Source of the DNA: Promicromonospora sp. Populi
GTDB taxonomy: Bacteria > Actinomycetota > Actinomycetes > Actinomycetales > Cellulomonadaceae
Reading direction: 5' to 3'
Length of the DNA: 64,000 bases
Assembly: GCF_041081105.1 (NCBI RefSeq)
Contig: NZ_CP163528.1
Coordinates: 2,170,001 to 2,234,000, forward strand
Each line of letters starts with the position of its first letter. Within the stretch, counting starts at the first letter, position 1. Below the pieces are notes generated by a model. That model was not told the DNA's origin. It worked only from the letters and a program-made list of their open reading frames with translations, and did not search any database. The position numbers and the translations under genes were made by a program. This document shows positions 1-64,000 of this stretch, piece by piece.

Positions 1-1
1 C

Positions 2-583
2 AACGACGTCCAGCCGGACGCGCCGCTCGGCCTGCGCCGGGCCCGCGCCGCGACGCTGCTCATGCTCGGCCTGCCCGGCTCGGCGTACCTCTACCAGGGC
101 GAGGAGCTCGGCCTGCCCGAGCACACCACGCTGCCCGACGAGCTGCGCGAGGACCCGGCCTTCATCCGCACCGGCGGCGCCGAGCCCGGCCGGGACGGCT
201 GCCGCGTGCCCCTGCCGTGGGTCGGCGGGGCGCCCGGCAACGGGTTCGGGCCCACCGGTGAGACCTGGCTGCCGCAGCCCGAGATCTACACCGACCTTGC
301 CGCCGACCGGCAGTACGGCGTCGAGGGCTCGACCTACGAGCTCTACCGGACGGCGCTCGACCTGCGCCGGGCCGAGGGCCTGGGTGCGGGCAGCCTCTCC
401 TGGGTCGATGCCCTGGCCGACAGCCCGGACGTCCTCGCCTTCCGCGTGGCCGACGTCGTGGTGGTCGCCAACCTGGGCGCGGCACCGGTCGTGCTGCCTG
501 CCGGGTCCGAGGTGCTGCTGGCCTCGGGCGACCTCATCGACGGCGCGGTGCCCACCGACACCGCCGTCTGGCTGCGCGCCTGA
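2..583 (+). CDS. GH13 alpha-glucosidase, C-terminal fragment
   Basis: Reading from base 2 gives 193 uninterrupted residues to a TGA at 581-583; the start lies outside the window. The piece holds the end of the (beta/alpha)8 barrel, with LYQGEELGLPE and RDGCRVPLPW, which are characteristic of GH13 oligo-1,6-glucosidase/alpha-glucosidases that release glucose from short alpha-glucosides in the cytoplasm. It finishes with the small beta-sandwich domain rich in Val and Ala. The catalytic Asp and Glu are upstream and cannot be checked. Neighbouring sugar-transport genes, if present, are also outside. Exact substrate (isomaltose, maltose, sucrose or trehalose) cannot be told from this part. Confidence 0.9.
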   Translation, partial: NDVQPDAPLGLRRARAATLLMLGLPGSAYLYQGEELGLPEHTTLPDELREDPAFIRTGGAEPGRDGCRVPLPWVGGAPGNGFGPTGETWLPQPEIYTDLAADRQYGVEGSTYELYRTALDLRRAEGLGAGSLSWVDALADSPDVLAFRVADVVVVANLGAAPVVLPAGSEVLLASGDLIDGAVPTDTAVWLRA

Positions 584-593
584 CGAACGTCAA

Positions 594-651
594 TGCCGAC
601 GTAGAACGGAACGCGACGGACCAGCCCGTCGCGTTCCGTTCTACCTCGGCA
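594..651. terminator. Strong hairpin between convergent genes
   Basis: Bases 601-619 and 626-644 are a perfect 19-base inverted repeat around a 6-base loop. The arms extend another 7 bases outward (594-600 and 645-651) with a single mismatch. It sits just after the glucosidase stop at 583 and just before the stop of the minus-strand lipoprotein gene at 655, so it can end transcription from both sides. No U-run follows, as is common in high-GC actinobacteria. Confidence 0.85.
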
Positions 652-654
652 GGT

Positions 655-1086
655 TCACGGCTCGATGCCGTAGAACTCGCGCGCCTCCTCGACGGTCGGC
701 GATCCGTCGAAGCCCACGTCGTTCGCGCTGACCCTCTCCGACGAACCCTCGAGCTGGTACTCCTGCGGCGTCGACCACTCCGGATCGAGGTCGGGGGCCT
801 CGGCATACGCCCGCAAGACCTCGTCGACGATCAGGGCTCCCTCGTCCTCGGTCGCAGCGTCGAGCACGACCTCCGAGCGCACCCAGCCGCCGCTGGGGTT
901 GTCCTCGCAGTCGAACTCAGCGGAGACCACCCCGTCGATCGACAGCGCGATCTCGGCCATGCGCTCCTCGCACGCCCGGTCCGTCACACTGCAGGCGGTC
1001 AGCGTGCCACCCAGCAGGAGAGCACCGAGCGCCGCCACTGCCCCTGCCAGGCGGGGGCGACCCTGCCTCGTCGTCTCGACACCCAT
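655..1086 (-). CDS. Small lipoprotein, possible partner or immunity protein
   Basis: Encodes 143 residues with a typical lipoprotein signal: basic N-terminus, hydrophobic stretch and lipobox LTAC near residue 32, so the mature protein should be lipid-anchored outside the membrane. The mature part of about 110 residues is acidic and has a further Cys pair (RACEER and DCEDN) that could form a disulfide. I do not recognise the family. It begins 3 bases after the stop of the WXG100-like hydrolase gene and is the last gene of that operon, so a role tied to the hydrolase, such as protection from it or anchoring it, is inference from position only. Confidence 0.65.
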   Translation of the reverse strand: MGVETTRQGRPRLAGAVAALGALLLGGTLTACSVTDRACEERMAEIALSIDGVVSAEFDCEDNPSGGWVRSEVVLDAATEDEGALIVDEVLRAYAEAPDLDPEWSTPQEYQLEGSSERVSANDVGFDGSPTVEEAREFYGIEP

Positions 1087-1088
1087 GG

Positions 1089-2672
1089 CTAGTCCTCTCT
1101 CCCGACGCTGACGTCCACCGCGCTGACCGAGTCCCCGCCGAGGAAGCCGCGCTGGATGAGCTGCTGCTGGTAGGCGGCCAGCTCAGGGTTGGTGCTGTTG
1201 TTGTCGAGCGAGTCCGAGTAGTTGCCGTGGTCGTGGTTGGTCATAGCCTCCGCAGCCAGCGCCGGCACCACGCCGAGGTTGCCCCACCACGCGTTCTGCT
1301 CATCCGGGTTGCCCATGGTGACCGTCGTGTGGCTGGAGTTGTTCTCGGGGTATCCGCCGACCGGGCCTACCCGGTCGTCGCCGAGATCGAGGCGCGGCAC
1401 CGCGTCGCCCGAGTGCTGCAGCTCCAGCACGTCCACACCTGGTGCGACGTGCGTGCTGTCGATCGGTGAGCCGAAGGTCATGAGATTCGTGATGTTGTGC
1501 TCGGCGACAAAGGCCGGGTCGGCAGCGATCGCCGCGGCCGTCATGCCGCCCTGCGAGTGCCCCGCAAGCATGACCTCGGTTCCCTCGGGCAGGTTGGCGT
1601 TCTCGATCGCCAGCTTCACGGCTTCGGTCATGGTCGACTCGCCGCCACCGGCAGTGACGAGGTTCCCCGTGACATCCATCGCGTTGCTGCCCGCGAGAGG
1701 ATTCCAGGTCTCTGTGCCCGGGATGCTGACGATCGCCGTCGGCCCGTTCGGGCCCTCGGAGGTCGTGATGCGTACGACACCGTCGCCCGCTTCGTACGCG
1801 TCGGTCACGCTCCGTGTGATGTCGCCGAGGACCTTGGGCTGTTCGATCCCCTCGACCGGCCTTGGGTCTCCCGCGTAGGGGTTGCCGTCGTCGAAGACCT
1901 TGGGGTCCCACATGCCGCCCGTGCTCAGAGTTAGGTTCGCACCGACTATTGCGCCCCCGAGCAGTATCGTGGACGCGATCACCTCTGTGGTGCGCGGCCA
2001 CTCGCCGTCCAGGATCGCCCCGCCGGTCGAGTCCCAGAGCTGCATACCGGCGTCGCCCACGTTTTCGAACGCGCCGTCGATCGTGCTCGCGCGATCGCCG
2101 AGCCAGCCGAGCGCGTCGGAGCCCCGGTCGCCGAGCCACCCGGCGGCATCCTCACCGGCGTCCCAGACGTCCCCGGCCGCATCCTTGCCGGCGTCCCAGA
2201 GGTCGCCGGCCCGGTCCCCGAGCCAGCCGGCCGCGTCGTCGGCCTTGTCTCCCGCCCAGTCGACGGCGTCGCCGCCTGCGTCCCAGAGGTCCCCGGCCTT
2301 GTCGCCGAGCCAGCCCAGCGGGCCGCCGCCGTCGTCGTCACCGCCGTCGTCGGTGTTCGACGACCCCTGGGTCGAGACGCCGGCGAACGGGTTGCCGTCC
2401 AGCGTGTTGGAGGCCTCGTCCTGGGCGTCGGCGTTCGCCTTGGCCTTCTGCGCGTAGGAGGTCAGCGACTCCGCGACCTGGCTCAGCACCGGCGCGTGCT
2501 GGCTGCCCCACTCGTCCCGCATGTACTCGACGACCGGGCCCCACCCGTCGAACGAGCCGACGGCGGCCGTGGCGACCTGCCTGATCGACTCCAGCTCCGC
2601 CGCGCCGTCCTCCAGCTTCTGGGCGAGGAGGCGGACCTGCTCCGGGTCCTGCCCCCACATGCTCTCGCTCAC
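1089..2672 (-). CDS. WXG100-like N-terminus, helical repeats and lipase-fold domain
   Basis: The 527-residue protein has three parts. Residues 1-90 look like a WXG100/LXG helical hairpin with a central GWG turn near 43-45. Residues 119-205 are degenerate repeats built on GWLGDRAGDLWDAG. After a hydrophobic segment near 228-250 comes an alpha/beta-hydrolase domain with nucleophile elbow GHSQGG (Ser373), GDAVPRLD (probable Asp423) and NHDHGNY (probable His480 or His482). Established: WXG100-type N-termini mark type VII secretion substrates. Inference: an exported or surface lipase/esterase, or a toxin. Its start overlaps the stop of the upstream gene by ATGA. No ESX secretion genes are in the window. 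Confidence 0.7.
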   Translation of the reverse strand: MSESMWGQDPEQVRLLAQKLEDGAAELESIRQVATAAVGSFDGWGPVVEYMRDEWGSQHAPVLSQVAESLTSYAQKAKANADAQDEASNTLDGNPFAGVSTQGSSNTDDGGDDDGGGPLGWLGDKAGDLWDAGGDAVDWAGDKADDAAGWLGDRAGDLWDAGKDAAGDVWDAGEDAAGWLGDRGSDALGWLGDRASTIDGAFENVGDAGMQLWDSTGGAILDGEWPRTTEVIASTILLGGAIVGANLTLSTGGMWDPKVFDDGNPYAGDPRPVEGIEQPKVLGDITRSVTDAYEAGDGVVRITTSEGPNGPTAIVSIPGTETWNPLAGSNAMDVTGNLVTAGGGESTMTEAVKLAIENANLPEGTEVMLAGHSQGGMTAAAIAADPAFVAEHNITNLMTFGSPIDSTHVAPGVDVLELQHSGDAVPRLDLGDDRVGPVGGYPENNSSHTTVTMGNPDEQNAWWGNLGVVPALAAEAMTNHDHGNYSDSLDNNSTNPELAAYQQQLIQRGFLGGDSVSAVDVSVGRED

Positions 2673-3355
2673 TGATCCGCCTCGTCGTCCGCCTCGGGTG
2701 CTGCGTTGGGCGTGGCGTCACGGTCGGGGGTCGTCGCGTCCACCGCACCCACCAGGGCCCACCGCAGCTCCGCCGCGACCGATCCGGCCGGGCGCACGAC
2801 GGGCGCGATCTCGCCGTCGTCCGTGCGGATGTCCAGCAGCTTCCCGTCGACGACGGACCAGAGCCGCGGCCACACCACCGACGGCGCGTCAGAGTCGCGC
2901 CACGCCTCGACCGTGACCTGCAGGTTGGCCTGCTCGTCGTCGAGCAGCCGGATCAGCTCCGCGCGGTCCGAGGTAGAGCCCGCCGCCGGCGGCGTGCCGA
3001 GGGCCGGGACGGACGACGCCGGGGCGCGCAGCGCCTCGAACGGCGGTAGCGCGGGGGTGAGCGCAGGCCACAGCTCGTCCACTGTGGCGAACCGGAGCTC
3101 GGCCCCGGGCGCGAGGAACGTCTCCCCGTCCCGCTCGGCGATCACCTGGATCACCAGGAGCACCCGCTCCCCGACCATGGTCAGCCGGGTCACCGTGCCG
3201 CTCGAACCGGACGTCGAGATCAGGGACGCGCGGACGGGCGCGCCCAGGTGCTCGGCAAGAGCCGTGCCGACGGCGGTCGCGCCGCCACCGTCTCGCGCCT
3301 CGGCGGTCACCGCGGCCCACTGCTTCGCGTCTAGCTCCAGAATCCGGCCGGCCAT
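2669..3355 (-). CDS. Unknown protein heading the WXG100-hydrolase operon
   Basis: About 228 residues with no signal peptide or membrane segment. I chose the ATG at 3355 because a purine-rich GGGAG lies about 5 bases upstream; a GTG at 3361 is also in frame. The N-terminal half (residues 1-115) alternates hydrophobic strands and helices, the middle has a PASSVPALGTPPA linker, and the C-terminal half again looks alpha/beta. The tail is rich in Asp, Glu and Ala. No known family is recognised. Because it is translationally coupled to the WXG100-like hydrolase, a dedicated chaperone or targeting factor, like EspG for ESX substrates, is a reasonable guess but has no motif support. Confidence 0.55.
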   Translation of the reverse strand: MAGRILELDAKQWAAVTAEARDGGGATAVGTALAEHLGAPVRASLISTSGSSGTVTRLTMVGERVLLVIQVIAERDGETFLAPGAELRFATVDELWPALTPALPPFEALRAPASSVPALGTPPAAGSTSDRAELIRLLDDEQANLQVTVEAWRDSDAPSVVWPRLWSVVDGKLLDIRTDDGEIAPVVRPAGSVAAELRWALVGAVDATTPDRDATPNAAPEADDEADQ

Positions 3356-3514
3356 GAGCACTCCCTCTCCCTACACACATAAAAAAACTATCCCGCGGCA
3401 TACCGCAGCCGAACCGTATCTCCGCGCCCGAGGTGCGTCCACGATTGGACTACCCATGGCCAAAGGTCAGGTCAGGCCGTATCTTGCCGCGCCGCGGGGG
3501 CCTGAGCGAACGGG

Positions 3515-4270
3515 CTAGGTCAGGAGCCGGGACAGGAACTCGCGGGTACGAGGCTCGCGCGGGTCGTTGAGGACCCGTCGGGTGGGCCCCTCCTCGCAGA
3601 CGCGGCCCGCGTCGAGAAAGACGATGCGGTCCGCCACCTCGCGGGCGAACGCCATCTCGTGGGTCGCCATGAGGATCGTCGCGCCGTCGGCCTTGACCCG
3701 TCGTACCAGAGCGAGCACCTCGCCCACGAGCTCGGGGTCCAGGGCGGAGGTGATCTCGTCCAGGAGCAGCAGCTCGGGCCGGTCGATGATCGCCCGGACT
3801 ATCGCCACGCGCTGCTGCTGCCCGCCCGAGAGGGTGTCCGGGTAGGCGCGCGCCTTGGCACCGAGCCCGATCGACTCGAGCAGCTCCATGGCGCGCGCCT
3901 CGGCGTCGGCCCGCCGGACCCGGTGGACCAGGCGGGACGCGAGGGTCACGTTCTCCAGCACGCTCAGGTGCGGGAACAGGTTGTAGGCCTGGAACACCGT
4001 GCCGATGCGGGCGCGCACGGCATCGCCGTCCACCCGCGGGTCGGAGATGTCCTCGCCCGACAGCCGGATCCGGCCGTCGTCGATGTGCTCCAGCAGGTTG
4101 ACGGTGCGCAGCAGCGTCGACTTGCCCGCGCCGGAGGCTCCGATGACGGCGACCACCTCGTGCTCGGCCACCTTCAGGGAGACGCCACGCAGCACCTCGT
4201 GCGTGCCGAACGCGCACCACACGTCGCGCAGCTCCAGGACCGTCCTGCCGTCCGTCTGGTCCAGGCTCAC
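3515..4270 (-). CDS. Polar amino-acid ABC transporter, ATPase
   Basis: A 251-residue GlnQ/HisP-type ATPase. Visible: Walker A GASGAGKST near residue 43, Q-loop VFQAYNLFPH, signature LSGGQQQR, Walker B LLLLDEITSALDPE and switch His in ATHEM. The VFQ.YNLFPH sequence and short length are typical of polar amino-acid importers. It powers the permease encoded just upstream, whose stop overlaps this start by 4 bases. The Walker B region reads DEITSALDPE; the family usually has DEPTSALDPE, and the Pro-to-Ile change is mild but unusual. It is the last gene of a binding protein-permease-ATPase operon. Confidence 0.92.
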   Translation of the reverse strand: MSLDQTDGRTVLELRDVWCAFGTHEVLRGVSLKVAEHEVVAVIGASGAGKSTLLRTVNLLEHIDDGRIRLSGEDISDPRVDGDAVRARIGTVFQAYNLFPHLSVLENVTLASRLVHRVRRADAEARAMELLESIGLGAKARAYPDTLSGGQQQRVAIVRAIIDRPELLLLDEITSALDPELVGEVLALVRRVKADGATILMATHEMAFAREVADRIVFLDAGRVCEEGPTRRVLNDPREPRTREFLSRLLT

Positions 4271-5127
4271 ACCAGGCTCCCCGTCTGCTCGCGGGCGCGC
4301 AGCCGCGCCGAGTACCAGTCGGTCAGCCGGATCATCGGCAGCGCGAGCAGCACGAACAGCAGCCCGGCCACCACGTACGGCGTGAAGTCGTAGTGCCGCG
4401 CGGTCTCGATCTGCGCGGCCCGGACGGCGTCCACGGCACCGAGCACGGAGATGAGGCCGACGTCCTTCTGCATGGCGACGAAGTCGTTCATGAGCGCGGG
4501 CGCCACCTTGCGCACCGCCTGCGGCAGCACCACCCGGCGCAGCGCCTGGCCGTGGGTGAGGCCCAGCGACCGCGCGGCCAGCCGCTGCGACGGGTGCACC
4601 GCCTCGATGCCCGCCCGGAACACCTCCGCGACATAGGCCGAGTACGTCAGGATCAGCGCGACGGTGCCCCAGAACGCGGCGTCCATCCGGCCGAAGAGCT
4701 CCAGGCCCGGCACCCCGAATCCGATCACGTACAGCACGATGATCAGCGGCGTCCCACGGAACAGGTCCGTATAGCCGGCCGCGAGCGCCCGCACCGGGAA
4801 GAAGACGGCTCCGCGCAGCGTGCGCAGGGTGGCGATCACCAGGGCGAGCAGCAGTACGCCGACGCTCGCGACGGCCAGCACCCGGACGTTCAGCCAGAGG
4901 CCGTCCAGGACGCGGGGCAGGGCCTCCCAGGCGACGTCCGGGTCGAGGAACGTCTCCCGCACGCGTTCCCAGCCGGGCGTCGCGCCGAGGCCGAGCACGA
5001 GGGCGGTCGCGAGGACCAGGGTGCTGACCAGGCCGGTCAGGACTGATCTGGTGGTCTGCCGACGGCGGTAGGCGCGCCGGTCGAGCTCGATCGCGCTGGG
5101 CGGGTGGCCGCTCGCTCCAGCGCTCAC
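4267..5127 (-). CDS. Polar amino-acid ABC transporter, permease
   Basis: HisM/GlnP-type inner-membrane permease. A cytoplasmic N-terminus of about 35 residues is followed by several hydrophobic helices. The EAA-type loop AARSLGLTHGQALRR, which contacts the ATPase, is clear, as is the family segment PLIIVLYVIGFG. I prefer the GTG at 5127, which overlaps the binding-protein stop as GTGA; an in-frame GTG at 5163 would add 12 residues. Only one permease gene is present, so the transporter probably works as a homodimer, as is usual for many polar amino-acid importers. Confidence 0.9.
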   Translation of the reverse strand: MSAGASGHPPSAIELDRRAYRRRQTTRSVLTGLVSTLVLATALVLGLGATPGWERVRETFLDPDVAWEALPRVLDGLWLNVRVLAVASVGVLLLALVIATLRTLRGAVFFPVRALAAGYTDLFRGTPLIIVLYVIGFGVPGLELFGRMDAAFWGTVALILTYSAYVAEVFRAGIEAVHPSQRLAARSLGLTHGQALRRVVLPQAVRKVAPALMNDFVAMQKDVGLISVLGAVDAVRAAQIETARHYDFTPYVVAGLLFVLLALPMIRLTDWYSARLRAREQTGSLV

Positions 5128-5957
5128 TCCAGGACCGGTGCCGCGCCCTGGCCGCCGAGCCACTCCTCCTGAAGCGTGTCGAGCGTGCCGTCCTCGCGGA
5201 GCTCGTCGACGGCGGCGGTCACGTCGGCGGTCAGGGGCGAGTCCTTCGGGAGCACGATGCCGAACTCGTCACCGCCCTGAGACCCGGGCAGCTGGCCGAC
5301 GATGCTGCCGCCGTCGAGCTCGGCGGACGTCAGGTAGAACCCGGTGGGCAGGTCCACGACCAGGGCGTCGACGGTGCCGCTCTGCAGGGCGAGCTTGGCG
5401 TCGTCGTTCGAGCTGAAGACCTGGGCGCCGTCGTCGGGCGCGATGATCTCCTCGACGGCGTCGAGGCTGGTGCTGCCGGTGGCAGCGCCGACCCGGAGCG
5501 GCTTGAGGTCGTCGATACCGGTGGCGGACGCCGCCGGGGAGTCCTCGACGGTGATCACTACCTGGGTGGTCACGTAGTAGGGCGTGGAGAAGTCCACTGC
5601 CGCACGGCGCTCGTCCGTGACGGAGAACTGCTGGAGGTTCAGGTCGAAGTCCTTGGGGCCGGGCGCGATGGCCTCGTCGAACGTGGTGCGGACCCACTCG
5701 ACGTCGGCGGGGGCGAAGCCCATCCGGTCGGCGACGGCGTAGGCGACAGCGGCCTCGAACCCCTCGCCCGACGCCGGGTCGTCGTCCTCGACCCACGGGG
5801 AGTACGCGGGCTCACCGGTGGCGATCGTCAGCTTGCCGTCGGTGACGTACCCGCTGCTCTCCTCCGCGCCCGGGTCCGCGCTCGGGGCGGCACAGCCGGC
5901 GAGCGCGACGGTGAGGGCGGCGGCTACGGGCAGGGCGAGCCGGGCTGGGCGCATCAT
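5124..5957 (-). CDS. Polar amino-acid ABC transporter, binding lipoprotein
   Basis: A 277-residue periplasmic-type binding protein (SBP_bac_3 family). The signal ends in lipobox LAGC near residue 22, so it is membrane-anchored on the outside. The mature protein shows family features: LTIATGEPAYSPWV, the DFDLNLQQFSVTDER segment that leads into DFSTPYY, and an acidic ligand pocket. A GGAGGT ribosome site lies about 8 bases before the start. First gene of the importer operon, so substrate choice rests here. Which amino acid is bound cannot be read from the sequence. Confidence 0.9.
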   Translation of the reverse strand: MMRPARLALPVAAALTVALAGCAAPSADPGAEESSGYVTDGKLTIATGEPAYSPWVEDDDPASGEGFEAAVAYAVADRMGFAPADVEWVRTTFDEAIAPGPKDFDLNLQQFSVTDERRAAVDFSTPYYVTTQVVITVEDSPAASATGIDDLKPLRVGAATGSTSLDAVEEIIAPDDGAQVFSSNDDAKLALQSGTVDALVVDLPTGFYLTSAELDGGSIVGQLPGSQGGDEFGIVLPKDSPLTADVTAAVDELREDGTLDTLQEEWLGGQGAAPVLE

Positions 5958-6058
5958 CGGACGTGACCTCCAGGGGACGAATGCCCCCAGATTGTTGCAC
6001 CTGACGCCGGTCTGGGCACCGGAAAACCGAGAGCTGGCACCGGTGGGACAATAGGGCC

Positions 6059-7245
6059 GTGACCTCCGTCCTCGACACCCCTGTGCTCAAGCCCCTGCAG
6101 ATCGGTCCGATCACCGTCTCGACGCCGGTGGTGCTCGCGCCGATGGCGGGGGTGACCAACCGCGCCTTCCGGACGCTGTGCCGCGAGGCCGGCCGGTCTA
6201 CCGGCTTCGACCCCGGCCTGTACGTGGCCGAGATGGTCACCAGCCGGGCGCTCGTGGAGCGCAACGTCGAGGCGCTGCGCATCGTGACGTTCGGCGAGGA
6301 CGAGACGCCGCGCTCCGCCCAGGTGTACGGCGTGGACCCGGCCACCGTCGGCGCGGCGGTGAAGATCATCGCGGGCGAGGACCGGGCCGACCACGTCGAC
6401 CTCAACTTCGGCTGCCCTGTGCCCAAGGTGACCCGCAAGGGCGGCGGCGCGGCGCTGCCGTGGAAGAAGCAGCTGTTCACGGACATCGTCCGATCAGCGG
6501 TCCAGGCTGCCGAGCCGTACGGCGTGCCCGTCACGATCAAGATGCGCAAGGGCATCGACGACGACCACCTGACCTACCTGGAGGCCGGCCGGATCGCGGA
6601 GTCCCTCGGCGTCGCCGCCGTCTCGTTGCATGCCCGCACCGCCGCCCAGCACTACTCCGGGCAGGCCGAGTGGGAGGCGATCGCGCGCCTCAAGGAGGCC
6701 GTGCGGACGGTCCCGGTGCTCGGCAACGGCGACATCTGGTCCGCGGAGGACGCCCTGCGGATGGTCGAGCAGACGGGGGCCGACGGCGTCGTCGTCGGCC
6801 GGGGCTGCCAGGGCCGCCCCTGGCTGTTCGCCGACCTGGCCGCTGCGTTCAACGGCGCCACCGTGCGGGTCCGGCCGGGCCTGCGCGAGGTCGCCGACGC
6901 GATCTACCGCCACGGTGAGCTGATGGTCGAGTACTTCGACGGCGACGAGGGCAAGGGCATGCGCGACCTGCGCAAGCACATGGCCTGGTACCTCAAGGGC
7001 TACGCCGTCGGGGGCGAGGCGCGGCACTCGCTCGCGCTCATCAGCACCCTGGCCGAGCTGCGCGAGCGGCTCGACGGCCTCGACCTGGACGCCCCGTACC
7101 CCGGGGAGGACGCCGAAGGCCCCCGCGGCCGCGCCGGCTCCCCAAGACCCCGCACCTGCCGTACGGCTGGCTCGACTCCCGGGACCTGTCGGAGGAGTTC
7201 GAGGCCAAGCTGCGCGAGGCGGAGCTGAGCGTCAGCGGCGGCTGA
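6059..7245 (+). CDS. dusB: tRNA-dihydrouridine synthase (apparent frameshift near 7141)
   Basis: FMN enzyme reducing specific uridines in tRNA to dihydrouridine. Seen: APMAGVTNRAFR at the N-terminus, LNFGCPVPKV with the catalytic Cys, TIKMRKG, HARTAAQHYSG, and GRGCQGRPW near the end of the barrel. GTG start at 6059. The original frame runs to 7228 but becomes Arg/Pro-rich nonsense after PRGRAGSP. Adding one C in the CCCC run at 7140-7143 restores a family-like tail (PHLPYGWLDSRDL, then a helix ending in SVSGG) and a TGA at 7243-7245. The length 6059-7245 is one base short of a multiple of three. I consider the gene intact apart from a sequence error. Confidence 0.9.
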
Positions 7246-7341
7246 CGAAGGGTGCAGCGCAGGGTACGGGCCGAGGAACGAGGCACGTGCCCGGAGCGGA
7301 ACACGAGGAAGCCGCTAGAAGACTCAGTGGCTGAGCGCCCG

Positions 7342-8529
7342 CTACGGCTCCTCCGGCGGCAGGACCCGCCCCATGATGGAGGACGCCATGACGATCCCCG
7401 GATCGTCCCGCCCCGCCGCGGGCTCGCGGCCTTGCAGGAGCGCCGCCCCGTCCCGCGCCCAGCTCAGGCCCGGCCTGCCCGAAGCCGCCCGGTACAGCGC
7501 GTCCAGGTGGTCCGGATGCCGCTCGGCGAGCAGGGCCAGCACCCACGACGGCGCGTCGGGGTCGGCCAGCACCTGCGCCAGCCGCTGCGGCTTCCACGGT
7601 TCGAGCGGCGCGGTGTGCACCTCGCGGAGCTGCCCGTACCAGTCGAGCAGGCGCAGCCCCTTGACGGGGTGGTGCACCAGGGCGAACGCCGGGTCGTCGG
7701 GGTCCGCCGCGTCGTCGGGCAGCCAGTGCTCGTCGCGGAGCGACGGGAACAGTGCGAACTCCTCGGCAGGGGCCCCGATCCGGTCCTTGAACCGCAGGTA
7801 GCAGTCCATGACGTGCGACGCCGTGCCCTGCACCAGCACGTCCCCGAAGAGGTCCCGGAACGCGCGGTGGTGGTCGGTGACGAGCTCACGGGCCCGGGCC
7901 AGGGTGCGCGGGTTGCGGTAGGCGGGGCACGGCGAGGACACCAGCAGCCCGACGACGCCCCGCACGACGTCGACGATGCTGTCCGGCGAGTAGACCATCG
8001 GGGTGTCCGCGAAGATCCACGCGGCCCCGACCGGCAGGATCCGCCCGGACAACGGCAGGCCCGGGACCAGCGCGACCGCGCGGATCTCCGAACGCCCCGT
8101 GTAGACCCGGTACTCCAGGTCGTCCTCGAGGTTGTGCAGCACCACGTGCTCGTCCACCAGGTCGGTCACGATGAAGTAGCCCAGCACACCGCCGTCGCGC
8201 CACCGTTCGAGGAGCGCACGTTCGGCGGTGTCCAGGGCGAGCACGGGCGACGGATCATCAAGGAGCTCGGCGACCAGGGAGCCGCCCGCTTCCCGGGGAC
8301 CGGTGTGCACCAGCATGTCCACCGCACAGTCGCGCGTCATCGCGTCGCGCAGCTCGTCGTCGGCGTCGTGCGGCACGAGCGACTCCGAGTGCACGTACGC
8401 GACCTGGCGCCGGACGGCCTCGGTATTGCCGGGCCGTCGCACGTGCGCGACCAGGCGGCGCTCCAGCCGGGTCGCGAGGTCGAGGCGGTCGTGGAGGGAG
8501 TGCTGGCGGGAGGTAGGTGTTGATGTCAT
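7342..8529 (-). CDS. Unknown 395-residue cytoplasmic protein
   Basis: A long, well-conserved-looking reading frame with strong high-GC codon bias, no signal peptide and no membrane segment. It contains a basic N-terminal helix, a central beta-rich stretch (VLGYFIVTDLVDEHVVLHNL, then RVYTGRSEIRAVALVPGLP) and a helical C-terminal half with many Trp, His and acidic residues. No catalytic motif is recognised. It faces dusB tail to tail and starts 136 bases from the divergent Ser/Thr kinase gene at 8665, sharing a short divergent promoter region. No function is assigned. Confidence 0.7.
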   Translation of the reverse strand: MTSTPTSRQHSLHDRLDLATRLERRLVAHVRRPGNTEAVRRQVAYVHSESLVPHDADDELRDAMTRDCAVDMLVHTGPREAGGSLVAELLDDPSPVLALDTAERALLERWRDGGVLGYFIVTDLVDEHVVLHNLEDDLEYRVYTGRSEIRAVALVPGLPLSGRILPVGAAWIFADTPMVYSPDSIVDVVRGVVGLLVSSPCPAYRNPRTLARARELVTDHHRAFRDLFGDVLVQGTASHVMDCYLRFKDRIGAPAEEFALFPSLRDEHWLPDDAADPDDPAFALVHHPVKGLRLLDWYGQLREVHTAPLEPWKPQRLAQVLADPDAPSWVLALLAERHPDHLDALYRAASGRPGLSWARDGAALLQGREPAAGRDDPGIVMASSIMGRVLPPEEP

Positions 8530-8664
8530 GCGACTATCATTGGCGGCTAACCAGTATCAGCAAGCCTCAAACCGAGGCATCTGTGGATAACAGTGAATGG
8601 GCAGCACTCGGCGCGGTTCCGATACGCTGCGCGTTCCGCCGTGCAACCGACCCGAGGAGTTCCC

Positions 8665-10485
8665 GTGCTGTCCGACGTGGCACGACGCGTCCCCGCACCC
8701 GAGATCGCGCCGCCCACGGCCGCCGACCCGCCCGAGATCGGCGGCTATCAGATCCGCGGCCGGCTGGGCCAGGGCGGCATGGGCATGGTGTACCTCGGCG
8801 CCACCCGGAGCGGCCGCCTGCTCGCGATCAAGGTCATCCACCCGGAACGCATCGACGACCGCGAGTTCCGGACCCGCTTCCGCCGCGAGGTGTCCGCCGC
8901 GGCAAAGGTGCGCAGCCGCCGCACGGCGGCGGTCGTCGACTTCGACGTCGACGCGGACACCCCCTGGCTGGCCACCGAGTACGTTCCCGGACCCACCCTG
9001 GCGCAGGCCATCACCGAGCTGGGGAGCCTGCCCGAGCCGGCGGTCCGCGAGCTCGTCACCGGTCTCACCGAGGCTCTCGAGGCGATCCACCGGGAAGGGC
9101 TCGTCCACCGCGACATCAAGCCCGCCAACGTGCTGCTCGGCCCCGACGGGCCCGTGCTGATCGACATGGGCATCGTCGCCGAGTCGGACGCCACGTCGTT
9201 GACCACCACCGGTATCCAGCCCGGGACGCCGCAGTTCATGTCACCCGAGCAGGCCCGGGGCGAGGCCGTCACCACCGCCACCGACGTGTGGTCGCTCGGC
9301 GCCGTCACCCACCTCGCGGCCGCCGGCACCGCACCGTTCGGGACGGGCAGCCTCGCGACGGTCACCTACCGGATAGTCCACGAACCGCCCGACCTCGACG
9401 CCCTGCCGTCCGGCCTGCGGCACCTGGTCGGCGCCTGCCTGGCCAAGGACCCCGCCGCTCGTCCGACGACGGCGGCGGTGCTCGCGTCGCTCGTCGACCT
9501 CCCGTACGTCGAAGCCGCCGACACCGGCCTGGCGGGCCCGGGCCTGTCCGACGCCGACACGATGCTGGGCGCGGAGGAAACGTCGTCGTCCGCTGCCCCG
9601 GCCGCGCCGGACGGACCGGAGGCACCGGCGGCGTCGGACCGGGTACGTCGCCGGGTACTGACCGGTCTGGTCGCGGCGGGCCTGGTGCTGGCCGGCGGCG
9701 GCGTCGCGGCGGCGGTCGTGCACTTCATGACTCCCGACGACACGCCTGGCGTGATCGCGGCGCCCCAGGACGAGGCATCGACGTCGGGCGAGCCGTCCGA
9801 AGAACCCAGCCCCAGCCCGAGCCCGACGGCGTCGCCGTCCTCGACACCCGAGGACTCTCCGGTCGCCACGCCCGTCGACGAGCAGGACGCCGGTGAGCAA
9901 GACGCGGCCCCGGCTCAGTTCCAGCCGGGCGCCGTGGCGATCCCGGCGCAGGTCCAGGTGGGCCAGAAGATCACCGCGGAAGCGACCGGCTGGACGCCGG
10001 AGCCGGTCGACACCGCGTGCCTGTGGAGCATCGGCGGCGAGGAACGGGACAACCTCGGGTCGTGCACCTACACCGTCGTGCTCGACGACGTGGGCAAGGC
10101 CGTCCAGGTCAGGCTCACCGCCGCCCGGTCGGGATACACCGAGGCGAGCCTGCTCTCCAACGCCACCGGCATGGTGCAGCAGCCGTCGGTGCCGCGGCCG
10201 AGCTGCACGATCGAGCTGGACAACGGCAAGGCGCACCTCGGCTGGATGGCCTACTGCGTGGTCGACCAGGACCCGAACGTCAGCTACACGTGGGCATGGG
10301 TCGACGTCGAGACCGGCGAGGCCGTCACCTGGGCGGAGTACGAGCCCGGTCCCCGCTACTGGCTCCGCGGGGCCTACAAAGGCCACCGCGTGCGAGTGAC
10401 GGTGACGGCGGAGCGGGCGGGCTACCGTTCGGCCGAGTTCGCCACCACCTTCACCCTGCCGGACGAGCCGGCCCCGATCGAGTGA
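8665..10485 (+). CDS. Membrane Ser/Thr protein kinase with extracellular beta domains
   Basis: Hanks-type kinase of about 606 residues. The GTG at 8665 has GAGGAG just upstream. Kinase domain residues 27-290: glycine loop LGQGGMGMVY, ATP Lys56 in AIKVI, catalytic HRDIKPAN (Asp150) and Mg loop DMG in place of DFG (Asp167), then GTPQFMSPEQ. One membrane helix lies near 328-350, followed by a Pro/Ser-rich stalk and two Ig-like beta modules that resemble repeats found in actinobacterial surface proteins (GWTPEP, SYTWAWVD). There are no PASTA domains. Target unknown. A paralogue lies at 51322-52935. Confidence 0.9.
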   Translation: MLSDVARRVPAPEIAPPTAADPPEIGGYQIRGRLGQGGMGMVYLGATRSGRLLAIKVIHPERIDDREFRTRFRREVSAAAKVRSRRTAAVVDFDVDADTPWLATEYVPGPTLAQAITELGSLPEPAVRELVTGLTEALEAIHREGLVHRDIKPANVLLGPDGPVLIDMGIVAESDATSLTTTGIQPGTPQFMSPEQARGEAVTTATDVWSLGAVTHLAAAGTAPFGTGSLATVTYRIVHEPPDLDALPSGLRHLVGACLAKDPAARPTTAAVLASLVDLPYVEAADTGLAGPGLSDADTMLGAEETSSSAAPAAPDGPEAPAASDRVRRRVLTGLVAAGLVLAGGGVAAAVVHFMTPDDTPGVIAAPQDEASTSGEPSEEPSPSPSPTASPSSTPEDSPVATPVDEQDAGEQDAAPAQFQPGAVAIPAQVQVGQKITAEATGWTPEPVDTACLWSIGGEERDNLGSCTYTVVLDDVGKAVQVRLTAARSGYTEASLLSNATGMVQQPSVPRPSCTIELDNGKAHLGWMAYCVVDQDPNVSYTWAWVDVETGEAVTWAEYEPGPRYWLRGAYKGHRVRVTVTAERAGYRSAEFATTFTLPDEPAPIE

Positions 10486-10623
10486 CCGGACGCCGCGAGC
10501 GGGGCTATCTTTCCGTCTACCTCGTGCGTAAAGAGCACAAAGTACCCAACGTGGTACAAGATCAGCCTTGCACTTCGCTGTCCAGCCTCACCCACTGCAC
10601 CGACCGAGAGGGATAAATCCATC

Positions 10624-11916
10624 ATGGCATCGGAGAAACGCCGTCGACGCGTTCCTGCGGTCATCGCTGATACGCGCAGAAACCCCGGGTTCTTCCTGGG
10701 CGCCTTCGGCCTCTCGGCCTGGGCCTACATCGGCATGTCACACACCATCGCCGCCTACGAGGGGCCGCGACTCGGCTACGCGCTCGGCGTCGCCTACGAG
10801 GCACTGGTGATCGGCCTGGCCTGGGAGGGACGGCGCAGGGCCGACCGAGCGCTCGAGAGCGGCCGTCAGCCGGCCGGGCACGGACGCTGGCTCGGCGGCG
10901 CGATCATCGTCGGCATCCTGTCCGGCGCGCTCGCCGCATGGCACGGCTGGCTGCTCGGCGAGGGCATCTTCGCCGCCTCGCGCGCCGTGGCCCCCGTCCT
11001 CGCCGCCGTGGCGGTACACCTCTTCTTCCAGTCGGCGTCGAGCGCGCGCAACCTCGATCGGCTGGCCCAGATCGAGGCCGACCGTGAGACGGCAGTGCTG
11101 GACATGCTCGACGCGGTGCGGCTGGCGCAGATCGCCCCCGAGGAGGAGCGCGACGCGCGCATCGCCGATGTGAACGCCGCCGTGACGCGGGTCCACCGCC
11201 ACGTGCCCGCCGGCGTCACCGCGGAGGTGACGCGCCCACATCTCGAGTCGGAGCGCACGATCCGCGACGTGGTCCAGGAGGCCGCCGCGCTAGCCGGCGA
11301 ATGGATGCCGGTCCCGATGAAAACTGAGCAGATCGCTGCCGGCACCGCTCCGACCCGCGTCGCACTGCCCGACCCTGTCCTGCCCGTCGTCCTGCCCGAG
11401 GCCGCTGCCGAGCTTGCCGCGGCGGCCCAGCCTGCCCAGCTCACCCAGCTCTCCAGCCCTCGACCCGAGCCGGTCGCGCCCGAGCCGGTCGCATATGAAC
11501 CGGTCGCATATGAGCCGGTCGCTCCCGAGCCGGTCGCTCCCGAACCGCACCCCGAGCCTGCCCTGGCCGACGCCGCCGAGCGCGCGCTCCTGCAGCGCAA
11601 GTACGCGCCCGTGCCGGCAGCGGCAGCGGCAGCGCCGAGCTTTGCTCAGGTGGCGCCCCGGGACCCGGACCCCGTCACGGACTGGGACTCCCTGTCCGCC
11701 GACGTGCCGAAGCCCGCGGTCGCCAGCCCGTCGGCGCCGCTCACCACGCACCAGATCAGCCACATCCGCGTGCTCCGGTGGGAGCAGAACCTCAGCCTCG
11801 AAGAGGTCGCGGGGCGAGTCGGCGTCTCCGTGAGCGACGTGAACAGGTACGCCCCGAGCACGGACGTCCCGACCACCGAGACCGGCTCTTTCCTGGCCGT
11901 TCCGGCGGCTCTCTGA
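10624..11916 (+). CDS. Membrane protein with Pro-rich linker and C-terminal HTH
   Basis: A 430-residue protein. Residues about 20-140 hold a cluster of hydrophobic helices (FFLGAFGLSAWAYIG, LGYALGVAYEALVIGLAW, AIIVGILSGALAAWHGWLLG, AVAPVLAAVAVHLFF). A helical middle (about 145-230) with heptad character may be a coiled coil. A Pro/Glu/Val repeat follows (EPVAPEPVAYEPVAYEPVA, about 278-305). The end (about 375-415) reads ITHIRVLRW-like, then LSLEEVAGRVGVSVSDVNRY, a convincing helix-turn-helix. It resembles membrane proteins of the DUF2637 type found with actinobacterial replication or conjugation genes, but I am not sure. Single gene, closed by a strong terminator. Confidence 0.7.
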   Translation: MASEKRRRRVPAVIADTRRNPGFFLGAFGLSAWAYIGMSHTIAAYEGPRLGYALGVAYEALVIGLAWEGRRRADRALESGRQPAGHGRWLGGAIIVGILSGALAAWHGWLLGEGIFAASRAVAPVLAAVAVHLFFQSASSARNLDRLAQIEADRETAVLDMLDAVRLAQIAPEEERDARIADVNAAVTRVHRHVPAGVTAEVTRPHLESERTIRDVVQEAAALAGEWMPVPMKTEQIAAGTAPTRVALPDPVLPVVLPEAAAELAAAAQPAQLTQLSSPRPEPVAPEPVAYEPVAYEPVAPEPVAPEPHPEPALADAAERALLQRKYAPVPAAAAAAPSFAQVAPRDPDPVTDWDSLSADVPKPAVASPSAPLTTHQISHIRVLRWEQNLSLEEVAGRVGVSVSDVNRYAPSTDVPTTETGSFLAVPAAL

Positions 11917-11920
11917 CCCT

Positions 11921-11962
11921 GACACGCGCGGCCCGGCCCCGCGGGGCCGGGCCGTGCGTGTC
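11921..11962. terminator. Bidirectional terminator hairpin
   Basis: Bases 11921-11940 pair with 11943-11962 with one mismatch (20-base arms, almost all G and C). It lies between the end of the plus-strand membrane/HTH gene (11916) and the end of the minus-strand aldehyde dehydrogenase gene (11968), so it can serve both. Confidence 0.92.
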
Positions 11963-11967
11963 GGTGG

Positions 11968-13530
11968 TCAGCCGAAGTTGACGCCCTGCGCCAGCGGCAG
12001 CTCGGTGGAGTAGTTCACCGTGTTCGTGGCGCGGCGCATGTACTGCTTCCAGGCGTCCGAGCCGGACTCGCGCCCGCCGCCCGTCGACTTCTCGCCGCCG
12101 AACGCGCCGCCGATCTCAGCACCCGAGGTGCCGATGTTGACGTTCACGATGCCGCAGTCCGAGCCGACCTCCGACATGAAGGTCTCGGCCTCGCGCACGT
12201 CCAGCGTGAAGATCGACGACGACAGCCCCTGGGGCACGTCGTTCTGCACGGCGATCGCCTCGGACAGCTCCGAGTAGGTCAGCACGTACAGGATCGGCGC
12301 GAAGGTCTCGCGCTTGACGACGTCGGCCTGCTCGGGCATGCGCACGATCGCCGGGTGCACGTACGCCGCGTCCTCGGCGCCGGACACGGTCACCGCGGTG
12401 CCGCCCACCACGAGCTCGCCGCCCGCGGCCACGGCCTCGTCGATCGCGGCCAGCATGCGCTCGCGCGCTCCGGCGTCGACCAGCGGGCCGACGAGCGTGC
12501 CCTCGGTACGCGGGTCGCCGACCGGCAGCCCGGTGTAGACCTTGGCGAGCCGCTCGACGACGTCGTCCACGATCGACTCGTGCACGATCAGGCGCCGCAG
12601 GGAGGTGCAGCGCTGCCCCGCCGTGCCGGCGGCCGAGAACACGGCGCCGCGCACCGCGAGGTCGAGGTCCGCCGACGGCGCGACGATCGCCGCGTTGTTG
12701 CCGCCCAGCTCCAGCAGGTAGCGGCCGCCACGCGCGGCGACGACGGGCGCGACCTGCTGCCCCATCCGCTCCGAGCCTGTGGCGGAGACGAGCACCACGC
12801 GCGGGTCGGCCACCAGGGCCTCGCCTGCCTCGCGGTCCCCGAGCAGCAGCTGCGACACACCGGCCGGGAACCCGGCCTCGGCGAGCGCCCGGTCGAGCAG
12901 CGCGGAGGCGCCCACGGCGGACAGCAGCGTCTTCTCGCTCGGCTTCCACACCACGGTGTCGCCGCAGACCAGCGCGACGGCCGTGTTCCAGGACCAGACC
13001 GCTACCGGGAAGTTGAAGGCGCTGATCACGCCGACCACGCCCATCGGGTGCCAGGTCTCCATGAGGCGGTGGCCGGGGCGCTCGGACGGCATGGTTCGGC
13101 CGCCGACCTGCCGCGACAGCCCAACGGCGAAGTCGCAGATGTCGATCATCTCCTGGACCTCGCCCAGGGCCTCGCTGGTGACCTTGCCCGCCTCGATGGT
13201 GACGAGCTCGGCCAGGTCCGTCTTGTGCTCGGTGAGCAGCTCACCCAGGCGCTTGATCACCTGGCCGCGCACGGGCGCGGGCACCGAGCGCCAGGTCGTG
13301 AAGGCCTCGGCGGCCTGCCCGACGGCGGCGGCTGCCTCCGGGGCGCCGTCGCGCTTGACGTGAAAGATCGGTGTGCCGGAAAGCGGCGAGACCGCCGGGA
13401 GCGCGTCCGCAGGAGTTCCGCCGGGGTTCGGTGCGTACCGCTCAAGGCGGGCACCCAGCCGCTCCAGGGCGGCCAGCGCGGTGTCGCGCAGCTCGGTCGT
13501 CAGCGGGCTGTGGGTGGTGGTGCTGGTCAT
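11968..13530 (-). CDS. amaB: ALDH7-type dehydrogenase, probable alpha-aminoadipate semialdehyde dehydrogenase
   Basis: A 520-residue NAD(P)+-dependent aldehyde dehydrogenase. Catalytic Cys lies in GTAGQRCTSLRR and the Glu in LELGGNNAA. The C-terminus reads SDCGIVNVNIGTSGAE, then FGGEKSTGGGRESGSD, then NYSTELPLAQG, which is the ALDH7/antiquitin signature rather than general ALDH. That family oxidises alpha-aminoadipate semialdehyde (from piperideine-6-carboxylate) to alpha-aminoadipate in lysine breakdown. It is the last gene of an operon with HglS and an FAD amine oxidase, and its start overlaps the hglS stop by ATGA, which supports this role. Soluble, cytoplasmic. Confidence 0.9.
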   Translation of the reverse strand: MTSTTTHSPLTTELRDTALAALERLGARLERYAPNPGGTPADALPAVSPLSGTPIFHVKRDGAPEAAAAVGQAAEAFTTWRSVPAPVRGQVIKRLGELLTEHKTDLAELVTIEAGKVTSEALGEVQEMIDICDFAVGLSRQVGGRTMPSERPGHRLMETWHPMGVVGVISAFNFPVAVWSWNTAVALVCGDTVVWKPSEKTLLSAVGASALLDRALAEAGFPAGVSQLLLGDREAGEALVADPRVVLVSATGSERMGQQVAPVVAARGGRYLLELGGNNAAIVAPSADLDLAVRGAVFSAAGTAGQRCTSLRRLIVHESIVDDVVERLAKVYTGLPVGDPRTEGTLVGPLVDAGARERMLAAIDEAVAAGGELVVGGTAVTVSGAEDAAYVHPAIVRMPEQADVVKRETFAPILYVLTYSELSEAIAVQNDVPQGLSSSIFTLDVREAETFMSEVGSDCGIVNVNIGTSGAEIGGAFGGEKSTGGGRESGSDAWKQYMRRATNTVNYSTELPLAQGVNFG

Positions 13531-14942
13531 CGCGGTGCTCCCGTTGTGCGGTGTGGGGTGGTGAGGGTTGCCGGGTCGACGCCAAGGGTCTCGGCGGCGC
13601 CGGCGAGCGACCTGGACACCTGGTCGGCGTACAGGTCGAAGGGGTCGTTCAGCTCACGGCCGAGGGCGCCGGCCATCCAGTCGGCGTCCCGGTCGGTGCC
13701 CTCCTGGCTGGCGTCCTTGGCGCCGTCGGACGTGAGGTTGGACTGGAAGATCCCGGCCGCGGACCGCGGCAGGAAGTCCTCGTAGACGACGGGCTCGCGG
13801 GCGACGGCGGGCGACCCGCTCGCGTCGACGGGCTCATAGGTGAACCAGCCCAGCCCCTGGTCGGCGAGCGCCGCCTCGGTGGTGGGGAAGGTCTTGTGCC
13901 AGACGGCGCGTGCGAGCTCCTGGCGCTGCGCCTCGGTGAAGCCGGGGTCGTCAGCACGGGCCGCCGCGGCTACCTCGTCGATCTCGACCACTGCGGCGTC
14001 GTAGGCGGCGCGGCCCTCACGGGTCAGCGCGATGCCGCGGGCCTCGACCTCGCCGAACCGCACCCGCAGGGAGTCGTGCACGATCTCGCCGTCGGCGGTA
14101 CGGAACGTGCGCGGCTCGGCGAGCGCGCGGAAGGACGTCTGGCGCAGCAGCACGTCCGGGCCCTCCCAGCGCGGCGGGCCCTGGATCGCGTCGATCATGG
14201 TGATCCCGCGCGCCTCCATCCGGGCGTACAGGTCGTCGATGTCCAGGACACGGGGCGTGAGGTGGTTGATGTGCGTGGACGCGATGCCGCCGATGTCGGC
14301 CGCGACGGCGCTGACCGCCTCCAGCTCGCGGTACCAGGCCTGGTCGACGGGCTCGTCGGACAGCTCGAACGCCTGGGTCGCCAGGCGCAGGAACTCGGCG
14401 GCCTCGTTCTCGGGGAGACCACCCTCGGCCTCGGCGCGGTCCGCGAGCGCGAGCAGCTCCGGGCCGAACAGGGTGCGGGCGCCGAGGAAGTTCTCCAGGC
14501 GCCGCTCCAGGTCCGCGGTGAAGAACCGGCGGTCTGCCGTCACCAGCATGGAGGTGAACACGCGGAACGGGTTGCGGGCCAGCTCGTCGCGCTCGATCGG
14601 GCGGAACGCCGTCGAGATGACGGGGACCGAGCTGGACGAGGCGTCGCGCAGGTCGTAGAAGCCGACCGGGCGCATGCCCATCGCGCCGAAGATCCGGGCC
14701 ACCTGCGACATCTCGGTGGGGGTGCCCACCCGGATGGCGCCGTGCCGCTCCGCGGTGACGCGCGCGATGGAGCCGAGCCGTTCGGCATCGGCGCCGTGCT
14801 GGGTCACGTAGTCGGCGTTGACCTCGTGCGACACGTCCAGCAGCGTGGTGTAGGCGGGTACTTCCTTGCCGTACATGTCCGAGAGGCTGCGCGCGAACGC
14901 GGCTCTCAGCTGCCAGGGCTCGAGGAACGTCACTGCCGTCAT
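13527..14942 (-). CDS. hglS: 2-oxoadipate dioxygenase/decarboxylase (DUF1338)
   Basis: A 471-residue protein of the DUF1338/YdcJ family, shown in Pseudomonas to be HglS, a non-haem Fe(II) enzyme turning 2-oxoadipate into D-2-hydroxyglutarate. Seen: DVSHEVN near residue 37-42 with the first metal His, STHINHLTPR near 240 with the second, and the long helical insert between them. Family length is about 460, so it is complete. It sits between an FAD-dependent amine oxidase gene and an ALDH7 gene on the same strand, which together make a lysine/pipecolate route ending in 2-hydroxyglutarate. Function is assigned by family and context. Confidence 0.88.
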   Translation of the reverse strand: MTAVTFLEPWQLRAAFARSLSDMYGKEVPAYTTLLDVSHEVNADYVTQHGADAERLGSIARVTAERHGAIRVGTPTEMSQVARIFGAMGMRPVGFYDLRDASSSSVPVISTAFRPIERDELARNPFRVFTSMLVTADRRFFTADLERRLENFLGARTLFGPELLALADRAEAEGGLPENEAAEFLRLATQAFELSDEPVDQAWYRELEAVSAVAADIGGIASTHINHLTPRVLDIDDLYARMEARGITMIDAIQGPPRWEGPDVLLRQTSFRALAEPRTFRTADGEIVHDSLRVRFGEVEARGIALTREGRAAYDAAVVEIDEVAAAARADDPGFTEAQRQELARAVWHKTFPTTEAALADQGLGWFTYEPVDASGSPAVAREPVVYEDFLPRSAAGIFQSNLTSDGAKDASQEGTDRDADWMAGALGRELNDPFDLYADQVSRSLAGAAETLGVDPATLTTPHRTTGAPR

Positions 14943-14959
14943 CTCTTCTCTCCTGTCGG

Positions 14960-16186
14960 TCAGATGATGTTCGACTCGGGGCCTCGTCGCCCCGAGCTCG
15001 TGGTGGGCTGGGTGGGGCCGGCGGAGTCTGCGACGACGAACCGGTCGGCGGTGAACCCGGACACGTCGACCCGGGGCGTGCGGCCCGCGTACAGGTCACG
15101 GACCGCCTCGCCGACGGCGGGGGCCTGCAGGAACCCGTGCCCGGAGAAGCCCGCGGCGTACAGCACGCGACCGGGCACGCCGGCGGCCTCGCCGATCAGC
15201 GCGTTGTGGTCCGGCGTCATCTCGTAGAGGCCGGCCCAGCCGCGCGCGACGGGTACGTCGGCCAAGGCGGGGGCGCACGCTCCGATCGCCCCGCGCAGGA
15301 GCGGCAGCCAGTCCGGGTCGTAGGTGCGCTCGAACGCGATGGGGGTCTCGGGGTCGGCGATGCCGAGCAGCAGGCCGCCGGGCTCGGCGTTGTGGAAGTA
15401 GAAGGTGGTGCCGTAGTCGATGGTGAACGGGACGCGGGACGGCACCGGGTCCAGCGGCGGCGTGAAGCCGATCTGCCGCCGGAACGGGTCGACGGGCAGG
15501 TCGAGCCCGGCCTTGGCGGCCACGTCCCTGGTCCACGCCCCGGCACACAGCACGACGGCGGTGGTGCGCACCCGGCCCTGGTCCGTCCAGACCGCGGTGA
15601 TCTCGTTGCCCCGGGCCTCGACGTCGGTCACCGTGACGTGGGTGCGGACGCGGGCGCCGTACAGCTCCGCGCCGGCCGCATAGCCCTCGACGACGGCCTT
15701 CGGGTGGGCGAACCCGTCCCGCGCGGCATAGGCGGCCCCGGCGTAGCGGTCGACATCGACGTACGGGTTCAACCGGCGCACGGCGTCGTGGCCGAGCATG
15801 CTGCTGACGACGCCGCGCTCGTTCTGCATGGCCACGGATTCCTCGAACAGGGCGACGTCCTCGGCGGCCGGCAGGAGGAACAGGTAGCCCGGCTGCTGCA
15901 GCCCGATGTCCGCACCGGGGCGGTTCACGAAGTCCTCGTACAGGTCCAGGCTGCGGTTGCCGAGGTCCACGTTCGCGGGGTCGGAGAACTGAGCGCGCAC
16001 TCCCCCGATGGGCTTGCCCGAGCTGCCCGAGGCGAGCTCGTCGGCCTCCAGGAGCAGCACGTCGACGCCGTCCTCGGCGAGGTGGAACGCCACCGAAGCA
16101 CCGATCGCGCCGCCGCCGACCACAACGACCTCGGCGCGCGCGGGGAGCGGCCCGCGCCGGTCGGCGGGCTGCCGTGCTGAGGTCAT
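14960..16186 (-). CDS. FAD-dependent amine oxidase, possibly pipecolate oxidase
   Basis: About 408 residues of the DAO/sarcosine-oxidase fold. The FAD-binding GGGAIGASVAFHLA lies near residue 24, with the acidic end of strand two in LLLEADELASGSSGKP. The C-terminal FAD segment GFSGHGFLQAPAVGEAV is also clear. I start at the ATG at 16186; an upstream in-frame extension to 16303 runs through the promoter and a repeat, so it is unlikely. First gene of the operon with hglS and amaB, 17 bases before hglS. Family members oxidise sarcosine, glycine, proline or pipecolate; pipecolate is inferred from the neighbours. Confidence 0.8.
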   Translation of the reverse strand: MTSARQPADRRGPLPARAEVVVVGGGAIGASVAFHLAEDGVDVLLLEADELASGSSGKPIGGVRAQFSDPANVDLGNRSLDLYEDFVNRPGADIGLQQPGYLFLLPAAEDVALFEESVAMQNERGVVSSMLGHDAVRRLNPYVDVDRYAGAAYAARDGFAHPKAVVEGYAAGAELYGARVRTHVTVTDVEARGNEITAVWTDQGRVRTTAVVLCAGAWTRDVAAKAGLDLPVDPFRRQIGFTPPLDPVPSRVPFTIDYGTTFYFHNAEPGGLLLGIADPETPIAFERTYDPDWLPLLRGAIGACAPALADVPVARGWAGLYEMTPDHNALIGEAAGVPGRVLYAAGFSGHGFLQAPAVGEAVRDLYAGRTPRVDVSGFTADRFVVADSAGPTQPTTSSGRRGPESNII

Positions 16187-16243
16187 GCACGCATCCTGCC
16201 ACGCACTCCGGCCAATGTTGACCCGCACCGGAATTGTTCCTGC

Positions 16244-16276
16244 AAACAGGTGCCACGACCCAGGGAAACAGTTGCC
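16244..16276 (-). promoter_or_regulatory. Direct repeats upstream of the lysine-catabolism operon
   Basis: AAACAGGTGCC at 16244-16254 is repeated as AAACAGTTGCC at 16266-16276, 22 bases apart, about two DNA turns. It lies 58-90 bases upstream of the oxidase start, where an operator would be expected. No regulator gene is adjacent. Functional status is unproven. Confidence 0.35.
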
Positions 16277-16285
16277 GATCGGAGT

Positions 16286-16324
16286 GTGTTGCGGAGAGTG
16301 CACATCGTCTACTCAGCGCAACAC
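16286..16324. repeat. Palindromic repeat family, copy D (degenerate)
   Basis: GTGTTGC at 16286-16292 pairs with GCAACAC at 16318-16324 around a core containing GTCTACTCAGC. The core matches the reverse complement of those at 21974-22008 and 26226-26250. It lies downstream of zur and upstream of the FAD oxidase gene. Pairing inside the loop is weaker than in the copies at 26211 and 52939. Confidence 0.65.
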
Positions 16325-16407
16325 GTTCCCCGGACGCGGTCTTTCCCCGGACCCTCGCCACGCCGCCACCCCGGGGAGCGCGCCGCTGAGTGACCCCGCG
16401 GGCGCCG

Positions 16408-16806
16408 TCAGCCGGCGGAAGAAGCGCGGCAGTCCGCGCAGGTGCCCCACAGCTCGACCGTGTGCTCGATGTCGTCGAAGCCCTGGGCGGCGGCGACCTT
16501 CGAGGCCCAGGCCTCGACCGTGGGGCCGTCGATCTCGACGGTCCGGCCGCACATCCGGCACACCAGGTGGTGGTGGTGCTCGCGGCGCGCGCACCGGCGG
16601 TAGAGGCTCTCGCCGTCCTCCGCGCGCAGCACGTCCACCTCGCTCGCCTCGGCAAGCGCCTGCAGCGCCCGGTACACGGTCGCCAGCCCCACGGACTCGC
16701 CGCGGGCGCGCAGGGTCTCGTGCAGCTGCTGGGCGGAGCGGAAGTCGGCGAGCTCGTCGAGCGCCTCGACGACGGCGGTCCGCTGGCGGGTCATACGAGC
16801 GGCCAT
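16408..16806 (-). CDS. zur: Fur-family regulator, zinc uptake repressor
   Basis: A 132-residue Fur-family repressor. The N-terminal winged helix includes TRQRTAVVEAL and VGLATVYRALQAL. The dimerisation part has REHHHHLVCRMCG with regulatory His residues and one CxxC, and a second CADC near the end; together these make the structural zinc site. The ATG at 16806 overlaps the znuB stop as ATGA, so it is translated with the transporter genes, which fits Zur rather than Fur. The tandem boxes at 19521-19557 upstream of znuA are its likely operators, giving autoregulation. Confidence 0.9.
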   Translation of the reverse strand: MAARMTRQRTAVVEALDELADFRSAQQLHETLRARGESVGLATVYRALQALAEASEVDVLRAEDGESLYRRCARREHHHHLVCRMCGRTVEIDGPTVEAWASKVAAAQGFDDIEHTVELWGTCADCRASSAG

Positions 16807-17741
16807 CAGCGGCACTCCTTCGCGGCGGCCAGCGCACGTTCCGTTGCGGCGGCCGGCAGTTCGACGTCGTCGGGCAGGTCAGGATGCGGGTCGTGCGCGG
16901 GGCGCCGTCGGGTCAGGAGCGGTGCCACCAGGGAGACCACCGCGTACACGGCGATGGCGAGCACAACGATAGTCGCGCCGGGCGAGACGTTGTACCAGTA
17001 GGTGATGCTCAGGCCGGTCACACAGACCACGACGCCGACGACGCACGCCGTGAGCATGGTGCGGCCGAACGCGTGCGTGACCTGCTGCGCCACGGCCACC
17101 GGCACGATCATGAGCGCGCTGACCAGCAGCAGCCCGACGACACGCATCGCGACGGTCACGGTGAGGGCGGAGACGACCGCGACGACGATGTTCAGCGCCC
17201 ACACGGGCAGCCCGGAGGCGATCGCGAACTCCTCGTCGTGGCTCACGGCGAACAGCGCGTGCCGCAGTCCGACGCCGATGGCCAGGACCACGAGCGAGAG
17301 CACCACGGTGAGCCAGAGGTCGCCGTCGGACACCGTCGAGATCGAGCCGAACAGGTACTGCATGAGGTTCCCGGAGGAGCCGCCGGCGATCCCGATGAGC
17401 AGGACGCCGCCCGCGATGCCGCCGTAGAACATGATGGCCAGGGCCAGGTCGCCGGAGGTACGGCCGCGGCGTCGGACCACCTCGATGAGGACCGAGCCGA
17501 CCACCGCGGCGACCACCGCGCCGGGCACCGCGAGGGCGTCGTTCGGCGTCAGGCCCATACCCGCGCCGACGAGCCAGCCCAGCGCCACACCGGTCAGGGC
17601 GACGTGCCCGATCCCGTCACCGAGCAGGGAAAGCCGGCGCTGCACCAGGTACGTGCCGACGACGGGTGCGGTCACGCCCACGAGCAGCGCGGCTACCAGG
17701 GCGCGCTGCATGAACGGGTCGGTCAGCATGAGCGCGATCAC
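16806..17741 (-). CDS. znuB: Zinc ABC transporter, permease
   Basis: A 311-residue ABC-3 family permease with eight or nine hydrophobic helices. The family segment YLVQRRLSLLGDGIGHVALTG is near residue 31, and GLLLVSALMIVPVA near residue 200. Members move Zn(II) or Mn(II) across the membrane; zinc is inferred from the adjacent Zur and from a His-rich ZnuA. The C-terminal tail is polar and contains HDPHPD, which might bind metal. Stop and start overlap its neighbours by four bases on both sides. Confidence 0.93.
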   Translation of the reverse strand: MIALMLTDPFMQRALVAALLVGVTAPVVGTYLVQRRLSLLGDGIGHVALTGVALGWLVGAGMGLTPNDALAVPGAVVAAVVGSVLIEVVRRRGRTSGDLALAIMFYGGIAGGVLLIGIAGGSSGNLMQYLFGSISTVSDGDLWLTVVLSLVVLAIGVGLRHALFAVSHDEEFAIASGLPVWALNIVVAVVSALTVTVAMRVVGLLLVSALMIVPVAVAQQVTHAFGRTMLTACVVGVVVCVTGLSITYWYNVSPGATIVVLAIAVYAVVSLVAPLLTRRRPAHDPHPDLPDDVELPAAATERALAAAKECR

Positions 17742-18562
17742 GGGCGCACCTCCAGGTCGAGGGCCCGGGACTCGGTGGTCTCCAGAGCGTTGTCGTCGGT
17801 GTGCGGGTGCTGATGCTGGTGACCCGCCCGGTCGTGGTCGTGCCGGGCGGGCGGCGGGGCGCCGTCGTGCACCACCTGGCCGTGCCGCAGCACCACGGCG
17901 CGCGTGACGAGCGGTGCGAGCTCACCGAGCTCGTGCAGCACGACGAGCACCGTGAGGCCGCCGTCGACCAGCCGCCGCATGGTGGCGGCGAACGCCTCCT
18001 GGCTGGCTACGTCCACGCCGGCGACGGGCTCGTCCAGGACGAGCAGGTCCGGCTCACGGACCAGAGCGCGCGCGATGAGGATGCGCTGCTGCTGCCCGCC
18101 CGAGAGCAGGTGCACCGGGTCGCGCACGCGGTCGGCGAGGCCCACCTGTTCGAGGGCCGCCGCCACCCGGTCGCGCCAGCCGCGCGGCAGCCGCAGGCGG
18201 TGGCCGTGCAGCAGGCCGGAGGCGACGACCTCCTGGACGGACGAGGGGATGCCGCCGCCCGCGCCCGCCCGCTGGGGCACGTAGCCGATCCGGCTCCAGT
18301 CGACCGCCGCGGCGCGCCGGCAGCCCCCGAGGGGCGCGCCGAGCAGGCGCACGGTGCCCTCGGACGGTGGGTTGATGCCGACCAGCGTCCGCACGAGGGT
18401 GGACTTGCCGGAGCCGTTCGCGCCGAGCAGCGCGACGACCTCGCCGGGAAGGACCGTCAGGTCGACCCCGCGCAGGATGTGGCTCGCGCCCACACGAAAG
18501 TGCAGGTCGCGGGCCTCGATGACGGGTTCGCTCGACTCGGTCACCTGCCTAGTGTCCGTCAT
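17738..18562 (-). CDS. znuC: Zinc ABC transporter, ATPase
   Basis: A 274-residue ATPase. Walker A GANGSGKST near residue 40, Q-loop in GYVPQRAG, signature LLSGGQQQR, Walker B LLVLDEPVAGVD and switch His in VVLHELGEL. The ATG at 18562 overlaps the znuA stop as ATGA; the reading frame stays open upstream through znuA but that is out-of-frame sequence. The C-terminal 40 residues are His-rich (ARHDHDRAGHQHQHPHTDD), unusual for an ATPase and perhaps a cytoplasmic zinc-sensing or zinc-buffering tail. Confidence 0.93.
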   Translation of the reverse strand: MTDTRQVTESSEPVIEARDLHFRVGASHILRGVDLTVLPGEVVALLGANGSGKSTLVRTLVGINPPSEGTVRLLGAPLGGCRRAAAVDWSRIGYVPQRAGAGGGIPSSVQEVVASGLLHGHRLRLPRGWRDRVAAALEQVGLADRVRDPVHLLSGGQQQRILIARALVREPDLLVLDEPVAGVDVASQEAFAATMRRLVDGGLTVLVVLHELGELAPLVTRAVVLRHGQVVHDGAPPPARHDHDRAGHQHQHPHTDDNALETTESRALDLEVRP

Positions 18563-19521
18563 TCGCAGACCAGTCCGTCCTCCAACGCGGCCAGGTTGGT
18601 CTGCATCACGGAGACGTAGTCCTCGCCGGCGGCGGTCGCCTCCTCGGACAGGCCCTCCAGCGGGTCGAGCACGGCGGTGCTCACACCCAGGTCGGAGGCG
18701 AGCGTCTCGGTGACCTTCGGGCTCACGAGGGTCTCCGAATAGAGGGTGGTGATGCCGCGCTCCTCGACCAGGTCGCCGATCTCGCGCAGGCGGGCCGGGG
18801 AGGGCTCGGCCTCCGGGTCGAGCGCGGAGATGCCGACCTGCTCCAGGCCGTACCGGTCGGCGAGGTAGCCGAACGCGGCGTGGCTGGTCACCAGGGTCGC
18901 GCCCTGGCAGGCGGCGAGGCCGTCGGCGAACTCCTGGTCGAGGTCGCCGAGCTGCTGGTCCAGGCGCTGGGCCCCGGCGGCGTACTCGTCGGCGTGCTCC
19001 GGGTCGGTTGCGGCCAGCTCGTCCGCCACGGCCTGGCCGACGGCGGCCAGCTTGCTCGGGTCCAGCCAGAAGTGCGGGTCGGCGGTGCCGTGCTCGTCGC
19101 CCTCCTCGGCGTGCTCCTCCTCCGTCTCTTCCGTCTCCTCCGTGTGCTCCACCAGTCCGGCGGCGTCCGCGGCGTCGACCACGTGCTCGGGGGCGCGGGA
19201 CTCGACGCCCTCGTCGACGGCGGTCTGGAAGCCCGACAGGTAGACCACCAGGTCGGCGGTGCCGATCTCGCGGACCTGCGCCGGGGAGAGCTCCAGGTCG
19301 TGCGGCTCGGCGGCCGGCGGCGTGAGGTTGTCGACCGTGACCAGGTCGCCGCCGATCTGCTGCGCCACGTACTGGAGCGGATAGAACGAGGCGAGCACGG
19401 TGACGCCGTCGTCCTGCGCCGCGGAGCCGCCTGGTCCCTGAGCCGAGCAGCCCGCGAGGGTCGCCGTGGCGGCGAGGACGAGGCTGGTCAGGGCTGCGCC
19501 GGAGACGCGAGTCGAAGTCAT
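18559..19521 (-). CDS. znuA: Zinc-binding lipoprotein
   Basis: About 320 residues of the cluster A-I metal-binding family. The lipobox ends LAGCS near residue 24. Metal ligands expected from family knowledge are seen in [10 protein letters not shown], in [15 protein letters not shown] and in the Asp/Glu region near the end (TLYSET). A charged loop ([18 protein letters not shown]) precedes DPHFWLDP, the typical His-rich zinc-collecting loop. I choose the ATG at 19521, which directly follows the Zur box; an in-frame GTG at 19536 would lie inside the box. No ribosome site is visible, so the message may be leaderless. First gene of znuA-znuC-znuB-zur. Confidence 0.93.
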
Positions 19522-19557
19522 GAGAACGATTCTCACGCTTGTTGAGAACGATTGTCA
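19521..19557 (-). promoter_or_regulatory. Tandem Zur boxes at the znuA start
   Basis: TGAGAACGATTCTCA at 19521-19535 is a 15-base palindrome with one central unpaired base, and a second copy, TGAGAACGATTGTCA, lies at 19543-19557. Spacing of 22 bases puts both on one DNA face. They match the actinobacterial Zur operator type (TGA-A-CG-TT-TCA). The first box shares its end base with the znuA start codon, so repression would block both promoter and start. Confidence 0.88.
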
Positions 19558-19678
19558 AAGATCGGCTGCGAGAGGTGCGTCACCGGTCGGTAGGCCGCTT
19601 ATTTCGCGCGGGCTGCAACCGGCCCGGACGGTAGGCTGGGCGGACATTGTTTCCGCCTGTTCCCCTGGAGAGACCCTC

Positions 19679-21084
19679 GTGTCCGACAAGTCAGTGCGCT
19701 CTGCGCAGACCGCCAAGCTCGACGCCGTCGTCTCGCTCGCCAAGCGACGAGGTTTCGTCTTCCCGTCGGGTGAGATCTATGGCGGAACGCGTTCTGCGTG
19801 GGACTACGGCCCGCTCGGTGTGGAGCTCAAGGAGAACATCAAGCGGCAGTGGTGGCGTGCGATGGTCACGAGCCGGGACGACATCGTCGGCCTCGACTCG
19901 GCGGTCATCCTGCCCCGTCAGGTGTGGGTCGCCTCCGGCCACGTCGGCGTGTTCACCGACCCGCTGACCGAGTGCCTCTCGTGCCACAAGCGGTTCCGCG
20001 AGGACCAGATGATCGAGGAGTTCGAGGAGAAGAAGGGCCGGCCCCCGAGGGCGGCCTCGCCGAGATCGCTTGCGCCAACTGCGGCACCCGCGGCCAGTGG
20101 ACCGAGCCCCGCGACTTCAACATGATGCTGAAGACGTACCTCGGCCCGGTCGAGGACGAGTCCGGCCTGCACTACCTGCGCCCCGAGACCGCGCAGGGCA
20201 TCTTCGTGAACTTCGCCAATGTCGCCGGTGCGGCGCGCAAGAAGCCGCCGTTCGGCATCGGCCAGATCGGCAAGTCGTTCCGCAACGAGATCACGCCGGG
20301 CAACTTCATCTTCCGCACGCGCGAGTTCGAGCAGATGGAGATGGAGTTCTTCGTCAAGCCGGGCGAGGACGAGGAGTGGCACCAGTACTGGATCGACTAC
20401 CGCACCAACTGGTACACGGACCTCGGCATCTCGGCCGACAACCTGCGCCACTTCGAGCACCCGAAGGACAAGCTGTCGCACTACTCGACCCGCACCGTGG
20501 ACATCGAGTACCGCTTCGGCTTCCAGGGCAGCGAGTGGGGCGAGCTCGAGGGCATCGCGAACCGTACGGACTTCGACCTGAAGACCCACACGGAGAGCTC
20601 GGGCAAGGACCTGGAGTACCGCGACCCGGTGACGAACGAGAAGTACTTCCCGTACGTCATCGAGCCGGCCGCGGGCCTGACCCGGTCCCTCATGGCCTTC
20701 CTCGTCGAGGCGTACGGCGAGGACGAGGCGCCGAACACCAAGGGCGGCGTCGACAAGCGCACGGTCCTGCGCCTCGACCCCCGGCTGGCCCCTGTGAAGG
20801 CGGCGGTGCTGCCGCTGTCCAAGACGGCGGACCTGCTCCCGGCGTCGGAGGCCCTGGCCGCCGAGCTGCGCAAGTACTGGAACGTCGACTACGACGTGAC
20901 GCAGGCCATCGGCAAGCGGTACCGCCGGCAGGACGAGATCGGCACGCCGTTCTGCATCACCGTCGACTTCGACACCCTCGACGACCAGGCGGTGACGATC
21001 CGGCACCGCGACAGCATGGAGCAGGAGCGTGTGTCGCTGGACAAGGTGGTCGGCTACCTCGCCGGTCACCTCGTCGGGGCCTGA
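19679..21084 (+). CDS. glyS: Glycyl-tRNA synthetase (apparent frameshift near 20040)
   Basis: Class II synthetase of the single-chain dimeric type, charging tRNA-Gly. GTG start at 19679 after GGAGAG. Seen: [18 protein letters not shown] and the zinc-type motif CLSCHKRF in the first frame (to about 20040); then [38 protein letters not shown] and a C-terminal anticodon-binding domain in another frame. One extra base in GGCCGGCCCCCGAGG (20036-20050) joins them as [11 protein letters not shown], and the total length is one short of a multiple of three. The enzyme is essential and no second copy is seen, so a consensus error is likeliest. It is monocistronic. Confidence 0.92.
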
Positions 21085-21105
21085 CGCTCAGGCTCGATCA
21101 CCGCA

Positions 21106-21858
21106 TCATTCGCGCGCGTCCTGCGCCTGCTCCCGCAGCAGCCGCAGGACGCGCGCGGCATGCCGGTCCGTCGTGTCGATCTCGTGGAGCGGCTGGACCC
21201 GCAGCGGCGCATGCTCGCCGACGACGAGGACCGCGCGCCTGCTGCCCTCTGCAGGCACGAACTGCACGGTGAAGGTACGCAACCAGATCTCGAGCAAGAA
21301 CCGCCCGCCCTCGCCGAGCTCGACGAGCCGAGCAACCCCTTCGGGCGAGGTGACGCCGCCCAACGGGTAGGACCGCCCCACCGGCGTAACTGCGGCGGCG
21401 CCAGTGCGGACAAGGTCCGCGAGCCACGACACCGCCTCGGGACCGTCGGGCAACGCGAGCTCGACAGGCTCGGCCAAGGAGATGGGCGCTCCGAGCACCG
21501 CCGCAGCCGCGAGACCCTCGAACCGGTACTCAAGGTCCACCAGCCCTTCCATGAGCGAAACGGTCATGCTCAGGCTGTCGGCGGCGCTCGTGTCGTCGGC
21601 ACGAGTCGCGACGGCGCGGCGAATATCGTCGTCGAGCGGCTCGAGCTCGATCTTCATCTGTTTGCCCGTAGCGGCCAGGAGAACCGTCAGCATCTCCCAT
21701 GACGGGGAGCGCGCCCCCGTCTCGATCGCCGCCACAGTGCCCCGCGAGACGCCAGCGCGTTCGGCCAGGCTCGCCTGCGTCTGCTGAGCGGCAAACCGAG
21801 CGTCTTTCACGAGCTGAGCTACGTTCACCTGCGCGCCTTCGAGTTCCACAAGACCCAT
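21106..21858 (-). CDS. XRE-type regulator with an unknown C-terminal domain
   Basis: About 250 residues. Residues 8-66 are a Cro/CI-type helix-turn-helix (QTQASLAERAGVSRGTVAAIE followed by SWEMLTVLLAATG). The remaining 180 residues form an alpha/beta domain (YRFEGLAAAAVLGAPISLAE, then GRFLLEIWLRTFTVQFVP) that resembles antitoxin-type nucleotidyltransferase-like domains, but I cannot place it firmly. I choose the ATG at 21858; the frame is open further upstream but lacks coding character there. It faces glyS tail to tail with only 21 bases between. No toxin-like partner gene is adjacent. Confidence 0.7.
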   Translation of the reverse strand: MGLVELEGAQVNVAQLVKDARFAAQQTQASLAERAGVSRGTVAAIETGARSPSWEMLTVLLAATGKQMKIELEPLDDDIRRAVATRADDTSAADSLSMTVSLMEGLVDLEYRFEGLAAAAVLGAPISLAEPVELALPDGPEAVSWLADLVRTGAAAVTPVGRSYPLGGVTSPEGVARLVELGEGGRFLLEIWLRTFTVQFVPAEGSRRAVLVVGEHAPLRVQPLHEIDTTDRHAARVLRLLREQAQDARE

Positions 21859-21973
21859 CGTGCCCGGTGCGGTGCACCGATGCGGAGCACCCGGGTCCAG
21901 CCTGTGGAAAACCGCTGCCGACGCATTGGGGTCGGGGTCACCGGTCGGGGCAACAGTAAGAATCCGAAGTGCG

Positions 21974-22008
21974 CTGCGCTGAGTAGACGATGTCAACGCA
22001 GAGCAACG
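21974..22008. repeat. Palindromic repeat family, copy C
   Basis: The core GCGCTGAGTAGACGATGTC followed by AACGCAGAGCAAC matches the core at 26221-26255 at most positions. The outer arms pair poorly here, so the copy looks decayed. It lies between the divergent XRE gene and the siderophore permease gene, where a terminator would not be expected. Confidence 0.65.
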
Positions 22009-22119
22009 GACCTGGCAGATGTAGGCACTCTCCCAGCCCGCCGCGATCCGCGACGGCCAGATCATCACCCGGGCGAGGTCGAGCCGGGCGTACCGACCAT
22101 CTCGCGCATTGTGGAATGC

Positions 22120-22138
22120 TTAGGCAATGCTTACCTCA
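22120..22138 (+). promoter_or_regulatory. IdeR/DtxR-like iron box over the first permease start
   Basis: TTAGGCAATGCTTACCTCA matches the DtxR/IdeR consensus (TTAGGTTAGGCTAACCTAA) in both outer half-sites. The ATG at 22127 is inside the box, so bound repressor would cover the start codon. It fits iron-repressed siderophore uptake. Confidence 0.7.
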
Positions 22139-23173
22139 CCTGCGGCTGCGCCTGCGGGGCGCCGTGAAGGTGCGGAAGCCGTAGCTCACCGTGCCCGACG
22201 TCGGACGCTCGCGTCGCTCACTGCAGTCGCCGCCCTGCTGCTCGTCGTCCTGGCGAGTCTTGCGCTCGGCGTCCGCGACATCAACCCGGCCGAGGTGTGG
22301 CGAGCCCTGACGGCGCCGGTCGCCGGGTTCATGGACCACGACGTGGTTCTGGAGCAGCGTCTGCCGCGCACCATCGTGGGGCTCGCGGCCGGGGTCGCGC
22401 TCGGTTTGTCGGGCACCCTGATCCAGGGGGTCACCCGCAACCCGATCGCCGACCCGGGCCTGCTGGGCCTGAACTCCGGCGCGTCGCTCGCGGTGGTCTG
22501 CGCGGTCTGGCTGCTCGGCATCACGTCGCCCATCGGCTACGTGTGGTTCGCGTTCTTCGGCGCCGCCGTCGCCGCCGCGATCGTGTTCTCGGTGGGCCGT
22601 GGCCAGCCGGTGCGCCTCGCGCTCGTCGGCGCAGCCGTGACCGGGCTCATCACGCCGCTCATCACCCTGGTCCTGCTTCGCGACCAGGGAGCCTTCAACA
22701 TGTTCCGGTTCTGGTCGGTCGGCTCCCTGACCGGCCGCGGCCTGGACACGGTGCTCTGGCTGTGGCCGTTCATCGTGGTCGGTCTGGTCCTCGCCGCCGT
22801 GCTCGCGCACCGGCTCAACATGCTGGCCCTCGGCGACGACGTCGCGGCCTCGCTGGGGCAGCGGGTCGGCACTACGCGGACCTTCGCAGCGATCGCCATC
22901 GTGCTGCTCGCCGGCACGGCGACCTCGCTCGCCGGGCCGATCGCGCTGGTCGGGCTCGTGGTGCCGCACGCGGCCCGCAGGCTCGTCGGCACGGACTACC
23001 GCTGGATCATGGCGATCAGCGCGTTCCTGGGCCCGGTGATGCTGCTGGCGGCCGACGTGCTCGGGCGGCTTGTCCTGCCCCGGTCGGAGCTCCCCGCCGG
23101 TGTGGTCGCGGCGCTGATCGGCGCGCCGGTGCTGATCGCCGTGGCCCGCGGCCGCAACGTGGTGGGGGCCTGA
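22127..23173 (+). CDS. Iron-siderophore ABC transporter, permease 1
   Basis: A 348-residue FecCD/BtuC-family permease with about ten hydrophobic helices. Family segments: RLPRTIVGLAAGVALGLSG, TRNPIADPGLLGLNSGASLA and LAGPIALVGLVVPHAAR, the last being the ATPase-contact loop. It works with the permease and ATPase encoded next (stop and start share TGATG) to import ferric siderophore across the membrane. The ATG at 22127 lies inside an iron-box-like sequence with no ribosome site, suggesting a leaderless message. The siderophore type cannot be told. Confidence 0.92.
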   Translation: MLTSPAAAPAGRREGAEAVAHRARRRTLASLTAVAALLLVVLASLALGVRDINPAEVWRALTAPVAGFMDHDVVLEQRLPRTIVGLAAGVALGLSGTLIQGVTRNPIADPGLLGLNSGASLAVVCAVWLLGITSPIGYVWFAFFGAAVAAAIVFSVGRGQPVRLALVGAAVTGLITPLITLVLLRDQGAFNMFRFWSVGSLTGRGLDTVLWLWPFIVVGLVLAAVLAHRLNMLALGDDVAASLGQRVGTTRTFAAIAIVLLAGTATSLAGPIALVGLVVPHAARRLVGTDYRWIMAISAFLGPVMLLAADVLGRLVLPRSELPAGVVAALIGAPVLIAVARGRNVVGA

Positions 23174-24219
23174 TGAGCACCGTCACCACCGCGGCCACCA
23201 CCGCGTCAGTCGTCGCGGGCCTGCGTACCGCCCGGCGGCGCCGGCAGATCGTCGTCGTGGCCGGGATGGTCCTCCTGGTGCTGGCCGCCGGGACCGGTGC
23301 CCTGCTGGTCGGGGCCGCCGGGCTGACCCCCGGGCAGGCGATCGCGGGCGCCCTGGGCCTCGGCGACCCGGGCGACGTCTTCATCATCCAGATGCTGCGC
23401 CTGCCCCGCATCGAGGCGGCCGTCGTGATCGGCGCCGCGTTCGGCCTGGCGGGCGCCCTGTCCCAGTCGACCCTGCGCAACCCGCTCGCCTCCCCCGACA
23501 TCCTCGGCATCTCCAGCGGCGCGAGCCTCGGGGCCGTGGTCGGCCTGCTCGTCCTGGGGCTGAGCGGGGTTGCGCTGTCTGGCCTGGCGTTCACGGGCGC
23601 AGTCGCCGTCGCGATTGCGATCTGGCTGCTGGCCTGGCGCAAGGGACTGCACTCGATCCGGTTCGTGCTGGTCGGCGTCGGTTTCGCCTACCTGTGCTCA
23701 TCCCTGCTGGCCTGGGCCATGGCCCGGTCGCAGGAGCACGAGGCGGCGGCCGTGCTGCTCTGGGTCGTCGGCTCCGTCTCCGACATCCGCGGCGAACAGC
23801 TCGCGCTTGTCGCCGCCGGGACGCTCGTGCTGGGCGTGGCGGTCACGATCGTCGCGCGGACGCAGGGGCCGCTCTCGCTCGGGGACGACAATGCGCGCGC
23901 CCTCGGTGTGCGCGTGGACGCTGCACGGGTCGGCTCCCTGCTGCTCGCCGTAGCCCTCGTCGCACTCGCCACGAGCGCCGCGGGCCCGCTGGCGTTCGTC
24001 TCCCTGGTAGCCCCCGCCATCGCCCGCCGCCTGGTGAACGACGGCGGCGCGGCGCTGGCCGCATCCGCCGCGACCGGCGCCGCCCTGACCCTGGTGGCGG
24101 ACGTCATCGGGCAGCACGGGCTGCTCGGGGTCGCCGCACCCGTGGGCGTCGTCACCGGGCTCGTGGGCGCCCCCTACCTGCTGTGGCTGCTCGCCACCAA
24201 CGAGAAGAGGAGCCGATGA
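23173..24219 (+). CDS. Iron-siderophore ABC transporter, permease 2
   Basis: A 348-residue FecCD-family permease that pairs with the preceding one. Family segments are RLPRIEAAVVIGAAFGLAG, STLRNPLASPDILGISSGAS and SAAGPLAFVSLVAPAIAR. Start at the ATG overlapping the upstream stop; the frame is open further upstream but only as a shadow of the first permease. Its own stop overlaps the ATPase start (ATGA). About ten membrane helices. Two different permeases plus one ATPase is the usual arrangement for FepD/FepG/FepC-type systems. Confidence 0.92.
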   Translation: MSTVTTAATTASVVAGLRTARRRRQIVVVAGMVLLVLAAGTGALLVGAAGLTPGQAIAGALGLGDPGDVFIIQMLRLPRIEAAVVIGAAFGLAGALSQSTLRNPLASPDILGISSGASLGAVVGLLVLGLSGVALSGLAFTGAVAVAIAIWLLAWRKGLHSIRFVLVGVGFAYLCSSLLAWAMARSQEHEAAAVLLWVVGSVSDIRGEQLALVAAGTLVLGVAVTIVARTQGPLSLGDDNARALGVRVDAARVGSLLLAVALVALATSAAGPLAFVSLVAPAIARRLVNDGGAALAASAATGAALTLVADVIGQHGLLGVAAPVGVVTGLVGAPYLLWLLATNEKRSR

Positions 24220-25007
24220 CCACCCTGCGCGCCGAGAGCGTCAGCCTGGGCTACGACGGCCTGCGGGTCATCGAGGATCTCGACCTGACGCTCCCCGACG
24301 GCAAGATCACCGCCGTCGTCGGGCCGAATGCCTGCGGCAAGTCCACGCTCCTGCGCGGGCTGGCCCGCCTGCACCCGCTGGAGAGCGGCCGCGTCACGCT
24401 CGACGGCGCCGACGTCACGGCCATGCCCCGCAAGGAGCTGGCCCGCAGGGTCGGCATGCTGCCGCAGTCGTCGATCGCGCCCGACGGCGTCCGCGTCGCC
24501 GAGCTCGTCGCCCGCGGCCGGTACCCGCACCAGGGCTGGTTCGGCAGGCACTCGTCAGACGACGACGCCGTGGTCACCACCGCGCTGGAGTCCACCGGGG
24601 TCGCGGACCTCGCGGACCGGCCGGTCGCCGAGCTGTCGGGCGGGCAGCGCCAGCGCGTGTGGATCGCGATGGTCCTGGCGCAGCAGACGGACATCGTGCT
24701 GCTCGACGAGCCGACGACGTTCCTCGACGTGCGCCACCAGCTCGACCTGCTGGACCTGCTCACGGAGCTGAACCGGGAGGGCGGCACCACGGTCGCGATG
24801 GTGCTGCACGATCTCAACCTCGCCGCCCGGTACGCCGACCACCTGGTCGTGATGTCGGCGGGACGGATCGTCGCAGAGGGCGCACCGTCGGACGTGCTCA
24901 CCCGCGAGGTGGTCAGCGAAGCGTTCAGCCTGCAGTCCCAGGTGGTGCCCGACCCGGTCTCCGGATCGCCGCTCGTGGTACCCGTGGGCCGCTACCACTC
25001 GAGCTAG
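24216..25007 (+). CDS. Iron-siderophore ABC transporter, ATPase
   Basis: A 263-residue FepC/FhuC-type ATPase. Walker A GPNACGKST near residue 36, the Q-loop in GMLPQSSIAPDGV, signature ELSGGQRQR, Walker B IVLLDEPTTFLDVRHQ and switch His in VLHDLNLAARYADH. The DEPTTFLDVRHQ wording is typical of siderophore ATPases. Third gene of a translationally coupled set; the binding-protein gene follows after 132 bases under its own iron-box-like site. Confidence 0.93.
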   Translation: MTTLRAESVSLGYDGLRVIEDLDLTLPDGKITAVVGPNACGKSTLLRGLARLHPLESGRVTLDGADVTAMPRKELARRVGMLPQSSIAPDGVRVAELVARGRYPHQGWFGRHSSDDDAVVTTALESTGVADLADRPVAELSGGQRQRVWIAMVLAQQTDIVLLDEPTTFLDVRHQLDLLDLLTELNREGGTTVAMVLHDLNLAARYADHLVVMSAGRIVAEGAPSDVLTREVVSEAFSLQSQVVPDPVSGSPLVVPVGRYHSS

Positions 25008-25071
25008 CTGCCACCCGAAGTAACCCACGTCACCAAGACCACCCCAATTCCGCAACATCGCCGTGACCTAA

Positions 25072-25090
25072 TCTGGTTAGGGTTACCTCA
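25072..25090 (+). promoter_or_regulatory. IdeR/DtxR-like iron box before the binding-protein gene
   Basis: The sequence TCTGGTTAGGGTTACCTCA at 25072-25090 agrees with the DtxR/IdeR consensus at about 14 of 19 positions, best in the right-hand part. It lies 50-68 bases before the GTG at 25140, in the expected promoter position. Confidence 0.6.
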
Positions 25091-25139
25091 TCTCGACCGG
25101 CACTCGCCGGTCGTTCGTCTGACCACCCCAGGAGAAACC

Positions 25140-26186
25140 GTGCGCCCTCGCCGTTCCCTCACGGCGGCCGTCGGCCTTGTCGCCGCGTCCGCCCTCGCCC
25201 TCGCGGGCTGCGCGTCCGAAGCCCCGGCAGGGGGCGACACGACGCCGTCGGCCGAAGCCTCCGGTGCGACCGACGAGTTCCCCCTGACCATCGAGCACGC
25301 CCTGGGCGAGACCACCATCGAGGAGGCGCCCGTGCGCGTCGCCACGTGGGGCTGGGGTTCGACCGAGGCCGCGATCGCGGCTGGCGTCTACCCCGTGGCC
25401 GTCGCCGAGCAGACCTGGACGGTAGGCGAGGGCAACCTCCTGCCGTGGGTCGAGGAGGCCTACGACGAGGCAGGCGTGGAGCATCCCACCGTGCTGACGG
25501 ACGCCGAGTCCGGCGCGAGCGTGCCCTACGAGGAGTTCGCGGCCGCCGAGCCCGACGTCATCATCGCCACCTACTCGGGGCTCACGCAGGAGCAGTACGA
25601 CCTGCTCAGCGAGATCGCCCCGACCGTCGCCTACCCGGAGACGCCGTGGCAGACGCCGTGGGACGAGATCATCACCGCCACGGACGACGCCCTGGGCCGC
25701 AGCGCCGCGGGCGACGCCAAGGTCGAGGAGATCAACCAGTACCTGGCCGACCAGGCCGCCGCGCACCCCGAGTTCGAGGGCCAGACGTTCGCCGCGATCG
25801 TCGACTCGCCCAGCGAGGGCCTCGTGTACGTCTACCGAGCGGGTGACCCGCGCGCCGGGTTCCTCGAGGAGCTGGGCCTGGAGACCGCACCGGCCGTGGA
25901 AGAGCTCGCGCCGGACGACGAGTTCTACTACTCGCTCTCCTACGAGGAGCTCGACCAGCTCGACTCGGACATCGTCGTCGCCTACACCTACACCGAGGAG
26001 GAGGCGGCAGCACTGCCGGACAAGGAGGAGCTGCAGGCCCTGCCCGCCGTCGCGGACGGCATGGTTGTGCAGCAGGTCGGCACCATCGCCGTCTCCGCGG
26101 TCTCGCCCCCGACGGCGCTCTCGGTGGAGTACCCCGAGGGCATGCCGAAGCTGATCGAGTCCCTGACGGCGACGCTCGCCGAGTAG
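25140..26186 (+). CDS. Iron-siderophore ABC transporter, binding lipoprotein
   Basis: A 348-residue binding protein of the FepB/FhuD-type fold. GTG start preceded by AGGAG. Signal with lipobox LAGC near residue 24. The mature part begins with a typical family strand pair (FPLTIEHALGETTIEEAPVR) and RVATWGWGSTEAAIAAG; later it has AAAEPDVIIATYSGLTQEQ and PTVAYPETPWQTPWDE. It captures the ferric siderophore outside the membrane and hands it to the permeases. It is placed last and has its own likely promoter, allowing higher expression than the membrane parts. It ends before the palindromic terminator at 26211. Confidence 0.92.
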   Translation: MRPRRSLTAAVGLVAASALALAGCASEAPAGGDTTPSAEASGATDEFPLTIEHALGETTIEEAPVRVATWGWGSTEAAIAAGVYPVAVAEQTWTVGEGNLLPWVEEAYDEAGVEHPTVLTDAESGASVPYEEFAAAEPDVIIATYSGLTQEQYDLLSEIAPTVAYPETPWQTPWDEIITATDDALGRSAAGDAKVEEINQYLADQAAAHPEFEGQTFAAIVDSPSEGLVYVYRAGDPRAGFLEELGLETAPAVEELAPDDEFYYSLSYEELDQLDSDIVVAYTYTEEEAAALPDKEELQALPAVADGMVVQQVGTIAVSAVSPPTALSVEYPEGMPKLIESLTATLAE

Positions 26187-26210
26187 GGTCCGTCGGTAAG
26201 ACTCCATTAG

Positions 26211-26265
26211 TTCGGGGTCGGTTGCGCTGAGTAGACATCTTCTACGCAGAGCAACCGACCCCGAA
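26211..26265. repeat. Palindromic repeat family, copy B; probable bidirectional terminator
   Basis: Bases 26211-26225 and 26251-26265 are perfect 15-base inverted arms. Between them GTAGA (26231-26235) pairs with TCTAC (26241-26245). It lies between the convergent siderophore-binding protein gene (ends 26186) and uppS (ends 26286). The outer arms resemble those of the copy at 52939 but differ by changes made on both sides. Confidence 0.88.
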
Positions 26266-26285
26266 TTCGTACTGTCTCCCCCGGA

Positions 26286-27086
26286 CTACTTTGCGGTCTC
26301 TGGAGTATCCAGCGCCCCGCCGTAGCGCCGGTCGCGCTTCGCGTACTCCTCGACGGCGTTCCACAGGTGCCGGCGGTCGACGTCGGGCCAGGGCTCCTCC
26401 AGGAACACCATCTCCGCGTATGCGGCCTGCCACAGCATGAAGTTCGAGGTGCGCTGCTCGCCGGACGAGCGCAGGAACAGGTCGACGTCGGGCAGGTCGG
26501 GCAGGTAGAGGTACTTCTGCACGGTCTTCTCGCTGATCCGCTTCGGGTCCAGGTTCCCCGCCGCCACGTCGCGCGCCATGGCCGCCGCGGCGTCGGCCAG
26601 CTCGGCCCGGCTGCCGTAGTTCACGCACATCGTCAGGGTGCAGAGGTCGTTGTCCTTGGTGCGCTCCTCAGCCTCCTGGAGCACCCCGATCACCGACTTC
26701 CACAGCTTCGGACGGCGCCCGGCCCAGCGGATCCGCACGCCCCACGACGCCATGACGTCGCACTGACGCTGCATCACCTCTTGCGTGAAGTTCATCAGGA
26801 AGCGCACCTCCTCTGGCGAGCGCTTCCAGTTCTCGGTGCTGAACGCGTACGCCGAGACGTACTCGACGCCGACGTCGACGGCCCCGGCGACCACGTCGAG
26901 CAGCGAGTGCTCACCGGCGCGGTGCCCCTCGATCCGGGGCAGGCCCCGGGAGTTGGCCCACCGCCCGTTGCCGTCCATGACGACGGCGACGTGGCGCGGC
27001 AAGAACTCCTTCGGGATCCGCGGGGCGACCGCGCCGGACGGGTGCGGGTACGGCGCCACCAGCTGCCGGCTCGGGGTCCGGGCCAT
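26286..27086 (-). CDS. uppS: Isoprenyl transferase (cis-prenyl diphosphate synthase)
   Basis: A 266-residue cis-prenyltransferase, making the polyprenyl diphosphate carrier used for cell-wall precursors. Seen: [13 protein letters not shown] with the catalytic Asp, [26 protein letters not shown], and the C-terminal [19 protein letters not shown]. All conserved family blocks are present. The ATG at 27086 touches the recO stop, so the two are co-translated. Actinobacteria often carry a second, shorter-chain enzyme; chain length cannot be set from this sequence alone. Confidence 0.96.
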
Positions 27087-27832
27087 CAGCGCTCCACCAT
27101 CTTCAACGATCGCAACGTTCTCTCCAGGTAGTACTGGCCATAGGCAGCGACGATGCCGCTCGCCTCCTTACGGTGCCGTGCGACGGACGCGTCGGCGGTC
27201 GCCCAGTCGCCCGCGAGCAGCGAGGACAGCAGGGCGAAGGTCTCGGGTGCGGGCGCGGTGGAGCCCGGCGGCCGGCAGCGCGGGCAGACGGCGCCACCCT
27301 GGGCCACGTTGAACGAGTGGTGCGGCCCGGGCTCGCCGCACCGCGCACAGTCTTCGAACGACGGCGCCCAGCCCGCCACCGCCAGCGCACGCAGCAGGTA
27401 CGAGTCGAGCACGAGGCCGCCCTCGTGGTGCCGCTCGGACAGCGCCCGCAGCGCCCCGGCGAGCAGCCAGTACTGCTGCACCGCGGGCTCGTGCTCCTGC
27501 GCGACCAGCCGGTCGGCCGCTTCCAGCATCACGGTGCCCGCCGTGTACAGGGCGTAGTCCTGGCTGATGGTGCGGGCGTACGCACCGATGGTCTCGACCT
27601 GCGTCACCGTGTCGAGCCCCATGCCGGGCCGAGGGCTGCGGCCCGTGTGCAGCTGCACGTCCACGCCCATGAACGGCTCCAGCCGCGCCCCGAACTTGGA
27701 CGACGTGCGCCGCACGCCCTTGCCCACCCCGCGCACCTTGCCGTGCTCGCGGGTCAGGAACGTGACGATACGGTCCGCCTCGCCCAGCTTCTGGGTGCGC
27801 AGCACTATCGCGTCGTCTCGGTACAGGGGCAC
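27086..27832 (-). CDS. recO: DNA repair protein RecO
   Basis: A 248-residue RecO. The N-terminal OB fold starts with [21 protein letters not shown] and [17 protein letters not shown]. The C-terminal helical part has a zinc site with CARCGEP and [10 protein letters not shown], four Cys in total. RecO loads RecA onto SSB-coated single-stranded DNA in the RecFOR pathway. It lies directly upstream of uppS, the standard actinobacterial order, and repeated DNA follows its start at 27851-27912. Confidence 0.96.
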
Positions 27833-27850
27833 GCTGCCATTCTGCCCCCA

Positions 27851-27912
27851 GTCACCGACACTCCTCGTCAGCCCACGACACTCTTCGTCAACGCTCCGTC
27901 AACGCTCCGTCA
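27851..27912. repeat. Short tandem repeats between recO and the next gene
   Basis: Two 20-base units (27851-27870 and 27871-27890) share CGACACTC-TCGTCA, followed by two exact 11-base units ACGCTCCGTCA (27891-27901 and 27902-27912). The last unit contains the stop codon of the minus-strand membrane protein gene at 27910. Slippage-prone sequence with no evident function. Confidence 0.7.
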
Positions 27913-28539
27913 GCGCTCCACGAACCGCGTGCCGTCCGGCGTGAGCTCCGGCTCCCACACGAACCGGTGGATCACGTGCTTCTCGAGGACGCCGCGCACG
28001 ATCAGCGCGACGGTGCCCCAGATCGCGAAGAGCAGGAGGGTCTGCAAGAAGTTGTTCGCGATCAGCTCGAACCCGGTCAGCGCCAGGGTGGGGATCAGGA
28101 ACAGCAGGCCGAGGAACGCGGGCAGCAGCTGCACCCCGACCCACTGCACCACCGACAACAGATCGATCCGCCGCTCCGCGACGACGCCGTGGAAGTCCAT
28201 CACGTTGACCACGTGGTCCGCCCGCCACTTGGCGACGTGCCGGGCCACCGTCCACTGCGCGCCGCGCGCGTCGAGGTCGGAGCTGCCCGACGGCAGCCAG
28301 ATCCCGAGCACCTGATGGATCTCCGCGGGCGTCAGGTAGCCCTTGTCGAGGATCGTCAGGCTGTGTACGGGCGGCTGGCGGGTGTTCGTCGGCAGCACGA
28401 GCGCGGAGAGGAACAACAGCACACCACCGGTGCCCAGCAGCGCAACGAGCGCATCCGGGACCCAGGGCAGGAGCAGGGTTGCGGCAGCGAAGGCCAGCGC
28501 GCCGAGCAGCGCACAGATGATGCGGTTCTTCATGGTCAT
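27910..28539 (-). CDS. Unknown membrane protein
   Basis: A 209-residue protein with two hydrophobic segments near the N-terminus (ALLGALAFAAATLLLPW and ALLGTGGVLLFLSALVLP) and two more near residues 127-180 (LSVVQWVGVQLLPAFLGLLFLI and LQTLLLFAIWGTVALIV). Between them is a soluble segment of about 70 residues with DKGYLTPAEIHQVLGIW. The end is polar. No family is recognised. It is in the same orientation as recO and cydAB but separated by 70-80 bases on each side, so it may be independent. Confidence 0.65.
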   Translation of the reverse strand: MTMKNRIICALLGALAFAAATLLLPWVPDALVALLGTGGVLLFLSALVLPTNTRQPPVHSLTILDKGYLTPAEIHQVLGIWLPSGSSDLDARGAQWTVARHVAKWRADHVVNVMDFHGVVAERRIDLLSVVQWVGVQLLPAFLGLLFLIPTLALTGFELIANNFLQTLLLFAIWGTVALIVRGVLEKHVIHRFVWEPELTPDGTRFVER

Positions 28540-28612
28540 GGTGAGCAGGACTTTACCGGCATCTCGGGACGCATTGGAGCGATAAGTCCGTTTCGAGACT
28601 GAAGTTCCGGCC

Positions 28613-29368
28613 TCAGAAGAACACCGTGTCGCGCCGGCCCAGCGGGCGGGACACGAGCCACCAGGCGACGACCTGCAGCACCAGGATCATCGGCAGCGCG
28701 ACCAGCGCCACGACGCCGAGCGCGGCCATGGCGTCGGCGGAGATCCCGCCGTCGACCAGCCGCGGCCAGGCCGCGATCGCCGTCCCGACCACGGGGGCCG
28801 CGATCATCACGGAGGTGACGGCGACCGGCAGCGGCCCCGTACGGCGCAGGCGCCAGGCGACGACGGCGGCCCCGTGCAGACGCGTCACCACCACCGCCAG
28901 GACACCCATGGCCAGCGCGGCCAGGCCGCTCCCCCAGGCCACGCCGAGCAGCGCGCCCCAACTTCCGGCGAGCGTGATGCTCGCTACGACGAGCACAACG
29001 TCCCACCCGTCCCGCCACACCCGCCCGGGGCGTCGGCTGCGCAGCCAGATCCCGGCATCACGCAGCGCCCACGAGGCGATGAGCGTGACCGCAACGGGGT
29101 ACCCGGCGTTCACCAGCTCCGTCTCGGCATGCGGGAACACGCCGACCAGCACGCCGAGCCCGGCGACGAGCCACACCTCCCCGGCCAGCAGCAGCGGCCC
29201 GACGGCGGCCAGCACCACCCGGCGCTCCACCGGTTCGCGCCGTCTGTCGCTCCCGTCGGGGGCGCGCTCGTGCAGCAGGGTCGCGCCGGCGCCCTGGACC
29301 GCGCCGTCGAGCACCACCCACCCGGTCACCAGGACGGTGAGGAGCACTGCCCAGGTGGCGGCGTTCAT
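28613..29368 (-). CDS. cydB: Cytochrome bd oxidase subunit II, short form
   Basis: A 251-residue, strongly hydrophobic protein with about seven predicted membrane helices. It begins WAVLLTVLVTGWVVLDGAVQGAGATLL, which has the CydB N-terminal pattern, and carries VNAGYPVAVTLIASWALRDAGIWLRSR. CydB is commonly about 330-380 residues with eight helices or more, so this is a short, divergent version. It overlaps the cydA stop by four bases (ATGA). Role: subunit II of quinol oxidase, which reduces oxygen to water without proton pumping. No cydDC assembly genes are near. Confidence 0.85.
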   Translation of the reverse strand: MNAATWAVLLTVLVTGWVVLDGAVQGAGATLLHERAPDGSDRRREPVERRVVLAAVGPLLLAGEVWLVAGLGVLVGVFPHAETELVNAGYPVAVTLIASWALRDAGIWLRSRRPGRVWRDGWDVVLVVASITLAGSWGALLGVAWGSGLAALAMGVLAVVVTRLHGAAVVAWRLRRTGPLPVAVTSVMIAAPVVGTAIAAWPRLVDGGISADAMAALGVVALVALPMILVLQVVAWWLVSRPLGRRDTVFF

Positions 29369-30636
29369 CGGGCCGCCCCCGGCCCGGGCGCGTCGCTGAA
29401 GCGAAGCAGCACGTCGGCTCCGGCGTCGTCCTCACGCAGGACGTCGGCGGCCGCGGCCCCCAGCACGAGGCGGCTGGTGCCTGCCCGGGCAAGCCGGCCC
29501 AGCACCCACCAGTCCAGGACCGCGAGCGTGACCATGAGCCCCACGAGCAGCACCAGCGAGGCCAGCACGGCCCGGCTGGACTGGTCGGAGGTCGCCTCGT
29601 CGACGCGCAGGACACCCTGGATGATCCAGGGCTGGCGGCTCAGCTCGCGCACGAGCCAGCCCATCAGCGCCACGACGAACGGCAGGGGCAGCAGCACCGT
29701 GAGCAGCACGTACAGGGCGCGGCGGCCGCGCATCCGGAACATCGCCCCGCCGATCAGCAGGAACGGCAGCACGAGGGCGGCGAGCATGGTGAGGTTGGCG
29801 ATCATGACCATGAGCCCGAAGAGGACTGCGATGGCGGCGTTCCCGTCCAGCGAGTCCGTGTCGTAGTACGCGAACTGGGCGTAGCCGAACCCGTGCGTGA
29901 GCAGCACGCCGAACACACCGGTCCAGATACCGGCCCGCATGGAGTGCCGCCAGAGGTCCTCGTCGGGCCCGGTCGGCAGCCGGAAGCCGCTCCCGGTGCG
30001 GCGCAGGTGCCACGCCGAGACCCCCACGAGAACGAACCCGCCGGCCATCAGGCACGCCCCCACGACATGCAGCCCGGACAGCAGCGCGGCGGGGTTGGTG
30101 ACCAGCGCCCCGACGTCGGTGATGCGCGCGACCTGCGCGTCGGGCGGCCCCTCCAGCACGTACCCCAGGGGGTTGCGCAGGAACCCGTTGGCCACCATCA
30201 CCGCGAACGCGGACGCGTAGCCGGTCAGCACCACCGCCCAGAAGATGCCCGCGTGCAGCGCGCGCGGGAACAGGTGCCAGCCGAACACCCACAGCCCGAG
30301 CAGGGTCGACTCCAGGAAGAACGCCACGAGGGTCTCCACGGCCAGCGGCGCGCCGAAGACCTCGCCCGCGACGTCGAGCAGACCCGGGAAGTGGAGGCCG
30401 AACTGCAGCTCCAGCACGATCCCGGCGGCGATGCCGAGTGCGTAGTTCACGAGGTACAGCTGACCCCAGAACCGGGTGGCGTTCTCGAAGACGAGCAAGC
30501 GGTGCTCCCTCGCGCGCACCCAGCGCGTGTTGAAGATCGCGACGACGGGACCGAGGCCGAGCGTGAGCAGCACAAAGAGGAAGTGCACAGCCGCCAGCAG
30601 GGCGAACTGCAGACGAGCGAGCTCGGTGGCCTCCAC
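29365..30636 (-). CDS. cydA: Cytochrome bd oxidase subunit I, short Q-loop form
   Basis: A 423-residue CydA. Haem ligands are in place: His18 in LLAAVHFLFVLLTLG and the His in LLSGLHVVGACLMAG near residue 187. The GFAVMVANGF-type helix reads FAVMVANGFLRNPLG. The Q-loop ends with GWLVRELSRQPW, a variant of the usual GW..E.GRQPW. The loop is short, as in CioA-like or S-type enzymes. Transfers electrons from quinol to oxygen. Its promoter must lie within 30637-30745, a 109-base gap that holds nothing else I can name. Confidence 0.92.
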   Translation of the reverse strand: MEATELARLQFALLAAVHFLFVLLTLGLGPVVAIFNTRWVRAREHRLLVFENATRFWGQLYLVNYALGIAAGIVLELQFGLHFPGLLDVAGEVFGAPLAVETLVAFFLESTLLGLWVFGWHLFPRALHAGIFWAVVLTGYASAFAVMVANGFLRNPLGYVLEGPPDAQVARITDVGALVTNPAALLSGLHVVGACLMAGGFVLVGVSAWHLRRTGSGFRLPTGPDEDLWRHSMRAGIWTGVFGVLLTHGFGYAQFAYYDTDSLDGNAAIAVLFGLMVMIANLTMLAALVLPFLLIGGAMFRMRGRRALYVLLTVLLPLPFVVALMGWLVRELSRQPWIIQGVLRVDEATSDQSSRAVLASLVLLVGLMVTLAVLDWWVLGRLARAGTSRLVLGAAAADVLREDDAGADVLLRFSDAPGPGAAR

Positions 30637-30745
30637 GACTCCGACACTACGTAGGCGGATCGCTCGCGGCGACGGATTTGGACGGAATAGGAGGAAGACC
30701 GGGGAAAGGTCAGGGGAGACCCCGAACGGCCGGGTGGGGATAGCC

Positions 30746-31348
30746 CTACCTGTGGTCGGTTCTGTGGTCGATCCTGTGGTCGACGTCGTCCCCGCCGCCC
30801 AGGTCCGTGCAGTCCACGGCGGCCGCTCCGTGCGCGCGCAGGTAGGGCCCGGCGCCCGTGTCCCCGTGTACGACGGCGGCCAGCGTCGACCAGTGCGCGC
30901 GCCCGATCAGCACGGGGTGCCCCGGCTTGCCGCCGTAGGTGGCGCGGGCGAGGGCGCGACGGAGAGGGTCCTCGGCCCGGTCCAGGACCCGGCGCACGGC
31001 TGCGGCCCGCAGTCCGGGCAGGTCCACGAGGGAGACGACGACGGCGTCGGCCTCGGTTTCCCCGGCTGCCGCGAGGCCGGTGCGCAGCGACGCCGAGATC
31101 CCGCTCGCCCACTCGGCCGCGACCACCACCGTGGCGCGGGCCGGCACCAGCGCCTCGGCCTCCTCGGCCTCCTCGGCCTGCGCCCCCAGCACAACGACGA
31201 CCTCGGCGCACCCGCCGTCGACCAGGGCCCGGCAGGCAAGCTGGACCCACGGAACCCCGTCGTCGGCCCGGACCAAGCCCTTGGCCTTTCCAAACCGGGA
31301 CCCGGCCCCCGCGGCCAGCACCACCCCGACGGCGCGCCGGCCGGTCAC
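30746..31348 (-). CDS. mocA: MobA-like nucleotidyltransferase for molybdenum cofactor
   Basis: About 200 residues. N-terminal GVVLAAGAGSRFGKAKGL is the nucleotide-binding signature of the MobA/MocA superfamily, and VSLVDLPGLRAAAV holds the metal-binding Asp region. MocA adds CMP to molybdopterin to give the MCD cofactor used by xanthine dehydrogenase, encoded in the same gene run, so this function is expected. The GTG at 31348 overlaps the preceding stop as GTGA. Its C-terminus has three DHR units from 12-base tandem repeats (30749-30782), which are odd for the family. Confidence 0.85.
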   Translation of the reverse strand: MTGRRAVGVVLAAGAGSRFGKAKGLVRADDGVPWVQLACRALVDGGCAEVVVVLGAQAEEAEEAEALVPARATVVVAAEWASGISASLRTGLAAAGETEADAVVVSLVDLPGLRAAAVRRVLDRAEDPLRRALARATYGGKPGHPVLIGRAHWSTLAAVVHGDTGAGPYLRAHGAAAVDCTDLGGGDDVDHRIDHRTDHR

Positions 31349-32121
31349 GGGCGGCGGGACAGGATGAGGGACTCCGCTATCTGGGCCAGCAGGTACAGGG
31401 TGAGGGAGGCCAGCGTCACCACCAGCACGCATGCCCAGACCAGGTTGTTCTCGGAGCGGCCGACGGCGTTGACCACCAGGCTGCCGATCCCCCGGCCGGT
31501 GATCAGCCATTCCGCCAGCAGGGCGCCCGTGATCGCGCCCGGCACGGAGATCCTCAACGACGCGAACAGCGCGGGCAGCGCGGACGGGAACGCCACCCGG
31601 ACCAGCAGGGCCAGGGGACCGCCGCCGTACACGTGCACGACGTCGGACATCTGCGCGGACACCGAGCGCAGCCCCTGCACGATGTTCACCAGCGCCGGGA
31701 ACAGCACCACGATCCCGGAGACCACGGCGACGCGCACCAGCTCGTCGGAGAACAGCAGCCGGATGATCGGCGTGAGCGCGATGAGCGGCACAGCGCGCAG
31801 GATCAGGGCGACCGGCAAAACGGCGGTCTCGATCGGCCTGGACAGCACGATCAGGGCAGCCGCGACGGTCGCGGCCAGCATCCCGGCCACGAACCCGATC
31901 GCGGCGTCACCCAGCGTGACGCCGAGGGCCGCGGCGAGCTGCGCGCGGGTCTCGGCGGCGTCGTCGGCGGTGAAGAGGAACTCGTAGACCTCGGCGGGGC
32001 CCTTGGCGACAAACGTGTTGTCGACCAGCGCTACCGACACGACCCAGACCGTCGTGAGGATCGCCAGCATGAGCAGCGCGGTACCGAGCGCCTTGCCGAG
32101 GCCTGCTGTCAGCCCCCTCAT
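31345..32121 (-). CDS. Purine-cluster ABC transporter, permease 2
   Basis: A 258-residue SsuC/TauC/ThiX-type permease with about six membrane helices. The ATPase-contact loop reads VHVYGGGPLALLVRVAFPSAL, and ALLAEWLITGRGIG follows; both are typical. The ATG at 32121 overlaps the stop of the other permease (ATGA). With that gene, the ATPase and the binding protein it forms a complete importer that sits in the purine-breakdown run, so a purine or related nitrogen compound is the likely cargo. This is inference. Confidence 0.87.
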   Translation of the reverse strand: MRGLTAGLGKALGTALLMLAILTTVWVVSVALVDNTFVAKGPAEVYEFLFTADDAAETRAQLAAALGVTLGDAAIGFVAGMLAATVAAALIVLSRPIETAVLPVALILRAVPLIALTPIIRLLFSDELVRVAVVSGIVVLFPALVNIVQGLRSVSAQMSDVVHVYGGGPLALLVRVAFPSALPALFASLRISVPGAITGALLAEWLITGRGIGSLVVNAVGRSENNLVWACVLVVTLASLTLYLLAQIAESLILSRRP

Positions 32122-32912
32122 CCTTGTCCCCCTCCGGTCGACCACGGCACCGCTACCCGGCCCAGCAGGCCGAACGCCGCGTACCCGAGCCCTGCCACCA
32201 GCGCGCAGGCGAACATGATTCCCCAGGCGCGCTCGACCATGAGGCCCTGGCCCGCGGCGATGAGCGCGGGCCCGACGCCGCGGTCCACCCCGCCGATGTA
32301 CTCCCCGAGGATCGCGCCCAGGAACGCGGCTGGCGCCGCGATCTTCAGCGCACTGATGATCTCCGGCAGCGCGGACACGAGCTGCACCGTGACGAGCTGC
32401 TTCCAGCGGCCGCCGCCGTAGACGCGCACGACGTCGAGCGCCGCGCGGTCCGCCGACCGGAAGCCGAGCACGGCCCCGACGACGGTGGTGAAGAAGACGG
32501 ACAGGGCCGCCAGCACAACCGCTGTCGGCGAGGGCTCCCCGGCGTCCGGCGGGCCGAGCACGATGTACAGGATCGGCAGGACCGCGATGGTCGGCACGCA
32601 GTAGCTGATGACGGCGATCTGCGAGATCACGGGCTCCAGCCGGGGCGTGAGCAGCACGAGGGCCGCCAGCACGAGCGCCAGACCGTTGCCCCACGCGAAC
32701 CCGATCAGCGCCTCCACGACGGTGCCGGAGAAGTTGTTCGTGTAGAACGCCCAGCCGTCGGCGGCGTACTGGCGCAGCACACCGGGCGGCGTCGGCATCG
32801 ACGAACCGTCGAACACCGTGACCGCGAGCAGCCACCACAGCACGACCAGACCGGCCAGGCCCGCCACACCGCCCAGCCAGCCGCCCAGCCGGGCCCGGGC
32901 GCGCTCAGGCAT
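32118..32912 (-). CDS. Purine-cluster ABC transporter, permease 1
   Basis: A 264-residue permease of the same family as the next gene but clearly different in sequence, so the transporter is probably a heterodimer. Family loop: [21 protein letters not shown] and [15 protein letters not shown]. About six helices. It overlaps the ATPase gene by eight bases. Most SsuC- or TauC-type systems have one permease gene; two are typical of the THI5/HMP-type importers, which fits the NMT1/THI5-like binding protein here. Confidence 0.87.
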
Positions 32913-33723
32913 CGTCGCCCGCGAACAGGAGCTCCGAGGCCCGGTCGTGCAGGGCGTGGAACTCGGGGGCGCGCATCATCTCCGGCAGGCGCGGGCGCGG
33001 CAGGTCCACCTCGATGACCTCCCTGATCCGGCCGGGGCGGGGGCTCATGACCGCCACCTGGTCCGACAGGAAGATCGCCTCCGAGATGCCGTGCGTGACC
33101 ATCAGGGTGGTGGCCGGCTTCTCGGTCCAGATCCGCAGCAGCTCCAGGTTGAGGCGCTGCCGGGTCATGTCGTCCAGCGCGCCGAACGGCTCGTCGAGCA
33201 GCAGCACCGACGGCTTGACCACCAGGGCACGCGCGATCGACACCCGCTGGCGCATGCCGCCCGAGAGCTGGCCCGGCTTGGCCTTTTCGAAGCCGGTCAG
33301 GCCCACGAGCCGGATCAGCTCGGCCACGAGCGCACGGTCCACGCTCTCGCCGGAGACCTCGAACGGGAGCCGCAGGTTGGACTCGACCGACCGCCAGGGC
33401 AGCAGAGCCGGGTCCTGGAACGCGATCCCGAGCTCGTGGCCCGCGCGCAGCTGCTTCGGGTCCTTGCCGTCCACCTTTGCGGTGCCCGACGTCGGCAGCT
33501 CCAGGCCCGCGAGGATCCGCAGGATCGTCGACTTGCCGCAGCCACTGGGGCCCAGCAGGGACAGGAAGCTGCCCTGGTCGGTGTGCAGCGTGACGTCGTC
33601 GAGCGCGGGCACCGCCTTGCGGCCCGAGCCGAACGTCTTGGACAGGCCGGCGATGTGCAGGCCGGTGCCGGCCCCGCCCTCCTGGGCGGGGCCGGCGTTG
33701 GTCGAGGTATCGGTGACGGACAC
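32905..33723 (-). CDS. Purine-cluster ABC transporter, ATPase
   Basis: A 272-residue SsuB/TauB-type ATPase. Walker [10 protein letters not shown] near residue 59, Q-loop [13 protein letters not shown], signature LSGGMRQR, Walker [16 protein letters not shown] and switch His in VTHGISEA. These spellings are typical of nitrate/sulfonate/taurine and HMP importers. GTG start at 33723, two bases after the binding-protein stop. Energises the two following permeases. Confidence 0.93.
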
Positions 33724-33725
33724 GA

Positions 33726-34772
33726 TCAGCCCCTGAGCTCAGGCTTCTCCGCCAGCAGCTCCTCAAGGAGCGACAGGTCGAAGACGTCCTCCTGGGCGGC
33801 GTCGATCCCGGCGGCCTCGAACGTCGCCATGTTCTGCGCCAGCAGCTCGTCGCTGATCGTGAAGAGGCCGTTCTCGGCCGTCTCGTCGGAGTGGATCAGC
33901 TCCTCGCACTGGACGGTGTTCTGCTCGACCTCCTTGGCCAGGTCGAGGTCCAGGTCGGCGCCGTACTCCTCGACGGCGAGCTGCGCGCTCGCCTCCAGGT
34001 CCGCGCAGGCGTCGGTCCAGCCCCTGATCTCGGCCTCGAGGAACCCCTTGACGACCTCGGGGCGCTCGGCGATGGTCTCGTCGGTGGCGATGACCGACTC
34101 CGCGACGAACGGCAGGCCGTTGTCGGCGAACGGCAGGTTGGTGACCTCCTCGCCCTGCGCGGCGACGGTGATCGACTCGTTGGTCAGGTAGGCGAGGAAC
34201 CCGTCGACCTCGCCGTTGACCAGCGGCTGCGGGTCGTACTGCACCGGCACGATCTCGACGTCGTCCTCGGTCAGGCCGTTGGCCGCGAGGAACGCCGCGA
34301 ACAACAGGCCGTTTCCGCCGTCCTGCACGCCGATCCGCTTGCCCACGAGGTCCTCGACGGTCGCGATGTTCCCGCCGTCGGCCAGGGAGAGGATCGTGAA
34401 CGGGTTCTTCTGGAACGTGGTGCCCACGATCTTGATGGGCGCGTCCTCGTTGGCGACTACCTGGCCCACCGTCACGGCGTTGGTGAGGCCGAAGTCGGCC
34501 TCACCGGAGGCCACGAGGTTCTCGGTCGCGCCCGGTCCCGCGTTGAACGTGACGGCGCCGAAGCCGGCGTCCGTGTAGTAGCCCTGGTCGTCGGCCATGA
34601 ACTCGCCGGCGAACTCCGCGTTCTTGATCCAGGAGAGCTGGACCGTGAGGTCGCCGAGGCCCTCCCCCTCGGCAGGGGCGTCGTCGCCGGAGGCACAGGC
34701 CGCGAGTGCGAGCGAGGCAGCGGCCGCGACGGCCGTCAGGCGCAGCGCGCGCCCAGGACGGGAAAGCATCAT
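33726..34772 (-). CDS. Purine-cluster ABC transporter, NMT1/THI5-like binding lipoprotein
   Basis: A 348-residue binding protein. Signal with lipobox LAAC near residue 27. The mature N-terminus has [20 protein letters not shown], then YYTDAGFG, a pattern shared with ThiY/NMT1-like binding proteins for pyrimidine- or flavin-like rings (W..N..FAG.Y.A...GYY). Start chosen at the ATG at 34772. Placed between guaD and its own ATPase gene inside the purine run. Expected ligand: a purine or breakdown product such as xanthine, urate or allantoin; not provable here. Confidence 0.88.
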
Positions 34773-34833
34773 GAGTGGTTCTCCAGGTGTGCTGGGTGGG
34801 TGCTGTGTCTGAGTGCTAAAGAGTGGGGACTGG

Positions 34834-35340
34834 TCAGTACGGGACGCGGGCGGTGTGCAGCTGCCACACCTCGAAGGGCTCCCCGGCCCGCGCGATCCGG
34901 TGCTCGACGACGGGGTTGGGCCACGTCGACCGGTCGCGCTCGAGGAGCTCGTAGAACTCGCGGTCGTCGAAGCCCGCCCGCTCGGCGTCGTGCCGGTCTG
35001 CGGCGAACACGACCCGGTCAACGCGCGCCCACAGCGCCGCCGACAGGCACAGCGGGCACGGCTCGCACGAGGCGTAGAGCGTGGTCCCGGCCAGGGAGAA
35101 CGTGTTCAGGGCCCGGCACGCGCCCCGGATCGCCACCACCTCGGCGTGCGCCGTGGGATCGAGGTCGCGGGTCACGCGGTTCCCGGCCGCCACCACTTCG
35201 ACACCCTCGCGCACGACGACGGCCCCGAAGGGGCCACCGCCGTCGGCCACGTTCTGGGCGGCGACCTCGACGGCGCGGATGAGCCACGTCTCGTCGTCGG
35301 AGCCGACGGAGGTGCCGGACGTCTCGGTAGGGCTGGTCAC
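34834..35340 (-). CDS. guaD: Guanine deaminase, cytidine-deaminase fold
   Basis: A 168-residue zinc deaminase. Zinc and proton-shuttle residues are in DPTAHAEVVAIRGAC (His, Glu) and LYASCEPCPLCLSAALW (two Cys). ERAGFDDREFYELL near the end matches Bacillus GuaD, which converts guanine to xanthine, rather than tRNA adenosine deaminase. Xanthine is the substrate of the adjacent dehydrogenase. It is separated from xdhA by 67 bases containing an operator-like palindrome, so the run from guaD to mocA may have its own promoter. Confidence 0.9.
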   Translation of the reverse strand: MTSPTETSGTSVGSDDETWLIRAVEVAAQNVADGGGPFGAVVVREGVEVVAAGNRVTRDLDPTAHAEVVAIRGACRALNTFSLAGTTLYASCEPCPLCLSAALWARVDRVVFAADRHDAERAGFDDREFYELLERDRSTWPNPVVEHRIARAGEPFEVWQLHTARVPY

Positions 35341-35394
35341 TCCCCGATGCTCGCACCACCGGATTTCAATTGCGTTCCCGGCAGGTCACCCGCA

Positions 35395-35410
35395 CGAAAC
35401 GTTCGTTTCA
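35395..35410 (-). promoter_or_regulatory. Palindrome upstream of guaD, candidate RpiR site
   Basis: GAAACGTTCGTTTC at 35396-35409 has six-base arms around a two-base centre and lies about 56-70 bases before the guaD start, overlapping the end of xdhA. Read on the minus strand it gives TGAAACGAACGTTTC. The same TGAAAC half-site occurs twice upstream of the first gene of the cluster (45710-45746). Confidence 0.5.
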
Positions 35411-38146
35411 CCCGTCGTGACCCGCACGGCCGGTCGATGCGGCTGCTTTCGCGCGCAGCAGCTCCCACAGCCGGTCCTGTTGCATCGGCAGGTCGCGCGG
35501 GCGCGCACCGGTGGCGTCCGCTATCGCGTTCGCCAGCGCCGGGGCGACCGGGTTGTACGGGGCCTCGCTCATCGACTTGGCCCCGCGGACGCCGAGAGCG
35601 TCGTACGTGTCGGCGAACAGCACCTCCGTGTCCGGGACGTCCGCGATCTGCGGCACCCGGTAGTGCCGCAGCGCGCGCGTCACGACGACGCCGTCGCGCA
35701 CCACCATCCGCTCCGTCAGCGCCGAGCCGAGCGCCTGGGCCACGCCGCCCTCGATCTGGCCGCGCAGCTGCTCGGGATTGATCACCACTCCGGCGTCGGC
35801 GGCATGCACCGACCGCAGGATCCGCACCTGCCCGGTCTCCCGCTGCACGGCCACCCGGAACCCGTGCACGTTGAACGCGACGGACCGAGGCGACCCGTCA
35901 TGGGTGGCTTCCCCGCTCAACCCCACCTGTTGTCCAGCGCTCGACTGGTCCAGCTTGGTCTTGAGGGCCGCCGCCGCTCGTTGGACCGCCAGGCCCGCCA
36001 CCACCGAGCCGGCCGAGCCATAGGCGCCCGTGTCGTGGCCCGAGGTCGCGGTGTCCGACGGGCGCACCCGCACCCGCGCCATCGGCACCCCGAGCTCCGT
36101 GGCGGCGATCTGGGCGTGCACGGTAGTGGTGCCGTTGCCGAACTCGGCGGTGCCGACGTCGACCACGAAGTCGCCGTCGGCTCCCACAGTCACGCGGGCG
36201 TGCGTGTGGTGGCCGCGCGGCGGGATGGTCGCGATCATCGCGAGCCCGACGCCGCTCCCCTCGACCCAGCCGTCCGGGACTGCGTCGCCCCGCCCCGTGG
36301 CCAGTGCGTTCTCGACGAGGTCGAGGCACTGGTCGAGCCCGTAGGACCCGAACTCCAGGTCCCCCTCCACGGGCTGACCGACGACGAACGGGTCACCCGG
36401 CCGGATCACGTTCCGCCGCCGCATCTCCACCGGGTCGATGCCGAGGCGCGCGGCCAGCTCGTCGATCGCGCCCTCGATAGCGAACTGCATCTGCCCCACG
36501 CCGTACCCGCGGAACGCCCCGGACGGCACGTTGTTCGTGTAGACCGACTCGGCATCGACGCGCTTGTTCGGGGCGCGGTAGACGGCCATGGACTCGTGCA
36601 GGCCGTGGAACAGGACGCCGGGCGCGTGGTTGCCGTAGGCGCCGGTGTCGGCCAGGACGTCGATGGCGAGCGCCGTCAGCTCCCCGGTCTCGGAGGCTCC
36701 CGCGCGGACCGTGACGCGCATCGGGTGCCGGCACGGCACCATCGTGAACTGCTGCTCACGCGTGAGCTCCCACTGCACGGGCCGGCCGGTGCGCAGGGTC
36801 GCGAGGGCCACGATGTCCTCCACGAGCAGCTCCTGCTTGCCCCCGAACCCGCCGCCAACCCGCCCGGCGACCACGCGGACCCGGTCGGCGGGCAGGTCCA
36901 GGATCCGAGCCAGCTCGTCGCGCACGAGGAACGGCACCTGGGTGGAGGTGCGCACATGCAGGACGGCGGCCTCCGGGGCGCCGCCAGGCCCCGGCTCCAC
37001 CCAGGCGCGGGCGCCGTGCGTCTCCAGGGCCACGTGGTTCACGCGGTCGGTGGTCCAGGTGCCGGTCACGGTCGCGGCGGAGGCGGCCAAGGCCGCCTCG
37101 ACGCCGTCGTTCCCGGGTTCGGCATGTTCCTCATGAATCTGTACGACGACGTTGCGGCTCGCCTCTTCGACCCGGTGCATGTCGGGCGTCTTGCCGGGGT
37201 GTAGCAGGGGCGCGCCCGGCCGCCGGGCGGCCTCCGGGTCGAAGACGGCGGGCAGCGGCTCGTACTCGACCGCCACCAGGGCGAGCGCGTCGCGCGCCTG
37301 GCGGAGCGTCTCGGCGACGGCAAACGCCACCCGCTGCCCCACGAACCGCAGGACGGGGTCGAGGATGCGGGTGTCGTCGGGGTCGTCGAGCCGGTTCTGG
37401 TGCCGTCCCGTCGAGTAGAGGATGTCCGGGACGTCGTGGTGGGTGAGCACCAGGTGCACACCGGGCGCGCTGCGGGCCGCAGTCGCGTCGATCCGGATGA
37501 TCCGGGCGTGCGGGTGCGGGCTGCCGAGCACCGCGACGTGCAGCAGCCCGGGCGGCGCGGGCTCGTCCAGGGTGTAGGCCTCGCGTCCGCTCACGATCCG
37601 TGCGGCGGCAGGCGTGACGACGGCCCGGCCGAACGCGTCCCCCGGCTCCGCGGCCTCGGTGTTCACGCGACCGGCGAGCGCATCGCGGATCGAGCGGTAC
37701 CCGGTACAGCGGCAGAGGTTGCCCTTGAGCTCTTCGGCGGTGCCGTGCGGGTGGGCGGCATCGGGCCCGTTCGCCGCGAGCGCGCTCAGCGCCGGCGTGC
37801 CGGCGACCGTGCAGACCATCCCGGCCGTGCAGAAACCGCACTGGAACCCGGCCGCCTCGACGAACGCGCGCTGCACGGGATGCAGGTGGTCGGCGTCGGC
37901 GTCCGGCTCGCCGCCCGGTCCGAACCGGCCCAGCCCGGCGGCCGTCACCACCTCCGACTCGGTCGCCCTGTGCGCCGGGATCAGGCACGACTGCACGGGC
38001 GCGCCGTCGAGCAGCACGGTGCACGCGCCGCAGTCGCCCGAGTCGCAGCCCTTCTTCACGGCGGTGGTGCCCTGCTCACGCAGGTAGGTACGCAGGCACT
38101 GACCGGGGCGCGGCTCTGCCGTGACGTCTGCGCCGTCGATCCTCAT
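35408..38146 (-). CDS. xdhA: Xanthine dehydrogenase, fused Fe-S and molybdenum subunits
   Basis: About 912 residues. Residues 1-165 are the two [2Fe-2S] domains: Cys34, 39, 42 and 54, then Cys103, 106, 145 and 147. From about 180 comes the molybdopterin domain with [11 protein letters not shown] and, near the end, [12 protein letters not shown] holding the expected catalytic Glu. Converts hypoxanthine/xanthine to urate. I start at the ATG at 38146, overlapping the FAD-subunit stop by ATGA; the frame is open to 38710 but that upstream part is the FAD gene read in another frame. Fusion of Fe-S and Mo parts with a separate FAD subunit is an uncommon order. Confidence 0.92.
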
Positions 38147-39015
38147 GCGGTCCCGCCTAGCTCCTCGAACGCCTCGTGCGCCAGCCGCCGCGTCATCGCG
38201 GCGCGCCACGCGGGAATGCCGTGCGTGTCCTCGTACCAGGCGGAGGCGTCGATCCCGTCGATCAACCGGTCCAGCTCCCCGTGCTCGCCCGGCCCCAGCT
38301 CCAGCACTATGGGCGCGGGCACCGAGGCGGTCAGCACCAGCCGCACGCGCGGCGGCACGTCTCCATCCAGCCTCGACGACGACAGTGCCCGACCTGTCAC
38401 CATCGCCGCCGTCCGGCCCGTCGGAGTCAGGGACGCGCGGCGGAACACCGTGCGCTGACCGAGGGTCGCCGCCGGCACCCGTATCTCCCGGAGCACCTCC
38501 CCCGGCGCGAGGTCGACGACCCCCGCACCCGTGACCAGGGACGACACCGGCACCTCGCGGCAGCCGCCGTCGAGCGTCCACACGACCGCCAACGCGTCGA
38601 GCGCGGCGAACAGCCCGGCCATCGACCCAGCCGGCAGTCCTAGCGCCAGATTCCCTCCGACCGTCGCGGTCCGGGCGACCTTCGGCGACAGCGACAGCGC
38701 CGAGACGCACTCACCGACGATCCCGAGCGCACGGTACGGCCCGGACCCCACGTCGGACGTGCCCGACGCCGCACCGAGCGCACCCGGCCCGGCAACCAGC
38801 TCCTCGAGCGTGCACGTCCCGGAGACCCGGAGCCCCGACCCGTCGACGGACCATGGCTCCCAGCCCAACCCAGTGAGGTCCACCAGGCCCGTCACCCCGG
38901 CGGGCACCGGCTCGGAGTACAGGAAGGTGCCGCCGCCCAGGAAGGCCTCCCCGGGCCGCAGCGCGCAGTCGGCGCGGGTCCGGGCCATGCGCACGGTGTT
39001 GATGTCCAGATCCAC
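38143..39015 (-). CDS. xdhB: Xanthine dehydrogenase, FAD subunit
   Basis: A 290-residue CoxM/XdhB-family subunit. PCMH-type FAD binding is seen in [16 protein letters not shown] and in [17 protein letters not shown]; a CO_deh_flav_C domain follows from about residue 175. It passes electrons from the Fe-S domains to NAD+. The gene begins 7 bases after the RpiR stop and overlaps xdhA by four bases. Together with xdhA it forms a complete enzyme; no XdhC-type maturation gene is seen in this window. Confidence 0.9.
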
Positions 39016-39022
39016 CTAAGGC

Positions 39023-39859
39023 TCACCCCTCGTCGATCTCGCGCAGCAGCGCGTACCGGGCGTCGATCGCCTCGACGCGGGCGCCGGCGCCGTCGAGCAC
39101 CTCGTGGACCCGGTCCGACAGGGCGGCCACCACGCTCACCGGCGCCACCATCGAGTCGAAGGCACCGTCGGTAGTGATGGGGCACTCGATCCACCAGGTC
39201 ACGCTGCCGGCGAGGTGCCGCAGGCTGGAGTCGGCGAGCAGGAGCACACGCACGCCGTCGGCCAGCAGGGCCTCGACCATCTCGGCCACCCGATACGCGT
39301 GCCGGCGGATCGAGACCACAACGACCACGTCCTCGGGGCCGAGGCCCACGAGGTCGTCGGCGAGCGACTGACCGGGAGCGGGCGCGAGGTGCACCCGGCC
39401 GCGCACCTGGGTCAGGTTGCGCCGCAGCTGGGTAGCCTGCCCGAGCGATCCCCGGCGTCCGACCACCACTACGTCGCGTGCGGTGGCGAGCGCGGAGGCG
39501 ATCTGGTCGAGCGTGGCGTCGTCGAGCGCCGAGTAGACCTTCTCCAGGTTCCGGACCTCCTGCTCCAGCCGTTCGCGCAGGCCGGGCGACGGGTCCACCG
39601 CTATCGGCAGGCCACGCCCGCGCTGGGCCCGCAGGTGCTCCCGCAGCCCTTCGAAGTCCTCGTAGCCGAGCTTGCGGAACAGGCGGCTCATCGTCGCCTT
39701 GGACACCCCGGCCAGCTCGGCGAGCTCCGTGGCGCGGTACGTCCCCAGGTCGCCGAGGTGGTCGAGCAGCGCGTCGGCGGCGCGGCGCTCCTGCGGCGAC
39801 AGGTCGCGGTAGCCGGCGGCGATCCGGTCCTCGAGCGGCTTGGTGGCGAACGACTTCAT
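39023..39859 (-). CDS. RpiR-family regulator of the purine cluster
   Basis: A 278-residue MurR/RpiR-type regulator. Residues 1-77 are the winged helix-turn-helix (LSPQERRAADALLDHLGDLG, then TELAELAGVSKATMSRLFRKLG). Residues about 120-255 are a SIS domain (VVVVGRRGSLGQATQL, VVVVVSIRRHAYRVAEMV, VRVLLLADSS), which usually binds a phosphosugar or small metabolite. Encoded in the middle of the purine run, overlapping the allC stop by ATGA, so it almost surely controls this cluster. The effector could be a pathway intermediate rather than a sugar; that is inference. Confidence 0.9.
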   Translation of the reverse strand: MKSFATKPLEDRIAAGYRDLSPQERRAADALLDHLGDLGTYRATELAELAGVSKATMSRLFRKLGYEDFEGLREHLRAQRGRGLPIAVDPSPGLRERLEQEVRNLEKVYSALDDATLDQIASALATARDVVVVGRRGSLGQATQLRRNLTQVRGRVHLAPAPGQSLADDLVGLGPEDVVVVVSIRRHAYRVAEMVEALLADGVRVLLLADSSLRHLAGSVTWWIECPITTDGAFDSMVAPVSVVAALSDRVHEVLDGAGARVEAIDARYALLREIDEG

Positions 39860-41157
39860 CGGGCCTCCTCAGGGACGGCGGCGCGGGCCAGCGCCAGCAC
39901 CGCCGCCGTGAACGCGTCGAGGGCCACGCCCACGTCCGCGGGCTCGACGTGCTCGTCCGGGTGGTGGCTGATCCCGTCGCGGCAGCGCAGGAACAGCATG
40001 CCGACGTCGGTCACGGCGGCCATCGCCATGCCGTCGTGGCCGGCGGGGCTCCAGAGCCCCAGCGCTGAGTCCAATGGCGCCGCGGCGCTGGTGTCCGACG
40101 TCGTGCCGGTCGCGGACACGATGCCCGCCGCCACGGCCTCGCTCAGCCGCGGGGCGCAGGCGGTCGACGGCGCCCGATGGGTCTCGGCGAACTCGAACGT
40201 CACGCCCCGCCCCTGGGCGATCTCGCGGCCGGCCGTCACGATCTGCTCCCAGAGCGCGTCGCGGCCGGCGTCGGTGCGGCCACGCAGGTCGAGCGTGAGC
40301 TCGGCCCGGCCGGGGATGACGTTGACGGCCCCGGGCTCCACGCGGATGTCGCCGACCGTGGCGAGGCAGTCGGCGGCGATGGCCAGCTCCTCGATGCGGG
40401 TGACGAGGTGCGCGGCGGCGACCAGCGCGTCCCGGCGTCGGGCGAACGGGGTGCCGCCCGCATGCCGGGCCTCGCCCGTCACGGTCAGCACGAACCGCCG
40501 CGCCCCCGCGATGGTGGTCACGTACCCGAGCGGCAGGCCCCGCTCCTGAAGCACCGGCCCCTGCTCGATGTGCGCCTCCAGGTAGCCGACCAGGTCGGCC
40601 GGGTCCCGGGCGGCGTCGCCCACCCGGTCCGGGGCGAGCCCGAACTGCAGGAACGCCTCGCGCAGCGGCACGCCGTCGGCGTCGGCCTGGTCCCACCAGG
40701 CCGGGTCCCACTGGCCCGACGCCGCGCAGCTGCCCAGCAGCGCCTTGCCGAACCGGGTGCCCTCCTCGTCGGAGAAGCCCACCACCTCCAGCGCGAACGG
40801 CAGGGCCTCGTCCCGCAGCCGGTGCGCGACGGCGATGGCGAGCACCACGCCGAGCATCCCGTCGTACCGCCCGGCGTCGGGCACGGTGTCCAGGTGCGAC
40901 CCGAGCACTAGCGCGGGCTCGCCCGGGGTGGCGGGGCGCTGGGGTGTGCCGTCGGCGGCGCGGCGGCCCCAGACGTTGCCCGCGGCGTCGGTCTCGGTGT
41001 CGAGGCCGGCCTCCCGCATCCACGCGGCGACCGCGGTGTTGGCGGCAGCATGCTCGGGCGAGAGATAGACCCGCTCCAGCCCGTCCCCCCGCGACGAGTA
41101 CCGCGTCAGCTCATCGCACCGCTCGAGAACCCACCCACTGGACCCGATCTCACTCAC
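39856..41157 (-). CDS. allC: Allantoate amidohydrolase
   Basis: A 433-residue M20-family metal-dependent hydrolase. Metal ligands: SHLDTVPDAGRYDG, FSDEEGTRFGKALLGS and the His in GISHHPDEHVEP; the dimer-interface substrate-binding segment is AHIEQGPVLQERGLPLG. Family members include allantoate amidohydrolase, ureidoglycolate hydrolase and N-carbamoyl-L-amino-acid hydrolase; the adjacent allantoinase and PucG make the first the best choice. It produces ureidoglycine, CO2 and ammonia. Both gene ends overlap neighbours by four bases. Confidence 0.9.
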   Translation of the reverse strand: MSEIGSSGWVLERCDELTRYSSRGDGLERVYLSPEHAAANTAVAAWMREAGLDTETDAAGNVWGRRAADGTPQRPATPGEPALVLGSHLDTVPDAGRYDGMLGVVLAIAVAHRLRDEALPFALEVVGFSDEEGTRFGKALLGSCAASGQWDPAWWDQADADGVPLREAFLQFGLAPDRVGDAARDPADLVGYLEAHIEQGPVLQERGLPLGYVTTIAGARRFVLTVTGEARHAGGTPFARRRDALVAAAHLVTRIEELAIAADCLATVGDIRVEPGAVNVIPGRAELTLDLRGRTDAGRDALWEQIVTAGREIAQGRGVTFEFAETHRAPSTACAPRLSEAVAAGIVSATGTTSDTSAAAPLDSALGLWSPAGHDGMAMAAVTDVGMLFLRCRDGISHHPDEHVEPADVGVALDAFTAAVLALARAAVPEEAR

Positions 41158-42389
41158 GGTCGCCCCTCCTCATCGACGTCTTCGTACGAGGTGAGGGCGG
41201 CGGCCACGCCACCACCCGACGGGGGCGCGTGGCCGGCGCGGCGGAGCTCGTGCTCCAGGGCGGCCAGCGTGGTGAGCACCGCGTCCCGGCGGGCGTTGAA
41301 GCCCATGGTCCCGATGCGCCAGACCACACCGTGCAGCGGGCCGAACGACGTGCCGATCTCGATGCCGAAGTTGTCCAGGAGCCCGCCGCGCACGGCGTCG
41401 CCGTCCACGCCATCGGGGATGCGCACGGCCACGACGTTGTGCATCTTGTGGGCCATGTCGCCGAAGATCTCCAGGCCGAGCCCGAGCACTCCGGCGGCCA
41501 TGGCCACGCCGTGCCGGGCGTGCCGGTCCACCGCGTTACCCAAACCCTCGGCGGCCAGCAGGCGGGCGCACTCGCGCGCCGCATAGAGCATGGACGTGGC
41601 CTCGGTGTGGTGGTTGAGGCGGCGCGGCCCCCAGTAGTCCATGATCTGCGCGAGGTCGAGGTAGTTGGAGCGGATCGGGGTGCCCGACGGCGGGGCGTCG
41701 TCCGCGGTACGGATCCCCGCCTCTACCTGCTTGCGTCTGTTGACAGCCGCGACTGCCTCGGGCGAGAGCGTCACGGGCGCGCTGCCCGACGGGCCGCCCA
41801 GGCACTTCTGCAGCCCGGCCGTCGCCGCGTCGATGCCCCACTCGTCGGTGTGGAACGGGTTGCCGCCGAGCGTGGCCGTGGCGTCGACGTAGAGCAGGGC
41901 GTCATGCTCGTGCGCGATCCGGCCGAGGTCCGCGAGCGGCTGCGCCATCGTCGTCGAGGTGTCCCCGTGCACTACGGCGAGCACCCGGGGCCGGACGCGG
42001 CGGACGGCGTCCTCGATCTGCCCCGGGTCGAAAACCGTGCCCCACCCCGTCTCGATCGTGTGCACCTCGGCGCCGGCCCGGGCACCGATCTCGGCGAGCA
42101 GATGCCCGAACCGGCCGAACACCGGGACCAGCACCCGGTCGCCCGGCTCCAGCAGGGACACCAGCGCCGCCTCGATCCCGGCGCGCGAGGTGCCGTCCAC
42201 GAGGAGGGTCTGCTCGTTGGCGGTGTCCCAGACGGTGCGCCACAGCCCCATGGCCTCTGTCATGGTGTCGGTCATGAACGGGTCGAACTGCCCGACGAGC
42301 GGCGCGGCCATGGCCCGCAGCACCCGCGGGTCGGCGTCGACGGGCCCGGGGCCCATGAGCAGCCGCGCAGGCGGATGAATCTGCGTCAT
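41154..42389 (-). CDS. pucG: Ureidoglycine-glyoxylate aminotransferase
   Basis: A 411-residue class V aminotransferase. The PLP Lys is in ATAGLQKCLGGPSGSAPV, the PLP-contacting Asp in LLYVDATATLGG, and the N-terminus LLMGPGPVDADPRVL is typical of the alanine/serine-glyoxylate group. Between allC and allB it is best read as PucG, which transfers the amino group of (S)-ureidoglycine to glyoxylate, giving oxalurate and glycine. Start ATG at 42389, overlapping the allantoinase stop; the longer open frame upstream is non-coding. Alanine-glyoxylate activity is an alternative. Confidence 0.88.
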   Translation of the reverse strand: MTQIHPPARLLMGPGPVDADPRVLRAMAAPLVGQFDPFMTDTMTEAMGLWRTVWDTANEQTLLVDGTSRAGIEAALVSLLEPGDRVLVPVFGRFGHLLAEIGARAGAEVHTIETGWGTVFDPGQIEDAVRRVRPRVLAVVHGDTSTTMAQPLADLGRIAHEHDALLYVDATATLGGNPFHTDEWGIDAATAGLQKCLGGPSGSAPVTLSPEAVAAVNRRKQVEAGIRTADDAPPSGTPIRSNYLDLAQIMDYWGPRRLNHHTEATSMLYAARECARLLAAEGLGNAVDRHARHGVAMAAGVLGLGLEIFGDMAHKMHNVVAVRIPDGVDGDAVRGGLLDNFGIEIGTSFGPLHGVVWRIGTMGFNARRDAVLTTLAALEHELRRAGHAPPSGGGVAAALTSYEDVDEEGRP

Positions 42390-43930
42390 GCGGACCTCCC
42401 CGCCCGCTCGGCGGCGGCGCTGCCGGGCCGGGCGATCAAGCGGCCGTCGCCGCGGATGTGCTCGACGTCGTTCGCTGGTCGCCAGGTGCCACCGTCGATG
42501 TTGCCGTGCGCCACTGCTTCGCCGAACGACCACACCGCGATCCGCCCGCCCAGCACCGTGTCAGTCACCGCGCCCACGACCGTCATGCCGTCGTAGGCAC
42601 TGACGGGGTTGCGGTGTGCGAGCTGCGCGGCGTCGATCGTGGTGCCGGCTTCGGGGTCGTAGACGACGAGGTCCGCGGCCGCACCCTCGGCAATGACACC
42701 CTTCGGCCGGTCACCCCCGTCCAAGCCGACCAGCGCCGCGGTGTTCGCCGACGTCCAGCGGGACACCTCCGGCAGGGGTACGCCCCTCCGTCGCGCGGCG
42801 TCGGCCAGGGCGACGAAGCCGGTCTGGAGACCAGAGATGCCACCCCAGGCGGCCTGCAGGTCGGTCTCGCCGACCGGTCCGCCGAGCCGTTTCTCCGCGA
42901 GCGACGACGGCGAGTGGTCACTGACCACGCAGTCGAGGATCCCGGCGCGCAGCCCGTCCCAGAGCGCGTCCTGGTTGCCCCGGTCGCGGATCGGCGGGCA
43001 GCACTTGTAGGCGGCGTCGCCGTCGGGAATGTGCTCGGCGTCGAACACCAGGTAGTGGTGGCAGGTCTCGGCGGTGACGGGCAGGCCCTCTTCCTTGGCC
43101 TCCTGGAGCAGGTCGAGCACGCGGGCGGAGGACACGTGCAGCACGTGCGTTCGCGCGCCGGTCTCGCGGACGGCGTCGAGCAGCGTCCGGACCGCCGTCG
43201 TCTCGGCCTCGTCCGGGCGGGAGAGCAGGAAGTCGGAGTAGGCGCGGGACTGCGGGTGCGGCGCCGCGGCAAGGACGGCCGGGTCCTCGGCATGCACCGC
43301 GAGCAGACCGTCGAACCGGACAAGGCGGTCCATGACGACCAAGAGCTCGTCCGGGCCGAGCGGCGGGAACTCGGGGACGCCCGAGTCAGCGAGGAAGCAC
43401 TTGAACCCCAGGACGCCCGCGTCCCAGAGCGGCTCCAGGTCGTCGGCGTTGCCGGGCACGGCGCCGCCCCAGAAGGCGACGTCGCAGGGCAGGCGACCGC
43501 TCTGCCACTCCTCGTCGTCCGGCAGTCGTTCCGACGCGGCCCGGGCCGCCGCCTGCTTGACCCGCAGCGCCTCCACGCTGGTGGTGGGCGGGATCGAGTT
43601 GAGCGGCATGTCCACGATCGTGGTCACCCCGCCGTACGCCGCGGCACGTGCCGCCGACGTGAACCCCTCCCAGTGGGTGCGGCCCGGCTCGTTGACGTGC
43701 ACGTGGGTGTCGACACCACCGGGCAGGACGACGCGATCGCCGAGCTTCCAGACCGCCGCCGACCGGGAGGGCGGGGCGCCGAGCATCCCGTCGTCGTGGG
43801 CCGCGACCTTGTCGGGGTCGGAAGTGCCCCACCACACCTGGGCGATCCGATCGCCCTCGGTCCGCAGCACCGCCGGGCGCAGCTCCCCCTCGACCAGCAC
43901 CCGTTCGGACCCGATCAGCCTGTCGCTCAT
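42386..43930 (-). CDS. allB: Allantoinase
   Basis: A 514-residue cyclic amidohydrolase. Metal ligands: DTHVHVNEPGRTHWEGF, the carboxylated Lys in LGFKCFLADSGVPEF, His in HVLHVSSARVLD and the Asp in CVVSDHSPSS. The last, with EPGR and the insertion near the metal Lys, is typical of allantoinase rather than dihydropyrimidinase. Opens allantoin to allantoate. About 50-60 residues longer than most allantoinases, mainly in the N-terminal strands and C-terminal tail. Overlaps the uricase stop by ATGA. Confidence 0.92.
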   Translation of the reverse strand: MSDRLIGSERVLVEGELRPAVLRTEGDRIAQVWWGTSDPDKVAAHDDGMLGAPPSRSAAVWKLGDRVVLPGGVDTHVHVNEPGRTHWEGFTSAARAAAYGGVTTIVDMPLNSIPPTTSVEALRVKQAAARAASERLPDDEEWQSGRLPCDVAFWGGAVPGNADDLEPLWDAGVLGFKCFLADSGVPEFPPLGPDELLVVMDRLVRFDGLLAVHAEDPAVLAAAPHPQSRAYSDFLLSRPDEAETTAVRTLLDAVRETGARTHVLHVSSARVLDLLQEAKEEGLPVTAETCHHYLVFDAEHIPDGDAAYKCCPPIRDRGNQDALWDGLRAGILDCVVSDHSPSSLAEKRLGGPVGETDLQAAWGGISGLQTGFVALADAARRRGVPLPEVSRWTSANTAALVGLDGGDRPKGVIAEGAAADLVVYDPEAGTTIDAAQLAHRNPVSAYDGMTVVGAVTDTVLGGRIAVWSFGEAVAHGNIDGGTWRPANDVEHIRGDGRLIARPGSAAAERAGRSA

Positions 43931-44871
43931 ACAAATCCTCCGATCGTCGACCAGACGGGGTGCTCCGGGACGGCCGGGCCTGACCGCTGGACCGCTGCCT
44001 CGATCAGCCCGTACGGCCGGTCGGCGGCGAAAAAGACCTCGCCGGGGTTGTCCAGGCCGAACGGCTCCAGGTCGACGAGGAAGTGGTGGTTGTTGGGGCA
44101 GGACAGCCGGATCTCGGCGATGTCGGGATACGCCTCCAGCACCGCCTTGCCCATCGCGAACACGGTCTGCTGCAGTGCCAGGGAGTGCAGGTTCGCGAAC
44201 GCCTCCAGGAGGATCGCGCGGACCGCCGCGAACCGCTCGTCATACTCCGCCGGGCCTGCGGTCTCGGTGAACGACGGTGTGTACCGCCACCAGGCGGTGA
44301 CGTCGGTCGCGAGGATCCGGTCGTCGACCTCGGGCAGGGTTGTGTACCGGTCGCGCGGGAACCCGGAGAACTCCGAGCCGGTCGACTTGAGCACCGTGAC
44401 GTCGCGCAGGCCGGCCAGCACGGTCAGGCCCGAGTCGTCGGCGTGCACGAGCGCCGTGCGGCGCTCGGCCGCGCCCCGCACAAAGGCATGGTCGTGCCCG
44501 ACGGCGGGGGCGGCGCCGTCCGGTCCAGGCGCCGTCGGCGGACCGGGCGGGATGCGCTCCCAGCCGTACTGCTCCGCCGCCCAGCGACCGCCCGTGACCT
44601 GCGGCGAGGTGAGGAAGTGCCGCGCGAGCCGCAGCAGGAACGTCTCCGGCGAGCCGACCCCGTCGCGGGCGAACGCGTTGATCGTGTTCTTCTGCGTGTC
44701 GGTGGCGATGACGCCCGCGTTGTCCCCGGACTCGTGCGTGGCCCGGAAGTCGCCGCGCAGCTGCGAGGTCACGCTCAGGTCGGTGATGTGGTGCCGCGGG
44801 GTGTCCCGGTCGACGCGCACCAGCCGCACCTCGGCCTTGCCGTACTGGTTGGGTCCCAGGACTATCGACAT
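43927..44871 (-). CDS. Urate oxidase (uricase)
   Basis: A 314-residue cofactor-free uricase of the T-fold family. Seen: QYGKAEVRLVRVDRDTPRH with catalytic Lys, VIATDTQKNTINAFARDG with catalytic Thr, and the second T-fold with LQQTVFAMGKAVLEAYPDIAE and LSCPNNHHFLVDL near the C-terminus. Oxidises urate to 5-hydroxyisourate with O2. Typical length is about 300. Start codon abuts the stop of the HIU hydrolase gene, which encodes the next enzyme. Confidence 0.96.
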   Translation of the reverse strand: MSIVLGPNQYGKAEVRLVRVDRDTPRHHITDLSVTSQLRGDFRATHESGDNAGVIATDTQKNTINAFARDGVGSPETFLLRLARHFLTSPQVTGGRWAAEQYGWERIPPGPPTAPGPDGAAPAVGHDHAFVRGAAERRTALVHADDSGLTVLAGLRDVTVLKSTGSEFSGFPRDRYTTLPEVDDRILATDVTAWWRYTPSFTETAGPAEYDERFAAVRAILLEAFANLHSLALQQTVFAMGKAVLEAYPDIAEIRLSCPNNHHFLVDLEPFGLDNPGEVFFAADRPYGLIEAAVQRSGPAVPEHPVWSTIGGFV

Positions 44872-45165
44872 TCAGCTCCCCCGGTAGGTGGTGTAGGCGA
44901 ACGGGCTCAGCAGCAGGGCGACGTGCGTGTGGTCGGCGCCGAGCACAACGTCGAGCACCACCTGCCCGAAGAACGTCTCCCGGTCCTGGGCTCCGAACCA
45001 GTCGCCGACGGCGAACGTGAGGACGTGCCGCCCTGGCGTGACCTCGCCCCAGGAGACGCGGCCGTCGTCGTCGGTCACCGCCTGCTGCGTGCCCAGGGCG
45101 ACCGTCAGCCCCGCGGCCGGGAGGCCGCGCGCGGCGTCGAGCACGTGGGTGGAGGCGGTGCTCAC
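44872..45165 (-). CDS. hiuH: 5-hydroxyisourate hydrolase (transthyretin-like)
   Basis: A 97-residue protein with the full transthyretin-like signature: THVLDAARGLPAAGL at the N-terminus with a catalytic His, GRHVLTFAVGDWF in the middle and the diagnostic C-terminal YRGS. It hydrolyses 5-hydroxyisourate to OHCU. GTG start at 45165, overlapping the uraD stop as GTGA. No signal peptide, so it is cytoplasmic like the other enzymes. Confidence 0.95.
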   Translation of the reverse strand: MSTASTHVLDAARGLPAAGLTVALGTQQAVTDDDGRVSWGEVTPGRHVLTFAVGDWFGAQDRETFFGQVVLDVVLGADHTHVALLLSPFAYTTYRGS

Positions 45166-45696
45166 TGCGCTACCTCGACGGCGTCCGGGGCGGTCTCCGC
45201 GTCCGGGGCGGGCTCCTCGACGAGCGTCTCCAGCCGTAGCAGCGCGATCTGGCGCAGCTGCTCGGCCGTGACCAGGGCTTCGACGGCGGGATCGTTGGTC
45301 AGGCGCTCCGTAAGGTTCGCGAGGATGTCCTCTGCGGTGCGCCCGGCGGCCCGGACCAGGAAGATCCGGCCGAACCTCGCCTCGTACGCGGCGTTGCCCT
45401 CGGCGATCCGGGCGGCAGTCGCCTCGGCCGCGGTGGGCTGCTCGGTGCGGGACAGGCGCGCCTCGGTGCTGTCGCCCGCGGCACGCTCCCCGATCCGCGG
45501 GTGGTGCGCGAGCGCGGTTTCGACGTCGGCGGCGTCCCACTCGGCGGCGGCGCGCATGGCGCGCAGCAGCAGCTGGTCGCGGCGGAGGTAGGGCCTGGCC
45601 GACTATCTCGTCCACCCAGGAACTGATGTCGGCGCACGGCCGGACCGTCTCCGCGGCATCGGCGGCGGGCAGGGCGTTGAACGTCGCGAGGTCCAT
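45162..45696 (-). CDS. uraD: OHCU decarboxylase (apparent frameshift near 45599)
   Basis: Decarboxylates OHCU to (S)-allantoin. The N-terminal 32 residues (ATFNALPAADAAETVRPCADISSWVDEIVG) are in one frame from the ATG at 45696; the rest, RPYLRRDQLLLRAMR, then the catalytic HHPRIGER, is in another to 45162. One surplus C in the GGCC at 45597-45600 explains the break, since removing it gives VGRPYLRRDQ. Corrected length 177 residues fits the family (about 165-180). First gene of the purine run; all neighbours are intact, so the enzyme is probably functional and the break an error. Confidence 0.85.
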
Positions 45697-45709
45697 GGGG
45701 ACAAACCTA

Positions 45710-45746
45710 GTTTCAATCTGCCCACTGCGGTGAGACACGCGTTTCA
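45710..45746 (-). promoter_or_regulatory. Paired TGAAAC sites upstream of uraD
   Basis: On the minus strand TGAAAC occurs at 45746-45741 and 45715-45710, exactly 31 bases apart (three DNA turns), 14-50 bases before the uraD start. The second reads ATTGAAAC, and ATTGAAA also occurs upstream of guaD near 35364-35370. These are candidate operators of the RpiR regulator. Unproven. Confidence 0.4.
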
Positions 45747-45811
45747 GATGGGTAAAACTTTTCCGAGCCGTCAGGCGAGGCGACCGGTCCGCGGCACGTG
45801 GGCGATGTCCG

Positions 45812-45916
45812 CGCGGCCACCTCGAACCGGTGTGGCGGGTTGTCGTCCTCGTAGGCGGGCCAGCCCACGCTGCCCGGGTTGACCAGGAGCGATCCGTCCG
45901 GGAGCCGACAGGTGCC
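45812..45916 (-). pseudogene. Metallophosphoesterase remnant
   Basis: Thirty-five codons read GTCRLPDGSLLVNPGSVGW and then PAYEDDNPPHRFEV. VNPGSVG followed by a Pro/Tyr-rich turn and HRFEV is characteristic of the C-terminal part of YfcE/MJ0936-like calcineurin-type phosphoesterases. Both ends are missing: the N-terminal side is cut exactly where hipA ends (stop at 45918), and the C-terminal side loses similarity near 45812. The metal-binding DxH, GD and GNH(D/E) motifs are absent. Probably debris of a gene disrupted by arrival of hipBA. Confidence 0.7.
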
Positions 45917-45917
45917 T

Positions 45918-47192
45918 CTACGAAGCGGGTTGTCGGGAACGGCGCGCGGCCAGCTCGCCCAGGAGTCGTTCCCCGAGCGCCGCGACATGCCCCTCGTAGT
46001 CATCCAGGTCTTCCAGCGCAGTCTCGATCGCATCAGGAACCAGTGCTGCAAGCTCTGCGACCCGTCCCACGGTGTGATCCACGTCGAGACCGGCAGCGTC
46101 GGCGAACCGGCTCCAGGCATCGCGCCCGATCTCGTCGAGCTCGAACATCCCTCCGACACTCATCGACACAACGCGCCGCCCACCCGTCGGCGGGTCGTAG
46201 GCGAAGCCGGAGGCGACGTCGTAGATCGGCGCCAGGTCCACTGAGTCGCCGTCCAGCAGAACCGCGTAGTTGCGGGCGTGCGCGTCCGGGGCCCCGATCA
46301 CGGTGTTGTAGATCAGCCCGTCGACAAACCGTTCGACGTTGCGGCGAGCACTGCCCGCGGTCTCGGACACCTCCCGCAGCATCCGAATGATGCCGAGCGC
46401 GGACGGGCCGCCTTCGGACTCATACTTCTCGTTGTCGCCGAGCGCCTGGCAGAGGTCTTCTTGATGTAGACGGACCACCTGGTCGCCGTCGACACGGAGA
46501 CGATCGAATCGGCTGACCACGATCGCATCTTGCGACTTGAAGGACGTGTACTCGGTGTGCGCTGCATCGATGCCCACGATGCGCGCCGTACGCATGCTGA
46601 CATGCTCGTCCAGAGCCTGCGCCTTCATCTTGCGGATGCCAGGCTTGATGATGTGCGTCGTTGCCTCGGCACCCTGCGCCACATACCACCGATCATCTTG
46701 TCGACGCAGCGCGAACTTCTGCTGAGTGCCGCCCAACGACCAGTGCTCTCCGGGCATGGTCCACGAGGCACTCTCGTCCGTGTCCATCTCGTCCAACCGG
46801 ATCTCGATGTCACCGGCGCTGCATTCCTGCAGGCTTCCCTCACGACGGATCGTTGCCTCGATCTCGTCCTCCACGCAGAACTGCACGGCACCAGCACAGT
46901 CCTTGCCGACGACCGAGAGCAGGGCAAGCTCATCCCTGGTGTCGATGCGGTACCGGCGGCCGATGGCGTCCAGTGCTGGGTCACTCTCGGGAAGCAGACC
47001 TCGGAGGAACGTCACGACGGGAGCCCCCGCGTGCGACGCGATGCCGGGAGGCAGGGACAAGGACAAGGGTGTGGCGCCCACGCTTCGCGCGTCATCTAGG
47101 TAGGTGAGTCGGAGCACGCCGGCCCTTGTCCGCGTGAGCTCCGCGACGTGCCGACCACCGAGGATGACCGCGAGCTGCTTCACGGCAACCAT
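45918..47192 (-). CDS. hipA: HipA-type toxin kinase
   Basis: About 424 residues. The HipA N-terminal Couple_hipA region is at 5-105 and the kinase at about 150-400. GGTQQKFAL (154-162) is the glycine-rich loop, IIKP (Lys183) the ATP-binding Lys, NTVIGAPDAHARNYAV the catalytic loop (Asp303) and PIYDVAS the Mg-binding Asp325. All catalytic residues are present, so it should be active; E. coli HipA phosphorylates glutamyl-tRNA synthetase. ATG at 47192, one base after the hipB stop. Lower GC and more varied codons than neighbours suggest acquisition by transfer. Confidence 0.92.
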   Translation of the reverse strand: MVAVKQLAVILGGRHVAELTRTRAGVLRLTYLDDARSVGATPLSLSLPPGIASHAGAPVVTFLRGLLPESDPALDAIGRRYRIDTRDELALLSVVGKDCAGAVQFCVEDEIEATIRREGSLQECSAGDIEIRLDEMDTDESASWTMPGEHWSLGGTQQKFALRRQDDRWYVAQGAEATTHIIKPGIRKMKAQALDEHVSMRTARIVGIDAAHTEYTSFKSQDAIVVSRFDRLRVDGDQVVRLHQEDLCQALGDNEKYESEGGPSALGIIRMLREVSETAGSARRNVERFVDGLIYNTVIGAPDAHARNYAVLLDGDSVDLAPIYDVASGFAYDPPTGGRRVVSMSVGGMFELDEIGRDAWSRFADAAGLDVDHTVGRVAELAALVPDAIETALEDLDDYEGHVAALGERLLGELAARRSRQPAS

Positions 47193-47193
47193 C

Positions 47194-47436
47194 TCAGGAG
47201 TCCTCCCGGTCATCACGAACGGCGAGGCTGGCGTCAAGCTCGTCGAGCACCCGCATCAGACGTCCGACCTCGAGCCCTTCGGTACGTCCCTGCTCCAGGT
47301 TGATGATCCACTGGCGGGAAACGTCTGCCGCCTCGGCAAGTTCAGCCTGGGAGAGGCCCCGATCCAGCCGCAGCCTTCTAACAGCCGTGCCCAGTCGCGG
47401 CAGCGATCGTGCGTTGAGCACCTTGTCCGTCGTCAT
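47194..47436 (-). CDS. hipB: HipB-type antitoxin
   Basis: An 80-residue XRE-type DNA-binding antitoxin. The helix-turn-helix reads LRLDRGLSQAELAEAADVSRQ then WIINLEQGR, with a short acidic C-terminus. It should neutralise HipA and repress the operon. I choose the ATG at 47436 because everything upstream is the palindromic operator; the open frame to 47538 has no coding character. First gene of the pair. Confidence 0.9.
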   Translation of the reverse strand: MTTDKVLNARSLPRLGTAVRRLRLDRGLSQAELAEAADVSRQWIINLEQGRTEGLEVGRLMRVLDELDASLAVRDDREDS

Positions 47437-47446
47437 CCATGTCAGC

Positions 47447-47512
47447 GTACCGTGACATTGCGGCGATGTCCACGTATCGTGACATCGCTGCAATGTCACG
47501 GTACGTGGACAT
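47447..47512 (-). promoter_or_regulatory. hipBA operator, large palindrome
   Basis: Bases 47447-47470 and 47481-47504 form 24-base inverted arms with one mismatch. Inside are two repeats of the form GTGACAT-N7-ATGTCAC: an imperfect one at 47452-47473 and an exact one at 47479-47499. A further GTGGACAT lies at 47505-47512. It starts 11 bases upstream of hipB, where HipB autoregulatory sites are expected. Sequence differs from the E. coli operator TATCC-N8-GGATA. Confidence 0.85.
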
Positions 47513-47521
47513 CTCTGCCGG

Positions 47522-48664
47522 TCAGTTCCCGACGCCACCGGCCAGGGCGAGCAGGGCCCGGTCCGCGCCTGCCGGGCCCACGAGGCAGGCGCCCGCCGGC
47601 AGGCCCGACGCCGTCGCGACCGGCACCGACACCGCCGGCAGCCCGCCGATCCCCGCGATGCAGGTCAGCAGCATCGTGGCCGCGCGGGCGGCCTCGGCGT
47701 CCTTGGCGAGCGGGGCGACGGTCGCGGCCGACGGCAGCACCAGCACGCGGTCGGCGAGCTGCTCCCGGATCTGCGCCCTGGCCTGCGCGACGACGATGCG
47801 CGCCGCCTCGGCGTCGGCCGGGCCGATCGAGCGGGCCCGCTCGAACCGCGCGCGGACCGCGGGCCCGAGCGTGTCCATCCGGTCGGCGAGCCACGCGCCG
47901 TGCGCCGCCCAGGCCTCGGCGGCCTGCACGGTCTGGAAGGCGGCGAGCCAGGTAGGCTCGGGAGCCCAGTCGAGCGGCTCGGCTCCGGCATCCTGGGCAA
48001 GCTGGTCGACGACGTCGCGCACCTCGGGCGCCGCCAGCTCGAGCAGGGCGGCGCTCACGACGAGGCCGCGACCCGTGCCCGTGCCCGCCGTGTCCGCGGG
48101 CAGCAGCACCTCGCCGACCCGGGCCAGCGTCCCGGCGTCGGGGGCAAGCCAGCCGACCGTGTCGAACGACGGTGCGAGCGGCAGCAGCCCGCCGGCCGGT
48201 ACGGCGCCGTGCGTCGGGCGGATCCCCCACAGCCCCTGGTACGCGGCGGGAACACGCACGGACCCGCCGGTGTCGGTCCCGAGCGCGATGCTCGCCTCGC
48301 CGGCCGCCACCGCCGACGTCGGGCCCGACGTCGAACCGCCGCTGATCCGCCCGGGCGCCCGCGGGTTGGGCGGCGTGCCGTAGTGGGCGTTCGCGCCCGT
48401 GAGCGAGTACGCGAACTCCTCGGTCTGCGCGATGCCCGCGAGCGCCGCCCCGGCCTCCAGCAGCCGTGCGACGGCGTCGGCGTGCGTGCTCTCGACGGGG
48501 GCCGCCGCGAGCCAGGCCGGGTTCCCGGCGCCGATTCGCTGCCCGGCGATCGCGAACAGGTCCTTGACCGCGACGGTCTCGCCGTCGAGCACGCCGGAAC
48601 CGGTCGGGGGTGTCAGCGGGCCAGGTTCGGGCCGGACACGCCACACGCTGGGGTCGGAAGCCAT
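47522..48664 (-). CDS. Amidase-signature family hydrolase
   Basis: A 380-residue amidase. Catalytic triad: Lys in GETVAVKDLFAIAG (about residue 35), cis-Ser in ISGGSTSGPTSA and nucleophile Ser in GTDTGGSVRVPAAYQGLWG. It is shorter than most family members (450-500) and resembles the core of allophanate or small-amide hydrolases. Start ATG at 48664 is chosen because upstream codons overlap an inverted repeat. The neighbour is an acetamidase/formamidase, so both may recover ammonia from small amides. Substrate unknown. Confidence 0.85.
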   Translation of the reverse strand: MASDPSVWRVRPEPGPLTPPTGSGVLDGETVAVKDLFAIAGQRIGAGNPAWLAAAPVESTHADAVARLLEAGAALAGIAQTEEFAYSLTGANAHYGTPPNPRAPGRISGGSTSGPTSAVAAGEASIALGTDTGGSVRVPAAYQGLWGIRPTHGAVPAGGLLPLAPSFDTVGWLAPDAGTLARVGEVLLPADTAGTGTGRGLVVSAALLELAAPEVRDVVDQLAQDAGAEPLDWAPEPTWLAAFQTVQAAEAWAAHGAWLADRMDTLGPAVRARFERARSIGPADAEAARIVVAQARAQIREQLADRVLVLPSAATVAPLAKDAEAARAATMLLTCIAGIGGLPAVSVPVATASGLPAGACLVGPAGADRALLALAGGVGN

Positions 48665-48744
48665 GCGCACATGCTGCCAGGCCTGGAAGTCGCCGAGATC
48701 TGGATCCAATGCAATACCGAGCCGCCATGAGACAGAACCAGTGC

Positions 48745-48824
48745 GGAGGTCCGCTTCCAGCAAGGCCTGACGCATGCTTCGGAACCAAGAAACATGCCGG
48801 ATCGCATTCTGGAAGCGGACCTCC
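48745..48824. repeat. 80-base element with 16-base terminal inverted repeats
   Basis: GGAGGTCCGCTTCCAG at 48745-48760 is perfectly inverted at 48809-48824, with 48 bases between. The inner part has a weaker inverted match (GCATG...CATGC). It occupies most of the 176-base gap between the acetamidase and amidase genes. It could be a terminator, an operator pair or a small mobile remnant; no target duplication is clear. Confidence 0.6.
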
Positions 48825-48840
48825 ACCAGGCGGCCGGGTC

Positions 48841-49980
48841 CTACCTCGGCGCGAAGTCCGCCTTGCGGATCCGCGCGTGCACACCCTTGACGACGTCCAC
48901 GACCTGCGAGATGTCGAAGTCCGTCGCGGCCGACAGGTAGGCGTAGGCGTGCGCCGGCGACATCCCGTAGCGCACCCCCAGCAGCGCGATCGCCGCGCGC
49001 ACGCAGTTCTGCACCGCGACGTCGAGGTCCCGGTCCAGCCCGGTCGGGACCAGGAACTCCGCGGTCTCCGCGAGCGGACCGGCCAGCTCTCCGAACGTCG
49101 CGACGGCGTCGGACGCCGGGATCAGGTCGAAGCCCAGCCGCACCCGCAGCGAGGCCTCGAAGGCGGTGAGCGCCACCTCGCCGTCGCCCTGCGCGAAGTG
49201 CGGGTCGCCCACGTAGGCCAGCGCCCCCGCGACCTGGACGGGCAGGTAGAGCGTGGAGCCGGCGCCCAGGAGGTTGATGTCGATGTTGCCGCCGAACGGC
49301 CCGGGCGGCACCGAGTGGGGCCGCTCGTCCCCGGCGGCGGCGACGCCCATGATGCCGAGGAACGGGCGCAGGTCGAACCCCACCCGGCGCGCGGCGCCCT
49401 CGGCCAGCGGGATCGAGCCGCGCCCCGCGCCGTCGGCCCAGGACTCAACTTCCGCGAACACGCTGACGATGTCCGCGCCCCCGGCCGGGTACTCGCCGGG
49501 CAGCGAGCCCCGGCCGTGCCGGTTGGAGATCACGCCGTACGGCACCCGGGGCTCGGTCGACAGCACGCGGATCGCCAGGAGGTCGCCCGGCCGAGCGCCG
49601 CGCACTTCGATGGGCCCGGTGACGACGTGGCCGCCGTGCGCGCCCGGGACGTCCAGCAACCCTGGCGCGCGCACACCCAGGCGGGACGCGCGCGCACCGG
49701 ACCGGGCCGCCGCGGTGAGCTCTACGGCGTCGGCCAGGACGGCATCCTGGCCGACGCCGCGCTCCGCGAAGTACGCGTGCGGGTCACCGCCCTGATCCTC
49801 AAGGATGCCCTCGTGGGACAGGGTGTCGACCACCACCTCCTGCCCCGGGTCCACCGCCAGCACCGCGTGGTCGGCGGCGCAGGGCAGGCGGCCCCAGTAG
49901 GCGGTCTCGACGGAGGTGGGCAGGTAGGCAGCCCCGCCGGGGACGTTGGCGCCGGGCTGGAGGATCGTCTGCTGGTGCAC
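48841..49980 (-). CDS. Acetamidase/formamidase family protein
   Basis: About 379 residues of the FmdA/AmdA family. Seen: VHQQTILQPGANVPGG at the N-terminus, VTGPIEVRGARPGDLLAI, PFGGNIDINLLGAGSTLYLPV and VGDPHFAQGDGEVALTAFE; the last two are the strongest family blocks, with metal-binding His and Glu. Hydrolyses short amides such as formamide to acid and ammonia. The GTG at 49980 is my choice; a GTG at 50088 is also in frame but adds low-complexity residues. In the same orientation as the amidase downstream, with an inverted repeat between. Confidence 0.85.
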   Translation of the reverse strand: MHQQTILQPGANVPGGAAYLPTSVETAYWGRLPCAADHAVLAVDPGQEVVVDTLSHEGILEDQGGDPHAYFAERGVGQDAVLADAVELTAAARSGARASRLGVRAPGLLDVPGAHGGHVVTGPIEVRGARPGDLLAIRVLSTEPRVPYGVISNRHGRGSLPGEYPAGGADIVSVFAEVESWADGAGRGSIPLAEGAARRVGFDLRPFLGIMGVAAAGDERPHSVPPGPFGGNIDINLLGAGSTLYLPVQVAGALAYVGDPHFAQGDGEVALTAFEASLRVRLGFDLIPASDAVATFGELAGPLAETAEFLVPTGLDRDLDVAVQNCVRAAIALLGVRYGMSPAHAYAYLSAATDFDISQVVDVVKGVHARIRKADFAPR

Positions 49981-50201
49981 GGGCCGAGAGTACACAGCCG
50001 GCCGATGGGCTAGCCCGGCAGCAGCGCCCGCGGCGGCACGACGGCGACCGCCCACGACGTCGTCGGACAGGACGATCGGGCCGTGCACCTAGGCCTCGAC
50101 GTGGCCGTCCAGGAGGTCGTGAGCGCGGGCCGCGGTGTCGGCGTCGGCCATCGATGGTGACCGGCCAGTCCATGCCCGGAGGCTACCTGGCGGCCCGCAC
50201 G

Positions 50202-50238
50202 CAGACGCTCGGGCCACGGAAAGTGGCCCGAGCGTCTG
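50202..50238 (-). terminator. Hairpin terminator after the LAXTG surface-protein gene
   Basis: Bases 50202-50217 and 50223-50238 are perfect 16-base inverted arms with a 5-base loop, 15 bases beyond the minus-strand stop at 50253. The following 49981-50201 stretch holds no convincing gene. Confidence 0.9.
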
Positions 50239-50252
50239 ACGTCAGGGGCAGC

Positions 50253-51212
50253 TCAGTCCTGGACCTCGAGCATCCGGCGGCGCATCCGGACCATCGCCGC
50301 TCCCGCGGCCGTCAGGCCGAGGGCGGCGATCGCGACCATGCCGGCCTGGCCGCCGGTCTGCGCCAGCGCCTCGGGCGCCGTTGCCTCTCCGATGGCCTGG
50401 ATGGGCGTGATCGGGACGAGCCCGGTGCCGGGAATCAGGCCGAAGCCGCCCTCCAGGCCGCCCCCGGGGTTGCCCACCGGGATCGTGCCGGAGCCGTCGT
50501 CCCCTGGCCCGGGGGTCCCCGGGTCCCCAGGGTTGCCCGGGTTCCCGGGGTCACCCGGGCCGCCGGACCCGGGGCTCTCGAGGAGGTCGTCGACGATGCC
50601 GTCCTCGCCCGTGACCGTCCCGATCGTGCCCGGGACGTCGCCGTTGCCCAGGTTCTCGCCCACGGAACCCACGTCGTCGATGAGCTCGCCGACCAGGTTG
50701 TCGGTGAGGCCCCGCGTGGGCGCGTCGGCGCCCAGCACGTCGTCGACCGCGCCGTCCTCGCCGGCGACCGCGTTGACCGCACCGGAGAGGCCGCTGACCA
50801 CGTCTTCCACGGGGCCGCCCTCGTTGGCCCGCGTCTCGGGGGCGTCCTCGACGGCCGGCGCCGAGGCGCTGCCCGTCACGCCGCTGACCACGTCGTCGAC
50901 GGCGCCGTCCTTGCCCGCCACGGAGTCGACAACCCCGGTGACGCCCTTGACGGTGTCGTCCAGGGCGCCGTCCTCCTTGGTGACCTGCCCGACGGTCTCC
51001 GTCACCTGCTTCAGCGTGCTGTCGACCGCGCCGCCCTTGCCGACCACCGCGTCGACAGTGCCCGTGAGAACGTCCCCCAGGCCGCCGGTCGACTGCTCGA
51101 CCTTCGCCGTGGTGTTCTCCCCAGCCGCCATCGCGGACGTCGAGCCGGCGACGATCAGACCGCCCGCGACCAGCACGGACGGGAGCGCACGGCTCACGAA
51201 CTTCCTCTTCAT
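50253..51212 (-). CDS. LAXTG cell-wall-anchored repeat protein
   Basis: About 319 residues. Signal peptide with ALPSVLVAGGLIVAGSTSAMA, then about eight imperfect units built on VAGKDGAVDDVVSGVTG (residues about 40-225), then a collagen-like GDPGNPGNPGDPGTPGPG stretch, then LAQTGG, a membrane helix and an RMRRR tail. LAXTG is the motif linked with class E sortases of high-GC Gram-positives, so the mature protein should be joined to peptidoglycan. Start ATG at 51212 has AGGGGG 6 bases upstream. It is divergent from a Ser/Thr kinase gene. Function of the repeats is unknown. Confidence 0.85.
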   Translation of the reverse strand: MKRKFVSRALPSVLVAGGLIVAGSTSAMAAGENTTAKVEQSTGGLGDVLTGTVDAVVGKGGAVDSTLKQVTETVGQVTKEDGALDDTVKGVTGVVDSVAGKDGAVDDVVSGVTGSASAPAVEDAPETRANEGGPVEDVVSGLSGAVNAVAGEDGAVDDVLGADAPTRGLTDNLVGELIDDVGSVGENLGNGDVPGTIGTVTGEDGIVDDLLESPGSGGPGDPGNPGNPGDPGTPGPGDDGSGTIPVGNPGGGLEGGFGLIPGTGLVPITPIQAIGEATAPEALAQTGGQAGMVAIAALGLTAAGAAMVRMRRRMLEVQD

Positions 51213-51321
51213 GTGTCCCCCTGTATCTGGTGATCCTGCATACCCGGCGTCTGGGGAGCAGACGCGAATCACCCTGACGGAAATATCGGGTGAATTCAAG
51301 GAAATCCGGTATGTTTCCACC

Positions 51322-52935
51322 ATGATCGTGCCAGGCTCAGGGGAAGCCCCGCAGATCCATCCGCTCGAGCCGAACGACCCGCAGGAGCTGGGCGGTTACC
51401 CGCTGCTCGGCCGGATCGGATCCGGCGGGATGGGTGCGGTCTACCTCGCAGAAACCCGTACCGGCCGGAAGCTGGCCCTCAAGGCCATCCTGAAGGAGCA
51501 CGTCCAGGACCCGGAGTTTCGCGATCGCTTCCGCCGGGAGGTCGCCGCGGCCATGAAGGTGCGCGGCCGGTTCCTCGCCACCGTGATCGACGCCGATCCG
51601 GACGGGGCGCAGCCGTGGCTGGCCGTCGAGTACGTAGCGGGTCCCGGCCTGTCCGCCGTCGTACGTGCGCGAGGCCCGCTGCCCGAAGCCGAGGTGCGCA
51701 GCGTGCTGGCCGGCGTGGCGGAGGCCCTGCGGGCCGTGCACCAGGTCGGCATCGTGCACCGCGACCTCAAACCGTCCAACATCCTGCTCGGCCAGGACGG
51801 TCCGTTTGTCATCGACTTCGGCATCGCCCAGGTGTCCGACACGACGTCGCTGACCCGCACGGGCCTGAAGGTCGGCACGCCCGCCTTCATGGCCCCCGAG
51901 CAGGTCCGCGGCAGCCTCGCGACGCCCGCGGCCGACGTCTGGGCGCTGGGCGCCGTAGCCCTCTACGCCGCGACCGGCCAGCGCGCGTTCGGCGAGGGTG
52001 ACACCACCGTCGTCTACTACCGCGTGGTCCACGAGGAACCGGACCTGACCGGGTGCCCCGAGTGGCTGCTCCCGCTGGTGCGCGCCTGCCTGGCCAAGGA
52101 TCCTGCAGACCGGCCGGACCTGCAGGAGGTCCTCGACTTCCTGAACGAGGTCCCGGCCGGCCTGCGGACGGCGACCACAAAGATCGTCCCGGGACCTGGC
52201 ATCCCAGACATCGACCCCCTCGACTACGAGGACGACGCGACGGCGCTGCGCAACGACGAGACGGTGCTCAAGGCGACGACGGCCCCGACAACCCCGGAAC
52301 CCGGTCCGGAGCAGGCCGCGCCGAGCCGACGCCGGCTGTCCCGCCCGGTCGTCTGGCTCCTCGCGGCCGCCGGAGTGCTGATCGTCGGCGGTGCCGCAAC
52401 CGCCGTCGTGCTGGGTATGCGCGGCGGCTCGGCCGAAGCCGGGCCCTCTTCGGCGCCGTCCGGTGTGGGCGAGCCGACGGCGTCGCCGTCGGCCTCCGTG
52501 TCTGCGGATCCCCCGCCCGTCGTCGACGAGTGCCTGCTGGGCCGCTGGGAGCAGCGGGACCTGGCCACGCAGCTGCAGGCGGGCGACGAGACCGTCGAGA
52601 CCACGGGCTGGAACGGGCGGATGCTTGAGTACCGCGCCGACGGCACCCAGCTCGTCACCTTCGACGACGCCGAACCGCTGCGCGCTACGACCTCGGCCGG
52701 CGAGTACATCGAGACCTGGACCGGCACGGCGACCTACACCGTCTCGACGGACGCCGGCATCCTCACGTTCGAGGACGTCGACTTCGGCCGGACGGAGGTC
52801 ACCCGGGAGCTCGGCGACGAGCGCCGGACGTTCGAACCGCAGGGCCTGTCCCAGCCGCTGGAGTACACCTGCGACGAGACGACGCACACGCAGTGGGCCG
52901 ACAACTTCGAGGCCACGTTCACCCGCGTCGACTGA
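51322..52935 (+). CDS. Membrane Ser/Thr protein kinase
   Basis: A 537-residue Hanks-type kinase. Glycine loop RIGSGGMGAVYLAE, ATP Lys54, catalytic HRDLKPSN (Asp148), DFG Asp165 and GTPAFMAPEQ. One membrane helix near 345-367, then a Pro/Ser stalk and an extracellular domain of about 140 residues with WEQRD, a beta-rich lipocalin-like pattern and two Cys. No PASTA repeats. The start is the ATG at 51322; TATGTT at 51310-51315 is a good -10 element placing transcription start at or next to the ATG, so the message is probably leaderless. Strongly similar kinase domain to 8665-10485. Confidence 0.92.
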   Translation: MIVPGSGEAPQIHPLEPNDPQELGGYPLLGRIGSGGMGAVYLAETRTGRKLALKAILKEHVQDPEFRDRFRREVAAAMKVRGRFLATVIDADPDGAQPWLAVEYVAGPGLSAVVRARGPLPEAEVRSVLAGVAEALRAVHQVGIVHRDLKPSNILLGQDGPFVIDFGIAQVSDTTSLTRTGLKVGTPAFMAPEQVRGSLATPAADVWALGAVALYAATGQRAFGEGDTTVVYYRVVHEEPDLTGCPEWLLPLVRACLAKDPADRPDLQEVLDFLNEVPAGLRTATTKIVPGPGIPDIDPLDYEDDATALRNDETVLKATTAPTTPEPGPEQAAPSRRRLSRPVVWLLAAAGVLIVGGAATAVVLGMRGGSAEAGPSSAPSGVGEPTASPSASVSADPPPVVDECLLGRWEQRDLATQLQAGDETVETTGWNGRMLEYRADGTQLVTFDDAEPLRATTSAGEYIETWTGTATYTVSTDAGILTFEDVDFGRTEVTRELGDERRTFEPQGLSQPLEYTCDETTHTQWADNFEATFTRVD

Positions 52936-52938
52936 CCA

Positions 52939-53001
52939 CGAATCTGGGGTGGGTTGCTCTGCGTAGATGTTGTCTACGGAGAGCAACCCACCCCAGATTC
53001 G
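52939..53001. repeat. Palindromic repeat family, copy A; probable bidirectional terminator
   Basis: Bases 52939-52960 and 52980-53001 form 22-base inverted arms with few or no mismatches, and GTAGA/TCTAC pairs inside. It lies between the convergent kinase gene (ends 52935) and leuA (ends 53048). The core matches the copies near 26221, 21974 and 16286. Confidence 0.9.
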
Positions 53002-53047
53002 TCTGGTCGCCCCGGGACCGGCCGGGCCGATCCTCCGGTCAGTCCGG

Positions 53048-54991
<1,944 letters not shown>

Positions 54992-55062
54992 TCACTGTAC
55001 TCCCAGGCCCAGATCGGAGCGCCAGTCCGGCTCACGATCCGGACGCCGGGCAGCAGTTGATC

Positions 55063-57158
55063 TCACCTACGGCTGCGGAGCGCCGCGTCTACCTGGGGGT
55101 CGCCCAGGGCGCCCAGCCAGTCCAGGAGGGCCGGGTAGGTCGACCGGTTGGCGGCGACCTGGGGTCGCAGGTGCGGCGCCTCCTGCACGATCTTCGCCAG
55201 GTCCGCCAGCGGAGTAGCCGGGTCGAGCGCCACGGCGGCGGTCCACCTGCCGCCCACGGGCGGCATGACGGCAGTGTGCCCCGACTTTGCCGCATTGCCC
55301 GACGCCGCGGCGGCCTGCCCCTGACCGACGACGACGCGCCGCGTCACCTGCTCCTGGTTCTGCTGGGCCTGGTTCTGCTGGGCCTGGTTCTGCGCGGACG
55401 CCACCGGCGTCGCACCCGAGCCGATCGGAGCCATCTTCGCGGTCTCGCTCGTCGAGGACCGGGCCGGCCTGCGGCAGCCGGCATCTCCTCGACCGTGCGC
55501 ATGCTGCCGAGCGGTACCTCGCCCGAGGCAGGGCCCGAGGCGGGGCTCGAGTCCGGCGACGAGTCCGGTCCCGAGGCCTGAACCGGGACCACACCGCGCT
55601 GGGCCGCCGCCGCACCCGCTACGGTGCGGACCGCACCCGTCGAGGTGATCCGGCGCGGCTCCACCGGCCGACGCAGCTCCGGGGCCTCCCGCACGGGCTG
55701 CTCCGGGAGCGATACCGGAGCGGCCTTGTCGGCCTTGGGGCGCGGCGGTGCCCACACGTAGGCCTGGCTGCGGTCGACGTCGGACTCGCCGCCGATGCCG
55801 GAGGTCTGGAAGTGCTCACGCACGGCCTTCGGCACCATCAGGGCGGACGCCGCGACGACCGGCATGCCGAGCGCCATGAGCAGGTCGCCGAGGTTCACGC
55901 CGAGGCTCGCGCCCGAGGTGGCGATGACCACGACGAGCCCGAGCACACCCGCGACGCACGCGGCGCCGACGGCGGGCACGTGCCCGGTGTTGGGGTCACG
56001 CTGGAGCGAGCGCCGCGCGAACCAGGCGATGCCGGCGACAACAACGCCGAGCACGAGCCGCAGCACCAGCGTCACGCCGGCGCCGGACCCGATGAAGCCC
56101 GGGTCGATCAGCTGCACGAGCGCGGCGAGCGCGCTGCAGACCGCGAGCAGCACCATGACGTCGAACGCACGCATGGCCACCCGCACCCAGACGCCGGCGG
56201 CCTGCTCGGTGCTGGCCTCCGCGTCGGCCTCGGGGTCACGGCGCACAGCGGGCGAACCGGCGACAGCCGCCGCGAGCGGGAGCAGCACCAGCCCGAACCG
56301 GCTCGGGTCGGTAATGCCCGGGAGCATCGACTCCAGCCCGGTCAGCGAGTCGCCGGAGGTGAAGACGAAGAGCAGCGCCAGCACCAGGCCGGCGGCGACG
56401 AGCACGAGCCGCGAGGGGCGGTCGTGCCGCACTGTGCCGCCCACCAGGAGCCACGCCAGGCCGACCACCAGCACCAGCCACACGGGCGCGAGCAGCCGGT
56501 CGCCCAGCGTCGCGTCCGCGGCGAACTCGGCGAGCGCCGTCGAGATGAGGGCGCCCAGGGCGATCAGCACGCCGACGCCGGCGAGGCCGAGCCGCCAGCC
56601 GCGCACCACTGCGCCGTCCTCCTCGACCGGGCCGAGCTCGCTGTCGCGCGGGGTGGCGGCGAGCGCCGCCCCGGCGAGCGCGAGGCCGAGGCCGGTGCCG
56701 ACGCCCGCGCCGCTGCGCAGGTCGAGCACGAGGTGGATCAGGCCGATCACGGCGATCGGGAGCCCGGCGACCAGGCGCGCGCGCCTGGTGGAGTGCACGG
56801 TCCACGTCACGGGCAGCACGGAGAGGCGCGCGAGGTACGGCAGCGTCAGGGAGGCGAGCGACAGCGCGACGGCCAGGACCACCTCGACGCGGTCCGCGGA
56901 CCGGTCGGCGAGGTTCCAGGGCAGCGCGAGCGAGACGAGCAGCGCGAGCGCGGCGATGGCGTCCCGGATGTAGTCGGCCACCTCGATGTTCGCGAAGGGT
57001 CTGGCGCTCGCGGAGCCGTCGTGCGCGCCGTCGGTCGCCGGTGGCGAGATCGTGCCGAGGTATTCGTGGCCGAGGTTCTCGGTCGGGGCGCCGTTCGCGT
57101 CCTGGGCGCCGTCGTCCGATGCTCTCTCGTCACGCTCGGAAGCGTGCTGGTCCATCAT
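55063..57158 (-). CDS. Membrane protein with C-terminal LRV-like domain (apparent frameshift near 55475)
   Basis: One frame from the ATG at 57158 (GAGGAG upstream) encodes an acidic N-terminus and about 12 hydrophobic helices, then a Pro/Ser-rich region, and becomes Arg/Pro nonsense after EEMPAA near 55475. The next frame continues with SETAKMAPIGSG, a Gln/Asn-rich stretch (QNQAQQNQAQQNQ), and ends with PATPLADLAKIVQEAPHL and AANRSTYPALLDWLGALGD, a leucine-rich-variant (LRV)-type repeat seen in actinobacterial proteins. The total length is one short of a multiple of three, so one base is probably missing. Role unknown. Confidence 0.75.
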
Positions 57159-57331
57159 CCGTTCACTCCTCGATAACGCCGCTGGTCGAGACTGGGTGCG
57201 TGGCAGGCGGCGCTGGGGTCCACGACGTTTCTACCCGCTGGGAACGTGCCCTGTCAGGCCCTGCTGCGGCGAGTCCGGTCACACCTGCATTTCTGCGCAC
57301 GTCCATCACATTAGGCGTGCGTGGAAGAACC

Positions 57332-57353
57332 GCTGACGGCGGGAGCCGTCAGC
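57332..57353 (+). promoter_or_regulatory. Hairpin in the PPTase 5' region
   Basis: GCTGACGGC at 57332-57340 pairs with GCCGTCAGC at 57345-57353 around a 4-base loop, ending 25 bases before the GTG at 57379. It could be a terminator of an upstream transcript or a leader structure. The rest of the 57159-57378 gap shows nothing else I can name. Confidence 0.5.
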
Positions 57354-57378
57354 ACGTCGAGGTCACAGGAGAACTCAA

Positions 57379-58155
57379 GTGGACGCTAGCGCCGCACCAG
57401 CCCCCAGAACCTGCGACGTCTGGCTCGTTCCGGTACGACGCCGGGAAGCCTGGACGCGCCTGCTGACCGTACCGGATCGGGAGCAGCTCGTGGGCCTCGA
57501 CGCCGTGGCCACCGATGTGCATCTGACGTCGCGCGCCGCGCAGCGGCTGATCCTGGCCCGCTATCTCGGCCTCGCGCCGGAGGACATCGTCGTCGACCGG
57601 GGGTGTGACCGCTGCGGCGACCCACAGCACGGACGCCCCCACGTGCCGGGTTCGGCGCTGGACTACTCGGTCTCGCACACGCGGGCCTGGGTGCTGGTCG
57701 CCGTGGTGGGCGACGGCCGGGTCGGTGCGGACCTCGACGCCCGGCCTGCGGACCGCGACCTGGACGACCTCGCGGCGGCCGCCCTCACGCCTGCCGAGCA
57801 CCGCGCCTGGCGCCGTCTGCCCGCGCGCGACCGTGCCGACGCGCTCCTCGCGTCCTGGACGCGCAAGGAGGCGACGACCAAGCTCATCGGGCACGGCCTG
57901 GCGATCCCGCTCCGGGACCTCGACGTGACGGGGCCGCGGCCGACCCTCGTATCGGCCGACCCGGCGGTGCGGCTCCCCCACCCGCGCCCGTACCTGACCC
58001 ACCTGCCCGCGCCGGCCGGCTACAGCGCGGCGCTGGCCACGACCACACACGTGGACCAGGTCCGCCACCTACGCCTCCCGGAGGAAGTCCCGGACCTGCT
58101 CCGGCCGACCCGGCCCGCCCGCCTGGCAGCTACCCGTCAGATGCCCAGCTGGTAG
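57379..58155 (+). CDS. 4'-phosphopantetheinyl transferase, Sfp type
   Basis: A 258-residue PPTase. Magnesium site VGADLDARP (family VG.D) near residue 116 and WTRKEATTK near residue 158 (family W..KEA..K). It moves 4'-phosphopantetheine from CoA to acyl or peptidyl carrier proteins. The length suits the Sfp group. GTG start with AGGAG 8 bases upstream. No carrier protein, PKS or NRPS gene is in the window, so its partner is elsewhere. Its last 19 bases overlap the end of the convergent hydrolase gene. Confidence 0.9.
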   Translation: MDASAAPAPRTCDVWLVPVRRREAWTRLLTVPDREQLVGLDAVATDVHLTSRAAQRLILARYLGLAPEDIVVDRGCDRCGDPQHGRPHVPGSALDYSVSHTRAWVLVAVVGDGRVGADLDARPADRDLDDLAAAALTPAEHRAWRRLPARDRADALLASWTRKEATTKLIGHGLAIPLRDLDVTGPRPTLVSADPAVRLPHPRPYLTHLPAPAGYSAALATTTHVDQVRHLRLPEEVPDLLRPTRPARLAATRQMPSW

Positions 58156-59702
58156 GCGCCCCAGTAGGCCAGGGTTACCAGCAGCACCGTCGCGCCGAGC
58201 ACTATGGCCCAGAAGCCGGTCCGGAGGACGACGACGGCTGCGCCGTGGCGGTGCGTCTCGGGGCCGACCCCCGCGGGCTGCACCACCCGTCCCCGCAGGT
58301 CCCGGACCCGGTTCAGGAGCAGTGCCGCCGCGACGACGGTCACGATCCCGAGCAGCCGGACAGCGATCCAACCGCCCTGCACCACCAGGGCGTTCCGCTC
58401 GTAGTCCAGGGCCAGGCGCGCGACGGCCGCGAGGTACACAACAAGTCCGGCGGTCGTCACGACGGCGCCGACCCCCAGCCCCGCCAGGGGTCCGCGCAGG
58501 CCGGGCGCAAGGCGGGCGCCCAGGCGGCCGGACCGACGTCGGGCAAGACTGCCGGCCAAGGCCGCCCCGCCGACCAGCAGCGGACCCGCGACCAGCAGCG
58601 CGCCGGCGGTGATTACCACCCCGACCAGCCAGTCGCCGTCGCCGTACCACTGCGGCTGCGGCACGGGCGCCGCGAGGTAGAGCTGGCGAGGTTGGGCCCC
58701 GGCGATCTGCGGCGCGGCGGACGCCGTACCGGGCAGCCCGAGCACCCAGTCGGCGACGTCGGTCGCGAAGTCGGGGTGCAGCACCAGGCCCTGCGGCGTC
58801 TCCACGTTGATGCCGTGGTTCGCGCGCTCGTAGAACCGGACGGTCACGTCGTCGGCGTCGGCGATGAGCTCCCGCGTGCCCTGTTCGAGCGGCATCGAGG
58901 CGTCGTTCGTGCCGAAGACGGCGAGGATCGGGTCCTGCTGCTCCCGCAGCCAAGGCCGCACGTCGAAGTCCGCGTACTCGAAGCCCCCGCCCGGCACCTT
59001 CATCCCCACCGCGCGCGGGATCGCGCGGAACACCCCGGCCGGCACGTCCGTGTTGCGCAGGTAGTTGTCGACGGCGTACGCGGCCTGCTGCCGAGGCGGC
59101 ACGACCGGGGCGGAGACCAGGATCTGGAACGCGAGCCGCGGGTCGTTCACCATCATCACGGGTGACACCCACGCGCCCTCCGACTCCGCGTACAGGCCCA
59201 CGTCGTCCGGGTCGACGCCCGGGACGTCGCGCAGGAAGCCCACCGAGTGCTCGTAGTCGCGCGCCATGGCCTCGTAGTCCCGGTGCCGGGTGGAGTAGTT
59301 GTCCAGCCGCTTGTCCGGCACCAGCGTGGTGATCCCGGCGCTCGCCAGCGCGGTGGCGGCCAGCGTGAACGCGTCGACGGCCTTGCCGGTGCCGGCGCCA
59401 TGGATGAACACGATCCCGGGGTGCTCGGCGTCGGGGCCGGAGCCGTCGGCGTCGACCGGCTCCCTGAGGAGCCCGCCCACCTCCAGCCCGTCGGCGAGCG
59501 GGATGGTCACCGCGGTCTCGCGGACCTCGTAGTCGCCCGGCTCACCGGCCCCGGCCGAGGTGCCGCCGATCGCCGTCGACTCCGACCCGAGGCGCAGGTG
59601 CGCCGTCACCGGTTCCGGCTCCCAGGCCGGGCCCGCGACCGCGCCGGTAATCGCGAGCGCGACAAGAATCACTGCAGATGCGGCGACCGTCCGAAAGAAC
59701 AC
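58137..59702 (-). CDS. Exported alpha/beta hydrolase fused to a membrane domain
   Basis: A 521-residue protein. N-terminal signal or anchor helix (VAASAVILVALAITGAVAG), then a hydrolase domain, residues about 55-330: oxyanion region VFIHGAGTGKAVDAF, nucleophile in LYAESEGAW (Ser near 172), Asp in VFGTNDASMP and His in YERANHGINVE. It ends with four or five membrane helices (residues about 350-515). Similar to BAAT/dienelactone-type hydrolases with an exported catalytic part. Substrate unknown. Same strand as the P450 gene, 47 bases downstream. Confidence 0.8.
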   Translation of the reverse strand: MFFRTVAASAVILVALAITGAVAGPAWEPEPVTAHLRLGSESTAIGGTSAGAGEPGDYEVRETAVTIPLADGLEVGGLLREPVDADGSGPDAEHPGIVFIHGAGTGKAVDAFTLAATALASAGITTLVPDKRLDNYSTRHRDYEAMARDYEHSVGFLRDVPGVDPDDVGLYAESEGAWVSPVMMVNDPRLAFQILVSAPVVPPRQQAAYAVDNYLRNTDVPAGVFRAIPRAVGMKVPGGGFEYADFDVRPWLREQQDPILAVFGTNDASMPLEQGTRELIADADDVTVRFYERANHGINVETPQGLVLHPDFATDVADWVLGLPGTASAAPQIAGAQPRQLYLAAPVPQPQWYGDGDWLVGVVITAGALLVAGPLLVGGAALAGSLARRRSGRLGARLAPGLRGPLAGLGVGAVVTTAGLVVYLAAVARLALDYERNALVVQGGWIAVRLLGIVTVVAAALLLNRVRDLRGRVVQPAGVGPETHRHGAAVVVLRTGFWAIVLGATVLLVTLAYWGAYQLGI

Positions 59703-59749
59703 CTTCGGATGCTACGCCCGGCGCGTACGACGTTCACTCCGGCGTGCGG

Positions 59750-61027
59750 TCACATCTCGGAGCCGGTGGAGCGGGCGCGCCGGTAGCGGACGGGCAGGCC
59801 CTGCGGGTGGCGCACCCAGGGCGACGGGACCCAGGCGAGATCGTGGTCCTCGACCGCGAGCTCAAGGTCCAGCTCGGACAGGAGCCGGTTGATCGCTACC
59901 CGCGCGATGATCCGCGCCTGCCGCGACGCCGGGCAGCGGTGCGGGCCTACGCCCCAGGCGAGGTGGGCCCGGTTGCCGACCTCGTCCCAGCTGTCCCCGG
60001 TGTGCACCCGGGGGTCCTGGTTCGCCGCGGCCACGGCCATGATCAGGGGATCGCCCTTGCGGACCAGCTTTCCGTCCAGCACCACGTCCTGCATCGCGTA
60101 CCGGGGCAGCGGCGTGTTCGCGGCAGGTGCCTCGCGCCAGAGCACCTCGTCCAGCACCTCGTCCAGCGCGATCCGGCCGCCGGTCCAGCGCGCCGCAAAC
60201 CGCTTGTCCGTGAGCAGCAGCCGCAGGGTCAGCGCGATCCACGCCGTGAGGAACTCGCTCGCGGCGATGAGCGGCACCGCCATGGAGTCGGCGATCTCGC
60301 GGTCGTTCTCGAAGTTCCGGTGCTGCACAAAGGCGGCGGTCAGGTCGGCCCCGCCCGAGGCGCGCCGGCTGAGGACGTGCGCCATGAGGCTGCGGCCCAT
60401 GCGCTCGCGCGCCTGCGCAGCCTCACCCGTGTGGTCGATGATGTGCCCCGAGTCGACCATCATCTGGTCCGCGGTCTCCTGGTCGAACCCGAAGAGCGAC
60501 GTGATGGTGAGGAAGCCGACCTTCTTGGCCCAGGCCGGGACGAGGTCCGCCTCGCCGTCGGTCCCGAGGTCGTCGATCAGCCGCATGCTGACCTCCTCGA
60601 CCTGGGCCACCACCGCCTTCTCGGGCAGCGTCGCCAGCCCATCGTCCAGGGGCTTGCGGAGCCGGCGCCGCGTCTCGCCGTCGTGATGGTAGGAGGAGCT
60701 GCGCGGTTCGCGCGGCGAGATCGCGAGCAGGGCCGACCGTTCCGACAGCAGCGAGTCGTAGTGCCAGCGCCAGTTGCGCGGGTCGCGGGAGAACCGCGTC
60801 TCGTTCCGGGAGATGTCGCAGATCTCGGCATGCCCCATCACGAGCCACGCCGGCACACCCGGCTCCAGCTCGACGGGCGCGACGACGCCCCATCGGGCCC
60901 GCAGCACGTTGTAGATCTCCTGCGAGTCCGCGCCCCCCGTCGTCGCCGACAGGGGCGTGAGCCCGGTCAGGCGCGTGAGCTCGACGGGTGCCGTCCTAGC
61001 GGCCACTGTCTCCATGCGCCCCATCAC
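59750..61027 (-). CDS. Cytochrome P450 with atypical helix K
   Basis: A 425-residue P450. Haem-binding loop WGVGPHRCPASR with Cys365, and PLPRY with VRKGDPLIMAVAAANQDPRV are clear. Helix K reads DEVLWREAP: the Arg is one residue later than in the ExxR motif, where position 297 is Trp. The I-helix has AASEFLT instead of AG.(D/E)T. Helix C reads HHDGETRRRLRKP rather than DG..H.RLR. So the fold is clear but key positions are altered. No ferredoxin partner is adjacent. Substrate unknown. Confidence 0.88.
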   Translation of the reverse strand: MMGRMETVAARTAPVELTRLTGLTPLSATTGGADSQEIYNVLRARWGVVAPVELEPGVPAWLVMGHAEICDISRNETRFSRDPRNWRWHYDSLLSERSALLAISPREPRSSSYHHDGETRRRLRKPLDDGLATLPEKAVVAQVEEVSMRLIDDLGTDGEADLVPAWAKKVGFLTITSLFGFDQETADQMMVDSGHIIDHTGEAAQARERMGRSLMAHVLSRRASGGADLTAAFVQHRNFENDREIADSMAVPLIAASEFLTAWIALTLRLLLTDKRFAARWTGGRIALDEVLDEVLWREAPAANTPLPRYAMQDVVLDGKLVRKGDPLIMAVAAANQDPRVHTGDSWDEVGNRAHLAWGVGPHRCPASRQARIIARVAINRLLSELDLELAVEDHDLAWVPSPWVRHPQGLPVRYRRARSTGSEM

Positions 61028-61076
61028 AACACAGCGTCCGGATTGCCCGTGGTCGTAGCTGAGATATCAGTCGAGG

Positions 61077-62203
61077 TCAGAGTTCGTCGGGTCCCAGACC
61101 GTACGCGGCGCCGTGCTCGCGCAGGAAGTCACGGAGGTACGGCAGGGCGAACGAGACCTTGCCGTGCGACACCTGCTGGATCATGCCCGCCGCCATCAAG
61201 CGGCGGCGGTATGTGTTGGCGTGCTGCGGGGTGATGTCCCCCATGCGCCGGCGAACGTCCGCCATCTGCGATGGTCCGTCGTCGACGGACATGGCCACGA
61301 GGAACGTCCGGTCTAGGTCAGAGAGGTCGGCGAGCGCCGTCTCGTGGACGAGGCCCCCCAGACGTCGACGCGCGGCGCTGATCCCCGTCTCAGCCGCAGC
61401 CAGGTCGGCGAGGTCCCCTCCCGTGGCCCGCCAAACGTGATAGCCCACGAGCTGGATCAGGAACGGATAGCCAAACGTCGCCTCGGCGCGAGCTCGCTCG
61501 CCTCAGTTGTCATCGCTCGCCCATTCTCCTCGAACGTCGCGACCAAGGCGTCGTGCACCTCATCGATGCTCACATCGCCCAGAACATGCTTGTCGGCCCG
61601 CCTGAGGAACGTGAGGACATCGTCGGACAGCAGGTCGGACACGGCAGACGGCAGCCCTGCCATCACCAGCGCGAACTGACGCTGCTCCCGGACCATGTGC
61701 TGGGCCAGAGCGGCGATCTCACGCATATCCGGTACGGAGACGTGCACCTCGTCGACCGTGAGCAACAAACCCGAGTCGTGGTGCTCCAAGTCGTCGAGGA
61801 GCGCGTTCAGCTTGCGCCTCATCCCGGCGGACAGCTCAGGCGTAAGCGCGGTGGACACGCCCCCCAGAGGTCCTGGCAGGTCTATCCCCGTCACTCTCCG
61901 CTTCGGTCGCGGCCGGGGCTCCTCCAGCATGTGACTGACGTGCTCATCGAGCCGTCCCATCAGGCCCGCAGTCGCCGTCTCGTCGACGAACAGCCAACCG
62001 CGCTCGAGGGCTACGTCATCGACGGCGTTCAGCAAGGTGGTCTTGCCCACACCACGGGCACCCGTGAAGATGGTGAGCCGCCCCGGCGATCCGGGCCCTT
62101 CGTCGATCCCGTCGGCCACCGCGGCTATCTGGTCGTCACGCCCGACCAGATGAGGCGGGGTGGCGCCGGCCGACGGCTTGAACGGGTTCCTCGACACCGC
62201 CAT
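61077..62203 (-). CDS. Orc1/Cdc6-like AAA ATPase (apparent frameshift near 61497)
   Basis: A P-loop ATPase of about 375 residues. Walker A FTGARGVGKTTLL near residue 47, Walker B GLLLTVDEVH near residue 148, and a sensor region around MAGLPSAV. A C-terminal winged helix (MADVRRRMGDITPQHANTYRRRL) lies in another frame from about 61495 to 61077. Adding one base in the 61494-61500 area gives ARAEATFGYPFLIQLVGYH, joining them. The length is one short of a multiple of three. Such stand-alone ATPases are common in actinobacteria; the role is unclear. GC is lower than its neighbours. Confidence 0.8.
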
Positions 62204-62216
62204 CCGGACGCCCTTT

Positions 62217-62247
62217 CTTAGAGTTACTTATTTCTGTTTGCTCTAAG
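62217..62247 (-). promoter_or_regulatory. AT-rich inverted repeat before the ATPase gene
   Basis: CTTAGAG at 62217-62223 is inverted as CTCTAAG at 62241-62247, with an AT-rich 17-base spacer in an otherwise GC-rich region. It lies 14-44 bases upstream of the ATPase start and after the era stop. Promoter, operator or weak terminator are all possible. Confidence 0.5.
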
Positions 62248-62281
62248 CCAGGCCGGACACAGGGGCAACGCCCGGCAGCGT

Positions 62282-63235
62282 TCAGAAGCCCAGCTTGCGG
62301 AGCTGCTTCGGGTCGCGCTGCCAGTCCTTCGCAACCTTGACGTGCAGGTCGAGATAGATCCGGTGGCCGAGCAGCTTCTCGATGCCCTGGCGCGCCTCGG
62401 TGCCTACTGACCGCAGCCGGGACCCGCCGCGGCCGATGATGATCGCCTTCTGGGAGTCGCGCTCCACGTACAGGTTGACGCGCACGTCCAGGAGCGACGG
62501 CTTGCCCTTCTCGGGATCGCCCGTGCCCTCGCGCTCGACGATCTCGTCGACGACCACCGCGAGCGAGTGCGGCAGCTCGTCGCGCACGCCCTCCAGGGCG
62601 GCCTCGCGTACGAGCTCCGCCACCATGACGGCCTCGGGCTCGTCGGTCAGCTCGCCGTCCGGGTACAGGTCGGGCCCCTCCGGCAGGTGCGAGATGAGCA
62701 CCGCCTCGAGCTCCTCGACCTGGTAGCCGTCCTTCGCCGACACGGGCACGATGTCGGCCCACTCGCGGTCCACGGTCGTCGCCAGCTTGTCGACGGAGAT
62801 GAGGTGCTCCATGAGGACCTCGCGCGGCACGAGGTCGGCCTTCGTCACGACGGCGACGACCGGCACCCGCCGGCGCCCCGTCATCAGCTCGGCCAGCTGG
62901 GCCGCGATGTAGCGGTCGCCGGGTCCCACCTTCTGGTCGGCGGGCAGGCAGAACGCAATGACGTCCACCTCGGACAGCGTGTCGCGCACCAGGTCGTTGA
63001 GCCGCTCGCCCAGCAGCGTGCGCGGCCGGTGCAGGCCCGGCGTGTCCACCAGCACGAGCTGGGCGTCCGGCCGGTGCACGATCCCGCGGATGGTGTGCCG
63101 GGTGGTCTGGGGCCGCGCCGACATGATCGCGACCTTCTGCCCCACCAGCGCGTTCGTCAGGGTGGACTTGCCGGCATTGGGGCGGCCCACCAGGCAGGCG
63201 AACCCGCTCCGGTGCTCCGTGGGGGTGTCGCTCAC
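62282..63235 (-). CDS. era: GTPase Era
   Basis: A 317-residue Era. G1 GRPNAGKST, G3 in VDTPGLHRP, G4 VVTKADLV, G5 VSAKDG, and a C-terminal KH domain with IIIGRGGSRLRSVG. Binds 16S rRNA near its 3' end and supports 30S assembly. GTG or ATG overlap with the CorC-like stop (four bases). Length and motifs are complete. Confidence 0.97.
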   Translation of the reverse strand: MSDTPTEHRSGFACLVGRPNAGKSTLTNALVGQKVAIMSARPQTTRHTIRGIVHRPDAQLVLVDTPGLHRPRTLLGERLNDLVRDTLSEVDVIAFCLPADQKVGPGDRYIAAQLAELMTGRRRVPVVAVVTKADLVPREVLMEHLISVDKLATTVDREWADIVPVSAKDGYQVEELEAVLISHLPEGPDLYPDGELTDEPEAVMVAELVREAALEGVRDELPHSLAVVVDEIVEREGTGDPEKGKPSLLDVRVNLYVERDSQKAIIIGRGGSRLRSVGTEARQGIEKLLGHRIYLDLHVKVAKDWQRDPKQLRKLGF

Positions 63236-64000
63236 GAGGTCACTTCCTTCTGGTCACGCTTCTGATCACGGTGGTCGTGCTGGTCGAGACCACCGTTGCT
63301 GTCGTCCGGCTCGGCCGCCGGCTCGGTGCGGTGCACGAGGATCGTCGAGATCTGCTTGCGCCGGCCCTCCACCCGCTCCGCCTCCAGGTGTACACCGCGG
63401 ACCACTACCGATGATCCCGCGAGCGGCACCTTGCCCAGCACCTTGGCGAGCAGGCCACCGGCGGTGTCCACGTCGTCGTCGTCCAGGCGCAGGTCGAACA
63501 GGTCGCCGAGCTCGTCGACCGGCAGGCGGGCCGGTACCCGCAGGACGCCCCCGCCCAGGTCCTCGACCTCCTGGACCGGCACGGTGTCGTGCTCGTCGGT
63601 GAGCTCGCCGACCACCTCCTCCAGGACGTCCTCGATGGTCACCAGGCCCGCGACGCCACCGTACTCGTCGACGACGAGCGCGATGTGGCTGGCCGAGGCC
63701 TGCATCTCACGCAGCAGGTCGTCGATCGGCTTGGACTCGGGCACGAAGACCGCGTCGCGGGCCACGTCGGAGGCGGGCCGTCGCGACGGCTCGCGCGCGC
63801 CACGCGCGCCGTCGTCCACGGGCCAGACCACCGCTGCCACGACGTCCTTGAGGTAGGCGACGCCGACGACGTCGTCCACCGACTCCCCGACCACGGGCAC
63901 GCGGGAGAAACCGGAGCGCAGGAACAGCCGCAGGACCCGGTCGAGCGAGGTATCAGCATGCACGGTCACCATGTCGGTGCGCGGCACCATGACCTCGCGC
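63232..64000 (-). CDS. CorC/HlyC-type CBS-domain protein, partial
   Basis: The start lies beyond the window; 256 residues are visible. [13 protein letters not shown] begins the first CBS repeat, then FSRVPVVGE and a second repeat with [42 protein letters not shown], and a CorC_HlyC domain ([22 protein letters not shown]). The tail is Asp/His/Gln-rich. Such proteins have an N-terminal DUF21 membrane part, outside here, and relate to metal ion efflux. It precedes era, a standard order. Confidence 0.93.

What the first reader, a model, noticed from the sequence alone, without database searches (positions are those of the whole stretch)
16286..53001. Four dispersed copies of a palindromic element with a shared core
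The core (TTGC-CTG-GTAGA-N5-TCTAC-CAG-GCAA) occurs at 52939-53001, 26211-26265, 21974-22008 and 16286-16324, all between genes. The core is the same family each time, whether in convergent (two), divergent (one) or co-directional (one) gaps. This is more than ordinary terminators, which do not share sequence. It may be a genus-level REP/BIME-like family used as transcription ends or as a non-autonomous mobile element.
Basis: seen in the sequence. Interest (0 to 1): 0.72.

Follow-up and report, generated by a model that had tools for sequence, protein, structure and literature searches.

The report
Exchangeable hairpin repeats at gene ends
A soil bacterium carries about two dozen scattered copies of a roughly 93-base mirror-image DNA repeat, mostly just behind genes, and in some gaps between facing genes related species carry quite different mirror-image repeats instead, as if the hairpin shape were kept while its sequence is swapped.

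Summary
The four palindromes are real and related. They belong to a family, here "R1": about 93 bp, one dyad, a conserved 33-bp centre, covarying arms. The genome (genus Promicromonospora by the titles) has 24 copies at E < 1e-5. All 13 genomes searched in the genus match, with about 3 to 52 copies; in the family sample only 2 of 25 genera do. Copies avoid divergent gaps and mostly lie within 120 bp of a stop codon. No Y1 (RAYT-type) transposase rings in 13 genomes; close half-sites never occur alone.

The more interesting result goes beyond the finding. In three convergent gaps chosen because the window has a hairpin there, 34 of 34 sequences from the genus carry a hairpin above all 20 shuffles, but its sequence differs: R1, other repeat families, or a stem seen once. 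Two of six convergent gaps in the window lack one.

Best reading: a copied palindrome used as a portable 3'-end hairpin, probably a two-way terminator. Termination and the copying enzyme are inferred. RAYT-REP membership is not met. New member of a known kind.

The parts
52922..53018 (.). R1 copy 1, convergent gap between a protein kinase gene (ends 52935) and an isopropylmalate synthase gene (stop at 53048)
   Evidence: model match E 7e-21; fold z -11.5; Pfam of neighbours
26190..26286 (.). R1 copy 2, convergent gap between a periplasmic binding protein gene (ends 26186) and an undecaprenyl diphosphate synthase gene (stop at 26286)
   Evidence: model match E 2e-18; fold z -7.9; R1 also in the same gap of G007 and G003; Pfam
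21942..22038 (.). R1 copy 3, decayed, divergent gap upstream of a FecCD transport gene; place shared with 7 other genomes
   Evidence: model match E 5e-12; no fold above shuffles; ortholog group of 8 genomes
16257..16353 (.). R1 copy 4, partly decayed, co-directional gap just past the stop (16408) of a Fur-family gene
   Evidence: model match E 4e-9; fold z -3.5; R1 in the same gap of G007 and G003
52954..52986 (.). 33-bp conserved core of copy 1
   Evidence: 1 mismatch
26222..26254 (.). 33-bp conserved core of copy 2
   Evidence: 0 mismatches
21974..22006 (.). 33-bp conserved core of copy 3
   Evidence: 2 mismatches
16289..16321 (.). 33-bp conserved core of copy 4
   Evidence: 4 mismatches
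594..651 (.). hairpin of another repeat family (GAGGTAGAAC type) in a convergent gap; a counterpart, not an R1 copy
11921..11962 (.). hairpin without family match in a convergent gap; relatives carry a GGTCGAGC-family hairpin in this gap in 3 of 11 found

Best explanation
R1 is a genus-level family of dispersed palindromes of about 93 bp. Shown: common descent of the copies, maintained dyad pairing, intergenic placement biased to the 3' side of genes, orthologous retention at 15 places and replacement by other hairpins at others. Inferred: (1) once transcribed, a copy folds into a long hairpin that ends or protects the transcript, in both directions where genes converge; (2) selection keeps a hairpin in such gaps but not its sequence, so that families substitute for one another; (3) the family spread by an occasional copying event carried out in trans by an unidentified enzyme, earlier rather than now, with decay and loss afterwards.
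For: Pairing: 26 of 38 pairs changed on both sides, covariation score 0.278 against 0.132 in shuffles (0 of 500 reach it) and at most 0.104 when slid; at core pair 37/61, 41 of 47 copies are U-A, G-C or C-G and 6 are U-G or unpaired. Placement: 39 convergent, 37 co-directional, 11 divergent, 5 at a locus edge, 2 in a reading frame of 94; without the 8 copies of one orthologous place and the 7 edge/frame rows, 3 of 79 divergent against 71 of 262 background gaps, p = 1.6e-6; stop codon within 120 bp of the centre in 31 of 37 co-directional and (nearest) 33 of 39 convergent copies. Exchange: 34 of 34 hairpins above shuffles in three convergent gaps with changing sequence. Copying: nearest relative in the same genome in 30 of 93, 14.1 expected; centre type differs by clade, 30 of 36 against 7 of 42, p = 1.6e-8. 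Sense-strand bias to G-U over A-C, 64 to 39, p = 0.018.
Against: No transcript data. No U-tract, and the terminator scan of 14000-29000 lists neither copy 2, 3 nor 4. Copy 3 sits in a divergent gap in 8 of 13 genomes and no longer folds here. The three compared gaps were chosen because the window has a hairpin there; 2 of 6 convergent gaps of the window (7228-7342 and 21084-21106) have none above shuffles, and 3 of 15 co-directional and 2 of 6 divergent gaps do. Gap 4 shows a hairpin above shuffles in 3 of 13 genomes only, not in the window. RNA folding of the G001 copy of gap 1 gave z +0.2. No mobilising gene, no empty site with a target duplication. The G-U result and several p-values use orthologous, hence dependent, copies.
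Confidence: 0.6

Rival explanations
1. A purely selfish non-autonomous element (MITE-like) that gathers behind genes because insertions there do least harm; the hairpin serves its own transposition, not the host.
For: Copy number ranges from about 3 to 52 between congeners; copies nested between arms of other palindromes, with exactly 93 nt inside at three sites of which two are orthologous; clade-specific centres; ends (CGGGG-RA / TY-CCCCG) conserved as sequence though poorly paired.
Against: No isolated outer arm in 13 genomes, no Y1 transposase, no match in plasmid or phage records or viral contigs; best dispersed within-genome pair only 85% identical; paired changes are kept between orthologs; unrelated hairpins fill the same gaps.
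Confidence: 0.2
2. The paired changes come from hairpin-templated repair between the two arms at the DNA level (quasipalindrome correction) and need no selection on RNA.
For: Double changes with few intermediates at core pair 37/61; orthologs L062 and L056 differ by one such double change at 92.5% identity.
Against: Positions -23 to -17 are inside the palindrome but pair in only 18-45% of copies, which wholesale arm correction should have prevented; sense-strand G-U excess (weak).
Confidence: 0.1
3. A binding site of a dimeric DNA-binding or chromosome-organising protein.
For: Strictly conserved 33-bp dyad; two clusters of four copies in 37 and 43 kb (0 of 20000 simulations for both; widths chosen after seeing the data).
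Against: Half-sites would vary independently, yet the two arms change together; no lone half-sites; arms vary between loci.
Confidence: 0.06
4. A dyad of DNA-uptake signals co-opted as terminators, as in Neisseria and Pasteurellaceae.
For: Inverted conserved sequence in terminator-like position, the arrangement described in PMC1852404 (abstract and passages seen).
Against: Uptake signals occur mostly singly and in the hundreds or more; here 23 of 23 half-sites with 0-1 mismatch lie inside palindromic copies, and the 6 lone ones with 2 mismatches do not exceed the reversed control of 10.
Confidence: 0.01

Closest known systems
REP / REPIN / BIME elements with RAYT (Y1) transposases
   Same: Dispersed intergenic palindromes, single strand able to fold, many copies per genome
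   Different: No Y1 transposase in 13 genomes; one palindrome of about 93 bp, not 20-40 bp as in PMC3733652 (abstract and passages seen); no GTAG or CGTC tag at the foot (GTAG occurs inside the stem)
Intergenic stem-loop (SLS) repeat families of bacterial genomes (PMC1590033; abstract and section 9 read)
   Same: Stable stem-loops concentrated at 3' ends and in convergent gaps, some of them repeated families
   Different: A genus-level family here with gap-by-gap comparison showing replacement by other families
ERIC and Correia/NEMIS-type palindromic elements (recalled, no call)
   Same: Roughly 100-bp intergenic palindromes without own gene
   Different: No sequence relation tested; no known target duplication here
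Bidirectional intrinsic terminators with compensatory evolution (PMC5381666; passages seen)
   Same: Convergent genes, paired changes in the stem
   Different: Those terminators are not described there as a shared repeat; R1 has no U-tract
DNA-uptake-signal dyads in terminators (PMC1852404; passages seen)
   Same: Conserved inverted sequence in terminator position
   Different: No lone half-sites

Membership tests
REP/BIME with RAYT | RAYT (Y1, PF01797) gene in the genome or close relatives | tested here: not met
   0 of 13 genomes; the control rings in 5 of 14 known genomes
REP/BIME with RAYT | 20-40 bp palindrome with GTAG or CGTC tag at one end | tested here: not met
   93-bp unit, edges CGGGG...CCCCG; definition from PMC3733652 passages
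REP/BIME with RAYT | dispersed, intergenic, more than about 20 copies | tested here: met
   24 copies; 2 of 94 genus copies overlap a predicted frame
MITE | autonomous element with the same terminal repeats | tested here: not met
   no isolated outer arm with up to 3 mismatches in 13 genomes; strongly diverged ends would be missed
MITE | target-site duplication at an empty-site comparison | tested here: inconclusive
   no clean empty site: other hairpins or remnants fill the gaps
Bidirectional terminator | stable hairpin close behind stop codons, enriched between convergent genes | tested here: met
   not met for copy 3
Bidirectional terminator | U-tract after the stem (canonical form) | tested here: not met
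   for copies 2-4 (14000-29000 only); sequence of copy 1
Bidirectional terminator | transcripts end at the element | not testable with these tools
   needs Term-seq or a reporter
DNA-uptake-signal dyad | single copies far outnumber dyads | tested here: not met
   23 of 23 close half-sites lie in dyads
Known RNA family (Rfam) | match at gathering score | tested here: not met
   0 matches in the window

The most novel reading that the evidence does not exclude
Convergent gene ends in these actinobacteria are a niche in which several unrelated mobile palindrome families compete and displace one another, each arriving by a hairpin-directed insertion that does not use a RAYT enzyme and then working as the terminator of both genes; R1 would be one such portable terminator, able to land in the centre of a resident palindrome.
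Probability: 0.2. Interest if true: 0.75.

Novelty: new member of a known kind. Interest (0 to 1): 0.5.

Why it matters
Gene ends are usually treated as slowly evolving punctuation. If the exchange seen in these gaps is general, terminators in GC-rich actinobacteria are supplied and replaced by repeat families, which would link repeat dynamics to transcript ends and would offer ready natural experiments (same two genes, different hairpins) for measuring what a terminator needs. It would also raise the question of which enzyme copies such palindromes where Y1 transposases are absent.

Tried and rejected
RAYT association: rejected, no Y1 gene. Autonomous partner with the same ends: not found. 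Uptake-signal reading: rejected. Spread on phages or plasmids: no match. Rfam: none. Anticorrelation of family numbers: GGTCGAGC sites per genome (3 to 223, both strands summed) show no clear opposition to R1 copy numbers, judged by eye. AGTGCTGG, first taken for a dispersed family, was seen at one place only, in four genomes, and is not counted as dispersed. Empty sites with target duplication: none clear. Literature: five searches aimed at palindromes, convergent gene ends, REP and terminators, one on Promicromonospora with palindromic, one on REPIN/RAYT with actinobacteria, and two for letters of the GGTCGAGC family (none) gave no paper on this family or on exchange of hairpin families; only listings were seen except for the papers named. 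The open-access library lacks most subscription journals. The first fold of gap sequences used letters that I copied from earlier outputs and had shortened in several rows; it is superseded, which cuts the gaps by script.
Full report
WHAT IS THERE. The window lies at 2,170,001-2,234,000 of a single contig of 5,224,924 bases. The exact core pattern in 84,980 species' genomes gives 29 stretches, all titled Promicromonospora, from five strains; contigs of G007, G003, G004, G010 and G011 have the same lengths as contigs of AC04, iranensis, kroppenstedtii, sukumoe and thailandica, and the genome search places them in the window's genus, so the genus is Promicromonospora. The four sites of the finding are genuine; details are in the observation check.

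ANATOMY. Forty-eight copies with flanks, centred on the core, show conservation and dyad symmetry from about -30 to +62 relative to the first base of the core, about 93 bp. From outside in: CGGGG-RA ends, conserved as sequence but poorly paired just inside (positions -23 to -17 pair in 18-45% of copies), a variable but paired stretch, GGGGTGTG, and TTGC-K-CTG-C-GTAGAC around a centre of about three bases. An ungapped alignment of 47 copies (one was left out because it brought in a gap) has 82.1% of cells paired against 72.8% in column shuffles, 26 of 38 pairs with changes on both sides, and a covariation score of 0.278 against 0.132 (0 of 500 shuffles) and at most 0.104 when slid. The structure was my own, drawn from the symmetry of these sequences, which favours it against the slid versions.

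HOW MANY AND WHERE. A covariance model finds 24 distinct places at E < 1e-5 in the own genome, plus one weak at 0.007. In 13 genomes of the genus, matches on both strands number 48, 10, 14, 68, 56, 8, 6, 105, 23, 56, 42, 38 and 6 for G000 to G012, hence about half as many copies (only 150 of about 2000-2600 candidates per genome were scored, so these are lower bounds). In a family sample of 121 genomes 12 match at E <= 1e-7, in 2 of 25 genera: 10 of the own genus and 2 of another (stricter filters). No match in viral contigs, plasmid or phage records. In the own genome the copies are clustered: four within 37 kb (p = 0.013), and two groups of four within 43.5 kb in 0 of 20000 simulations, widths chosen after seeing the data.

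CONTEXT. For 94 copies from the genus (one search gave 99 places; 5 repeats of the same site dropped by hand) a simple gene caller gives 39 convergent, 37 co-directional, 11 divergent, 5 at a locus edge and 2 inside a predicted frame. Eight of the 11 divergent copies are one orthologous place, that of copy 3. Leaving those 8 and the 7 edge/frame rows out, 3 of 79 are divergent against 71 of 262 gaps of 70 bp or more in the same loci (p = 1.6e-6), and 39 of 79 convergent against 55 of 262 (p = 2.6e-6; the background contains the copies' own gaps; copies are partly orthologous). In co-directional gaps the centre is nearer the upstream stop than the downstream start in 28 of 37 (p = 0.0026), with a stop within 120 bp in 31 of 37; in convergent gaps the nearest stop is within 120 bp in 33 of 39. 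On the sense strand of co-directional copies mismatched stem cells are G-U 64, A-C 39, other 160 (p = 0.018, dependent copies).

DESCENT AND COPYING. Flank comparison gives 15 orthologous groups of R1 copies. Orthologs keep the pairing through paired changes, for example a G-C to T-A change in the core between the own copy L062 and L056. The nearest relative of a copy is in the same genome in 30 of 93 cases, 14.1 expected, but the best dispersed pair in one genome is only 85% identical, so spread looks old. The bases beside the centre differ by clade: A..T in 30 of 36 copies of G004/G008/G009/G010 and 7 of 42 of G000/G007 (p = 1.6e-8; tree from 12 gene blocks). Half-sites with 0-1 mismatch lie in palindromic copies in 23 of 23 cases; with 2 mismatches 7 of 13 do, and the 6 others do not exceed 10 reversed-control hits. 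Isolated outer arms: none in 13 genomes. Y1 transposase: none in 13 genomes.

OTHER PALINDROMES. Several copies lie between the arms of another palindrome: at three sites (two of them orthologous) GTCGCACGGCGTGTCGC arms enclose exactly 93 nt; one copy of G009 lies between GGTCGAGC-family arms; one of G008 and a three-copy array in G009 lie between ACTGGGTA-type arms. Random pairing of arms from different copies gives similar scores now and then (99th percentile 39, maximum 85; the five best real ones score 38-46), because the same arm families recur, so the nesting rests on inspection rather than on that score.

EXCHANGE IN ORTHOLOGOUS GAPS. I compared the gaps of copy 1, copy 2 and the unrelated hairpin at 11916-11968 across the genus (10, 12 and 12 of 13 genomes could be anchored). 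The best hairpin beats all 20 shuffles in 34 of 34. In gap 1: R1 (own, G007), a GAGTGCTGG hairpin (G002, G011, G012; also G008; seen at this place only), GGTCGAGC family (G003), GAGGTAGAAC family (G005), GTTGTGGG family (G006) and two unassigned stems (G001, G010): seven states, hence at least six changes. In gap 2: R1 (own, G003, G007), GAGGTAGAAC (G002, G005, G011, and flagged in the 1.2-kb gap of G006), GGTCGAGC (G009, G010, G012, and beside R1 in G003), two unassigned. In the third: GGTCGAGC in G003, G006 and G012, unassigned stems in nine. Cautions: these gaps were chosen because the window has a hairpin there. In the window itself 4 of 6 convergent, 3 of 15 co-directional and 2 of 6 divergent gaps (15-700 bp) have one above shuffles; the convergent gaps 7228-7342 and 21084-21106 do not. 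A fourth convergent gap (583-655) could be anchored in 2 relatives only, with hairpins of other sequence. In the gap of copy 4, 3 of 13 genomes are above shuffles; R1 is found in three (own, G007, G003) and GAGGTAGAAC in G005, G006 and G009, and by eye in G002; by eye G012 keeps a left-arm remnant. A divergent control gap is above shuffles in 4 of 13. RNA folding of hand-copied gap letters gave z +0.2 for G001 in gap 1.

MECHANISM. Most likely a long hairpin that ends or protects transcripts, from both sides where genes converge, and that selection keeps as a shape rather than a sequence. Shown: shape, placement, paired change, exchange. Inferred: termination, copying in trans by an unidentified enzyme. 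The lack of a U-tract and the conserved divergent place of copy 3 speak against a uniform terminator role.

COMPARISON. PMC1590033 (abstract and section 9 read) reports that stable stem-loops prefer 3' ends and convergent gaps in 40 genomes and that some are repeat families; PMC1852404 and PMC5381666 (passages) treat uptake-signal dyads and compensatory evolution in terminators; PMC3733652 (passages) defines tagged REPs. R1 is therefore a new family of a known kind. The exchange of hairpin families in fixed gaps is the part I did not find described, within the searches named in Tried and rejected.

Noticed in passing
window 594-651; L120, L123 and others: A second palindrome family built of tandem 16-bp units (GGCGAGGTAGAACTGT type), 94 distinct single sites in the fetched loci, common in convergent gaps.
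   Followed up: partly
genus-wide; e.g. G003:C30:57055-57100: A third family, GGTCGAGCYNGTCGAGACC, with 3 to 223 sites per genome and only 14 in the window's genome.
   Followed up: partly
L163 1372-2191 (G009:C1): Array of three R1 copies alternating with ACTGGGTA-type palindromes, like a mosaic element.
   Followed up: partly
window 47439-47518: Two overlapping long inverted repeats with shared GATGTCCACGTA/CGTGACAT words behind a stop codon; not an R1 copy.
   Followed up: no
window 50202-50238: Perfect 16-bp inverted repeat in a divergent gap.
   Followed up: no
window 19536-19798: TGAGAACGATTCTCA dyad in a divergent gap, kept in most of 13 genomes; looks like a metal-regulator operator (recalled).
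   Followed up: no
window 21735-22295: Beside copy 3, relatives carry a small reading frame that the window's genome lacks (by eye).
   Followed up: no
L110, L127 (G006): The gap of copy 2 holds about 1.2 kb of extra sequence in G006 with a gene-like insert.
   Followed up: no
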